From NCBI GenBank assembly GCA_037043015.1, contig CM073322.1:9187601-9251600 (forward strand): 64,000 bases of DNA. Reading direction: 5' to 3'. The translations under genes were made by a program, and so were the position numbers. Below are positions 1 through 64,000 of the stretch, in pieces (the stretch's first letter is position 1; each line of letters opens with the position of its first letter). The stretch is from Bryum argenteum. Taxonomy: Eukaryota; Streptophyta; Bryopsida; Bryales; Bryaceae. Below the pieces are notes generated by a model. That model did not search any database. It was not told the DNA's origin and saw only the letters and a list, made by a program, of their open reading frames with translations.

Positions 1-809
1 GATAATATCATTTTTATTAGATCATGAACCAATTGATAAATTAATCAATTGACAGAGATACGTACATGACCAGGGTAGAGACAAATGTGATTATTGACGA
101 CAGTTTCAAACTTCGGAGAACTACACTATTTGTGCCACCCCCTCCACATCTCCTTCCGTGAACAAGATGAAATGAATAAAAAACTGGTAGTTGACTTATA
201 TTAACACCAGTGAGTCAATGTGAGTCAAATCTTATCGATTCTTCAGGCAGTGGTTTTGTTTTCAATTGATAATACATTGATTGGTTTGAAACAAAAAAAT
301 CTCATTCTTGATCCTTTCGTTGACCATTTGGAGGTATAGTACGATGCTTTAGCAGCACGTGCGAACCTAACAACATCGCAGAAAGCTTGATAAATACACT
401 ACACTACAAAACAGTCCCCTTGATGGAATGCACTTTATCTAAAGTTCCAATATCTTTCATTTAAGAGCATGTCCACAATGAAAGCACCCTACCTGAAAGC
501 GTAACGTAAAGGGGTTGCTTTTCGGCTTTTCCAGAAATCTTCTTCACTATAATCTTCTTCACACCGTCGAGATCTCTCAAAGTGTGTACCCGATCGACTG
601 AAGCTCTTGACTGATCGAAGGGTGACTCGTAGCGTAATGCAACCAGGCTCACTGACGTCATTGTCACAATTGCACAGAAACTCGCATGATCCCATTCCAG
701 TCTGACGGCTTGCGGCTTTCGGCCCCAAACTATCGGCATCGCAATCTGCCAAATCCGGCTCGTGTTTGACCTGCAGCTAGGTAAATCTAACGCTCTCGCA
801 ATCAACAGA
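1..809. other. Intergenic DNA, no gene seen
   Basis: No open frame here shows a recognisable domain or codon pattern. The segment is the upstream flank of the FAD monooxygenase gene and presumably holds part of its promoter. Confidence 0.5.
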
Positions 810-810
810 G

Positions 811-818
811 TATATAAA
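811..818 (+). promoter_or_regulatory. Probable TATA box of the FAD monooxygenase gene
   Basis: A TATATAAA sequence lies about 170 bp before the chosen start codon at 987. That implies transcription starting near 845 and a leader of about 140 nt. An ATG at 852 opens a short upstream frame that stops just before 987, so either a uORF or a small leader intron is possible. Confidence 0.45.
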
Positions 819-986
819 TTCTGACGATTCACTTATCATCCTCACGATTGTATGTACAGAAAGCCATCACTCAGTCTGATTTCTCTATCTGTTATACTAC
901 TTCGATTGCAAGACCTCAAAGTACGTTGTACAGGAGCTATCTTTGGGTTGCTAGCCACTTTACAAGGTTGATTGCAGTGATAGGGT

Positions 987-3900
987 ATGGCAATGGAGGT
1001 GGATGTAGCGATTGTGGGAGGAGGCATGGCAGGGTTAGCAATAGGAATCGGGTTACGACTCGGAGGCATTCAAGTCCACATCTTCGAGAAATCGCCTCAG
1101 AAACGGAAGCACTTCGGCACTGGCATGAGCATCGGAGAGAATGGTCGGGACCCGCTCCTCCTAGATTGAATGTACGTACGTGGCTATATTTGGCAATCAT
1201 GATGTTTATCGATCATTGCTAGCTTGCAGGCTTTCAAGCGCTGGAAGGAATCAAAGCAGGATTGGGTGAGAAAGTGGGATCCGTAGGCCAACTCACAAAC
1301 CGATTCACGCAACGCATTCGCTTACCGGGAGAAGAAGAGAGGGTGGCGGTGCAGTTGCCACAACGGGCGGAGTCGAATCGGCTGTACGCCATCACTTGGA
1401 GAGCCGCGTATGACGTTCTCCTGGATGAGTTTCAGAGCCTTGATGGTGTGGTGCATTACGAGCACGCGTTCCTCGACTACAGGCTCGTTTCAGAGGTATG
1501 TTCTTGAGGAATTCCACTGAGCATCACAAGTCACTACTAAAAAAGAGAGGGGTTTGCAAATGTTGCTTTCTTGTAAACATTTTTTAAGTCTAGCAACATT
1601 TTTTAACTTACTTTAGCAACGTTTTCAACTAGATTATAAGGTTGCTTGGTGATCCAATAACGTTGCTTATTTTCTTGAAATCGTTGCTAAACTTGAGCAA
1701 CAATTGACAAAAAACCGTTGCAAACCTCCTTAGATTGTAGTAGTGAGTAGAAAGTTTGTAGAAACTAGAGAGGAAAGGGGTCTAGATTACATCAAAGTTA
1801 GTAAGATGGATGATGATACACTTGTAAGTTGTCCTCTCAAGCTTCTGAGATGGATAATGATGTACTAGTGGAATAGTGTGGTATTTCCACCAACCTTTAA
1901 TGACTTATTCCATTAGGATATTTACCAAAATTTGGTGGAATGGGACATTCTTGATAAAAATCTTGGTGACAAGCCTGCTAATAATAAGTACTGCACTTTT
2001 TCACTAAGGTGTGGTATTGAATCAAATTGGTTAGCCAAATGCCAATACATATTGTTGTGCTCTGTACCGAAGATGGTGATAAGTGTTTCCACTATGAGAT
2101 GAATGTTAACTAAAGTCAAGTCTCTTAAGGACCTTTTTAGTGAGCTCGAAAACATGTATTGATATACTTATTTGTGCACCTTCAAGGAGGGTGTAGAGGT
2201 GCGATTCGGAGTGAAAAGTGAGCATCCATTGGTGAAGGCGAAGCTGGTGATTGGTGCAGATGGTGTCTGGTCCGCAGTCCGCAGGCTTGTGATAGGGGAT
2301 GAGCCACGGGACCTTAACTTGGTTACTTGGTATTGCAATGTTCCCACCGACACTATCAGGTAAACAAACGCACCAAATTATTATCCCCTTTTGTTACATT
2401 CGAGCAGACGGCCATTTACCTTTTGTTCCGGGAGAAAAATTACTCCAAATATGTACAAATTAGACCTGTGTTTCATGTTAAACCATTGGGTGTTTCATGA
2501 TCTACTTTCAGTATCAAAAGCTTCTCAGACGTTTGTGTTGAGTTTATGAAAACTGCGAGCAAGTGCTGAGTTAATGAAAGCGGTGCTCACAGCAATTTTT
2601 CGGGAAAAAGAAATCTTAAGAATAGGCAACCAGAGTTTTGAGTTTGATATCGATCGTCACCTTTGGGCAGGGATTTGCAATTAGTCGATGACGATGAGAT
2701 CAGATTCATTCTTTACCCGGCTACCACAACGAGCATAATTCTTTGCTACTGCGGTAAGAACATGCAATCAGAACTCCAATTGCAAAGCACAAGAGAAAAA
2801 CGACACTCATCCAATTTTCTAATGCAACAAACGAACAAATAGCCTCTTCATGCCATGTCTAATCCAATTCAATGCGTAAGATTATGTAGTTTGTTGTGTA
2901 CTACTCACTTATAATTAAGCTACAGAACTTCTGTTAATTTCTCGTCTCTTCCTCACATCCTGTGGGGGAACCCAGTATGTTCTTCTTCCTTACACTTAGC
3001 CATTTTTACAGAAATTTAAGTTCTTCTCACTCTTTTCATGAGCTTCATAAAATTTTAAAAAATGTATCTTCTTCTCCTCCCTTCCACGGTTTTTCCTGCA
3101 CCATATCATGTGATAAGTGGCCTGCTCAGGATCGGGAATCACGCATTGGAGCTACCGGGTTCCGGACGAGAGTGGAGAGCTGCGGAAATCTTTGCCTGCA
3201 GATTTGCAAGCGCACGGTCACGAGGCCAGAAAGATGCGATTGCTGCAGCAGAGTGAGATACAGACGGATAGGTTGCGGAATCTGAAAGAAGCCATGCAAC
3301 GATCGGAAGGTTCTCAGATTCGTGAAGATCACCTCTTCGATCGTCCGCCTGTGAGCACTTGGAGTGATTCCAGCAAGCGAGTCCTGCTTGTGGGAGACGG
3401 TACACTCTAATCTTCTCTAATTGCACACTCCGTTCTTTCTAGTGCATCTCAATCTGCCATGCATCAAGTGAACATTTCAGAGAAAAATGAATGGAGGTTT
3501 AACATGATTATATATGATGCACTTATGTTTCTTAACATTAGTATATTTTTGGTGAGTATAGCTGCGCATGGGTTGTATCCTGGGCCTGGACTGGGAGCAC
3601 GGATGGCCTTTGAAGATGCACATGAATTGACGCCACTACTCCACGAAGCCTTTTCAGGTCAAATTACTCTTGCAGACGCCATCAAGAGGTACTTGGGCTT
3701 CTCACTCACTTTGGTGTAGGAGTGTGGCATCTTCATATTGTCTAACATTTGCATTTTGTTCAACATTATGATTCAGATAATGTTCATCGAGTGTGCCATT
3801 ATGGTGAGTAATTGACTTGGCCAAGTCACGATAGCAACAAGACAAAAGTCACAAAACTAGGTCAATTACTCACCATAATGGCAAACTCAATGAAACATTA

Positions 3901-4512
3901 TGGATCGTAATTGGCCATGATTAAAAATTGAGACGACTTTTGGTTATTCATCATGCCAATCGAGCTACCAAGGTGCACCGTTAGAAATCAAATATCAAAT
4001 GTGCACATACAGTAAAGTATCAGCTCAGTCGATTGTCGCCATGGTGGAGTTGGATCAAAGACACTGGAACCAATGATAGCAATCTAACTACTACACATAG
4101 TCAATAAAACTCCTACTTACCTCGAGATCCAACTTGTACATGAATAAGTTGATTACGGTTGATAATGAAGATGTTCAGAACCGATGAGGAAATGACATGT
4201 TGTCAAAATTACTAGTCGTGGCCATTGCGGCGAGATAAAGTTTTCGAGAACATTCTTGAATTCTATAAGAGTGAAATGTGGCGCTAATTTTTTTGTTTTT
4301 GGGTCAGGTTTGAAGATATACGGATTCCTCGGTGCACAAAAGTGCATGGTTTTGCAGCTGAGACGACAACTTTCACATGCCATATTCCCAAGTGGGTTCA
4401 AAAACTATCAACGATTCAAAGAAATCAAAGGGTGGCCGAGTTCTACAGGTGGGTTAATCAGTTTCCAGCAAATGTTGATGGCGATCCAAATTCTACTTAC
4501 TGGAAACCCTAA
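987..4512 (+). CDS. FAD-dependent monooxygenase, zeaxanthin-epoxidase-like family
   Basis: Seven exons join in phase: 987-1143, 1230-1495, 2187-2359, 2671-2753, 3130-3399, 3562-3688 and 4308-4512, giving 426 residues. The N-terminus has the Rossmann dinucleotide motif VAIVGGGMAGLAIGIGL. The middle has LVIGADGVWSAVRR, the DG motif of flavoprotein hydroxylases. The exon 5/6 junction creates LVGDAAHGLYPGPGLGARM, the second FAD-binding GD motif. These three motifs define single-component aromatic-hydroxylase-type monooxygenases, which use NAD(P)H and O2. Plant relatives include zeaxanthin epoxidase and the MO1/CTF2 group. No plastid transit peptide or FHA domain is visible, so zeaxanthin epoxidase itself is unlikely and the substrate is unknown. 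Two introns carry small inverted-repeat elements, and all junctions are intact. Confidence 0.88.
1532..1745. mobile_element. CACTA-type MITE in intron 2 of the monooxygenase gene
   Basis: This 214-bp element starts CACTACTA and ends TAGTAGTG. The inverted match extends inward through a GAGG-GGTTTGCAA block on both arms. It is flanked by AGT at 1529-1531 and again at 1746-1748, the 3-bp target duplication typical of CACTA (En/Spm) elements. The interior consists of several GTTGC/GCAAC blocks in both orientations and encodes nothing. Confidence 0.75.
3777..3901. repeat. Short inverted-repeat (foldback) element in intron 6
   Basis: Two arms of roughly 40 bp pair around a ~45-bp loop. The left arm runs from ATAATGTT into GCCATTATGGTGAGTAATTG, and the right arm is its near-perfect reverse complement ending AACATTAT at 3901. 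It lies in the monooxygenase intron 3689-4307. It looks like a tiny MITE, but no clear target duplication was found. Confidence 0.6.
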
Positions 4513-5339
4513 ATAGATAACTTCTGAAGAACACACACATTCAGTCTTGCTTTGTGTTGGATAGGTCTCAAACATTACAAAGCACATAGATCTTTGGGTG
4601 AAAGATAAATTACCCTACATTACTTACACTACTTGGAGTTAATCTCCATGTAAAAATTAAGATGTGATTATCTATATATTTGATGGGAATCAAGCCACTT
4701 TTACATGTTTTTTAACCGTATCATTATATTCCAATGGGTTTTAGAAATATATTATGGGTTTGCAAAGTCATGCATGAAAATTCATTTTATTTTTTGTTTT
4801 GGAAGCCTTATTATCATGTTAATAGAGGATTTGGAACTTAGTAAGGCTATTTTGGAGAGAAATAAATCTCAATGCCTAGAGAGGGTGCAAATTTTCATTA
4901 ACTTATTATCTCTTGGGATTGCATGGAAGTATTCATTTATTTCCTAAAGAGTGCTACATGAATTCTAATGAAAAAGGTATTAGGAAAACGATAAGGCTAG
5001 GTGTATATGAAGGCTCGTATTAGTTGACATTTTACAGTAATTATATAATTATTTACAAGGTTGGGCATATATAAAGACTCAACTTAGTTGACATTTCATA
5101 CTACATAAATACTTATATCTAGTAAATATTTGTTACTTTATACATACTTATAGTAGATCATGTAGTAACTTTCATAAAAAAAAATGAAGGAAGCAAAAGA
5201 TATAATTTGAATATTGATCATTATATCACTTGTGTCACAAGTGCTTTTCTATGTCTGGGTAGTGTATTAGGAGATTAGTAATAGCTTAAGTCCAGTAACT
5301 CTTTCTTAGTAATACACAAACTTAGTTCAGTTTTTATTT
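4513..5339. other. AT-rich intergenic DNA, no gene seen
   Basis: This is the downstream flank of the monooxygenase gene. The open frames are short, AT-rich and lack recognisable domains. Confidence 0.5.
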
Positions 5340-5670
5340 ATACTTGGATGAATTGGATGAAACTTAGAACATTGTGCCACCTATGACTATTAATAAGACA
5401 AACACTCACCTCAATGAGTGCATCTCTATAAGAGTACGGTGGTGGTGTTGCTCGGGTAAAATACACTATGACTCTATACACTGCGTGAAATAGTGTGGGT
5501 AGAGTTCAACTGTTTAGTTACAGGCACATGCCATTGATTCATGTTCATTTACAAATTAAAGAAAAAATCTTGATATAATAATTGTGGTTGTTCTAGTGAC
5601 TTTGCTTGAGAGTGTTCATATCCACATTGTTCTCTAAAAGTTAGCAGGATGAGGTCTCATGTTATCCTTG

Positions 5671-5929
5671 CACTAGTGGAAATTGGCACTAAAAACGTTT
5701 GTAATGACTCGTCTATAATAATACAACGTGCATGTTTTAATTGTGTTTCTAATGACATCAAAATAAATTTTTATATTATTCACATTTCCTTAATTTTTTC
5801 ACTAATCTAATAGGCTATGGTATGCTTATTACAACCAAAGCAAAATAACCTACAAAAAAGTGACAAAATTATCAAATTTGTTTTGATGTCATTAGAAACA
5901 CAATTAAAACAGGTACTTTGAGTCATTAC
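5671..5929. repeat. Inverted-repeat MITE-like element inside the LTR fossil
   Basis: An arm of about 30 bp (5734-5763, starting GTTTTAATTGTGTTTCTAAT) is matched in reverse complement at 5881-5910. An outer pair, GTAATGACT at 5701 and AGTCATTAC at 5921, extends the pairing. The left edge reads CACTAGTGGA, which resembles a CACTA terminus. The right edge is not recognisable, so the family is uncertain. Confidence 0.55.
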
Positions 5930-7086
5930 TACTTTCTAATCAATAGAAGAAATTTCGAGTAAAAATACTTATGTCAAATAAGAATTTTCAAAGTCATCAC
6001 AATGCTCATGTTTCATCTAAGTGGCATTCTCATTTAAAGGAATCTTTTAGCAATGTTTCTAATTCAAATGATGGTTGTGACGCTTGCATTGTAAGCCCTT
6101 GCTTGACTAAATTTGATGATACAAATTGGTATGTTGATCAATGCCACGAGAGTATCACCAATAAACGAGATTGATTTCTAATATTCCTATATATATGAAT
6201 ATATATAGGAGTGTGACATATTCGTATATATGGAGTGTGACAATTGGTAATGACAGCGACCTCTGGGTGTAAGAAATTGGCACTATCCATATTAAGAGCA
6301 TAATTGATGGCTCTGTCAATCGTAAAATTCTTTCCAATGTTCTTCATGTCCGTGATGTGTAGAAAAATCTTGTTCCAAAGCTAGATAATGGACTTGGGCA
6401 TTGTGGTTGCATTCGTTGGTACAACTCGCAAGATGTTATATGGAAGAGGCAATAGTCCGCCAATTTTTACCGGATATTGTACGAGTATAGTGTTGAAGCT
6501 TCATATTAGAGCTCTACCACATATAAGTGTTGTAAATCTTGCCAGTTCATGCTTTACAAAATCATCAAAGTCATCTTATGCTCATAAACCATTGCAGACA
6601 TAAGCAGCTCTGTCAACTCAAGCTAATCAAACATTGCGTCAGTGGCATTATTGTTTAGGCTATAGTAGTGTATCAACTATTAAGAAGATAGTTCATCATG
6701 ATGGAGTTTCTAGATTAATGATTCCTAATAAAACTTGCCATCTAGTTTATTTATGTTGTGCCAAAGGAGAACAACATTGCTCGCCCCATTCCTGTTAACA
6801 ATCACCATAGTTGCTCCAAATATCCCCAAAAAGTTTTTCATTTGTACATTACATTTGGACTATGTTTCAATTTTGATATATCTTTCTCGTGTTTCATGAG
6901 TTGGAGTGACGAATATTTTTTGTGAATTTGTAACTCATTTCAGACTTGTTGTATCGTACTTCACGTTTGGGAGAAATTAACATGCTCAATAATTTATTCA
7001 TGAGATGAACTCGATGAATCTTGAAACATTGTACTATTTGTGACTATTATTAAAACAAACACTCAATGAGTGCATCTTTACATTAA

Positions 7087-7448
7087 CCCTTAAACGTCAG
7101 GCTACACGGTTTTGGGGAGCCCAGTATTGGATCGCAGCATCTTTTGGACTTGGGCATCATGAATAGTGCATTTTTTGAACTTGGGCATCATGAATGATCC
7201 AATCAATGATGAGCTTGCAACCTCTTACAAGGTTATGTACAACCCCAACCTACTTACCACAATTCTTTCAAAGCACAAAATCACTTATACAAATTGTGAT
7301 TTGAATTCTAAAATATCACTTTTTGAATGCATCACAAGAAGCTGACCAATTTGACATCAAAATATAAGTGAAAAGTTTAGTACATTGGGAGCTACAATGG
7401 ATATTCTGTTGGAATATGACCCCTCATGTCACCTTTGACATTTAAGGG
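7087..7448. mobile_element. TTAA-flanked TIR element (copy A, 362 bp)
   Basis: It begins CCCTTAAACGTC and ends GACATTTAAGGG, with TTAA immediately outside both ends (7083-7086 and 7449-7452). The interior is non-coding. It is recognisably the same sequence as the element at 23122 in the opposite orientation; both contain the CTTGGGCATCATGAAT block. It lies within the 3' LTR remnant of the Copia-like fossil. Confidence 0.78.
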
Positions 7449-7530
7449 TTAATATAGTGATGATGCCACTTGATATACTGTGAGTGGTATTATGTATAAA
7501 ATAGTATGGTTAGAATTCAAGAATTAGTAA

Positions 7531-8524
7531 GACACCATAATCTCGCTATTTACTGTGGGTCAATTATTTTGATCCTAACCTGGAAATTAACTGCAATTGG
7601 CTAATTTGTAATTTCAATCGGTTCTCCCCTTGCGTCATTTACATTACTTAAGCTTACAAGTAGATTCCCGGTGCTGCATCCATTCAAAGAAATTGATTGC
7701 TGCAAGAAACAAATTCTAAAAATTACATAACTTGTAGATTCCTAAAGGAGTTCAAAACACCCGGTTCTCAAGGCGGCCGGCTCCGGTTAGCTGAGTTCGC
7801 AATAAATGTAGGAAAGCAAGTGGACGGCTAACGCACTAATAGCTAGTCTCCATAGCCACATACACGGCATCCTACCGACGTCAACGAGGCGCCCAGTTGC
7901 CGCTTTTGCCGAATTCCGGGGACCTGGCACCGGAGGTTCATGGAACTTTAATCCACTGCAGTAAACATAGCAATCGAGCATACAACTTGCCGCTCCTCGA
8001 CCACACCCCCTCCATGTGCCAACTGCCCAACCTCGTCACCAAGGCCCCAACTGTGGCCGAATCCCATCCGCATCTCATGCAGTCAGTTGCCAAATCCTCA
8101 CCCTCCCTTATCGCACGCGCATGTACTTGGACACATCCAACACTGGCTTGGGCACATGAGCAAGCTTCTCTAGGGTTCTATTTGCCCATGTACCTGATTT
8201 GATCTATGGAATCTAGCTAGAGCTGATTGGTATGACCCGCGTGCCGGCATGCATTTGATCGCTTAAATCTCGCATTGCCTGTTTTTGCTACTGAAGTTTG
8301 CTAAAAACTGGGACGGTTTTCTAGTAAGTAGGTGGCGATCACTAGTTGATAGTTCGGATACAATCTGATGCGATAGATTGAGTCTTTAGCGGTGACAGGT
8401 TTTGGTATTGCGGAGTTCTTGATCGATCGATCAGAGATGCAGAGTTCTCGATCGATTAGCGAGGGGACTGTTCTTTTAACTCTCGAAGCTGGCGTCGTCA
8501 GACTAAATGGGGCGCCACAAATCG
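7531..8524. other. Intergenic DNA, upstream of the receptor kinase
   Basis: Frames near 7800-8200 show no domain and are probably chance. The stretch from about 8220 to 8524 likely holds the receptor kinase promoter and leader. The GATCGATCGATC run near 8418 is the only short repeat noted. Confidence 0.45.
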
Positions 8525-11438
8525 ATGTTGTTGTTGTGCATTCTTTGGATTCTCCTCGGCACGATCTCGGCATTAAATGACGAAGGTACTACTGCGTCTC
8601 CGTTACCACAGGTCTTTGAAAACCTAGAAGTGTGAACTGCTCTCGGCAAGGAATGTGAACTGAGCACGGTGGTATATGAGCAGGTCACGCATTGCAAGAG
8701 TTTCGTCACCGGCTTAGAAATGGGACTGTGTTATATTGGAACTCGTCGCATTCTACGCCTTGTCGATGGAGTGGCGTCGCTTGCAAGCATGCACACGTCG
8801 TGTCCATGTAAGTATCGAACGCAGTTGTGGATCAGGTCCACTGGAGTTTCTTACATTGTTACTGATTAAGTCAATGTTGTTGCGCAGCAACTTGTCTGGG
8901 AAACAGCTGCAAGGAAATTTGACGCTGGACGTCACGCGCCTGATTCATCTTCGAGTCTTGAATTTGTCATCGAATGCTTTTCATGGCGCTATTCCTAGCT
9001 TTTGGGGGAGCTCCGCAAGCTTGAGAAAATTGTAAGATCCGCAGTGCTTCGAAAAGTTCGCATTCGCGCTTACGTTGTTAAACCCTACTAATCTTCGTGC
9101 TGTCAATTCCAGGGACTTATCGAATAATGAGCTGAGCGGCGAGATACCGAAACAGCTGAGCGACCTTTCCATTCTGTACGAATTTAAACCTCTGACCGTG
9201 TCCAGTTTCAAGCAATTTTTTAGGCAAGGTTTTCAATAATGGTCTAGAAGGCAGTCTGCCCTGTGGAGGAATTGTAGAATGCTATCTCGTAAGAACCATA
9301 CATCAAGTGATTCTTTGCACTTTGCGAAGTCTTCAGTTTAGGGTTCGATTAATGGATGCCTTGAAGTCGATCCAATCTAGGGTACGTGATCCAAGCTGAC
9401 ATCAGAAGATGGTGTTTCGCAGGTTCGAGGGGAATGACAAGCTCTGTGGGTATCCAACTGGTCGGCAATGTGGTAGCAGTATTCGGTCTTTAATCGAAAC
9501 TTCAGCAGGTACGAATTGCAATTGAAGAATTCATCTTAAACCATCAGCGACTTATTCGAAGTCCTGTATTTTAGTCGAGGAAGATAAACTGCTAATGTAC
9601 TTTACCTTCGCAGAGGCTGCTGTGAACGGTGACGGCGAAAAGGAGAAACTAGACGTCGGACTGGTCGTTGGCGTATGCGTCGCCGCGTTTGCATTCAGCA
9701 AGTTGTTACTCTTCTTGCTCTGGTATTACTGGTGGAGGAAGAAGATGCAGGGCCACTGTGAAGTCAAACTGTCAGGTACTGAACACGCCAATCTTTAATG
9801 CTCTGATAATGTCCGTGATTCCTAAATTGAGGATTGTCAGATTGAAGATGTGGATAAGTTTTAAGTTGATGAATCGGATTCTCTGTTGTGCTGCAGGCGG
9901 GAGGATGATAATGTTCCAGCAAACAGGGCATGCGACTCCACTAGCGAAGTCGGTGCTTCGGAAAGCGGAGAAGCTGAAGCCGCAAGACATCATCGGACGC
10001 GGAGGTTACGGAACGGTGTACAAACTAGTTATGGACGACATGTCCACGTTCGCTGTGAAGAAGTTGATCAACGGAGGCGGCGAGCGCGATCAAGGCTTCG
10101 AGGCGGAGCTTCAAGCCATGGCCGACGTCAGACACCGCAACTTGGTGGCCTTACGAGGCTACTACAGCGCACCCCAAATCAACTTGCTAGTCTTTGATTT
10201 GATGGCCAACGGCAACTTGGAATCTGTCCTGCATGGTAACAATCCCCAGCTAATTCAAAAGTAAAATTCTCGACAATGGGTATATGAAGCATGACTGATA
10301 GAGGGCTAGTGTCATTGTAAGCAGATTATGCGGCACGAAACGCAGAGCCACTCAACTGGGAACAGCGAATGATGATCGCACTCGGCGTGGCGCGAGGATT
10401 GAGTTACTTGCACTACGATTGCATTCCACACATCATTCATCGGGATATCAAGTGCAGTAACATTCTGATTGACGACAATATGGAGGCTCACATTGCAGAC
10501 TTCGGGCTTGCGAAGTTCCTTGGCCCGCAAGAGACTCATATGACCACCCTCGCTGCTGGAACTCTTGGATACCTACCTCCAGGTACAACAGAACTTTCAT
10601 CCCATTGCACGATCCCGAAACTCATTGTAGCGCGATAAAATTCTTACACTGATACTCTTGCAGAGTACTTGGAAACGGGTAAAATTTCGGAGAAAGGCGA
10701 CGTGTACAGCTACGGTATCGTGCTGCTTGAGCTTCTCACAGGAAAGCGGCCCTGCAACGATGATTTCAAACATCACGACTTTAATATAGTCCAATGGGTG
10801 AGCCTTCAGTCCGCCCATCTTTGCATGGATGCTACATTTAACTACATCTAGACTTTCAGCAATCCAGAAATAACACATTGGGGCTTTCCCCATGGGTATT
10901 CATCAAGAGAGAAGCTGAATAGGAAACATCATTGATGGATTCTTTGAGAATGCACATGTACTCAAATCCCTGGCAATGTTAAATTTCAATCAGCAGAATA
11001 ACCATCTCCTCAAACTGAAAAATCCAAAATCTGTTCTGGTCCTAATTCTTTGAATGAGTCCAGATTTAGTTGAATATGGCATATCATGGTCATTGGCTCG
11101 ATCTGAGGGGGATCGGTGAGTGGGTGCAGGCAAAGGCTTTGATAGCAAGGAATCAACCGGAGGACATTTTTGATGAGCACATACTAGGGACGGCGCCGGA
11201 CGAGGATCTGCTCACAGCGCTCGGGATAGCCATGAATTGTACGAACGATTTGCCGAAAGCACGGCCCAGCATGCAGCACATTGTCAAGTTGCTGCAGAAG
11301 CTCTGCGAAGAGGACGACGATGTACTGTGCAGCATCAGCCATCAGTCATCCGTATCGAGCTTGGGTTTCCCTGGGCTTAGCTCACAAGTTTCGCAAGACA
11401 CTGGAATGGTCTACCCTTGCGTTGATGATACAGTCTAG
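8525..11438 (+). CDS. LRR receptor-like kinase, FEI-like (LRR-XIII type)
   Basis: Ten exons join in phase to 559 residues: 8525-8585, 8684-8807, 8888-9031, 9113-9175, 9423-9508, 9614-9775, 9897-10235, 10325-10582, 10664-10797 and 11130-11438. In order the protein has a signal peptide ([16 protein letters not shown]), an LRR N-terminal cap ending in [10 protein letters not shown], about three LRRs, a juxtamembrane TM helix ([20 protein letters not shown]) and a kinase domain. The kinase keeps the glycine loop [14 protein letters not shown] lysine, [13 protein letters not shown] and the APE region as PPEY. It should be an active RD-type Ser/Thr kinase at the plasma membrane. The kinase most resembles FEI1/FEI2, which act in cell-wall signalling in Arabidopsis. 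The gene shares intron positions with the kinase at 19519. LRR content is low, and a decayed LRR-like segment lies in an intron. Confidence 0.87.
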
Positions 11439-11646
11439 TGCAGCAGCTTGTATTATAGCATCCACCAGCAGCCCATTCAAGCATGGCTGCACATTTTGTG
11501 TACAAAAGAGCATCATAGTTTAGCAACCTCGGCTTGTAAATACAATATGCACATCGACGGTGACTGTATCCTGTACGCTCAAATTTTGCATTCTCTTGAG
11601 GTCTTTACAGGAGCAAAGCTATATCAATGAGTATCATCGCATCACC
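11439..11646. other. 3' flank of the receptor kinase
   Basis: This is presumably the 3' untranslated region. No gene is seen. Confidence 0.4.
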
Positions 11647-11650
11647 TTAA

Positions 11651-11891
11651 CCCCTAAAGGCAAAATTGTAAAAATAGACATTCCTTTACTTCAGGCCTAA
11701 AAACTCTCAATCTAGGAATTATTTGGAAGATCCAACCGTAGGACCTTGAAGTAAACTTGACCTTCCACTCACTTGCCAAAATTGAACCGTTGATTCTTCT
11801 TCATTGTTGAAATTATAATGGTCAAAGTTGGCTGAATTTTGTTTCAGCAGGAATCCAACAAGCAGTTTTGGCTTTCCTGGACCTTTAGGGG
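11651..11891. mobile_element. TTAA-flanked TIR element (copy B, 241 bp)
   Basis: It begins CCCCTAAAGG and ends CCTTTAGGGG, with TTAA on both sides (11647-11650 and 11892-11895). The inverted match is about 10 bp and then decays. The interior is unrelated to copies A and C and carries no gene. Confidence 0.7.
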
Positions 11892-11895
11892 TTAA

Positions 11896-13060
11896 CTCTG
11901 TAAAGTGGTGGGCTGTCATAGAAAACGGCAGAGTTAGTATGTTAAATTGGGGACTAGAGGATGGCCATAATATGGAATAGTGTTGTAGAATATGCAGCGT
12001 ACTCTGTTCTCAAAATGGCACATAAATTTTTGCCCAAGTTAAGGCATGTGAGGGTCGACACCGTCTACTTTTAATCACCTGCTGGGAGTTCATTGTCTAA
12101 TGATTAACGAGCTCCACTTTATCGACTGGAGCTGACGGATGAATATAAAAAATGAATGCAAGATGCTTGGGGATTTGAAACAGTACAGTACGTAATGATA
12201 GCTTTGGTTTCGAAGCGTACGTCAGAAGTGGGTGCAGAGCAAGTAGTGAGTGGCCGAGGATTGCTGGAAGAGTGCATGGCAGTGGGTGAAGGAGCATGGA
12301 AGTCGGCAGCTTGACGATAAAATGGTTGTCGTTACCTCTGCACGATGTTGACGTCGGTGGTTTCGCAAGCAGTTGCGTTCCTTTGGTGCAGCCCACCTGG
12401 TTTGGTTGCGACCACTTTTGGCGGCGGTAGTTCCTCGTTCTTCTTTTACCTCCCGTGTGAATAGACGGACGGCGCTTTTGCTTTTAGGCGTGGCAGTTAG
12501 AGTGAATGAATGTTTTCAGTCGTTCGATCTTACTGATATATTGTTTTGCCAGTAAATGAGTAGATCTTGTTGATAAAGTATATGGCAAGGATGATTTAAG
12601 TGAAGCTCTTTTACTCATAAAGTAAGGACTTCGATAATACATTGATTATGACTCAAAACAATATGTATAATTAACGACAAGGGGCTCTTGAATTCCCATG
12701 GAATCTGAACATTGTAATCGTGAGGTTTTTTCATTTTCTTTTGTTTTAAACAATCGATGTTTTATTGATTGAGGAACAATACATCTGGATTCATATGCCT
12801 AGACTAACTACAACTTTCAAAAGAAAAATAAATAAATAAATCAATTGAGGTTTATGTGGAGGGGTAGGGAGATGTGCAAGTGAGCTGGGAGTATGAATCT
12901 CAACCAAAGTTAGAAGAAGGTGCAAACTGAAGGTGGTGGACTAAGTCACTAAAGGGTATGCTCAACCCTCCTTCTAGACAATGGTTGGCAACCACTATTC
13001 ATCAAAGCTATATAGTGCATAATGCATGAGGAATATAGGAAAATATAAGTTTAGGGTAGA
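11896..13060. other. Intergenic DNA, no gene seen
   Basis: No domain-bearing frame is present. A frame near 12373-12555 is short and lacks similarity to anything recognised. Confidence 0.45.
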
Positions 13061-13189
13061 GGGTTTGGAATGGGTTTGAGGGTTTGGAATGGGTTTGAGG
13101 GTTTGGAATGGGTTTGAGGGTTTGGAATGGGTTTGAGGGTTTGGAATGGGTTTGAGGGTTTGGAATGGGTTTGAGGGTTTGGAATGGGT
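13061..13189. repeat. Minisatellite, 19-bp unit x ~7
   Basis: Seven near-identical copies of GGTTTGGAATGGGTTTGAG occur head to tail. The G-rich, T-rich strand is reminiscent of degenerate telomere-like repeats (TTTAGGG appears just upstream), but the unit is not telomeric. Confidence 0.9.
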
Positions 13190-13506
13190 ATCGGAGATAT
13201 CAATGTCGCATGGTGAAGAAAGAAAGAAATAATAAATAACAATAAAATAATAAAACAAAAAACAAAAATCTCTTCCTAATTTGGCCCCGTGTAGCTGTAT
13301 TGTGTTCCAGTGGCTGATAACCATCATAATTGTAAAATTGTACTGTTAGAACCCATCCCCAGCTTGATGCCAAGGAAATAACTACCTTTATGAGCCACCT
13401 TACAAGTTATACTCCTAAAAAGTATTGTGTTATGATACTCTAGGTATCATAACCTCAGTCCAGGAGCAGATTGCAGAGGTGGCGCACTTCCATTGCGTGT
13501 CTGGAG

Positions 13507-13771
13507 GGGTGAGGGTTCGCAGTAGCTACCAAGAGGATGAGAAAGTGCCACCCCATCCTCCCTCCCATCCCTGGAATTTTAATTTGAACCCCCCCAAGGC
13601 CATTTTTGATGATTTTGAATTGAATGGGCCTGCGGCCCCAAATTACTCGAGGAGCCTACTCCTTGGCAATTTAAACCAATACACTAAAAAATTAGGGGGC
13701 TCCTTTACCCCTCCCCATCCAACGCTCATCCTCATCTTCATCCTCTTGGTAGCTGCTGCGAACCCTTAGGT
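13507..13771. mobile_element. Mutator-like MITE, copy 1 (9-bp target duplication)
   Basis: This is a 265-bp element. Its ends form an inverted repeat of about 30 bp, the left reading GAGGGTTCGCAGTAGCTACC and the right its near-complement. The 9-mer TGTCTGGAG flanks it exactly on both sides (13498-13506 and 13772-13780). A 9-bp duplication with TIRs is the mark of Mutator-like elements. It is non-coding. Confidence 0.82.
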
Positions 13772-14099
13772 TGTCTGGAGGCTGGTTATTTCCCATAATC
13801 AACTCCTTCTTTGTGATAATTAACAGAACCTTCCTTGTGGTTTTGACTTACAAACACCTCCACCATCGACCATCACCATCAGCAGTTCACAAATTGCTGC
13901 CTATAGTCCACCCAACTATTGTGGGAGGTCCTTGGACCTTGTTGTATGGGTACCTCAAAATCCTTTCAATTGGGGATACTATGTCAAGTATCTTCAAGGC
14001 ACTTGTAACTAGGCTAGAAACTAGCGTTGTTATATAGTGTCCACCCTCGAGAGGGGGAAGTAGTATTGTTCCAATTTCTTCTTGTCTGGTGGCCATTGA

Positions 14100-14190
14100 G
14101 ATATGAGCAGGGATATGAGCATTACAAACGGACACTTCATTCACACCGGCCCCTTAGAAAGGACCGGAGTTTCTATCTCTATCTTCACAA
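14100..14190 (+). repeat. Dispersed repeat with a GC-rich hairpin, copy 1
   Basis: A ~70-bp block running from GCATTACAAACGGACACTTC through CCGGCCCCTTAGAAAGG to GTTTCTATCT is found again, with few differences, near 62560-62630. The core can fold as a small hairpin. The family is unknown and could be the end of a SINE or MITE. Confidence 0.6.
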
Positions 14191-14740
14191 ATTTCTGCTA
14201 TTCAGTTATTTTCTGCTGATGGCGGTACTGGGTTGCTGGTATGCAGTGAAGGTCGCGTAATGTACTAATTAAACACAGAGCATCCTCGATCAAAAAATTT
14301 AATCCCTTCCCTTACATTCGCTGCTTCTCTAGAACGTTCGTTTAATTAAAGCCATGTTCAGCACATCTTTGATCCCATTGACAAAACAAAACGCTTTGTG
14401 ATTGATGTAAATAAACGTGAATTGGAGTGCCAGGAAGTTTTATCAATCGATCCGATCTAGTGCTGTGCATTCTAGCTCATCGAGATTCCCATGTCAAGCA
14501 CACAACGTCACACATGCGATCCAAGACGTACTACAATAAGTTCGAATGCAACTATGACTTCCCTGCACACATGATTAATGACTTGCTCATCTTTGTCAGG
14601 CTAGGCTTGCACGAACTTTGAGGTCGAAGATCGAAGGTCGAAACGATGATCGATGATGGTCGATGATTGATAATTGAAGGACTGCAGTTAAGTCCGGCAA
14701 TGGTCAGGAGGCTCTGGTCATTAGAAAATACCAATGGGCA

Positions 14741-14955
14741 GGGTAAGCGTTCGTAGCAACTACCAAGGAGAATGGAGGAGGGGTAATGAGCCCCTAATTT
14801 TTTGATGTATAGACATTAAATGCCATGGAGTAGGTTTTCAAGGGTAATTTAGGGTCGCAGACCTCAAATTTAAATTCTAAATTATCAAAATGGCCTTGGG
14901 GAGGTTCCCACGAATTCTAGGGTGCCTCCTTGGTAGCTGCTACGAACACTTACCC
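14741..14955. mobile_element. Mutator-like MITE, copy 2 (inverted relative to copy 1)
   Basis: This 215-bp element belongs to the same family as 13507-13771 but in opposite orientation. Shared internal blocks include AATGGCCTTGGGG and CCCCTAATTTTTT. Its termini are GGGTAAGCGTTCGTAGC and the complement. It is flanked by CAATGGGCA (14732-14740) and CAATGAGCA (14956-14964), a 9-bp duplication with one mismatch. Confidence 0.8.
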
Positions 14956-15148
14956 CAATGAGCACTACCTAGTACTTCATTGCTCCCGCAGTTCGGTACG
15001 TACCGCCCCATCGGTAATTTATCATAATCACATCGGTTATTTCTCATAATCAGAGCCTGCCCGACCATTACCTAGTCCATTATGTTACTCGTATGTGAGT
15101 TGGATAAAGGATCCTCTATCATGGTTTACAAGATAGACCCATCATCCC

Positions 15149-15394
15149 CAATTCCGTTAAAATGGCATTATGCCGCTAAAATGGCACCCCTCAACTTTCT
15201 GAACTGCAGTTCAAAAACAATGTGATATAGAGAATTTGAAGGTGATATTATGAAAAATGAGTGACAATGTCCATAAAGGAGTGATATTATCAAAAAAGTG
15301 TGATATTATAGAATACCACTCCATGTGAGCGCATATGTACTAAGATTTGGTGTGACAAAATGGCATGTGGCATAGTGCCATTTTAACAGAATTG
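15149..15394. mobile_element. TIR element, 246 bp, family unassigned
   Basis: The outer ~26 bp on each side are inverted copies with two mismatches, starting CAATTC(C/T)GTTAAAATGGCA. The interior is non-coding. No convincing target duplication was seen, so no superfamily is given. Confidence 0.65.
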
Positions 15395-15679
15395 AGACCT
15401 GTTCATCGCAAAATAACATGGTTCTAGGATTTGAGTACTGTCTTTCTCATTTTCCAAGCATATTTACAAGGATTATTTTCTAAAATTTGGGGACTTGGAA
15501 TTTTTGAAAAAAATATACTAACGAAAGTCACGAATACTTGAGTTCACGTTTCCATCGTTCATTTTTTGTTGGATCTAATTTGATTTTTGAGGTATTAGCA
15601 ATTTTCATCATTTTTGCATCATGCATATTACCAGCCCTGGGGTCCAACCGTCCAAGACAGAAAGACGTTTTTGGATTTG

Positions 15680-16655
15680 TAGTGAGAAAAATTTCATTAC
15701 TGCCAACTTTGAAAGTCTATCGAGAGCTCAAAATTGGTATTTTACCACAAAAGTCTACTAAAGACTTTCCTTTGATTGAATTACATTTATGCCAAATTTC
15801 AAGGCCGGAAGATTCACAATAAAAGATTATTCAAAATATACCAACATCAGTAGTTGTGGAAATTTTTTCACCGCTACCAACTTGAGAGCGTACCAAAGAT
15901 TGAGGTTTTTTATTTTTTTTGTCCATGAAATTCTTGGAACAAAAAGCTCTTTAGATGAACAACATGTGATGATAATTTCAAGGCCAAAAGATTGATACAA
16001 AGGAAGAAATGTGCAATCTACCAACATGTGTAATAGTGGGACACAATGGGGGAAACCATGTCATTGCTTACCAACTTTGACACCCTCTCATTACTGTCAT
16101 TAGTTTTAAATTATTATTTTTTGTATAAATATTTTGACCTTGGAATTTGGCATGAGTGTTGTTGTTATAAAGAGCATGTTGTGCCAAAAATGTCATGGTC
16201 GAAATATTTATACCAAAAATAATAATTTAGAACTGATGAGAGGGTGTCAAAGTTGGTAAGCAATGAAATAATTTCCGCCATTGTTTCCCACAACTACACA
16301 TGTTGGTAGATTGTGGATTTCTTTTCTTGTATTAATCTTTTGGCGTTGAATTTTTTATCTTATATTATTACCCCAAAGAGGTTTTCGTTCAAAGAATTTC
16401 ATGGCAAAAAAACAAAAAATCAATCTTTCCGACTATCCGAGGCTGTCAAAGTTGGCAACAATGAAAAATATTCCACAGCACCGGTGTTGATAGATTTGAA
16501 ATAAAGTTTTTTGTGACTCTTCCGGCCTTTAATTTGGCATACACGTACTTAACTTCAAGACAAGTCTTCGATAAAAATTTCGTTGTAAAATACCAATTTT
16601 TGAGCTCTTACGAGGCTTTCAAAGTTTGCTTGTGTAGTGAAGGGAGAATCAATAT
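15680..16655. repeat. Giant imperfect palindrome (~480-bp arms) built of repeated modules
   Basis: The left arm (about 15680-16150) is the reverse complement of the right arm (about 16185-16655), centred near 16165. Matching pairs include ACCAACTTTGACACCCTCTC at about 16078 with its complement near 16250. Others are CCATGAAATTCTT at about 15925 with its complement near 16395, and GGTATTTTACCACAAAAG at about 15737 with its complement near 16600. Each arm also repeats itself about every 190 bp around an ACCAACTTTGA motif. No coding frame is supported. It resembles a foldback element or long hairpin-RNA locus. Confidence 0.8.
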
Positions 16656-17760
16656 TATTGTGAGAGATTACACTGCTAAATTAGAAGTTTAGTGAAAGAA
16701 ATGAAAGCAGTAAAAAAAAAGGGAGGAAATGACAATTCTACCATGGCTAGCCTTTGCCAGTTTGTTGGCTTCCTCTTCCCTAGTGAAGTTCTCTTGTAGT
16801 CTTCTCCTTTAGATGTTGAGACTACAAGCAACCAAGACTTCTCAAAACATATTCTACTGCCTTCAATTCTTATGTGACACATTCACCATTTGCCTCTTAC
16901 GACCATGTCCTTGGCCAAGCGCTCTTGACCAAACACATGCCTTCTCTACCGTAGTATAAATCTGCCCTAATTACACTATATAACTCTACATGTCATAGTT
17001 ACTATCTACAAACTCTTTATTCACACTACGATGTAAAACCCGTACTTCCTTCTAGTTAGAATCAAATATCAACGATCTTAATTTGTAGCCTCATGATGTT
17101 CGATTCCTAGAATTATCTCCATTTAGGAAGACCATCACATTGTCAAAATCAGCAGTCGGTTTTATAATTCAATAAACAGTTTCTCCAACAATTCTGGGTG
17201 ACAACAGAAAAACACCCATCTAATTTAGGATAACTCATTTTCCACGAGGATCTTAAAAAGTATATTTTTCAGCTAATAGTGCCGAAGATTTATTTAGTCC
17301 GTCTCAGGTGGCGGGTTCCCACATTCACTGGAGCGGTTATGTCGGGTAAAAGCAGTTTTTGCCACTTGGACCCTTTTGTAGCATCTGATAATTAGAGTGA
17401 AAAGCAATATCAGATCCCCATCATTAACCATCTTTTTGTTATTATGGAAGTTTCTCGGTATCGATGTTTGTATTCCCTTTAGAAATTTAATGTTTCGAAG
17501 GTGTTCAATCTATCAAATTATATGGTGATGAGTAGTGTGAGAAGATATTGAGCTTTTCAAACACGTCCGTGCGGGGTTTGATGGTGTCACTCATGTATTT
17601 TTGGTGCACTTGAAACAAAGCTTAGTAAACACTAGTTACAAGATGAATAAGTGAAATTATTTTCCTCATTCCACATGATACTTAAAAGTATCATGAGTTA
17701 TTATGTGAATCTAGGCTTGATCATGCATCTCATTACCAACATTTCTTGTTTAAGTTTGGC
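16656..17760. other. Intergenic DNA, no gene seen
   Basis: AT-rich sequence without a supported coding frame. Confidence 0.45.
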
Positions 17761-17769
17761 AAATGGTCA

Positions 17770-18090
17770 CACTAACTGTCGATGGCGTGAGCCAAAGATC
17801 TCTTGTCTATGCGTGGCAAATGATGTCTATGCGTCATTGCGTCGCGCCAAAGATCTCTTGTTTATGCGTGGCAAATGATGTTTATGCGTGGCAAATGATC
17901 ACGCTAACTGTCAATGGCGTGAACACTGTCAATGGCGTGAACACTTTGGCTCACCACAACGTTCCGACTTGCAAGCTAGTGGGAGTAGCCCTTCTGGCTC
18001 ACCACAACGTTCCGACCTGCAAGCTAGTGGGAGTCGCCCTTCTGGCTCACCACAACGTTCCGACTTGTAAGCTAGTAGGAGTCGCCCTTC
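17770..18090. repeat. Compound tandem repeats (short units, then 48-bp unit x3)
   Basis: The left half repeats short blocks such as CAAAGATCTCTTGT and GCGTGGCAAATGATG. From about 17946 a 48-bp unit containing CTCACCACAACGTTCCGA and AAGCTAGTGGGAGT occurs three times. The 48-bp period keeps frames open by chance, and no gene is inferred. Confidence 0.85.
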
Positions 18091-19518
18091 TCTTGTCGTT
18101 TTCCGCACCTCCGTGGTCTTTGATGATTTACTATGTGATGTAGCAATTTACTCTATGATGTAGCGATTTGATTTGATTTGTGATGCATCGCGAAGGAAAT
18201 CACGACAAGCGGAAGAAAAACCTAGAGCTACTTGACTAAGACCCGGCATGATCAAGTACCATGCCCATGAGCTATGGGGAGTGGCACAAGGATGATAAAG
18301 TATTACATATCCTTACTGGAGGTTGAATATTATATGTGATTTCCTGGAGATTCTCTTGTTGTGAATCCAATGCGGATCAAACTCACTCCCGTGTACTGTA
18401 AAGTCAACCAATCCAAATGGAACTTTTGGCATTTGTACGTAAACACGTGTACATGTTTTGTCCTTGAGGGAGGTCGTCCACTTATTCCAAATTGTCAAAA
18501 GGTGAATTTCAAAACTTAGAAATGGAAAAATGTTAAATCTGATGTCCAGAAGTATGCGCTGAGAAGATCGAGGGTGTGTCACAACTTCGGGCATACTGGT
18601 CGAGGACACACGATAAAATTTCGAGGGAAAGAAAACTCCGAAATCATCAATTGCTTGTTCGTTGCTGCTCAGAAAGCGATAAGAAATCTTATACAGTGAC
18701 ACCATTTTTGAAGACCACATATTTGTTTTGGGCAAACAGTCCCCATTATCCACAAACTTTCATAGAAAAATCATCGAATCCACACCGGCAGCTTGTACAA
18801 ACTATCAAATTCCGATTCTAGATCAATGGTCTCTCTTACATGTTATGCCAATATTTTATGAACACCTTGGAGGAGGGTTGGATGAACCCACTGCATTGAT
18901 CGATTGAAATGTTTACAACTCTATTTTTGAGGATGAACTAATTAGCGTAACCAGTGCGGTGAGCACTGTAAAGCACCGAAGCACGTTGCGGCAAAGTGGG
19001 CCTGGTGCTGTCACTGATTGCACGTCGACACCGCAAACCCAGCGCTCCACTCGCGGGATGAAATCATCCGCGGCAACAAAATAAGATCGCAGTAAACAAC
19101 TCCTAGTAATCCTTGGACGCGTCCAACGCTTGGCTTCTAGGGCTCTAAAGCTCTAGCTGCTACTATCCCGGAATGGTAGCCGCGCGAAGGCCCCATTTCC
19201 GCATCTCTCACTCCCAGAGTTCGTCAACTTCATTCCAAAAAACTGATACTCTGCTGAGAGAGATTGCTCCTCAATCCTTCTCGGCATCTCACTAACTAGA
19301 TCTGCACAGTAGATTCATTTCTTCGAGCTCGCAGTTTTCAAGACAAAAGTGGATTTCGACTGTATCAAAAGTTGTTAAGGGTGTGGTCGATAACGGATTG
19401 TGAGATAGCGAGCTTGTGGTTTCGGAAAGGATCGTGAAGGGCAAGTTGGTGTTACTTGGAAACTAGCTACCATGTGCTTCTTCGTTAACAAGGACGGTGG
19501 AGGAGACTAGTGCGAACA
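18091..19518. other. Intergenic DNA upstream of the second receptor kinase
   Basis: A 146-codon minus-strand frame at 18313-18753 has no recognised domain. The 19.1-19.5 kb part is more GC-balanced and probably holds the promoter and leader of the gene at 19519. Confidence 0.45.
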
Positions 19519-22113
19519 ATGGCTTCAATGGCGCGAGTCTTGTGCGTCTACTTTCTGTTTCTAGCACTTCACTGCAGATTCTCAGAGGCCGTGAATGCTG
19601 AAGGTAAAGCGTTGCAAGCTTTTCAGCTTCGCTTGGACGACCCACTTGGCGCTTTGAGGAATTGGAATGGCTCAGATAAGACTCCGTGCAAATGGACAGG
19701 CGTCGGTTGCGACAACGTCACTTCCGTCGTTACCAGCATGTAAGCTAATAGAACTGCAGATGTCAGTTTTTTGAATGTAACGAATTCAACCGTATTCGTC
19801 ATCTTACAGTGGGTTTTTGATTGCAGCAACCTCCCATTCATGAACCTCACTGGCACTATTGCTCCTCAGTTGGCATCTCTGAAGCACTTGGAAAGATTGT
19901 AAGCTCCACTCCCTTCTCACTTCCTAGCTTTCTCATTCTTCATTCATTTCACTTATGTTCGCTTGATTCGCAACAGGTCGCTGAACCAGAACAACTTTGT
20001 GGGAAACATTCCGCAGTCATTCCGCAATCTGACGAGCTTGACGGTCTTGTAAGTGTCACATTTCATTTCATCGCACTTTTGAAGGCTGCATCTGCATTTT
20101 AGGGTTTCGACTGGGACTGAAGTTGTGGTACTCATTTCTGTTACCAGGAATTTGCGTAACAACTCAATAACTGGGGATATTCCTTCCGAGATTGGCGTTC
20201 TGAAGAACCTTGGGTACCTGGACTTAGCAGGCAATATGCTGGAAGGCCCGATTCCGGAAAGCTTCACGAACTTGACGAGATTGTATTTCTTGTAAGCCCT
20301 ACTCACGGCCATGGTCACCATACTGGCACAAGTGCAAAAGATCTTTGTATCACTGTCTCTATCAGATTCTGAAAGTCTCCACAATGTTTCAACAAGTGCT
20401 TCAACACTGGTTTTGCACTATTGTGGTGCCGTCTTGCAATATAGGATGTTTCGTTCTGGGGTATTCATGTTGAACAAGTGCGTCTTTCTTCTGCAGCGAT
20501 GTGTCTTACAATCAACTTACTGGGAAAGTGCCCGAGGGAGCTCTGTCGCGCTTCAACATCAACTCGTAAGTCCCGGCCATCGCTCACGCTCACTGCAACA
20601 TCACATTTTTCGGAGAGATTTATGCTCGAGGTTGCATCATGGCAGGTACCTAGGGAACAGCGGATTGTGTGGGAGTCTCACTTTAGGACTGCAAGCTTGT
20701 TCGCTGTCTCCAGTCGTTGCTCCCGTGGCTGCTCCGTCGATAGAACCAGTTGCTGCTCCAGGTATGCGCATATACATTCTTTCCAGTGTTGGATACCGAT
20801 AAGTTTGTTGGCTGTCGCATACTGATATGAGCTTGGTGTGTGCAGTGAGCGGCAAAAAGAAGGCGGCACTGACCTTGGTGCAGATCGTGCTTCTGTCTGT
20901 GGGGTTGTTTCTCGGGTTTAAGTTCATCATTGCCGCGTTAGCGATAATCCGGTGGATGAGGAAGGACAGCACGATCGAAATCAATCTCGGAGCAGGTTCG
21001 TATTGTTACAGTATCTTATTGAAGGGGATCAATGAGTGCGAGTGGATTGAGTTTCTGATGATGTGGGTTTCGTGGTCTTGGGCAGGTGGGAAGATTGTCA
21101 TGTTTCAAGGTGGCAAGGTGGTGCCAACGTCGAAGGAGATGCTGAAGGCGCTGCGCCAGGTTCGCAAGAAAGACATCATCGGAGAAGGCGGCTACGGCGT
21201 CGTGTACAAGCTACAAGTGAACCAGCACCCGACCTTGGCAGTGAAGAAGCTGAGGACGTGTTTGGAGTCGGAACGAAGCTTCGAAAACGAGTTGGATACG
21301 CTCGGAACTGTGAAGCACCGGAACCTCGTGAAACTCAAGGGCTTTTGCTCCGCCCCGAACGTCAAGCTCTTGATCTACGAATATCTCCCTAACGGCAACC
21401 TCGACCAGCTCCTCCATGGTGAGAAAGAGGACAGCTGCGTGGTGGTGGACTGGATGATCAGATACAAGGTAGCCTTGGGAGTGGCGCGCGGCCTAGCCTA
21501 CTTACACCAGGGATGCGACCCACGAATAGTCCACGGCGACGTTTCGTCGACCAACATTCTCCTCGACGACGATTTCGAGCCCTACCTCTCAGACTTCGGT
21601 CTCGCGAAGCTAGTAGCAAGCACCGACACACACGTCACAGTCACCGTAGGCGGAACCTTCGGTTACGTAGCTCCAGAATTTGTGAAATCCGGGAAAGCAA
21701 CAGACAAAGTGGACGCGTACAGCTACGGCGTGATCCTGCTTGAGCTTCTGAGCGGGCGAAGAGCTGTGGACGAATCGATGCCAGATGATTTTGCGAACCT
21801 AGCAGCCTGGGCCAGATCGCTCCACAGCGACAGCCGCGCCATGGAGATCGTGGAGAAGCAGTTGAGAGACTCCGTAAGTAGCGTGGAGCTCGATCTCATG
21901 CTCGAAGTCGCCTGCCACTGCGTCTCCCTCAACCCAATGGATCGACCCTCGATGTCTAAAGTTGTCGAGACTCTCGAGCTTCTTTCGGAGTCTGGATTCA
22001 CGCCGTCCCAAAGCTCCGTGAGAACCTCCCAGGACCATTCGGGACGATCGGACAACTTGAAATCGGAATCGTTCGTGCCTGGATCCAAGTACTATGGCCT
22101 TGATCCTTCGTAA
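19519..22113 (+). CDS. LRR receptor-like kinase with HGD (non-RD) catalytic loop
   Basis: Eight exons join in phase to 623 residues: 19519-19739, 19827-19898, 19977-20048, 20148-20291, 20497-20565, 20646-20761, 20846-20995 and 21086-22113. The order is a signal peptide (VLCVYFLFLALHC), an LRR cap ending TPCKWTGVGC, about five LRRs split at phase-2 introns of 72 or 144 bp, an Ala/Pro linker, a TM helix (VQIVLLSVGLFLGFKFIIAA) and a kinase. The kinase has GEGGYGVVYK, LAVKKL, VHGDVSSTNILL, SDFGLAKL and APEF. The catalytic loop reads HGD where RD kinases have HRD, but the aspartate, lysine and DFG are kept, so activity is possible. Introns are only about 78-205 bp. Intron positions match the kinase at 8525, suggesting common ancestry. 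The ATG at 19519 begins a good signal peptide. Confidence 0.88.
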
Positions 22114-23117
22114 TCTCACGATTCGGTTGTAATTGTATGATATGGCGAACCCGCCGAGGATGCATGCATGCATGTTGTACAATATTATTAGAGACTGAGC
22201 CAAAACGAAGGTTCTTTATCTGGTTTCTTTTGGAAACCAGTGACATTGTCACTGCAATACTTCTAGAACATGTTACAGTAACATCATAGTTTTCCGTTTC
22301 TTCCATCAAATTTATCAATGACTTCAGTTTTTTGATTTGGTCATCTTTTTGTGTATCAAGCAATTATGCGTCTGCTCCATTTGTTCCGTTTTTTATTTTC
22401 TCGAAGTAACTCTTCATTGAAACTACTCGTCAATGATGTTGTGTACGATCAATGCAAAGCATCTCTGTGATGATGCTTTGCTTTGACGAGTATGCACCAC
22501 CCCACATGGTACGTCGTCGTCGGTGGGTTGAGCATACGACCGACCCTTCGTTACTCGATGTGCTTTTAAATATCAATATATAACGAGCTTGAACACGAGG
22601 GTATAATCTTTTCTACAAAAGCAAGTTTAGAAGCGCGTGTGACTCGAGCTAAACTCCCATTTCTCAAAATCAGTGAATGTTACTATTATAACAAAATGCG
22701 TGTTACATCAGAATTTGGGATGACAGTCACATTGTAATCCTTAAATGCCAAAGCCTAGAAACAGAAGTTTTTCGTAAGTGTCATAAATGAAAATGAAGAC
22801 GGTCTATCTAGATCTTAATTGTACAATCTCGTAATAAAATTGTTCTAGGTTGTGTGAATTATCTTTTGAGTTATGAGGCCTCATAGATTGCACAATCGCA
22901 ACTTATTAGTACTCAAAAAGTTAACATACCATGATAGAAATAAACTATGGTGGATGCACGTTTGGACAACCCATAGTACCCAAAAAGTGGTAAAAGTCGA
23001 CAAGATTTAGAATCCAATAAGTTGAGTACCGGATGCTATTTTTAAGAAGTAAAGAAGGTGGCAGAGAGCAGAGCCTTGCAAATAAAGGGGGCACTAGAGT
23101 CAACTTTAACTTTGATG
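22114..23117. other. 3' flank and intergenic DNA
   Basis: The first ~150 bp are probably 3' UTR (AATATTATTAG near 22182). No other gene is seen. A small hairpin (GCAAAGCATC ... GATGCTTTGC) lies near 22455. Confidence 0.4.
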
Positions 23118-23121
23118 TTAA

Positions 23122-24093
23122 CCCTTAAACGCCCAAGCAAGCCCGAGGGGCTTGATTCCAACAGAATTTGCTCTGTAGCTCTCACTGTAATCAACTTTTC
23201 ACTTATATTTTGATGTCAAACTCGTCACCGTCTTGTGATGCATTCAAAAAGTGAAATTTTACAATTCAAATCACAATTTGTATGTATGATTTTATGGTTT
23301 GAAGGATTGTGGTAGGTAGGTTGGGGTTGTACATAACCTTGTAGGAGGTTGCAAGCTCATCATTGATTGGTTCATTCATGGTGCCCAAGTTCAAAAAGTG
23401 CACTATTCATGATGCCCAAGTCCAAAAGATGTTGTGATCTAATTTTGAGCTGCCCGTTTTAGACCCCATGGGCGTTTAACCCTTAAGCGGGCCGAATGTC
23501 GAAAAACAACATTTTGGATGACACCAACTTTGGAGAGCCATAACTTCTTCATCCGGACTCCGTTTTGGACGAAATCACTTGGGTTGGGTCCCAAATCAAG
23601 TCTAGTTTATGTAATAAAAATCTCAGACCCATACAATGAAGTATGAATTAATGGCATGCATTTCAGTGACAGCAGCCTAGTTTTAGACATTTTTTCCTTT
23701 GTAAAATTTAGGGCAGTTTTCACCATTGCAGGGCCATAATTTGCACAAAGAAATTTTTCTCATGGTTTTTTTTTGTTCAAGGATGCTACTGAGATGAAGG
23801 TGAACAACATTCTAATTGGTGACTTTTTCATTGCAATAAGTCTAATGGTAGCATTTTCACTTTAAAGTGAAAATGATGAAAATATGTGATCATTTTTGAG
23901 TATTAATACATTATGATCTCGCAATCTATGAAGCCTCATGACTCAAAATTTGACCCACATGATGTTCAATATGTCTACGACAAGATTGTACGGTTGAGAT
24001 TTGGATAACACACTTTTACCTCCACCTATGACAATGCTTTTGAGGATGTGTTCATTTTACTACAAATGAGTCAAACCATTTAGGGGTTAAGGG
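23122..24093. mobile_element. TTAA-flanked TIR element (copy C), interrupted by copy D
   Basis: Its own sequence is 23122-23479 plus 24091-24093. It begins CCCTTAAACGCCC and its right end reads GGGCGTTTAA, then the inserted copy D, then GGG. TTAA flanks the whole at 23118-23121 and 24094-24097. The interior matches copy A (7087-7448) in reverse orientation. Confidence 0.82.
23480..24086. mobile_element. TTAA-flanked TIR element (copy D), nested in copy C
   Basis: This 607-bp element begins CCCTTAAGCGG and ends CATTTAGGGG. It sits inside the TTAA contained in copy C's right terminal repeat, so TTAA appears at 23476-23479 and again at 24087-24090. Its left part resembles the elements at 58690 and 60922 (GACATTTTGGATG-like block, then AAATCACTTGGGTTGGGT). 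It is non-coding. Confidence 0.8.
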
Positions 24094-24639
24094 TTAAAGA
24101 GGCCCCTGATTTATTATGGGTGCTTTGTGATCGGTCAAGGTCTACTTCTAAGCTATCAATTATTAGCCTTTTTATGTTTAATCTACCAATGGTGATCACC
24201 CACGTCAACAAAAGGGCAATGGCCGGTCGGTCCTGTAAGAAGGTGGTGAACTGACATAACTGGAAAGATGATTTTGTGCTTTGTTCTCTGAAAGAGGTTT
24301 TGAGTGACTGCCAAAATGACTATATATTAAAGACATAGTTTACCTTTTTCTCATTCGTATGTTATAATGTGATGTATTTAATATGAAATCAGTTGATGGC
24401 ACAAGTACATGAATGATGTGGTTACCAAATTACAAGTCCAACAATGTAAGATAAATTGAAAAAGATCCAGATCAAAGTAAATTAGTTCCAAAACTCATTT
24501 ATGTTCACACTTGGATTAAGCAATGAATGCTACAAATCTGACATGTACAATGGGTCTCATTTTTTGGGTGTGTATGTTCTTGGCCTTCACATTTATAATG
24601 TATCCCCATTCAGTGCAAATCATGTATGCAAATTGAGCA

Positions 24640-25680
24640 AAATGATTTCATTGAAATCTCGCTCGGTTGCTAATAAAAAGCAAGTAGAAGAAGCTACTTT
24701 AGAGAAGTTGGGGACGGGTGAGAGTACTAGAAATGTTGCTAGAGAGTTACACATATCCCAAAGTTGGGTTGCAAAATCTCGTAAGTAGCATTTGAGTGAA
24801 TTGAGTGATGTCAATCGAAGTTTTGGTTGTAGGCTAGAATTGTACATCACAGTTGATCGTAGAGCTTGTGTCAAAGCAATCATTGTGGGTAGCTTAGAAA
24901 CTACACAAAAAGTTGGAAATTACATGACAGAAGAGCTTCATGTTCGTATGAGCAATAGTATTGTGAGGAGAGTGTTACAAAAAGCAAGTTTGAAATGTAA
25001 AGTGAAGCAAAAGATACCAAAGCTTACACTTCTTTAGATTAAGCGACGATAAGAATTTGCTAAACGTCATTGCCTTTGGACTGATGATGATTGGAATTGT
25101 GTAGTATTCTCCGATGAAACAAAAAATTGCTCTGATGGTCGCAATTGGTGTTGGTTTCATGATGAACAGAGTAGAAGTGCACGAGTAGTACAACAAAATG
25201 TCAAGTTTGAAGGTGGCAGAGTGATGACGTGGAGTTGCATGACTTGAAGTGGCCATGGTATAGAATTGAAGATAGAATGGATATATACATATATAGAGAA
25301 ATTTTAGAGCGAGAAGCGAGAATTGATTCATACGCTCCATGCATACAATTTGGATCCTGCCAATATGATTTCAACATAATAATGACCCGAAAAATACATC
25401 CAAGAGCTTGCACCGTCGGCTGAATTTGCAAGAATTTGTTGCTTTGAAGTGGCCGTCGCAAACTCCAAACTTAAATCCAATTGCACATTTGTGGGCAACT
25501 TTAAACCGTCGACTAATTAATATGAGAGACCTCTCAAAGGAATGTTAGAATTGTCAGAGCATGTTGAGAAGTGTAAGTTGGGCTTCAATTACTCTAATTG
25601 AGTGTCAGAATTTGTATAGGAGCGTGCCTAAGCGCACTGCAGCTCTTATAGCTGCTAAGGGTAGGTGGACAAATTTTTAG
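24640..25680 (+). pseudogene. Dead Tc1/mariner-type transposase (DD34E-like)
   Basis: Frames in succession translate to an N-terminal helix-turn-helix (TRNVARELHISQSWVAKSRK), a second HTH-like segment and a DDE catalytic region. That region has WNCVVFSDET (first D), NNDPKNTSKS (second D) and WPSQTPNLNPIAHLW (third site). The third acidic residue is alanine (GCA at 25484-25486), and stops and shifts separate the blocks, e.g. near 24787, 25035 and 25246. About 32 residues separate the second D from the third site, close to the DD34E Tc1 class. Terminal repeats were not identified. Tc1-like elements with this signature are far commoner in animals and fungi than in plants. Confidence 0.8.
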
Positions 25681-25973
25681 CTTCCTTCGAGCTTGTGTGA
25701 GCGAAACTAAGTTTTCGATTGAATTATACATTATTTTTGTTTGTACGTGCATACTTGTTATAGGCCTCAATTCCCTGGAAATATGATTAATTGCAATGAT
25801 AATCCTATGCAATTTATGGTTTCATTTTTGATGCCTCTAATTTCTTACATTGTTTGTCGAATTTCAATATGATGTGCCTGTACTCAGTGCCTGTACATTG
25901 TATGTTCCAAGGTGTAATCTCGCAGTTTTGTCAAAATCCAGGGGCAGCCAGCACATTGTTGGGATGAGTACTA

Positions 25974-26257
25974 AGGTAGAGTGTCCTAAAAGCCCCACAG
26001 AACCCAAAAGCGCAATGTACCTCATTTGTAGATTGTGAAGATACAGATGTACCTCATTTGTATAGAACGTATTTGGGTCAAATCTTACTTAGCACTTTGG
26101 AATTTTGTATAAAATTCACAAATGCGAATTACATGTTGCAAATTTTTGCAATCCTTCCGAAAACCTATTTCGAATGTGGTCATAATTTTATTTTGAATTT
26201 ACTAGTGCTAAAAATAGGTCAGATCTCTTAAGGTGGCGCTTTTAGGACACTCTACCT
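25974..26257. mobile_element. Tc1/mariner-type MITE (TA target), 284 bp
   Basis: The ends are AGGTAGAGTGTCCTAAAAGC and its exact complement, each bordered by TA (25972-25973 and 26258-26259). TA duplication with TIRs fits Tc1/mariner. The interior is AT-rich and non-coding. It lies 300 bp from the dead transposase, but no copy of the same TIR was found next to that transposase. Confidence 0.8.
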
Positions 26258-26259
26258 TA

Positions 26260-27900
26260 GGTCGGATCGGAAACCACGAAGTGATTATTTTGGAAGTTGC
26301 TGTGAGTAGGTCATTGGGTGGCCTTTTCTTTATTTGTTTTTTTATTTTTTCTTCTTCTGATTGAAATTTTAGACGGCAAGTCTTCGTACAGTTTTCGTAA
26401 AGTTGGTTTGAATCTACTGTACTGTACAGTACAGTACCTTTGGATGATTTACAAATTCAGCACGGAGGACAGTTATCCCATCAACTTTAAATATTGCTTG
26501 TGCATTCAAAAATGATCCGATTATAAGACCATAAATTGCGTCGCAACCACAATGAAGACTACTTGATCTTCAATACAATTAATCATACATTCATCAATGA
26601 AAGGAGTATGAACGATTACATATAACTCACACACTACTCACAAACAAGTGTTACCCTTCTTTGCTTCAGTTTGAATGTTCATTCTAACTTGCAAATTGAA
26701 AATAGGTTTACAAGTTTGTTTTTAGATACGTTCATTCTTGATGCATGATTTGTGCTCGTTTTCTGCACACAGGTATAGAGTCGTCGATCGTGTCGGTGAA
26801 GAGTGCACATTCAGACATTTGAACAGAGTAGCTTAAACGTTTAGACATTCGAACAGAGTCGCCGAATGTGTCGGTGACGAGTGCACGTTCAAACGTTTAG
26901 ACGTCAACGATTCAATCCGAAAGGACGAATACTGAAGTCTACCGAGGTTAAGATATATCTGTAGCATTATCCCAACACTCTCTTGCATCCCCGCAATGAT
27001 TTTACATGCCAACAAAGTTCTATTCGTCTTTTATGCGAGACTCTTGCTCAAAGTTTGCATCCACCGACGAGATTTTTGTACCGTAGCTGTATGCACTTGC
27101 TATGCAGTTAATTTCCCACGTAAGGCGAACTCCGGTCGATGCCGACATCCTAATGCAGATCGGTGTTTGAGAACCAACTACTGTAAAGGCTACCCTCTAA
27201 AACGCCTCAAAAGTCTGGGTTCATTCTCGTTCTGATTTCTTAATCAGATCAAGGACGCTGCAGAATCTGGCCATTTACAATCGCGAGATTCGTTTCAGAA
27301 CTGAATACGGTTACTCAATCATTAGGAAGTACAGTACAGTCAATTGCATTAACTTGTGAACAGGAATGAAAACAGCTATCAGATTCAGACCATAGAACTT
27401 GCTTTGTAGCATATTTTCAAGTGTTCTGAAACTCTGGATGCATGTTCATCACTACATATGCAGCTCACCTGCAAAAGAGCAATGAACCAGCCAAGCTGCG
27501 AAATCATCGATCATGCGCGATCACATGTACAAAACTCAATCTGGCGGCTTACTTCGGAAACGGCACAATAAATGATGATCAATTCCAGAATAGAATTCGA
27601 GCAGAGGACGATAAACTACTCCAGATTGTGTAGCCCATGGCAATTGTGAGCAGTTGATACATGATACAAGAAAGCGCAACCAAGTGATCTATTAAATGAT
27701 CATTCAAGTTCTGGTGGCACTGTCACTTGCCAAATGTAATATCCATCGCAAGTAGGAATTGTTCATGATTCTATATATGCATGTACATAGACCTCGACGT
27801 ACTGTCCTCAGCACTGTAGAAAACGAAACAGGCCCCGCCATGAGCAGTTATTCTTCCACATCGTGACAAGTTCTCGTCACGTAGGGCGGTTGCGATCGTT
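26260..27900. other. Intergenic DNA, no gene seen
   Basis: It contains a perfect palindrome of repeated TACTG/CAGTA near 26404-26425 and a tandem duplication at 26778-26905. No coding frame shows a domain. Confidence 0.45.
26778..26905. repeat. Tandem duplication, ~78-bp unit
   Basis: Two diverged copies start GAGTCGTCGATCGTGTCGGTG-like and share GAGTGCAC(A/G)TTCA and AACGTTTAGAC blocks. Confidence 0.65.
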
Positions 27901-27901
27901 A

Positions 27902-27909
27902 CTATAAAA
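27902..27909 (+). promoter_or_regulatory. Probable TATA box of the STIG1-like gene
   Basis: A CTATAAAAA sequence lies 130 bp upstream of the start codon at 28037, a usual spacing for a plant gene with a ~100-nt leader. Confidence 0.6.
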
Positions 27910-28036
27910 ATCTCAATCTGGTATCCAACTTCTCACAATACTCCAAGCCAGGGTCCATCTAGCACCACTGCGAGTTCCATATATACCTGATCGATCGAGT
28001 GCGATATACTTCCCTGTTGTTCAGGCTCATCGATCG

Positions 28037-28468
28037 ATGGCACACATGATGCTACCACTGATTCTGCTGCTGCTAGCAGTGGTCTCGGCAGCTGCCAGCA
28101 GCAGCGATCAGGTACCTGCAAAAGTTGGTCGATTCTCGGAGACGCCACTGGGTCGGAAGCTGCTCAACTTCAACTTGTGCGGCAAGTCCGGCACTGCACC
28201 GAATTACAACTGCGCCGCCATTCTTCCGTTCGCCAACAAGCCAGCGTGCTGCACGGACGCGCTCGGAATCAAAGCCTGCTGGGACGTCGGCTCCATTTTC
28301 CCCGACAAATGCGGCTCATGCACCACCCGCTGCCCCTTCGGCTACCTCTGCTGCAGCGGCGTCTGTGTCGATCCGCTCACTAACAACAACAATTGCGGAT
28401 TCTGTGGTTGCGTTTGCCCTGGCAACTTGTCTTGCAAATTTGGCCTCTGCGGTTACGCGAAAGTTTGA
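28037..28468 (+). CDS. STIG1-like secreted cysteine-rich protein
   Basis: A single exon of 143 residues. Residues 1-21 are a signal peptide (MMLPLILLLLAVVSAAAS). A variable basic segment follows, then a cysteine-rich C-terminal two-thirds with the family pattern CPFGYLCCSGVCVDP, NNCGFCGCVCP, SCKFGLCGYA. The Stig1 family (stigma-specific STIG1, GRI) comprises small extracellular proteins involved in pollen-tube growth, exudate secretion and reactive-oxygen responses in seed plants. In a seedless plant another extracellular role is likely. A TATA box and a polyadenylation signal frame it. The ATG at 28037 is the first with a signal peptide behind it. Confidence 0.85.
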   Translation: MAHMMLPLILLLLAVVSAAASSSDQVPAKVGRFSETPLGRKLLNFNLCGKSGTAPNYNCAAILPFANKPACCTDALGIKACWDVGSIFPDKCGSCTTRCPFGYLCCSGVCVDPLTNNNNCGFCGCVCPGNLSCKFGLCGYAKV

Positions 28469-28629
28469 TCGGTATCGTTCCAGCTGCAATCTGCATCATG
28501 AGCTTACATGATCTATTGGTGTGTGAATGGGTACTATTGCTCATTAATATGTACATGCTGGTTTATGGCACACATCGTCTTCCAGATCAAGGGTGGTGAT
28601 ATACCTTGATATTCTGATCTGCGGTTTGA

Positions 28630-28635
28630 AATAAA
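28630..28635 (+). terminator. Probable polyadenylation signal of the STIG1-like gene
   Basis: AATAAA lies 160 bp after the stop codon. Confidence 0.5.
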
Positions 28636-28639
28636 GATT

Positions 28640-29585
28640 GCTGCTTATTGATCTCATTCTGGAGTCAATCATGAAATTGCAATACTTCAGGATGTATTAT
28701 TGTGTGCCTGATCAATTGTTAATTGATGTTAAAGTTCTGCTCGTGGTTCATGATCATTCACCCAACTTGTCACTGCTGAATCTCGTGAATTAGTGAGAAC
28801 TTAAAGATTCAGAAATGCAGAGACATTTTGTGTGTTTTATTCTGGAATTTATTGAGCACAAAACCACTACAAACTACATACAGTAAGTTGGGTACTATCC
28901 AGACTACTGAGAGATTAGTTCCAAAATCAGCACGAGTCGATAAGTACAAACATTAGGAAAAAATGAGTCACGTTCTTCTTGTAAAAGTGGAACATTATTG
29001 TTAAGAGTTGGGCGTCAGTATGGTTTCCCGATTAGAAAGCGCTTTCATTATTTGATTCATGCTTCAAATAGAGAACGTACTATAAATGCCATATTAAAGT
29101 GAAACAGATTTTCAATTCTTCAGTTCTACGTTGAAGATCAACTTGAGAGGATTGAGTATTTATGCATTATTAAGAAACCCCCCCAATGGTTATTTCCTGT
29201 CAGTTCATATCTTGTTCCCTAACCCATCAGGGAGCCCCAATGCCCCAATGGATCACATCCGGACTGCTCAAAGTCTGCATGTAGTTAAATGTAGCATGTG
29301 AGTAATCAAACCGAACATGGTCATATCCATCTGGATTTAAGTGACGAGAATAATATCAGTAATAGCATGAATGCACAGATGACAAACTCGATTCTCCTAG
29401 TCATAGAAGCCCTTGTATTTGATAAACCACAACAAGACATATCCAAAATCAGGTCACCACTCTGCATGTAAAGAGTCACATGCCAGCGACGAACACGACT
29501 TTAGATTACTCTCAAAGTACTTCGTCAACTGCATACAACATGCTCCACGACAACACTCCCCCCCACCCACTCTCAAAGCATGAGG
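28640..29585. other. Intergenic DNA between convergent genes, no gene seen
   Basis: The STIG1-like gene (+) and the WD40 gene (-) converge on this interval, which holds only their 3' regions. Confidence 0.5.
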
Positions 29586-31663
29586 TCAAAAAACAGAGCC
29601 ATCTTCTTGAGCAATGTGGAATCCTTGCACCTTCCTTGCAACTTCGTCGACTCTGACCTTGATCTGATTTGCAGCTGCTGCCCCATCCGCAAAGCTACCC
29701 ACCTCCACTTCCTCGTTTCCATTCACCGTCTTCCAGATTCGTATGGTGCCATCCTCGGAGCCTGATGCGTAGGATTCGCCTCCAGGGGAGAAACGGACAC
29801 AGTGCACAGGACCGTGGTGCCCTTTGTTGCATTCTGCATCACATGTTCAAACGCTCAATCGCTATCATCTCATATGCTGGTCATGTAAAACGAGAACCAA
29901 TAATGTAAGTCACTAATCGAACAAGCAACAAACAGCTCTAACACTTGCTCTATTAACATCTATGACAATATTCGCTACAAGATAGAGTATTTCCGACTAA
30001 AAAGCGTGCATAGGCATACGATTATTGAAGATTCTAGATACAAAATTGGAATATTGCATAGTGCAAAAGAAGTTGCAGAAAGGGTAGGATATAAAGCTGT
30101 GAATGATTATTCATACTCAGATTAGATAGTCTCCATCTGAAGTTGATTAGAAAAGCATTGTTTAAGGAGATGGACTCCAGATGTTACCGAATAGCATATG
30201 AGAACGATGCTAGATGAGAAAGCAAATTACTCACCAATTTCGTCGCCACTGTCGAAATCGAAGAGGCGTACCCACATATCATCACCACCTGCTATGAACT
30301 TGCCTCGAGAAGGAAACAAGGACGCTGACTCCACCGGCCTCGGCATTGTGTAGCTCTTCACCAACCCAAAGCTGCACAACAGATCGACAATTATTACAAA
30401 GACAAATCATCAGAAAAGCAACAAGTGTCCCAGAGTGCTAGGTAAGATGGACTCACTGATTGGCGTCCCAGAACTTCACGGTGTTGCCGTCAGCTGTGGT
30501 AATGTACTGACCGTCCCTGCTAACCTCCACACTCGTGCACGAAGACTTCGTGTCCAAAGTCCTCACCACAGTCTTCGTTCTTACGTCCCAAACTCTAATC
30601 ATATTAACACAGGAAAAAGATCAGGTCATGCTTTGATCGAAAGAGAGAACATTAAGTAACATTCAGCGCGGCTCACCTCACGCCACCAATGTCGTTCGAC
30701 GAGCTCAATATGGTTTGGTCGCTGTGATGCCAAACTGCGGCCCTTATGGGAGTTTGCGGGGAAGTGTCCAACAGCGTTGGCGGTGCGTCCGGTCGGCCCA
30801 GATCAAAAATTCGCAACACTTTCTCCGCGCCCCCTGTTAGCAAGAGCGTTGTGCTCTATCAACACCTTCAGTTAGAATCGAGAAAGCAACGTATCTACAC
30901 GAAATGAGGTGATGAGTCAATGGTACTCCACACGAGATACTTGGGTCAGTGCTGGGTACCTCAGAAAATGCACAAGTACGAACTATATGCTTGTGTTCAA
31001 AAGAGCATAGTTCATCCCCCGTTAGAGCATCCCACACCCTCCTGCAATTCAGATCCCACTTCCAACTGTCAACAACTCATGGCTTCGACAGCTGAATGAG
31101 AAAGAGCACTTGAACTGGGGCACAAGGCACACGAATGTATTCCACTTCTGATCAAAACCAGACGCCATTATCCTGAGCAACATCACGAGATGTTGAAAGA
31201 CTCCAGTCCAGAAATGACTCACGCGCTGAAATCAGCAGATGCAGTTGCACAACGAAATGCAGGAGTGTCCAAGCATGCTGCCCATACAGCTCCTTTGTGA
31301 CCATCAAAAGTTCCAATCCAGTCCCCCGTTTCGCCGTTCCGGAGCATTGGCTTCCCATCTAAGAATAATGTGGCTCAGTTAGATTTCAAGCATGTGATAA
31401 AAGTAGTTGCATATCACAAATGATCTACGAATTTCATGAGCCTTTAAGAGCCTTCGTGTATCCAGAGACGCTTTCATAAACCTCACTCACACAGTCGCCA
31501 ATTGCTGCAATGAAGAGGAAAAGGATGATGTATCTCCTGACGTACCTTTGCTGGCGCTGACCAAAAAGAAACCATCAGGAGTGATGGGGCTGTAAGAAAG
31601 ATCCACGATAGGGCGAGAGTGTCCGTGGCACACAAGTGGAATCTGCGCTTTCCTCTTGTCCAT
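29586..31663 (-). CDS. STRAP-type WD40-repeat protein (serine/threonine kinase receptor-associated protein homologue)
   Basis: Seven exons join in phase to 345 residues: 31663-31546, 31358-31223, 31041-30960, 30855-30677, 30594-30457, 30371-30235 and 29833-29586. The protein is a WD40 propeller of about seven blades. Diagnostic segments are the N-terminal [20 protein letters not shown], then DTGDWIGTF-like [38 protein letters not shown] and, near the end, [20 protein letters not shown]. These match human STRAP/UNRIP, a scaffold of the SMN complex and of TGF-beta signalling. Plant homologues are conserved WD40 adaptors. Length and blade order match the family, and no break is visible. The chosen ATG gives the same N-terminus as animal STRAP. 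Confidence 0.92.
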
Positions 31664-32930
31664 TGTCGAAACGAGTAACACCAATCCCTCACAAAAGAGT
31701 GCTACTATATGTATATCCTGGCAATGAGTAGATTTTACAGAATACCAATCGCCCAAGCGCAACTGTATCGACAAGTATGTACACTAAGAGACGAAACACC
31801 TCAAAACATTCAACACGGAGTTGATGTTTGGGTGAGCGATGCTCTCTCTAAACCCCAGGGATAGCTTGTATCATAAGTTTACAAAACCCTGACGAAGAAT
31901 TCGGCACTTGCGTTCTTTTGAGAGTCTCAAAAAGGTGACCTCAAATGTTGCAAGACCTAACGAAAAACTCAAATGTGTACACAAATTCTATACTGCTGAA
32001 AGATGAAACCTCCAACGCCAGCGAACGTCAAATAAGAAAGCTTCAGCGTCGAACGGAAAAAAGCTCCAACGTCAAATGAGAAAATCTTCAACACCAAATG
32101 AGAAAAGCTCCACCGTCGGCGAACTGAGAGATTTATTCGAGGAAACTGTGCTCGTCTCACAATGTAGATGAAAATTACTTCATTAAATGACTCCAATCTT
32201 CAGTAACCCAATTCAAGAACAGCACCTCCGATGATGTGGTGACCTCCAAGAGCAATTGCGTCCGAGATCCAGATCAAGTGCTTTCTATCAACTTCGCGAG
32301 TGAGGATCGATTACAAACCCTAGAACATCAAAAACCTAAATCATCAATACGAGCACTTTCTCGAAAAGCCGAAGCTCAGCCCGTCGACGATCCAGGTCCA
32401 GAAGACCATAAGACTAACACACTGACGAAATCAATTGAATGTCGAGCGTGTGCTAATAGGCGAAATTGACTCTGCCCGATGCTACCACAATGAGAGATTT
32501 TCCGGCTCCTCTTCGGCTCGCCTTAACGACGAAGACAACAACCACTACAACCACAAAACAGAGCCAGTTCGGACCAAATGTTGCAGACACAGAGTGCGTT
32601 TTTTTCTTTCCCTGGAGCTGCAATGGATTGTAAACCAGCTAGAAAGTAAGATGGAGAGATACGGAGCGATGAAGCAAAGTGGTGCAAGAGTGGTGTAGGT
32701 CAGTGTCCGGCTATGGCGAAGCTAAAGTCCGAGAGCTGCAAGTGTAGAGCCTTGAGAATAGTAAGCAAGTGGAAACCATACACCGAAGAAGGATAGAGTA
32801 GACCAATGCATGAACTCTGTTCAAGGTTTTGGGCGGGGTGCATGCATTGTAGCATTTTACAATTCTTCTCGTAAAGTTTAAGTTGTATCAACTGAACTAC
32901 TGTGTTATTATGTGTTATACACATCCTTTC
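31664..32930. other. 5' flank of the STRAP gene, no other gene seen
   Basis: It contains the probable promoter and leader of the minus-strand WD40 gene. Around 31990-32120, loose ~30-bp repeats of AAAGCTCCAACGTCAAATGAG are visible. Plus-strand frames from 32236 show no domain. Confidence 0.45.
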
Positions 32931-33240
32931 CGCCTCGTAGGGGACGAGGACTTTCGTCTCGTAGGGGATGAGAACTTTTGCCTCGTAGGGGACGAGGACT
33001 TTCGCCTCGTAGGGGACGAGGATTTTCGCCTCGTAGGGGATGAGGACTTTCGCCTCGTAGGGGACGAGGACTTTTGCCTCGTAGGGGGCGTGGGTTGTAT
33101 CATGTGATACACACATCCTTTCCGCCTCCTATGGGACATGGGTTGTATCATGTGATATACACATTCTTTCTTGTAGGGGATGAGGGTTGTATCATGTGAT
33201 ATACACATTCTTTCTGCCTTGTAGGGGACAAGGGTTGTAT
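32931..33240. repeat. Minisatellite, 24-bp unit x7 followed by ~47-bp units
   Basis: Seven copies of GCCTCGTAGGGGACGAGGAC + TTTC run to about 33090. They are followed by about four longer units containing GGGTTGTATCATGTGATA and CACAT(C/T)CTTTC. The unit GTAGGGGAC is shared between both parts, so the second array probably grew from the first. The 24-bp period keeps frames open on both strands, and no gene is inferred. Confidence 0.88.
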
Positions 33241-33885
33241 CATGTTATCCCATCTATTTTCTTATGAGGTTTTAATAAATGTCATAAAAGAAGTTTAGTA
33301 ATTTGTTTTCAAAAAGCTTATTGAATGAAATGTTGAAGTACCAAATGAAACATATATATGGGTTTCTATTCAAATCTACTATCCATTTATATTTCTCAAT
33401 ACTTTTGGTTAATGTCCTCCCATGACTACTTCAAACCCTTGTTTATTTATGTTATTTATCTTAAAGAATATACTATTCGTCGTAAGAATAAGTTGTGTGT
33501 CGACAGAGAATCAAAGATTGTATCAAGGAAGTGTGCATAGAAGTCACCTAACTCCAATTGAACTAGTAGCTTGGTGTTGAATAATTCCAGGGTAGCACTA
33601 AGAGTAAAGACATGAATTTTTTTTTACTTTGAGGTGGTTTTTTTTTTGGGAGCAATGATTCAAAGTTTGTGGTAGCACTAAGAGTAATGATTTGGAGTTG
33701 AATATCTTCAAGATAGTATTAGGAATTGTCATTGGACCATGATCGTAGTATAAATAGAAAAGAATAAACGTTTAGTTAGAACTAAAGTTTTTGAATTTAT
33801 AAACAATACTCAATGGGAGGTAGAAGAGGTTCTATTCTACCTCCATGAGAGGAGAGAAAAGAGCTTCATTATACCTTTTTGGCAA
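33241..33885. other. AT-rich intergenic DNA, no gene seen
   Basis: No supported coding frame. Confidence 0.4.
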
Positions 33886-33889
33886 TCAA

Positions 33890-34412
33890 CCCCTAAACGT
33901 CTCATCTTATTTTTAGCCAAAGAACACATTTCCAAAAAAAGTCTCTTAAATGAAAATGGAAATAAGTTATTTGAATCTTAACCATATCAATTTATGAATG
34001 AAAAAAATTGTAAATCATGTGGTCTAGAATTTGACTCATGGAACCTCATAGAGTACAAGATCATAGCGTCTTAGCACTCAAACCAGACCACAAATTTTTG
34101 TCATTCTCACTTTGAAGTGAAAATTTTACCAACAAAGCTACTCCAATGAAAAAAACGCCAACTACAAAGTTCTTTACCTTTATCTCAAATTTATCAATTA
34201 TCTTGGCTTCAATAATTACCTTGCAATGGTGAAGACACCAAAAACATTTACAGAGGACAAATAGTAAAAGACTAGGCCCCTTACATTTTTTTAACTTCAA
34301 ATTCAATTAGGTTGAGGTTTCAATTACTAGAACTAGACTCTAATTGAAATCCATTCGACATTCCAAAAAATAAAATTGACATCCAATTGTGGATGAAGGA
34401 GATATATCTCCT
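33890..34412 (-). mobile_element. Fragment of a TTAA-type element related to 60922-61896
   Basis: It begins CCCCTAAACGTCTCATC after TCAA, a changed TTAA. It carries in reverse orientation blocks of the element at 60922: the CTAAAAATA-like end, the GACTCATGGAACCTCATAGA-like block and the GGATGAAGGAGATATATCTCC-like block. Homology stops near 34412, where a new TTAACCC begins. Confidence 0.6.
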
Positions 34413-34416
34413 TAAC

Positions 34417-35008
34417 CCATAAATTTCCATGTGTGTTTTTGGAGCTTGAAACCTCAAAACTGTGACTTTCTACGTCTATGGACTCCTAGGAGTGTGAGGC
34501 TAATTTTTGAACTATTTTTAGATTTCCGACCGTAAGATCTTATAAATAAGCTTATTTTTTGTCACTCTTCCAAAAATTCACCATTGGATGTTTATCATTT
34601 GCAAGATCGTAGCACCCAAAGTTTGTGCAAAAGTTTTTACTAGAATTCCTAAAAACTTTGAAGCTTGCTCTTAAAAAGTTTGGAGGATGCCCTTGTAGAA
34701 TTGGTAGATTTTTGACTTAAGACCCTTTGGAACTCAAATATTAATTTGGTTATGAACATGTTTCTTTTTTTAAAATATTTAAAAATCTCAAAAGTAAAAA
34801 GTTTTGTTCCGCCCGCATTGTGTGAACACTAAATTTTGAATTAAAAAACTCTGTAATTGGAATTTGACTTTCCAATTTGTTGCACAAACACCTTGTAGTA
34901 TAGAGAACACTCAATAAAAATCTTAGTCCAAAATATCAACTTTAACCCAAAAACCTAGGGTGCCCGAAATGGCAAGAGACCATTTCAGTATGCAAGGATA
35001 GTTAGGGG
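34417..35008. mobile_element. Possible second TTAA-flanked element
   Basis: It begins CCCATAAATT after TTAA (34413-34416) and ends TTAGGGG before TTAA (35009-35012). The inverted match between the ends is weak, so the pairing of these two ends is tentative. Confidence 0.4.
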
Positions 35009-35012
35009 TTAA

Positions 35013-36925
35013 ATCCAAATATCCAAAGAATTTGGGTTCTAAAATCTTCCAACTAAAAAATTGTTGTGTGCCAAAACAATGTGTCGTATATGCTTCTGAA
35101 TATACTACTAAGTGCATTGATGACAAATCAAACACCAAGTGTGTGATATAAATTATAAATTGCTCTTGCAAGTTGACTTGCTCTAAATCAAGAAAATAGT
35201 TATCTCTCTTTGGTGAGCACTCTTGGCACTTCCTCAAACATTCACAGTCATCATCAAAGTGAGTCAAGCTTTTAGTACTTTTCAATGCCCATTCAATTCT
35301 AAAGTCTAGAGGTTTGATTATTTAGTAGTCCACCATGTCTTGTAGTGTTGAGACACTCTTGGTTTGCAAATCCATCAACAATTGATTGGTGACAGATGCA
35401 GTGTAAAAAATGCAACGAATGTGTTTCTTATATCAACTTTTATTATTTAATAATTGAGCTCAATTGAGAGGGATGCCTTTCCTACATTATGTTCAAGATC
35501 AGAATTTCCTATCAGAACATGATTGTGAGAGAGGCCTTTCCTATGTTGCTTAAAGGATCATATGGTTAGATGCACTAAATGTCACAATATCAATGTTCCC
35601 AGCGAACAGGGCGCTTCCGACTATGATGAGTTACATGGCATGACCTAATCCACTGAAGGCAAACTTGACACTATTAAAAGATCGCCTAAATTTGAGCACA
35701 TTCTGCTGCAGGCACACATACTGTATTTCACAGACTCCAACAAAAGTCTTACATTGAAGTGGCATGTAGCTTCTTGAATTATTCAACTTTGAGATAAATT
35801 CTTGAATGTATTGCAACATGCAGTATCTCACTAAAATATGTTAGAGAAGTTTAACTTAGGAGCATATATTATAACACAAGCAGAACCAGGCATCTCAACG
35901 ATACTGACAAAAAGAAAAATTACAGCAGATTCTGACTAAATAGAACAGGCCTGCACCTACCATCGAAAGGCGTTGACAACTTGGATCTTCCAGAACAATT
36001 CCACCTGGTAAGGTCAGAGGTCCAATAATTTGTGATTATGACCCTCTTGACGCAGAGACCACGAAGGTCCACTAGTGCAAATTTCGCAACACTGTAAAGC
36101 GTATGAATGATACACTTCCTTAAGACATTCTGGAAGACAGTTGGATAATCTACATCCATCACCATCGTGCGACTTTGCAATGACTTAAAAGCATGCTCGA
36201 ATATACTGAGTAAGGACCTCATGCTCTTGTCACCAGTTTCATAACGCTTAACAAGTACAATAGCTGGAGCTCCATTCTACCTAATTAATCAATCAAACAC
36301 GACCGCAAGACTCCAGCTCGATGATTTGAGAGGCGACTGCTCAAAAGAACAATAGCAACTCTTATTACAAAAAGAGTAATGGAAAGACTAAAGAGAAGAA
36401 CTTGAGCAGGAAAATATCTTCTCAGTGACTGGAGACTCATCTGCAGTTCTATCTCGATGAAACGGAGTACTCAAAAACGAGAACGAAGATGTCATTGCAA
36501 AGATAAGCAATGCAGTATATGTAAACGTGATGGAAAGCACAGGGTGAGGGCCTTCGCCTATGAAACCTGAAAAATATCTCTACATGAAAGAAGTAATATC
36601 CTTATTCACTAACAAATATGTTCAAATGAGGTGATAGGCAAACCGAATCAAAATCGGAGAGCTCTTAATCAATCAAATCGAAATTCTTAGCCTAAAGATG
36701 AAGCTCCAATCTCAGTCTACGTCGCCTCCACCAAAAATTTAAATAAACGGCCGAAGGTCCAGTTTCTACTTGAAAAGTGAGGAAATGTGAGCGTCTCTTG
36801 TGTCAGATTGAGAATACCTGCGTTACGATTCACATCACAAGAATGGATCCAGAAACTCTTTATTCTTCAACTCCACTCCACCACGGGAAAAAATGAACCT
36901 ACACCTGCCAAGCTGCGTACGTCCA
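35013..36925. other. Intergenic DNA with an unresolved minus-strand coding-like stretch
   Basis: The minus strand from about 36260 to 35920 reads without stops for over 110 codons (... VLVKRYETGDKSMRSLLSIF ...). It is preceded by an acceptor-like ATTAG/GTAG and has balanced codons. A second readable piece lies near 36570-36410. I recognise no domain. It could be exons of an unknown gene or a chance frame in transcribed sequence. Confidence 0.3.
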
Positions 36926-37318
36926 CTAACCCCTGGCGCACCGCGTGATTTGGTAGCAACCGCGCCGGTAAGGCTGTGCAGGACCTGCGCGGCTATTACA
37001 ATTGGGAGTGTAGTACGACCTGCCGGAGCGAGCAGGACAAGGAGAGCGGTTCCCATTCAATGCGCCGTAAGAGACATAGCTGCGTCGAGCGTTGGCCAAC
37101 ATCCGGCGCGCGGGCTCATCAAGGAACTGTTCCGCCATTCCATCCTCCACGGTGGGATACATGCTCATTTGGAGATCCTCCATCTCCGCCGCGAGCCCTG
37201 GGGTGGCGAATTCCATCATGGCGCTGCTGTCGAAGCTGTCGTAGGCAGCCTCTGCCGCAAAGAGCATCACTAGCATCGCCACTGCAGCCACAAGGGCGTT
37301 GCTGCCTCGCATCGCCAT
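36926..37318 (-). CDS. RALF (rapid alkalinization factor) peptide precursor
   Basis: A single exon of 130 residues. The N-terminus is a signal peptide (ALVAAVAMLVMLFAAEAA). An acidic propeptide leads to the dibasic processing site ARRMLANARR, matching the RRxL subtilase (S1P) site of RALF precursors. The mature part begins SYVSYGALNGNRSPC; YVSYGAL corresponds to the YISY motif needed for binding FERONIA-type receptors. The C-terminus keeps four cysteines (CPARSGRSYYTPNC and RGCYQITRC). RALFs are extracellular hormones that raise apoplastic pH and act through CrRLK1L receptors and LRX/LLG partners. The ATG at 37318 was chosen because it starts directly at the signal peptide; an in-frame ATG lies at 37348. 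No intron, as usual for the family. Confidence 0.92.
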   Translation of the reverse strand: MAMRGSNALVAAVAMLVMLFAAEAAYDSFDSSAMMEFATPGLAAEMEDLQMSMYPTVEDGMAEQFLDEPARRMLANARRSYVSYGALNGNRSPCPARSGRSYYTPNCNSRAGPAQPYRRGCYQITRCARG

Positions 37319-37753
37319 TGCGCTCCTTCCGACCAGATCTACAAACACGGATTACATACGACGAGCTAGCTCGGGGAGGAGGAAGGAGTTCAAACGAGTG
37401 AGCTCCAGGGAGACGACGGGCACCGGCCTGGCGATTGGAATGGCGCGGGATTCGAGGAGGCCAGGTGCTTGCATAGAGCTGAAAGGGCAGGCGTTATTGT
37501 GAGGGAAGGGTGGGAACCGTGCGTAGGACGGAGTGTGTTGCGGTTCTTCCCTGCCCGTGATGACGGAGCTTGGCGGGCAACGCGTGGTTAGAATGCAGCG
37601 CGAAGGGAGGCTCCTCGCGCGCGATGGACCGTGATGGGAACCTCCTTTTCGCTCCATCACTATCCGCGTCCATTTATCCCGTAATGAATCACGTGAACGA
37701 TTTACACTCCTTCCTCAAAGTTTGAGCTCGCCTTTCTAAGTTACGGTAACTTC
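37319..37753. other. Promoter region of the RALF gene
   Basis: GC-rich flank upstream of the minus-strand RALF gene. Frames here (for example 37352-37660) have no domain and are probably leader or promoter sequence. Confidence 0.4.
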
Positions 37754-37757
37754 TTAA

Positions 37758-38494
37758 CCCTGGAACGTCGGAGCGGCCATTTTATGTCCGATGAACAGAA
37801 CATTTTCACTGTAACCTATTATTGCGGGATGAATTTCATTCATGCTTTTTGTAATTGGATTTATGAATGATAATAGCATATCATGGAATTCATTTGAGGT
37901 CATTTAAGGTATTTCCTAAGATCACATGTGGTATGAAAGTTGAAAGAATGGTTAAAAACAAATCACCACACAGTGCATTTCTGCAACTTTTTCCTACTTT
38001 TATTAAGTCTCAAATTTAGGCAACTAAATGATCTCTTTTGAGTTCAAGCTCAATTCATAAAATGAATCTTACCAAGTCTTGTTTCTACTCAAGTTAGAAT
38101 TTCAAGAAATTCCTAATATCTAGTGATTTACTGACACCTTAAGTTTACATGCCTATAGGGTCTCTTTCTCAATTTTCAAATATAGCATGACACGAAACCA
38201 TGGATTACACCATGCTATTCTTCACTACAATGTCCCCTTATTCTAAAAATTTCAGATTTTTTGAAAGTGATTTGTATTTGATATGAATTATTTTTGGTTT
38301 TTCTTTGAAAATTCACTTGAATTTCAAATCTTCCCAAAAAAATCTGAAATTTTTACAGCATATGAAAAGCATGTGATCACATCTACGAAAAATAAAATAA
38401 AATATTTTACTTTCAGGTAAAGTGGCAAAATGGAGGATTCAGAGTAAGACATATCAAAGTTCAGGCCACGGTTATGGGCTCCGACATTCTAGGG
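37758..38494. mobile_element. TTAA-flanked TIR element (copy F, 737 bp)
   Basis: The left end is CCCTGGAACGTCGGAGC, and the right end is the complement of CCCTAGAATGTCGGAGC (two mismatches). TTAA lies outside both ends (37754-37757 and 38495-38498). CCCTAGAA is strikingly like the start of the canonical piggyBac terminal repeat. The interior is AT-rich and non-coding. Confidence 0.75.
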
Positions 38495-38498
38495 TTAA

Positions 38499-41440
38499 GT
38501 ACCCAAGGCATGTTTTGGGTCCCGAAACCTCAAGAACACCGATTTCTGACCACCTTGTTGGTATTGAACTATGGTCAAAAACATTACCAATATTAACTAC
38601 TTTCAACTAAAAGATCTCGAAGCCAACTATCATCAATACCACCATGTAAAAAATTCAATCGTTGAATCTGCACCCTTTAGAAGATTATAAAAATAAAAGT
38701 TGATGCAAAACTCTCTTTGCAAAATTTGAAGTTTGATGTTGTGGATTTTGAAGGTTGCCTCGTAAAATTAGTTAAAGTTTAAATTTGGAACTTTTAAATA
38801 TTTGGGTATCGTATCCTCTACCCGATTTCGGCAGTGTATAATTAATTTTTTTTTTTTTTTTAAATAAAAATTCCAACCTATAAAATGTGAATTTTTTCAA
38901 AATTACATGCGATTAAATTATATACTTTTTTGAAGCTTTTTGTTCCTTAAGTCTATGTTTTGAAAGTTTTAAATATGAAACAAAAAACAAAACACTCCAA
39001 AAACACAATGGTGAAATCTATATAAATAATGGTAATTGTTTTGTTTTGACAAAAGCAAATTTTGGTAAAGTCTACAGTAGTAATATTACCATAAATATAT
39101 TTCCAACAAAAACAAAGAATCTTTTTTTTCTTCTTTTCCAATGCCCTCTCTAAAATAAAAAATTTGAATAAAAAAATTATAAACATTTAAAGTTGGCATT
39201 GCAACTCTTCCGACATATAGTACGCACTTATCTCTACAACCATACCAAATATAGTCCAAAATACCAAAATCAAACGTTCATTTAAGCTGCCTAAGACAAC
39301 AAGAACCTATTTTGGCTCTCGTTGGCTCTTAGGGGTTAAGGGTTGTTCCCACCCAAAGGTTCAATTTTTTTGAGTTCAAATACATAACTCCAGTGCCTTC
39401 AAAAATACCCGAACTTGTGTAGACGAAGGGAGATGAGATTTTTAAATCAAAGAGTATTTATGTAATTGGACGTTCACACACAATGGAGGTAAGGGAAAAA
39501 AATGTCAAATGTTTTATCTTGACTTCATCTTTTCGACCGGAGGCCCAAGCTCCAAAGTTGACAGAGTAGTTGTTGATGCATAGAGTTCTTGAATTCATCA
39601 AGCGATAAAATGTCGATAAAAAACACTCAAAAAAGTAGCATGTCTCCATTTTGCTCCTAGTAAATTTTGCACCCACCTTGTCAATGAGCTTACTAATAGT
39701 CTCTTTCACTTATGGAAAGTGTTTTTTGTTATCTTGTAGGTCGTTTCTTCTGGCAAAGTTGTTTTAATTGAAGTTTCAAGGGTATGAGATGTTGGATTCC
39801 TTTTATTTTAAGAATTTGAGGGTATAACTTAGAGGATAGGTTTATCGAGTACTATCCTTGTAGTTCTCCCCGTTTTTGAGTTTCTCTTAGTGTTGGTATA
39901 CCTCCTCAATGGCGTTGTCAAAATGGAGAACGTTGTTATATTCCTCCGATTAGTGGTTATACTACCCATTTTTTTATAAAGGCAAGAGATGCACTATATT
40001 TACTTCTTTTTACTTACTTTTTTATTAGTGCATGCACTTAAAATTGATCTCTATCAATTACCAACTACACATGTAGTCATATGCTTGAATTATCTAACTC
40101 TTTCATCTTTTCATACGCAACTTTATAACTTCTTAGCATTCAATCAAGGAGATATCCAACTTCTCTATACCAAAATGTATGCTAGTGCCCAAAAACATAG
40201 TTGGCCACTCCAACTACTCAATTGGGCTACTTAAGTAGATAGTTTTCTTGATATAAAATAATTCTTCTTTTGTGAATTTTACATTTTATTTTATTTTAAA
40301 TATGACAATCTCACTTCTTCACAATGTGTTGTATACTTTGTTTACTATTGATAAGAAACCAACTCTCTAGAGTGCTCTTGTATGTAATTTCATAAAAACA
40401 TGTTGACCACAATCTAACATGTATTCAACTCTCTGAGCATGTATAACATATGTGCTAGCAAATTATCAAGTTTACAATATTCATCCTTATCTAGGAACTA
40501 TGTCTTTCTAAATTGCACTCTATGTTGTTAAATTTTATACACTCTCACACGTTTCCAACTTGCATACCCCGAAGACTACTTAATAGTGAAGTCATCTTAG
40601 AGTTTCAAGGAGGCCTTATATCTCAAGGTGTGTAGAAAATATTGGATGTAGCTTACGAAAATGAGTGCACTTAATGGCAACTACCACGTTATGGCGATTT
40701 TCAGGTTTGAAGTTTTGCATGACTTTTTTACTTGAGTAAAATAAGCTGGCCCTTAGGCATTGAGGTAGCAAACTTGCCCCCCATTTTGAAGGACTATACA
40801 TGATAAGGCGATTGATGGGTTACAAAGTCGCTCCAAAAATTGTGAATAACCTCTTGCCTAGAACTTTGTACCTCTAGGTAAAAACAAACCCTTAGTGGTT
40901 CTCTCATTGACTTCGTAATTTAATGAATGTTCTTATTATTTAATACTAAAGGTCATGGGTCCTCATGTATTGGAAATGTCTCTTTTCTTTCTTGTATGGG
41001 TGAAGTACCCCATATGATCTTGTAGTCTTTGAAATAATACTTAAACTATTTTCATCACATATTTTTATTAATCATTCTTTTAAAAATTAAAATTTTTATT
41101 TTTACTACCTTTGTCTTAGAAAAATATTGTGATTTGCTTAATCTTGGAGATTTAAGGTCAAATCTAATTATGCTACCCAAACACTTGAGTGTGTAGCAAC
41201 GTCCAATTTGGTGTGTCCGGATGGAGATTGCTTTCAAGAAATGAATTTTAATAGTGAATTGGAGTAAAACGCAACGCTATCATGCTCAATGAACCTCTCT
41301 CAAAGTGAAATGACAATATTATTATAAGACAAACTTTTCAAGTAAATAAAGGTATTTTTCTTAGGCCGAGGGAGTAATGGATTTCTAGACTAAGACCGTA
41401 TGATTATACTTCTTAATAATAATAAGTACCATTCTAAGAA
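38499..41440. other. AT-rich intergenic DNA with one solo TTAA-element end
   Basis: A lone right terminus TTAGGGG followed by TTAA occurs at 39329-39339 with no clear left partner. The rest is AT-rich sequence without supported genes; frames up to about 80 codons are AT-driven. Confidence 0.45.
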
Positions 41441-41820
41441 ATAAATTCTTCATTTAACTAAATCCAAACTCATTCAAGAATTGAAGACATGAATTTTTTT
41501 TTGGAATTTTCAATTTTGTAGAATGACCATTACACTAATTGAAAATTTACATCGGGGATGTGAGTATCTAGATATTCTTCAAAGATCCCCGATTTACATT
41601 TCCGTATTCACATTGTATCTTGTTGACTTGAGCATGGGGGATTCCCCGATTTACATTTTCGTGTTCACACTGTATCTTGAGCATGGAGGATCCCCAATAT
41701 CCTTTCAGTCCAAAAGTAGTATAAAATGTATGAACTTGTATACAACAAACATCTACTTTTACTTAAACGGTAATGTACATTGGCATATCATTTTTGTTCT
41801 TAGATAATTCAACATCAAAA
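41440..41820. repeat. Dispersed repeat, copy 1 (also at 60125-60480)
   Basis: Blocks TTTAACTA(A/G)ATCC, TTGGAATTTTCAAT, ATTGAAAATT(T/C)ACAT, a CCCCG(A/G)TT-ACATTTTC segment and CCAAAAGTAGT occur in the same order in both places. Here the CCCCGATTTACATTT segment is itself tandemly duplicated (41589 and 41655). It is non-coding, and the family is unknown. Confidence 0.6.
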
Positions 41821-42173
41821 TTTATTCAAGGTATAAATGATGGGAACAACTTAAAGTCTAGTAGTTTATTTATGTCAGTAAGACAACTAGGAAAATAATT
41901 AATAGCTTGCACAGCTATCATAAATATAAATTTCAAACGTAAACTCCACACACAAAATGTAAATTGTATTAAGATACATTGAATGAGGAATATACAAATC
42001 CTAAACACTAAAACAACTATACAATTGTGCGAGTTAAATACTCTTTCATAACTGTAACCCATTGTCTTTTACTCTTAACATTTACAAAGTTTGGTGTATT
42101 ATTGGCAAATATTATGTACAATACATTGTTACTTGGTACTATTTACTAAATTGTTGACAATCCTAGTTTTTAA

Positions 42174-42244
42174 CCCTTTAACGTCCAAGGAGTGCAAATA
42201 CAGTGCAAAAACGACCATATTCTGGCTTCTTGGACGTTAAAGGG
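42174..42244. mobile_element. Miniature TTAA-flanked TIR element (copy G, 71 bp)
   Basis: Almost all terminal repeat. CCCTTTAACGTCCAAG on the left is matched exactly in reverse on the right, with a ~35-bp centre. TTAA flanks both sides (42170-42173 and 42245-42248). This is the smallest copy and gives the cleanest view of the termini. Confidence 0.85.
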
Positions 42245-42733
42245 TTAATACGGATTTTGACAACTTTCATGAAAGTGTAAACTATGATAATCATTACCAA
42301 AGTGACACTTAAGCTTCAATGAACATGTAAATGAGATGAGACATCTCGGAGTGTCATACTAGTAACAGTCACATAGCTACGCTAGTTCTTGGCGGGATAC
42401 TTGAATGCTTCATTAATCTTCACCAGGACGTTTTCTTTCTTCGATTTCAAATAGACTACATTCGGATTGGGATGTGCAGGCAGCAACACTGCAATTAGGG
42501 TTTCGAGCTCGCTATGGTCATGGCTACGATCGGAGTGGAGCTCGACCTTGTCTTCATTTGGAGCTCGATTAAAAATTGCAACAGGGCGTGCATTCTATTC
42601 TGGTTCTAAGCTATGTCTTTTTGGAAGCCCTAGCGGAGGTTGCGATTGGATTCGAATGGAAATTTACGAGGACAGAAGAGGCAATGTAGGGTTTAGGAGG
42701 GAAGGGAGGTGGTGAGCCTGCGAAGGAGTTGCG

Positions 42734-45700
42734 ATGGAGGCGATAGCGGAGGGACTCTGGCAGTTGGCTGAAGAGAACGAGAAAGCAGGTCGCATTGCAC
42801 CCGCTGTGAAATGCCTGGAAGCCATTTGTCAGAGTCAAGTGTCGTTCTTACCTGTGATCGAGGTGAAGACGCGACTTCGAATTGCTTCGCTGCTTCTTGA
42901 GCATACCGATAACGTTCCTCAGGCTAAGGCTCACCTTGAACGGGCGGTACGGCTTCCGGTTTATGTCATTTCAATGCATGCAATGTCATGCAATGTTACG
43001 TTTGAAAGAGGGAATGGGATGCAGGATGCGTAATTCTGGCGCTGTAGCTTGAAGTGAATATCAACACCGGATGTGGTCGAAGTCCTATTATTATTATCGC
43101 GGAGCTGTAGTTTAGAGAATAAAATTGTGACTAATTTTAAGCAGAATCACCGCAATAAATTTTTACATATTCTATGACCAGATGCTAGTAGCTAGCTCTT
43201 GGAATTGCAGTTTTTAATGCGAAGATGTGCACTTAACGTGCTACGTAACGAAAGAATAACTTGGTTAGCTTTTGTTCTTTCTGCAGCAATTGTTGCTCAA
43301 GCAAATTCCTACATGCTTTGAGCTCAAATTTCGAGCGTACAGCCTGTTAAGTCGTTGCTACCTATTGGTGGGCACACTTGCGGCAGTTAAACAGACGTTG
43401 AAGAAGGGATTGGAGCTTTCCACCAACTCAGGGGTCGGGTGTGTACTTGAAGCTCTGTATAGAATTTTTCAAAATTCTTTGCATAGATATGCATAGCAGG
43501 ACACGAGGGAATGGCTCACTGATTGATGTCTTTGATATATTAGTGAAGGCTTTCTGATTTTTTGATGGCTTATAATAATTGTGATTCTAAGTTCTATTCC
43601 GTCATTTTAAGTACTGCTGGTCGGGTCTGAACGTTTCTGATGATACTTGCGTCTACAGCGATATGGGGCGATTGTGGGCTTGCAACTTCAGCTTGCAACT
43701 TGCAAAAGCTCTCGCTTCCGAAAGTGATTTCCCAGCTTCTCTAAAAGTGTTAGAAAGTGCTTCCAAGTTATCAGCTGCTATGAATCAGCCTCAACTCGAA
43801 GTGAGTTACTTTATGTTTCCCTGTGATGTGATCGCATCTTGACTTGAAAAAGGTCTTTATGCATGAGTTTCCAGTTTGGTTGTTGCCCCTGCATAGTATC
43901 ATCATCCCCCTGTCGCATTTAGTGCTTGTTAACAACACTTGGGGTTGAGGTATACACTGTTTATCGCGCTGTAGTTTTTCATGCACGAGAAAACTGTTGC
44001 ATTTTAGGTACTACTTTTCTAGTATTTTTTTGTCTTTGCGAAGCATTTCATATTTGATTTTTTAAGTGCTAGGGATGTCAACTATAACTGTCAAAGCACT
44101 TGATCAAGCAGATGGTATTTGCAACTGCCAGGCTGCACGTTCAGCTCATGCAAAAGGAGGAGCCTCCAGCTATTGAGCAAAGTCTTGCTGTTTGCGATCA
44201 AGCGTTTGAGAGGATCCCGGATCATCTGGTATGACTAGTCATCTGTGAAATTTGTAGTAGCTTTCATTCTGTATGTCTAACGTTTCAAGGTAACTATTTT
44301 TTAGAGGGAACTCGAAAAGAACGGGTCAAGCTCACACAGAATTTTAATTACTAAAAATATTCCCGGATGTGTGAATGAAGAAACTCCTACTTTTGTGGGT
44401 TCAATTTGATCAGCTACCTGTACGCGAACCGTTCCTGTATTTCAAGATACTTAATTGGTCTCTGGCTTTCTGCAGAAACGTGCTCATGCTGGTTTGCATG
44501 TCCATAAAGAGCTTCTTTACATTTTCCACCTATTGCGGGCATGTGAATATAAGGAAGCTCAAGACCGCGTGGCTGATTTGGACACAACTTTAAGGGAATT
44601 GGATCAGGCAATGTCAGAGCACGAGAACGTGTTTGATCCTAATATATATGAAGAGCTTCAGAATAAAGTAAACTGGTTAGAGAAGGAACTGCAAGTTCCA
44701 GGTGCCGCACCGCAACGGACTGCAGAGTTGCATTATCATTATGGTGTAACTCAACAGCACCTTGTTCAGTATGAACAATTAAGGTACGATTCACCAAAGA
44801 GAATGATGAGCATTATGTATGTTCAGTGAAGGTAATCAACTCTTCTGTAATTTAACTTCGACTGCATTGCTGAATGCTCGGTAATTTTTCTATTGCCGTT
44901 TTTTTCTAGAAGTTTTTGTTTGTCATAGCTACTTCACTTCCATACTCGTTGGCATAAGAAGTTCGCTACACGTGCAGAATACAATCTCTGGAAGATCCAA
45001 ATAAGCTACTTTTGGGTCCTGCGCCTTTGAACGAGGAGTGGATTCCGAAGCCTGCTGTTCACGTTCTTGTCGATCTCATGTCTGTTGTTTGCGCAAGACC
45101 AAAAGGCTTCAAAGACTGCATACCACGAATAAATTCTGGATTGGAACGTGTCAATGGTAAGGATCTCCTGGTGTCCGACAGTCCAGAAATTGAAAAAATA
45201 TTTATCTGAATCCCTGGTTGAGTACCGCAACTAGATTTTGAATATAGGTTATATCTAAAAGCATCAGAGTGAAATTGTCATGAGGAGGTCGCGTGTCTGC
45301 TGTGTTTAGGTTATAAGATGTCTTCCTTGTTTGTTGATAAGGTGAACTGGAGAAGCTTGGAATCACAATTCAAGTTACAGGTGTGTTTCGCACAGCCTAC
45401 CTACAAAGTTTACTTGTCATTTCAGTTGGCTTGTGCTCTTTCAACTGGATTGATGATCGTGTTGTTTCTATGTATCTTGGACTCTGGAATAACTTGAATC
45501 CTTCTTATCAAGGTCGTGATCAATTACCAAAAAGGGTCGTGGTTTTGCTCATAATGTGCTCACATTTTAGCCATGAGATTATCTACTGTCAATGAAGACC
45601 GTGTGAACCAGAACTAAGAGTGGCGTTCACTGATTGGGATGACAGAGGCAGATTTGCGCCACTGGGCAATGTGGACGGGAGGTGTTTATTTGCTGTTGCT

Positions 45701-47838
45701 GACACAGCTTCTTGAGAACAAAGCAGTCATTGATCTCACTGAAGCTAATTATGTTGAAGCCCAGAAGGTATGCAACTCTCAGAAGGTCTATTGCTCTGCA
45801 AGGACACTCTTTGAAGCGTGGCTGTGGTTTGAACGGGCCGCGTTTGGATTGAGTTCCCGCGCCAGGCTTCCATCAGTCTGACCAGTTCTTGAAATCCGGA
45901 TTACCTTGCGATGATTGCCTTGAACTCAACATCTAACAATTATGTCTTTGTCGAACATCAGTCCCTTGTTCAAATGCTGGAGTGGAAGAAGAGGTTTCCA
46001 ACGATGCTACAAGGCAGTGAAATCAATATTCAGCTACTTCTGGGTCATTATGCTCATTCGTTGGGCTGCTTTCATGAGTCAGCTCTTCATTTTATGCTGG
46101 CATCCAAGGTAAGTCGTGTTTGAGCTTCCTCAAGACATCATTCGGTACTGCGTCTGAGTTCATCCTCTTGAGTTTCTCAATTGTAGAGCGGTAGACTGCC
46201 TCGAAAGATTGCAAGGAGGACACTTTTTGTTTGGAGATTGCTCTGAAATATTATCTGCAGAAGTTGTTACACCCTTATTTTCTTACACCCTTTCGAGGCT
46301 TAAGCAGCCACATAATAAGTTGGTCTAAGATAGCTTTATGTGACACCTGCAGGCAACAGATGATGAAGGTTTGCGAGCTATGTGTGAGTTATATGGTGCA
46401 GTATCTTACATCTGTCTGGATGACCCAGATTCTTCTTCGCTTGTAAGCAATCTACTACATTCTAATCTAGTACACTTTTTATGTATCTTTCTTTTTTTAT
46501 GCATGGAATGGGTCCAATGTTCAATGGCTGAACATGGTTGAAAGGCGTGCGTACTCAGTTTGTTGTGATGGGATAACCTCCTCACATGCATGATACGAAT
46601 GGGTACATACTTTTCCTCTTCACATTGTTAATGTTCTCAAAAGGTTTTATATACTGGTACGATCGCAGGCACTGGACATTGTTGCTCCTGTCTATCGGAA
46701 AATGGATTCGTACTTAGGAGTGCGAGAGAAAACGTTGGTACTGTTTGCATCGGGTATTCTACAGAAGAAGCAACATAATTTGCAAGAAGCTCGGTACTTT
46801 CCTTCTCCAAGTCAGAAATTTTCTTTCAGCTGTAGTACATATTTTACATACTGAATGACGAAATTTGCTGTGGTTGCAGAACACGATTAGCGACTGGTTT
46901 AAAAATTACTCACAAACAACTCGGTAATCATCAGCTGGTCTCACAGTTTCTGACGGTTCTCGGAAGCCTGGCTATTGCCATGCGTGACACAACTCAGGCT
47001 CGTGATATTCTTAAGTCTTCACTAACACTAGCAAAATCTCTCCATGATATACCAACACAAGTTGCGGTACTCTCTGAACTTAGAGGTAAATCTGACTCTT
47101 CACAACTCAAGTGGAATGTTGTGGCAGATGTTAGATCAGCTTTGTTTCGTTTCGGGAACTTTGCTTTCAGTGTCAACTTTCTGTTTACATACATTGAAGT
47201 ACTTTCGATGGTTTAAATTCTGGTATTGATGGTTTCCTTGTTTAGCTATGTTTCGAGATTCTGGAGAGGCTGGAAAAGAAGCCGAGCATGCGGAAGCCGA
47301 GAGCAAGAAGCGTGAGGAACTCCGTCGGCGTATTCACGATGCCCAAGCAACCACTTACCACGCCCCACTTTTGCAGGTTTGTGTTCAGTGGGGTTTAGTT
47401 CGTGAGATCACTTATTCTCTGTCATCATCAGGGCGAATTTTGTGCATGTTTGCCTATTGTTTAGGTTTTTTCGCGTATTTGTGGACGTTTGTGGACGTTT
47501 GTGGACGTTGGTGGACGTCCTAGGGACATTTTCGGTTGTAGTTCCTTAGTTGCAGCTTCTGCTTGCCGAGTAAGTTGTTATTTCTTTTGTTCTCATTATT
47601 TTCTGTTCGTTGGTTGCAGTATGGCTTGTAAAAATAGCAACGGGAATCTGATGCCAGGATCAAGCCACATGCTTTGCTGGATGTGACACGACCTGCTGCC
47701 TCTTTCTATCTTGTTCATAAACATTGGTATGCTTATGATCAGGTCGTACATGCGGTCATGTCTTTTGTAAATTACAGAGCCTTCAATTCTGGATCTTCAC
47801 TGCATAGTAGGTCTAGTCGATTTACTCAAGAATGCTGA
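42734..47838 (+). CDS. MAU2: Cohesin loading complex subunit SCC4/MAU2
   Basis: Thirteen exons join in phase: 42734-42946, 43287-43438, 43659-43800, 44109-44228, 44476-44783, 44978-45156, 45342-45380, 45646-45767, 45962-46108, 46353-46442, 46669-46793, 46880-47085 and 47246-47376 (658 residues). The start MEAIAEGLWQLAEENEKAG with VKCLEAICQSQVSFLP matches plant MAU2/SCC4 closely, as do EADLRHWAMW, FPTMLQGSEINIQ and DTTQARDILKSSLTLAKSLH. The protein is a superhelix of TPR-like repeats that holds the N-terminus of SCC2/NIPBL and helps load cohesin onto chromatin. The C-terminus is unsure. A strong acceptor at 47619 would end the protein after three codons. A weaker one before 47638 would add about 66 codons to 47838, close to the family length near 725. 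No internal break is seen. Confidence 0.88.
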
Positions 47839-49599
47839 TAGGTTATGGACTTTGGGTGAGATAAAGCCTCAGGAAACGCATGCAGTGCAGCGATATCAGT
47901 TCATGCGTTGGAGTTACTACATTTGAGGTCACCCTTTACATTCACAATTTGTACAATTTTTTACGCAGTGCCTTCTTCCGATTCACAGAATGCACAGACT
48001 CCAGTTATCATTACCTAATGCATTTGTAGTGGATTTAGTATATGAGATTTCTCGGTTCAATGTGGTGAACTGAATGATCAAGTGTAATCCACACTTCTAT
48101 ATGAGGAATTCATCACTAACCAAGCCTTTGCTTGTTTTGGGGACTAGTTTCTGGCAATCAGATGGGGTAACAAATATGGACTTGTGTGTGCTTATTATTC
48201 AGATGCTCTTCTGGCTTAGAAGGAAAGTGTGTACTGAATGGCCTGTCTCAGTTATGGTCGTCGCCAATACGGGTCATCTCCTAGCGGGGCAGTTATTGGC
48301 TCCCAGATCTCCTTAGAAGGTGTCAATCGATTTCTGATGTGCCCAACTCGTGTAGACCCTCGTTGTGCATCACTGGGCTATATGCTGTCATTTCTTGTCA
48401 ATAAATTTTCAGAGCTTACCTCACCCTTGTGAATGATTGCGTTTAGCGCATCGTATCGATGTGGAGTAGTATGATTCAAGGCATCGGGGAATGCAGCGGA
48501 CTTGTTCGAGTACTGATCATGATCCCTCCATAGAAGTTATTATTCTGGAGCAGGCTGCCGTTCTTGGCGTACTCTGGTAAGCCACTTTCCGTATGCTTGC
48601 TTCGACAGTAATTCATGACTTTCGAATGCTAAGGAGACGTATTACACCATCTATTTCTGACGAAGCAATGGAGCATAAAATATCGTATGGTATGCCTTTG
48701 GTTCTGATCTGAGTGAATGTTATTCGCACCTATTCTAATGACTCTGCTGTTGATTAAACTGATCAAATGTTTCTCAAGCATTTCTGTAGATATATCACCT
48801 TATTACAAACAGGTTGCTTATGCGGAGAATGATACGTGTGACAGAAGGAGTGCAAGCTTTGTCCCAGCGATCCTTAAGAACGCAAAGGACGTTAGACTGT
48901 TCTTTTATTATTGGAACATAAAGTGAACAGTCTGACGTTGAGAAATAAGTAGTGGTTGAGAAAATCAGTCACTGAGCACCATCAACGAAGTGTCGATTAT
49001 ACTGTCATACTTTGAGTTATGATATGGTTTGAGGACGTCTGTAGTATGCTAGTAACATGTGACGATCAGGATGGGCACTAAGGCATTTGTAAATGTAACT
49101 GGCTATTCATGATGGCGATCGTAGAAGTTCGAGAAGCTGATTGGACATGCATGGTCCGATGGTATTTATGACCTAAAGTGCTAAGGCTTGGGTGTAAGCT
49201 CTAGTTGCTCTAGTTGCTTGCAAATTGAAGGGCAGGAAGTAATGGCGTAGATCGAGAACACGGAGGAAGTTGAGCTGGGCAAAGCTTGAGCAGGCTGGTG
49301 CTTCGAACCGATGGTCGGTATTCTTGCAAGAATCGGGCGTTGAGGTGTCCAGCAGGATTGCAGTTGGCGTCATTGAATCGCGTGCACACTGCGCGCCACT
49401 CTAAATTGGTCCCACCCACATGAAGCCCTGGATGATACTTCCTTGGTTCAAGTGGCTCAAACCAGTAGTCTCCCTTGACTGGCGCCAGTGGAGTGGATAT
49501 TATCAAGATCTAAGGTTCTCGGTGGAGTTTGGGGGTCAGTAGAGACAGGAACCTGGATCTTGAAGTATTTGTGGCACTGTATTGGAATCTCGAGGGTTA
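47839..49599. other. 3' flank of MAU2 and intergenic DNA
   Basis: A 60-codon frame at 48238-48432 might be an alternative final exon of MAU2, but no supporting homology was seen. Nothing else is recognised. Confidence 0.4.
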
Positions 49600-49603
49600 T
49601 TAA

Positions 49604-49838
49604 CCCTTAAACGTCATATGCTGTCCTGATACCACACCCAAAATCTCTTTTAAAACTCCACTTTTAGCATTATTCTATTTTTAATTTGCGTGAGCTCTAT
49701 TCTAAGAAAGTATAGATCTCTTTAAGGTGCTCAGTTTGGAGTTTTAAAAATTCCATTTGGTATAATGGAGTGTAAGTTATGAGCAAGATTCTCTCAAAAA
49801 AAAACCCAACCCCTCGGGCTGGGTCTCACGTTTAAGGG
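49604..49838. mobile_element. TTAA-flanked TIR element (copy I, 235 bp)
   Basis: Left end CCCTTAAACGTCATATG, right end CTCACGTTTAAGGG. TTAA lies outside both (49600-49603 and 49839-49842). The interior is unrelated to the other copies and non-coding. Confidence 0.8.
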
Positions 49839-49842
49839 TTAA

Positions 49843-52231
49843 GGTTATGTTAGGAAGAGAAAATCGCTCGTTGAACTACCAACAGGGCCGCAGCAGTTGG
49901 TAGTGATATTGTTATCCAGCAGTTATCCATTGTTAAACAATGGGAGTGAAATTCCTTGATTAACATGGAACAATTTTTTGAAAGGTGATCGAATTTTGAA
50001 TTTATGTTTATTTGTGCGTAACTCAGGTTGCAGAATTGTCCGCTATACTGGAATGGACCGCATGTCGCATTATCATCGGTGTGGTTGCCACCGTTTTTGA
50101 CAAGTTATTGCTGTAATTACGAATGAGCTCAGTGCTGTGAAGTACTTCTAGCCATCGCACATTTCAAATGGCAGACTGGTGGGGACCGGGCTGGTATTGT
50201 TTAAACGTAAGATGCGGAGTTAGATATTCTAATTCGAGGGTATCGTCAACCCACCGTTCTGAAGATCCGTAAATGACCGTATCCGTAAATGCATGCAGAT
50301 TGGCCGGAGAATGCATGTGGCCTACGATTGCATAGAATTACCAGGTGCGTGAATATCTCGCTCTTCCACGACAGTCTCTGTCCCTTCAACTGTTGAGCTT
50401 TTTCTGTCGGTGACTCTTTTAACTCACATTTTGAGATGAACTCCGTCAAGGCTCAGCTGTCTGTATAACGAACTCCCTCTCGTTGACAGTCATGCAATGT
50501 ACACGTCTTTTGAGAATGGTCCCCGGAAAGGGACTTACCAGCACTTTTGAGAATGGATGAAGCAGTTGAGGCGTGCTGGTAGACCTGTAAAGAATTCTTG
50601 CCTCTGCTGACTGTGCTCATGTAGTCATGTAAATGCGAGAATACATTTCTGCGGGAATAAAGAGTTGGAGACTAATCTCGGGACACGTATTAGCTGTCAC
50701 GTCCAACAACTACTGTAGTTGAGGACTTCAGGTCGTCGTTTCGAGCTTCTTTGACAATAGGTTTTTAATGTGGGCCCACAGGTGCTGGGTTGGCGGGGTG
50801 AAAGGAACAGAGATGCTTGACGATTCTAGCTGCAACAACATCGAATTTTGCATGCACTTACAGTATGAGGCACATGCTACAGTCGCCAGTCAATTGTTGC
50901 AACGACAAAGACGCCCGGAGGTGGCGATTCCATAGGTTCAGTTTTAATGAGAATAATGAAACTCACGTGCAAGTACACATCGTTACACTCAATCATCTCG
51001 ATCTTTCCATACCCAAACATCTTCAGCCAATGGGCACTAGTAGGAGTGACATGGAGTTGGAACCTCTCATTCGTCAGATTTGGCGACAGAGGTAGTCAAC
51101 TGGATGGAGGTTGGACGTAAAACTGGTGAGGCACCGAGAGAACCGGAAAGACCACTGAAGCCCGTGTGTGTGAGCGGCAGTGCTGCACGACTTCTGCTGC
51201 AAGGGGGGTCATAAAGGCGGGATATGTAGCTATTTTTAGCCTCCTCCTGCAATCCAGATCCACATTACTCTCCATGGGGCCGCTCTTGTCGGCGTTCTTT
51301 GAGCTCTTGATTTTCTTATTCGCAGATTGACCTTCCCCGGGTCGAGAGCTCTGGATTGCTTGGAACTTGTGTTGGTTGCCGCTCTTGTGATTCTCCTTCG
51401 TGGTTGGTGTCACCGTCGAGGTTTCAGCTCGGAGCTTTGCCGTGCTGCCTGGAGCAGTGAATCTTTTGCAATGTGAGTCGCGAGGCGAAGTTGAAACAAT
51501 CATGTGAATCACAAGGTCGGAATGTGGAGCGCACTTGACAGGTGCCGATCGAGTGAGCGGTACAAGAATGACAAGAGGATTCTCTTCCTGAAAGAGCTGG
51601 AGCGTAGCAGTTAACTTGGGTTCAATGGAAGGTGATCAAAGAACGCCGTCATGGTAACGTCGACCTGTATTGGATGGGAGCTCTATCTCACGGAGAGACA
51701 GGTACCAATCACTTTTAAACTAAGAAGTGTTTTCACCCAATCTGGTGCGCGGTTGATTGTTTCAATTTGTCAAATTCCCGCCGAATCTGGTCGAGACCAT
51801 CCATTTTATAATCAATCCTCGGTAACAAGCGAAACAATAGTGTTGATTGATTTGCACTGTAACTTGACATGTTTTTTAGTCTAAATGCTCTGAAAGCTGT
51901 GTAGAAGATGTTGCGGACACGGGATTAAGTACACTTACGGACATCTTGTCCTTTCTGGTGTTACAGCAAAGATACTTATTGGCTGTGGAGGTATTGAAAC
52001 GAAGGACCTGGTGTAATTGACGACGTAACATCTGGCAAGAAAATGACGCATGATGGGATGCACAGAGCATGAGGGATTGATGAGCAGGTTTGGGTGCTCA
52101 AAATGGAAGCTTTGGCCTTCCAAATGTGCTCGTGGTGCTCCGTGTAGGGCCGACATATGTGTCTTGTTCTCAAATGAGAGGAAGATCAGCAGCCACATCC
52201 GATTGAGCAGAGATTGAAGGCAACGAGGGGG
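49843..52231. other. Intergenic DNA upstream of the large receptor kinase
   Basis: A 138-codon minus-strand frame (51512-51096) is lysine- and serine-rich with no known domain and may be chance. The last several hundred bases probably hold the promoter of the gene at 52232. Confidence 0.4.
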
Positions 52232-55200
52232 ATGACAGGGCTTAAGGGAAGGGTGATAACTTCGGTGCTAGTGGCGCTTCTTGTCTTACATGGGAGTCTC
52301 ATTTCGGCTCAAACGCTGAAAGACGATGAGCAGCATCTCTTCACCTTTCTTCAAAATACTCTACCAGGTTACCCTGCCCCGTTCAACCTCTCAGTTCCGA
52401 CATGTCAATGGAAAGGTTTAAGCTGCATAGGGTTAGGCCTTCAACAACGATTTTACGCGTTGAGTTTAAGAGCATTAGGGTTAAACGGCACTATTCCGTA
52501 TCAGACTCTGGGCGCCCTGACTTCGTTGAAGATTCTTGACCTCTCCAACAATAACCTAACAGGCGAAATACCATACGATGTTTACACTCTGCCAAATCTG
52601 GTGCAACTCGACATCTCCAACAACAGATTGACTGGGTCCCTGCCTCAGTGGGTTAACTTATTTCAGTTGCAGAGACTGGACTTATCAAACAACCTTCTCA
52701 ATGGCACCATCTCGGATACATTTGGTGTCAATTTGAAGAGCTTGAACTATTTGAATCTCCATGGCAACAACTTCTCCGGGCCATTACCCGCGCTTGATAA
52801 TTCCAAGTTCCTCAATTACCTGGACTTGTCGGTCAACCAGTTTGCCGGAGGTTTTCCATTTTCCATGTTCTCTATTCTGGAGCTCGGGTTCTTGAATGTG
52901 AGCCGGAACTTGCTATCAGGGCCAATACCCTTCGAGCTGAACTGGCTCTGGAAGATGCGTGTTCTTGACCTCTCAGAGAACAACTTCCAGGGGCCTATTC
53001 CAAATCTTTACAATTTTGGGCAACTCACTGGGTTTTCTGCTGGAATGAATAGCTTGAATGGCAGCCTACCTTATAATTTAACCAGGTTACCGTCGTTGCA
53101 GTCTCTTGATCTTCACGACAACTTTCTCTCAGGTACTCTACCGACCATTGTATCCCCGATCACATTTCTCGATCTCAGAAACAATCAGTTCAGTGGGGGC
53201 ATTTCTGGGGATGTTCTTGCGTCCGGGAAGATCGTGGTGCGATTGGCAGGTAACCAATTTATGGGAGCTATTCCCACAAATGTGAGTAGCCAGATACAGG
53301 AGATGGACTTCGGCTCAAATCTGTTAAATGGCAGCATTCCTTGGAGTAGCATTGCGGGGCTCTCTGCGCTGACGTATCTGAACTTAGCGCGGAACGGGTT
53401 CGATTCGGAAGCACTGCCTAGCTTCAGCAAGATGGTGAACTTGAATCTCCTCAACTTGTCTTCATGCAACGTCATTGGTGCTATACCCGATTCAGTGGGT
53501 GATCTCCAGAGCTTGGTGCAACTGGACCTTTCGCACAATATGGTGTCTGGCAACATTCCAACGAACTTTTCTCGGACCACGAACCTGACTTCTCTTGACA
53601 TGTCTCACAACAATCTCACGGGGGAGATTCCACGTGAACTTGCCTCGCTCGCGAGCTTAAGTAGAGTAGACCTTTCGTTCAACAATTTGAGCGGCGAAGT
53701 GCCATCTGAGAATCAGTGGAGATTTTTTAGCAACTCGTCGTTTGAAGGGAATGCGCTCTTGTGTGGAGTGGTCTTGAACAAGTTGTGTCTGGAAGTGGCT
53801 CCACCAGTTTCGGCTCCAGCTCCAGCTGCTGCTGCTCTGCCACCTCCTTTCGTGACTCCAGAGACACCGGTGATTGTACCGCCGATTTTGCACAGGCATG
53901 TCCCGAGAGGAGTGCCTCCCGGCACCGTCGCAGGAATTGTGATAGGGCTAGCTCTGGCGCTATGTGCCTTCCTTGTCACGTTTATTGTGTTCCGCAAGCA
54001 GGGCAAGTACAAGAAATCGAAGACCAGGAAGAAAGACTTCAGCTACTTGACAGGTCCGGTGACGTTTGAAGCGGACCCGTGTGCATGGGCGAGCCAGGTT
54101 CCACAACCGGCGTCCATTCCTGTGATCATGTTCGAGAAGCCTCTGCTCAATCTCACGTTTGCTGACCTGCTGCAAGCTACGTCCAAGTTTCATAAAGACT
54201 CTCAGATTGCGGATGGGCGTTATGGTCCCACTTTCAAGGGCTCTCTTCCTGGGGGCTTCCAAATCGTCGTCAAGGTGCTCTATGATGGCGGCCCTGCCAA
54301 TGAGCTGGAGAAAGCGGCCCAGCTGGAGGCCCTGGGCAAAATCCGGCATGAAAATCTCGTGTCGTTGGTTGGCTATTGCTTAGTGGGGGAGGAACGGCTC
54401 TTGGTTTACGAGTTCATGGAGAATGGAGACTTGCATCAACATCTCCACGACTCTCTTGAAGGTAACTGACACCACTGCCTGATGTATCGTTTGTATAGGT
54501 GTCTTGGTGTCGAGGGGGAACATTACATCCCATACTGCAGCCAGCACTCTTCCTTACAATACAGACCTCTCTTCATTCTCTTAGTCTTCAATCTCGCTTC
54601 TATACAATCTCTTCAATCTCTGTTATCTGATTGAAAAGACATGCACTGCCTGAAATTCAAATGGTCATCCCAGACTCTCAATGTCTATGTACATCCAGTT
54701 CTCATCGAGTCTAGGATAAGCACGTACAGTACGTAATTTTCAGGATCTCATTATCAAATTTAGGTACTAGGATTGATGAATGGGAGGAGTTTTTGAATAA
54801 AACAGAGAAATGGCGTCAAGTCTGGTAGTGGAAAGATACGAAACACTATGTGCACCTCGTGTTGTTTGGTACTAACTTGCTCGTTATGATAAATAATCTT
54901 GTCCATGGTTGCCGTGACCTAGTCCGATCACAAAGCGAGGAACCGTTGGTTTATGTATCTATCTTTGTAATGAGAGATCGTAGGACTTGAATTGACACGG
55001 GCTACTTGGCTGGCTGCACAGAGACACACCATCCAGACAACTGGACGAAGGAGTCATGGGCGGATGCCAACGAGAAGTTCATAAGCGAGGAGTTAGGGTG
55101 GCCGATCCGACACCGGATAGCAGTGGGAGTAGCACGAGCGCTGGCGTTTCTGCACCACGGCTGCGTGCCCAACGTGGTGCACCGCGATGTGACATCTAAG

Positions 55201-55662
55201 AACATCATGCTGGACGGGCAGTACGAGCCTCACCTCTCGGACTGTGGCTTGGCGGAGCTCGTGGAGACCGGGAAACGGTACGAGTCGCCCGTAATGGGAG
55301 GCACGTTGGGCTACGTGCCTCCGGAGTACAGCCAGACCTGGAAGGCCACCGCTCGTGGCGACGTCTACAGCTTCGGTGTGGTGCTGCTGGAACTCGTGAC
55401 GGGCAAGGGACCCACTGGACAATACTACCACGAGAGCTATGGCGGCAATCTGGTCGGCTGGGTTCGCACTCTCATTCGGGAAAAGCGTGGATTCAAGTGC
55501 TTAGACCCCAGACTTCTCAGCTCTGGGGTCGAGAGTGAGATGCTGGAAACGCTCAGAATCGGTTACCTCTGCACTGCCGAGCTCCCTTCCAAGCGCCCCA
55601 CCATGCAGCAGGTCGTCGGATTGCTCAAGGACATCCACGTCGATGTTGTCACTTGCATGTAA
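52232..55662 (+). CDS. Large LRR receptor-like kinase, At5g58150/At2g24230-like, probably a pseudokinase
   Basis: Two exons, 52232-54461 and 55022-55662, join in phase to 956 residues. The order is a signal peptide (ITSVLVALLVLHGSLISA), an LRR cap, about eighteen LRRs (e.g. SLKILDLSNNNLTGEIP), an Ala/Pro-rich linker, a TM helix (TVAGIVIGLALALCAFLVTF) and a kinase-like domain. The kinase begins LTFADLLQATSKF and ends IGYLCTAELPSKRPTMQQ, as in the Arabidopsis proteins At5g58150 and At2g24230. The glycine loop is altered (ADGRYGPTFKG), lysine VVKVL is present and HRD is kept, but the DFG motif reads DCG (55240-55248). Phosphotransfer is therefore doubtful, and a scaffold or co-receptor role at the plasma membrane is likely. 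The ATG at 52232 is the first methionine in frame and starts the signal peptide. The single intron interrupts the kinase just after HLHDSLE. Confidence 0.9.
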
Positions 55663-55789
55663 GTTAAGTTCGCCAGCCATTCATCATAACATTAGCCATT
55701 CTTTTTGTATAGATTTTATTCAAATCTTAGCTGCCATCTGAAACAGAGAATCTGTTTTTAGACTTTACCGGGAAAGCTCGCTGCTATAT

Positions 55790-56080
55790 TCATTCGAGTC
55801 GGCAGATGGATATACTCATTGCAGTTGATGAATATCATACAAAAGCAACATCGTGCTTGCAGTTTTAAGTACAACAAATCGGCACTTACCACTATGCTCA
55901 CTTGCCACCAGCAATGAATCTGTTTTGAGAGTCCGTGCAGGTTTTGCTTGCAACGCTTACTGAGGTTGAGTATTCATCCATTTGGGTTCTTGAGTCGGCA
56001 GATTGCTATACTCATTGCAGCTAATGAATATCAAACCATATCTTGCTTGCAGTCTTACGTACATTAAGAGATGTACAGTC
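55790..56080. repeat. Tandem duplication, ~196-bp unit, in the 3' flank
   Basis: GAGTCGGCAGAT, ATACTCATTGCAG and ATGAATATCA occur in order at 55796 and again at 55992, with diverged sequence between. Confidence 0.7.
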
Positions 56081-56223
56081 TAAGTACATTATGATAGAAG
56101 TGCTTACTTGCCACTTGTACTGAGTGGTGTACTAGCGAGAGTTAACAGAATGGGCTTGCTTATTTGTCCCCTCTGCCGAAACAGAAGCACTCGTAATCAA
56201 TGATCGGGAAAAACCAACGGGTA

Positions 56224-56390
56224 GTTCAGCCGATGGAAATAACCCATTAGTCGGTTGATTCTTGAAAATACCGGCTAAAACCGATGAAAACCTCTTGAAA
56301 ACACCTGCGATGAAAACCCATTAGCCGGTTGATTTTTGAAAACACGGGCTAAAACCAATGAAAACCCATTGCCCGGTTGAATATTCTAAT
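56224..56390. repeat. Short tandem repeat array (ACCCATTAGCCGGTTGATT type)
   Basis: About three diverged units contain ACCCATT(A/G), CCGGTTGA and AAAACCGATGAAAACC. Confidence 0.7.
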
Positions 56391-57235
56391 TGTCTGTTCT
56401 CATGGTAAAATGAGATAATCGTTAGTTTAGTTTCACCCAAAATCGGTTGTGGACAAGGGAACTATAGGATATTAGCTACACTAAATATTATATTTAGTGT
56501 TGGATGACAATTAGTGTAGTTACCCGATTATGCTTCCAACACTAATCATCACATTGTGTACAATTAGTGTATGGGTCGCTTGGTCTTTATGGTAGCGTCT
56601 TGTTGAGTGGCAAATCTTGATCATGCCTCTGTCCTCGACTTTTGTGTCCTTACTAGCACATGTTCAATTTTGGTTACATATGCGTGGCCTAGATTCAAGA
56701 GCTTCTCCGCCGATTCCAGACTCCTTGCTTCTGTGTTTTCCTTAGAAATCAAGATTTAAAATTAGGGTTTGGAATCAGTTAACCGTAGATTTATTTTTTA
56801 GGCAATGATGGTGTTGTAGACCCAAGTTGGGAGGGGATCACGAAGCTGCATCAATTCCATTGGTGGCAAAAATTAACAATAGACTGCACAGAATGCACAA
56901 TCGCAGTTAAATAAATATCCTCCTAACCACCGAGGCCTCATCGTGAACTCCATCTCATTTAGGGTTTTAAATTGTTGCAATTTTCTTGTCTTCAAGGGAG
57001 TTAACTCTTACATTTCCAATCTTTTGCAGATTCTCTACGATTTTAAGGCATTTACACATGTATGTCTTAAAAATCTAACACTAAATGTCAACTTTTTTGT
57101 TTTCCTATTCTTCAAACTTTACCATAGTTTACAATTGGTGTTACAGTTGGCATTTAGAGTTGCCATAACTTTACCTTTGTTGACTATCTCCCAAAATCTC
57201 ACTTGTGCTCCAGAAATGGGGTCCGCATTTCACGC

Positions 57236-57415
57236 CGGAAAATACGGAGAAGAGGGGTCCAGCTGGGGTCTTGGGGCAATGGGTCTTGGGTGGGGTCTTG
57301 GTGCGGGGTCTTGTGCGAGGACTTGAGAGCAGGGGTCTTGGGAGCAGGGGTCTTAGGGCAGGGGTCTTGGGCTCGTCGAGGCAGGGGTCTTGGGTGGGGA
57401 GTCTTGGGGGAGGAG
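57236..57415. repeat. G-rich degenerate tandem repeat (GGGGTCTTGGG)
   Basis: About nine copies of GGGTCTTGGG with variable spacers form one very G-rich strand. Long open frames here are a by-product of composition. Confidence 0.75.
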
Positions 57416-57522
57416 ATTTATCCTCTATTGTTTGTAATTGCTACGTTCCATGGAAAGTACAAGAGGGCTGGGGTGGGGGCTCACGATTGGATTAAAATGT
57501 GAATATTATGTAATATCACTTA

Positions 57523-57690
57523 TGAGTCCATGTGGCATCCCCTCAAGGGGGTCCATGTGGCATCCCCTCAAGGGGGTCCATGTGGCATCCCCTCAAGGGG
57601 GTCCATGTGGCATCCCCTCAAGGAGGTCCATGTGGCATCCCCTCAAGGGGGTCCATGTGGCATCCCCTCAAGGGGGTCCATGTGGCAAAA
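57523..57690. repeat. Minisatellite, 25-bp unit x ~6.5
   Basis: Nearly identical units run TCCATGTGGCATCCCCTCAA + GGGGG. Each unit contains CCCCTCAAGGGG, itself a short palindrome, so a single strand could fold repeatedly. Confidence 0.92.
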
Positions 57691-57716
57691 AAAAAGCTTC
57701 TAATTAATTAATTAAC

Positions 57717-57749
57717 GTTGCTGCATAGTGAAGGTCACTATGCAGCAAC
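57717..57749. repeat. Perfect hairpin, 14-bp stem with 5-nt loop
   Basis: GTTGCTGCATAGTG, loop AAGGT, then CACTATGCAGCAAC. It sits just after the 25-bp minisatellite and an ATTAATTAATTAA run. It may be the collapsed core of a MITE. Confidence 0.8.
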
Positions 57750-58685
57750 ATCTCTACCAATCATCTTTACCTTTGTTGACAATCGGTGTTGTTGTTCGTA
57801 TCTAGTGTTGCCAAGACTAAATATAATTTTTAGTGTAGTAAGGATGAAATTAATTCCCGATCCATGAGTCACGTAATGAGTCACGACCAGTTGTGAGCTT
57901 CGCTTGCTGCCCTTCTTCATTTTCTTCTTCTTCTTTTTCTTCTTCCTTTCATGAGTCTGAGGCTCAGCATTAGCACTCCTAAGGGTGAGTGAGACCCAAA
58001 TCGAGTTGATCCGACTTTGGTCAGCATTTGTATAACTATTTTTAGATCCAATGTTGTAGAGTTTTCCATACATTTTCGAATAGTTATGTCATGCTTCAAA
58101 ATTCCTCATACTTTAGGAAATATTCAAGGTCAAAGTTTGAAATTTGTCCAAAACTGCCCAAACTACGATATCTGCTCATATATTCTCAATATCTGCCCAA
58201 AGTCCATTAATAGGCAGAAACTTCAAAAACTCACTAGAAATTGAGATTTTACTTTTTCCAAGTTTTGATTTTTTCACATGCAGAAAAGGTAGTAAGGCAT
58301 GATCCTACCGTTTGGGTTATCAATCCAATAATTTTTCACATGCCTATTTTAATTGTTGAAAATGGGCCTTTGAATTTGAATTTGAGCATGCCTCCATGTG
58401 TAAACTCAATCATTTCTTCAAGTTTTATAGGTCGTATGAGGGGAAAATTGCATAGACATATTCCTTACTCATTTAGGAATAAGAATTTGAAGAGCCTCAT
58501 GTCAAATTTTCTTTCAAGAATGGTTCTTTTGGCCTCCAAATCATTACTTTGCCACTCTACAACACGACAAAACTTTGTTTCCAACTTTGGATGTTACAAC
58601 CTCACAATTGATGAGGAATTTGCATCTAAGTTTCGGAATACATGTCCATGTACAAGTTAGCTACTAGATCTTACGGCTACATGTT
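57750..58685. other. AT-rich intergenic DNA, no gene seen
   Basis: A frame of about 130 codons at 58241-58660 has no recognised domain. Confidence 0.4.
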
Positions 58686-58689
58686 TTAA

Positions 58690-59116
58690 CCCTTAAGCGC
58701 CCACGGTGTCGTTTTTCGACATTTTGGATGTGAGGCTCCGTCTTTGGTGCACAACCCCGCTTTCATCCCATCGATTCTTCATCCGCCGTTTTTTTTGCTC
58801 AACTCCTCGGTGGATTTACTCTACTCCCTCCTTGGATAAATAGTAAAAACCTTGATCCTCAATTTGTGAGAGTGGGCGAAAGAGATTTTTCATGAAAGTT
58901 TTGGTGGTGTGATCTTCACCCCTTTTTTGCATGGATCTTGAAATCCATACCTCCAAATGGCATGCAACTTAGTGGTCATACTAATTGCCATGCTCCAAAG
59001 AAGATCCTACGGTTGGATTTTCCATTTTCATCTTTTATTTGTTTTTACACAGTTTTGAAAAAATCAGCATTATTACCAATTGTTAGGAGCTTTACCCCCC
59101 CTTGGGCGTTTAGGGG
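58690..59116. mobile_element. TTAA-flanked TIR element (copy J, 427 bp)
   Basis: Left end CCCTTAAGCGCCCACGG, right end GGGCGTTTAGGGG. TTAA lies on both sides (58686-58689 and 59117-59120). The CGACATTTTGGATG block near the left end is shared with copies D and H. Confidence 0.78.
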
Positions 59117-59120
59117 TTAA

Positions 59121-59310
59121 AGCTTGTCAATGTTCAAAAATTACATCTTGCATAAAAAGAGTGCGGTTGTGAGGGTGTTTGATTGTTTCGAGGTTCTCAC
59201 CTTTAGGGATTAAGCACTTCAATATCCTTGTCGACGAAGAAGTTATGGTTATTCAAAGTTTCTACCCTTCATTTACAATGTTGTTTTTCAACATTCGACA
59301 CGTATAGGGG
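59121..59310 (-). mobile_element. Truncated TTAA-type element (one end only)
   Basis: The right end TATAGGGG, followed by TTAA at 59311-59314, is preceded in reverse orientation by blocks of copy D (CGAAAAACAACATT, CATAACTTCTTC). No left terminus was found. Confidence 0.55.
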
Positions 59311-59569
59311 TTAAGAGTGCTTTTGAGGAAGCAATGTTCTTAGTCAATTGCAATTTTATATAAGGTATATTGCTCAAGAACCACACAAATTTGGATAGAT
59401 TTAGAAGGGAGTGGCCCATAACTTCAATAAGGGAAACAATATTTGAGAATGTGCAAAATATACATTGTAACCTTGATAATACTACACCATCCGTTTCACC
59501 ACAAGAGTGATATAAACAAGATGTTACATATTTGATAATGTCACATTTTAAAGCTTTGTGCGAAATGTG

Positions 59570-59572
<3 letters not shown>

Positions 59573-59600
<28 letters not shown>
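59573..59600. repeat. (TA)n microsatellite
   Basis: An uninterrupted TA run of about 28 bp. Confidence 0.95.
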
Positions 59601-59605
<5 letters not shown>

Positions 59606-59649
59606 GTTGGAAAATCAAAATAGGTGGAAAGTCAGAATAGGTGAACACA

Positions 59650-59950
59650 AGTAATGTGGATGCATAGAGGCGGAGTCATAACAACACGGTGAGGGTTATG
59701 TGCCGTGCCTTTGAAAAGAAAAGCCCTTCAGGTGTAGTGTAGTTGAGGGTTGGCGAACGATCAAGTTGCATGAATAGCATTGCATTTAATATAGGGGCGG
59801 CCCATGACAATCCGTGGGTGTGGGTTATGCGCCGCCCCTTTGAGCGGCGTGAAAATAATAGCCCTTTAGGTAGTTGAGGGTTGGCGAATGATCAAGCTGC
59901 ATGAATAGCGATGCATTTAAGGTAGGGGCGGCCCATGACAATCCGTGCAT
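59650..59950. repeat. Tandem repeat, ~138-bp unit x ~2.2
   Basis: AGCCCTT(C/T)AGG, GAGGGTTGGCGAA and GGGGCGGCCCATGACAATCC recur about 138 bp apart. It is non-coding. Confidence 0.75.
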
Positions 59951-60124
59951 GCCTGATATGATTACATTTACATGAGGAATTTACAAAAATTGAAGTGACA
60001 TTATTAAGGGTAATAGGGATAATAACTAGGGAGCTTTGCACTATGAAAATTAGTTTCAAACTTTTAGGTGACATTATCAAGGTGCTCTTCTAACAAGGGT
60101 GACATTATCAAGGTTGAACTATAT

Positions 60125-60480
60125 GCCATATTTAACTAGATCCGGACTCAATCAAGAATTTTGACCAAAACAAATTTTGGAATTTTCAATTATTTGAGAA
60201 GGACATTACGTGATTGAAAATTCACATTAAGGAATTTTGGTATCTTTTTATTCTCGATAGATTCCCCGGTTCACATTTTCCTACTTACTTGTATCTTGTT
60301 CACATGACCATATAGAAGCATTCGATAGGTTACTTCTCGGTTACTTCTATTCCAAAAGTAGTTTAATATAGCATTATATTAGAATCTGCTTCACATTGTT
60401 GATTTCAGAATAATCTTGACTTCATATGAATTTTGGGAGTAGACGTGGTAGGTGTACAAAAAATTGCACACTCTAAATTT
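60125..60480. repeat. Dispersed repeat, copy 2 (also at 41440-41820)
   Basis: Carries the same ordered blocks as copy 1: TTTAACTAGATCC, TTGGAATTTTCAATT, ATTGAAAATTCACAT, CCCCGGTTCACATTTTCC and CCAAAAGTAGT. Confidence 0.6.
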
Positions 60481-60630
60481 ACATCATGAGTACATTTAAA
60501 TTTGAAGTTGGAATTGATAACATACCTACTTGCTTGAATGACTCTAGTGTGTGGTTTTCAAGCTTCCTACCTAAATTATATGTTAAAAATGGAAAAAAAC
60601 AAAAGGATAATCTAGTCTTTACCTCAAGTT

Positions 60631-60631
<1 letters not shown>

Positions 60632-60669
<38 letters not shown>
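60632..60669. repeat. Poly-T run of 38 bases
   Basis: An uninterrupted T homopolymer. On the minus strand it is poly-A, possibly the tail of an old retroposed sequence; nothing recognisable precedes it. Confidence 0.9.
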
Positions 60670-60670
<1 letters not shown>

Positions 60671-60921
60671 TGCGTAAGAGACTAAGATCCATGAGTTTAA
60701 AATTTTATGTGCACATGCTCGTGGAGACATAAAAAATTTGCTAAGCCCATAGCTACAATATACTTGCAATATGTAGAGTCCAATAGCCATTGACAACTTT
60801 ACATATATCCTACCAAGATGTGAAGGATGGTTGAAGGCAACAAAAGTAGTATCACTTATGAACTCACTTCCAAAACTTGAATATCTTTCTACTAATCTTG
60901 TAAAGATGTAAAAAGTTTTAA

Positions 60922-61896
60922 CCCCTAAACGTCCCCAATGTCGTTTTTCTACATTTTGGATGGAGGGCAGAAACTTCGAATAGCCCTATCTTCTTCATGC
61001 GAGGTCCGTATTGGATGAAATCACTTGGGTTAGGTTCCAAATCAAGTCTAGTTTGTGTTGTAAAATTTGCAAGCCCATACAATAAAGTATGAATTAATGA
61101 AATGCACTTTAGTGAAGACAACTCTTGTTTTTGGGTTTCCAAGCATGGGGCATGTATTACCATTGCAAGCCAATTATGTGAAACCGAAAATAGTTTTTAA
61201 TGACTTTTTTTTTCATGGTCATGATCTTAAGGTGATTCTTAACAACTTTGTAGTGAGAAGTTTTTTGATCCAAATGATTTTGCTATTGGCTTTGCAATGA
61301 TGTTTTGTCAACAGAAAAAGTGAGAAAAGGGATGATATTTGAGGAGCTATATCTCCTTCATCCACTGTTGGATTTCAACTTAATTGTTTGGGATAGCCTC
61401 CAATTAGAGTCTAGTCTAAGTGGTAGAAACCTTAACAAGATCGAAGTTGTTTTGAAGATAAGGCATGGAATTGAATGCAAAGGGTCCAATTTTGTACTAT
61501 TTTTCCTTTGTAAAATTTTCGACAGTTTTTACCATTGCATGGCTTTTATTTGAGCCAAGAAATTTTTTTGATGAATTTTTTTTTGGGTAAAGGACTTATT
61601 AAGATGAAGGTGAACATCTTTTTAGTTGGTGATTTTTTCATTGCAATAGGTATATTGGTAGCATTTCAACCTCAAAGTGAAAATGAAGAAATTTTGCAAT
61701 TTGTTTTTAGTATTATTATGTTACGATCTCTCGATCTATAAGGCCTCATGACTCAAAATTTTGGTCCACATGATCTTCGATAAATCCATTACAAGTTTGT
61801 ACGGTTGAGATCTTAATAGCTTCTCTTCATTTTTATCTATGACGAATTCTTTGGAAATGTGCTTTTTCGCTAAAAATAGGCTGGGACGTTTAGGGG
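60922..61896. mobile_element. TTAA-flanked TIR element (copy H, 975 bp)
   Basis: Left end CCCCTAAACGTCCCCAATG, right end TGGGACGTTTAGGGG. TTAA is intact on both sides (60918-60921 and 61897-61900). It is the longest well-bounded copy and shares its left third with copies D and J. A (G/A)A(A/T)TC-TT-GG block (CCAAATCAAGTCTAGTTT near 61038, related CCAATTAGAGTCTAGTCT near 61390) is repeated inside it. No transposase frame is present. Confidence 0.8.
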
Positions 61897-61900
61897 TTAA

Positions 61901-62555
61901 GGTCATTTTGAGATTGTGTGTTTGAACAATTGGCTCGAAGGGCTTTATATAAGGAGTCAAGGCCGATATTATATTAAAATAGGTGGGGGACAAGTTATGA
62001 CACAACCCTCCCTACAAAAGTTGGGAGATACAAGAATGGAAGGCCACGTCATGGCCTAGAGGCAGTTGCTTGATTTCAATACAGAATCATTATTCCACTA
62101 ACAATGTGAACAAATCAAAAGCATAGAATGTAGCTAATAATACGAATTGGCCCCATGGCCTTGTTTCTCCTTTTACAGATGAGCCCCAACAACTTTACAC
62201 ATGAGGCAAATGACCTCCACTTTAATAATTGTTTAATGTGTTCTCCAGGTGGCACATGGAGCCAATTGGGCTCAAATGTGAGTAAATTTGCATGGAGATC
62301 TACTCGTGTTGACTCCCCATGTAAAGCGTTCCTTAAAATTACGCGACAAAAATATCCCCCAAAGGCCTTTAAGATACCCATACAACGCGATACAAGAACC
62401 CCACCATAGTTGGGTGGACTATGGTGGGTGATTCCATTTTCAATTTTGTATGAATCTCTCGTACACACAAAATTTTCAAAGTTAGTACGAAGGGAAGTGG
62501 ACACATTAACTTAATTGCCTCCAGAGGTTGTCCTACAAAAGTCCGGTGACCATCG
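61901..62555. other. Intergenic DNA, no gene seen
   Basis: No supported coding frame. Confidence 0.4.
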
Positions 62556-62632
62556 GGATATTAGCATTACGAACAGACACTTCATTCACGCCGGCCCCTT
62601 GGAAAGGGGCCGGAGTTTCTATCTATCTATGC
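62556..62632 (+). repeat. Dispersed repeat with a GC-rich hairpin, copy 2
   Basis: GCATTACGAACAGACACTTC, GCCGGCCCCTTGGAAAGG and GTTTCTATCTATCT match the block at 14120-14190. The core GGCCCCTTGGAAAGGGGCC folds into a tight hairpin. Confidence 0.65.
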
Positions 62633-63740
62633 TACAAAATTAATTCCGGATAGTAACACGGTAACACTAATTTATTCATAAAGAAATAGTTCTACCTCCC
62701 TATAGTTCTCCTTTAGCATTAAATATAGAAATCACCGAATGGCTATAGATAGGAACACGCCCACTATCAACCCTCCACATCACCAAGATATTCACCTCCC
62801 CCGCCACATCAGCACAATTTATCCTACCTCCAACGAATGGAATCCCGCCACCTCCGCAACTACCACCACCTGGCAGACTCCCGCGGTTCTATCTCGAGAT
62901 TTTTTCGACCTGCCCGAGCAGAGGCTACGAAGTCGCTGCCCGAGTTCTGCGGCACCGCTGTGACCGACTCGACCGCCAGCTGCCTCGCGACCTTGTCCTT
63001 GGCTTACTAAAATTAGCCGCACCAGGCTGGTGCGCGGCTTCTTCCTAGTGGGGATCATGTCTGCCGCTTCGCATAGAAATCGCTGGCCAATTGCTCCATC
63101 ACAGCCAGCAAGGGATTTGACCGAAACGTACCTATATCTCTGTTTTGGCGGAGAATTTACTACTCCGTCACGCTTGCCGTTGAGATCTGGACATTATTCG
63201 AAGTTTCCGTTTCTAAGATCATTCGCGAAATTCCGACTTGTGGAGAATTCAAGCGTTTGGACGCGTTCGGGGATCGTGTAGAGATATTCAAGGATTGGAG
63301 AATTCTGGTGCGGGAAACGAAGAACATACCTCTGTTGCGGTCTGGACACATTTGGAGGTTGCACAGCAGGAGCATTAAGTGATTTCTTGCGGAGCTCTGC
63401 AGCATTGTTGAGAATTCAAACCTTTTTGGGAAAGAGTTTTTAGTTTGTAGGCGTTTCTGTTACTGAAGAGATTCGCGAAGGAGAATTCTTTGCTGGAAAT
63501 CAAGAATATACCTCTGTGATCGTTGTTGGACACGTTTGGAGGTTGCATTTCAGGAGCATCTTTTAGTGATTGTTTGCGAATTCCGAATATTTTTGCGAAT
63601 TCGAGTTTGTTAGGGAGGAGTTTTTTAGTCTGTTTTGCGGCTGAAGGGAGAGGAATTGGAGAATTCTTGTGCTGGAGATCAAGAATCAAGAATCAAGAAG
63701 ATTTAGGCGGGAGTTGGTTTAGGTGTGACGGAGAGCGGAG
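62633..63740 (+). other. Promoter and long leader of the gene at 63741, with an internal duplication
   Basis: From about 63000 the composition becomes genic. A segment at 63287-63400 is repeated with changes at 63475-63590, both with GGAGAATTCT, ACATACCTCTG-like, TTTGGAGGTTGCA and AGGAGCATT. A third partial copy follows near 63655. No long frame is shared between the copies, so it looks like an untranslated leader. Confidence 0.5.
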
Positions 63741-64000
63741 ATGAGCATTCGGCAAAGATCGACGCAATGTTTTGGAAAGCAGGTATCAGAGAAAACACAT
63801 AGCAGTCGGCTATGCTCGCCATTGAGCCGATGGCCACGACAACGGTTTGATGATGAGAATAATAAACTGGTTAGTAGGAACCGTGTGGCGTCGGAGCGCG
63901 TCTTTCGGTCGCACGAAACAGTGAAGGCGTGGTTGGATTCCAGCCCTAGCTCTGTCGTTGTGGATGTAGAGGAGAACAACAGCGAATGCACGTCGTCGTT
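63741..64000 (+). CDS. 5' part of an unrecognised gene, cut by the window edge
   Basis: The frame from the ATG at 63741 (MSIRQRSTQCFGKQVSEK ...) stays open for 86 codons to the end of the window. Codon use is balanced and the composition is GC-richer than the flanks. The visible part is basic and Ser/Arg-rich, then acidic (VVVDVEENNSECTSS). No domain is recognised. A donor-like CAG/GTATCAG at 63782 means the first exon could instead end there. Confidence 0.4.
   Translation, partial: MSIRQRSTQCFGKQVSEKTHSSRLCSPLSRWPRQRFDDENNKLVSRNRVASERVFRSHETVKAWLDSSPSSVVVDVEENNSECTSS

Follow-up and report, generated by a model that had tools for sequence, protein, structure and literature searches.

The window, a stretch of 64,000 nucleotides of the moss Bryum argenteum (G000:C2:9187601-9251600 within a 258.8-Mb assembly), raises the question of whether its short repeats, which carry similar inverted ends and have TTAA on either side, belong to piggyBac, a superfamily reported chiefly in animals, fungi and protists, and, if they do, what supplies their transposase. 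The original prediction had named nine such elements; they are collected in Table 1 together with a probable decayed derivative.

Table 1. Elements of the window with TTAA-TIR ends (TIR, terminal inverted repeat)
Element	Coordinates	Strand	Length	Ends and remarks
Non-autonomous element, almost certainly piggyBac	7083..7452	.	362 bp + TTAA either side	TIR CCCTTAAACGTCA / CCCTTAAATGTCA
Non-autonomous element	11647..11895	-	241 bp + TTAA	TIR CCCCTAAAGG
Outer non-autonomous element	23118..24097	+	369 bp including TTAAs, insert excluded	Right TIR interrupted by inner element
Inner element	23476..24090	.	607 bp + TTAA	Inside TTAA of outer element's TIR
Divergent-TIR element	37754..38498	.	737 bp + TTAA	TIR CCCTGGAACGTCGGAGC / CCCTAGAATGTCGGAGC
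Smallest element	42170..42248	.	71 bp + TTAA	TIR positions matching 14/14
Element	49600..49842	.	235 bp + TTAA	Both ends exact CCCTTAAACG
Element	58686..59120	.	427 bp + TTAA	Ends CCCTTAAGCGCCC / CCCCTAAACGCCC
Element of large young family	60918..61900	.	975 bp + TTAA	Both ends TIR CCCCTAAACGTCCC
Probable decayed deletion derivative of e39/e40 type	38526..39339	-		Single TTAA-TIR end remaining, at 39339

The TTAA said to lie immediately outside both ends was present in 9/9 elements, and the interior sizes given for them (71–975 bp) agree with the lengths without TTAAs. In sum, the nine occupy 6.4% of the window. The claim of shared termini stood insofar as near variants occur throughout, but the strict form CCC[CT]TAAACG is found at only 4/9 left and 3/9 right ends; the variant ends include CCCCTAAAGG, CCCTTAAGCG, CCCTGGAACG, CCCTTTAACG, CCCTTAAATG, CCCCTAAATG and CCCTAGAATG. 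Likewise, the two elements placed at 23122 and 23480 both exist, but they are nested rather than neighbouring, the second lying within the right TIR of the first. The element at 7083 and the outer 23118 element form one sub-family in opposite orientations (BLAST, 86% over 339 columns). According to the accessible part of a study on the coral Acropora, piggyBac TIRs are 12–19 bp long and have a CC[C/T]T terminal motif (PMC2872659). The window TIRs are of this kind, with the inner nested element agreeing at only 8/14 TIR positions; all nine elements begin with CCC[CT] and, since the base after CCC is either T or C, the CCCC families depart from the strict motif.

Other repeats of the window were also noted. 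The stretch 34412-35012, with ends TTAACCCATAAATT...TAGTTAGGGGTTAA, is probably a tenth element, of another sub-family; part of it (34516-35012) has a counterpart (79% alike, 504 columns) in a repeat of L042 that adjoins the transposase-bearing element e9. A long imperfect palindrome at 15692-16629 (184-nt arms, 82% complementary), accompanied by several minor inverted pairs, is perhaps another foldback-type element, and the inverted pair at 41102-41377 resembles a Stowaway-type MITE.

Genome-wide, the exact end TTAACCCYTAAACG occurs 9,205 times (4,588 + 4,617), versus 7 (3 + 4) for the reversed pattern, and the end TTAACCCCTAAAGG occurs 2,902 times (1,459 + 1,443), versus 2 (0 + 2) for its control. 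The consistent TTAA flanks and the single TTAA at empty sites expected by the original prediction were both found. There are 207 exact copies of the 22-bp end of the 60918 family, and TTAA precedes 190/207 of them. Twenty copies of the 39 near-full-length matches to this family were fetched with their flanks: 17/20 have TTAA on both sides, one has CTAA/CTAA (L067) and two have one changed side (L055, TCAA/TTAA; L060, TTAA/TTTA), the figure of 17/20 not being an unbiased rate because the copies were taken from the best-scoring list and because L055 and L067 were chosen deliberately for their odd match starts. The nested pair offers a more direct view. The right TIR of the outer 23118 element holds a TTAA of its own (CGT-TTAA-GGG), which is occupied by the inner element 23476-24090, and the junctions read GGGCGT-TTAA-CCC...GGGG-TTAA-GGGTTAA, so that a 4-bp duplication is seen directly. 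When the outer sequence is joined without the insert, it aligns end to end with two insert-free paralogues, L007 (95.9%, 370 columns) and L042 (94.6%, 370 columns), in which the empty site is a single TTAA. TTAA is a true 4-bp target duplication, as in piggyBac. Junctions of the TIR-in-TIR type (TTAACCCTTAACCCYTAAACG) number 99 + 103 genome-wide versus 0 for the control; these are raw counts. An all-against-all BLAST of the fetched loci for nested insertions gave 5 rows, of which 0 were TTAA-flanked; two of the five represent one CACTA-like insertion of ~1.08 kb in a piggyBac copy (L021:2749-3831, CACTACAAGG...CCTTGTAGTG).

When the genome was searched with the piggyBac profile PF13843, 775 first-look candidates were reduced to 116 scored matches, the best at E 7.4e-82; 93/116 are without an internal stop and 23/116 have one or more in-frame stops. 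No PF13843 match was obtained in 14 control genomes (0/14), a weak comparison because the controls named are bacteria and archaea. At 80% DNA identity, 30 transposase loci fall into 15 groups. No TIR-like end was found within the 1.5-kb flanks of 17/30 of these first loci, as would be expected for 5.7-kb elements. Eight copies were read further out, which gave both ends in six of them (e9, e10, e18, e24, e39 and e40; 4,469–5,705 bp with TTAA) and only the 3′ end, by pattern, in e13 and e33. The match between e9 and e10 spans the first to the last TTAA, with ends TTAACCCTTAAACG (overall difference 4.0%, 267 gap columns), and that of e18 to e10 begins at the identical first base; e24 has no aligned sister copy, and its 5′ end was placed from the pattern and the TTAA only. 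Between e39 (C4) and e40 (C9), similarity begins 3 bp ahead of the first TTAA and stops at the last TTAA. A third copy of this type, C1:24625566-24631281, has exact ends ~5.7 kb apart around a PF13843 match (C1:24627430-24628578). The DDE_Tnp_1_7 transposase between TIRs of the same kind, for which the original prediction proposed a search, is thus present, in full-length elements, and the genome carries many full-length piggyBac copies that seem intact.

The encoded protein has the features of a piggyBac transposase. A Pfam search of e24 and e39 found no domain other than DDE_Tnp_1_7. With the e39 core as a query, phmmer against PDB returned piggyBat (1.8e-28) and Trichoplusia ni piggyBac (2e-23) and nothing else to E 0.01; a profile returned the same two (3.1e-52 and 1.3e-47, respectively) and nothing else to E = 1. 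Three catalytic aspartates (D147, D226 and D339) are invariant in 20/20 aligned cores chosen among the first 30 loci, and those of e39 align to the DDD triad of the piggyBac structure 6x67. The fold was assessed for one copy, L024, whose core was modelled by AlphaFold2 (pLDDT 82, pTM 0.83); this predicted core resembles 6x67 (TMq 0.80) and the piggyBat structure 9c0f (TMq 0.77 and 0.80), and Tn5 ranks well below these. The C-terminal Cys-rich stretch that is typical of piggyBac transposases, according to the available text of PMC8086355, is in frame in e10, e18 and e24. It is altered in e13 (one Cys changed) and in e9 (last part changed), and the frame of e33 stops short of it. In e39 it lies in a different frame, after an 831-aa ORF that is the same in e40, and the autonomy of e39/e40 is therefore uncertain. 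Relatives were also sought among viruses: 49 pattern matches among viral contigs included 0 relatives by tblastn. A viral fold library gave 9 matches at E 0.001 or better; most of these come from giant viruses, which therefore hold piggyBac-like folds, and one fragment is labelled piggyBac-derived. The best is a Sylvanvirus protein under another name (6.2e-12, TM 0.50, 18% identity).

Several window elements can be connected to these transposase-bearing elements through their ends. The first 34 bp of the outer 23118 element are 91% identical to the 5′ end of e9/e10. The element 11647-11895 matches e39 at its 5′ end (85% over 40 bp) and in its 3′ subterminal part (70% over 128 bp) and is a shortened relative of the 5.7-kb e39/e40 type; the stretch 38526..39339 also resembles e39, both in its 3′ part (71% over 198 bp) and at its 5′ end (72% over 101 bp). 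None of the transposase elements examined bears the 14-bp TIR of the 60918 family, CCCCTAAACGTCCC, the nearest being a 3′ end near L035, CCCCTAAACGTTTC; because only terminal bases are common to this family and the elements read, its helper is inferred.

Four other explanations were weighed. As plant telomere units read CCCTAAA and CCCCTAAA is similar to them, the ends could be stray interstitial telomere-like repeats paired by chance, a reading of vanishingly small probability: it is refuted by the inverted pairs, which bound full-length alignments, and by the resampled windows, since a semi-strict end pattern that gives 5 pairs in the window found no pair in any of 200 first-order Markov resamplings. 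It is hardly credible either that the elements insert at TA in the manner of Tc1/mariner or Stowaway MITEs, their outermost bases being A...T and TTAA a mere site preference. By sequence logic a filled site at a TTAA target is identical under both models, and it is the exceptional copy L067 that separates them. Its junctions, CTAA-CCCC...GGGG-CTAA, have a non-canonical 4-mer duplicated as a unit, an outcome that a TA duplication with A...T termini could not produce; under the TA model the right side should read GGGT-TAN, whereas this one copy reads CTAA on both sides. The 2-bp duplication is thus rejected by L067 as well as by the nested pair and, moreover, the transposase enclosed by such ends is that of piggyBac, not of Tc1/mariner.

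Sola3 and Kolobok also use TTAA targets, and some or all of the MITEs might be moved by such a transposase, all the more as the 60918 family has no partner with identical TIRs among the transposase elements read. We nevertheless consider this very unlikely, since the 23118 and 11647 families have end sequence in common with elements that encode piggyBac transposase and since all nine elements start with CCC[CT]. Another view, somewhat less improbable but still unlikely, would be that the piggyBac genes are only domesticated copies or dead relics and that the MITEs are old. The in-frame stops in 23/116 scored matches fit this view, as does the unrecognisable 5′ end of 2/8 copies read far out. 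However, the remaining 93/116 matches are open, and the alignment of e39 with e40, which lies on another contig, shows a single mismatch among 5,699 aligned bases, along with 8 gap columns; near identity over 5.7 kb implies that piggyBac has moved very recently. The MITEs do not look old either. A search with the whole element 60918-61900 (6,545 first-look candidates, which are not verified copies; 40 scored) gave 41 rows, namely the window copy (100%), 39 near-full-length others at 95–97% and one short stretch at 75%; the 39 others start at query positions 2–13 and end at 992–1001, the element with its TTAAs occupying 11–993. Among 21 copies of this family, divergence from the consensus averages 1.4% (0.7–2.4%) and mean pairwise divergence is 2.7%.

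Thus, the piggyBac interpretation of the window elements is supported by the TTAA duplication, by the empty site and by a transposase within ends of the same kind. The window elements are almost certainly MITE-like, non-autonomous members of the piggyBac superfamily, whose transposase would be supplied by full-length relatives in the same genome; what is found here is a known superfamily in an unexpected host. By analogy with solved piggyBac complexes, full-length elements of several lineages would supply a transposase that binds ends of the CCCYTAAACG type, cuts the element out and places it in a TTAA, which is duplicated in the process. The transposase would presumably be expressed and active, would act in trans on the MITEs and would excise them precisely.

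Among known transposases, Trichoplusia ni piggyBac (6x67) and Myotis piggyBat (9c0f) have, like the moss elements, a core of the DDE_Tnp_1_7 type with a DDD triad, the same fold and a TTAA target. Identity of the moss core to them is about 22–23%, the stop-to-stop frames of e10, e24 and e39 are 831–915 aa long as compared with PDB chains of 594 and 578 residues, and the transposase-bearing moss elements differ in their size of 4.5–5.7 kb. Stowaway and Tourist MITEs are short, bear TIRs and reach high copy numbers; Stowaway elements duplicate TA, and both types depend on transposases other than piggyBac. They are like the moss elements in the former features and unlike them in their duplications (TA or TAA/TTA) and transposases. 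For Tourist, the duplication TAA/TTA is given in the available passage of PMC10004981, which also lists PiggyBac as one of the seven MITE superfamilies of angiosperms. These angiosperm PiggyBac MITEs are, like those of the moss, non-autonomous plant elements assigned by target-site duplication and TIR, but that passage presents no element or transposase, whereas the moss has transposase-bearing relatives in the same genome.

The closest parallel, judging from the accessible part of PMC2872659, is offered by Acropora, with its CMITEs and piggyBac-like AmiPB elements. As in the moss, there are TTAA duplications, CC[C/T]T TIRs and TIRs shared by MITEs and piggyBac elements; tandem arrays and an element built by insertion are also described there, and the left TIR of AmiPB1 reads CCCTTTCCCGTCC. 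Apart from the animal host, a difference is that many moss TIRs contain TTAA (CCC-TTAA-ACG) and can serve as targets.

As far as the literature examined shows, in sources of which parts were available, piggyBac in plants appears in print only in passing or tabular mentions. Thus, PBLEs are said to occur in fungi, plants and metazoans (PMC8086355), piggyBac to have been isolated from insects, fungi and plants (PMC10813416) and PiggyBac to be present in all taxonomic groups studied, land plants included (PMC4438587); PMC10794571 counts it with the DNA superfamilies of plants and also lists it as a tool. Tabulated amounts are 1,230 PiggyBac fragments (122,417 bp) in C-fern (PMC6890710) and one 75-bp fragment in Stipa (PMC8319324). 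In the portions available, PMC11707139 concerns piggyBat, and the "piggybacking" of PMC10619864 is unrelated to piggyBac. No report on piggyBac elements or MITEs of mosses was found among the titles and abstracts listed. The original statement that land-plant genomes do not usually contain piggyBac is fair for full-length elements, but piggyBac has been named in plants, for example in the review PMC10004981. A natural plant piggyBac with seemingly intact genes and very recent copies would provide a plant-adapted transposase and a source of markers for moss genetics, and would allow the timing and route of the superfamily's arrival in land plants, by old inheritance or by horizontal transfer, to be tested.

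The ends are unevenly distributed over the assembly. The largest contig, C1 (44.1 Mb), holds 62/2,902 of the TTAACCCCTAAAGG ends, i.e. 1.4 per Mb versus 13.2 per Mb elsewhere, and among the first 100 matches listed for 60918-type ends, 2 are on C1 versus 38 on C2. C1 may be a sex chromosome or heterochromatic. On balance we favour a broader picture, with appreciably less confidence than the assignment to piggyBac itself, in which this plant would harbour a currently active piggyBac of several lineages, with MITEs at thousands of TTAAs, including those of their own TIRs, and with one end type ~9× rarer per Mb on C1, perhaps a sex chromosome, than on the rest.

Observations on the plastid contigs were made in passing. 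An angiosperm would lack chlB and chlN in its plastid, and rpoA located in the nucleus is a mark of mosses; by these traits the host is likely a moss, and the plant named in the original prediction is confirmed. The plastid contig C12 (114.6 kb; it may be incomplete) contains rbcL and chlB. The gene chlN is open on C14 and interrupted on C12; a comparison of C12:12300-14600 with C14 shows that small indels of C12 break chlN, the open copy on C14 being 98.9% identical, and these indels are probably assembly errors. The four rpoA-domain matches are spread over C2, C3 and C4; C12 has none.
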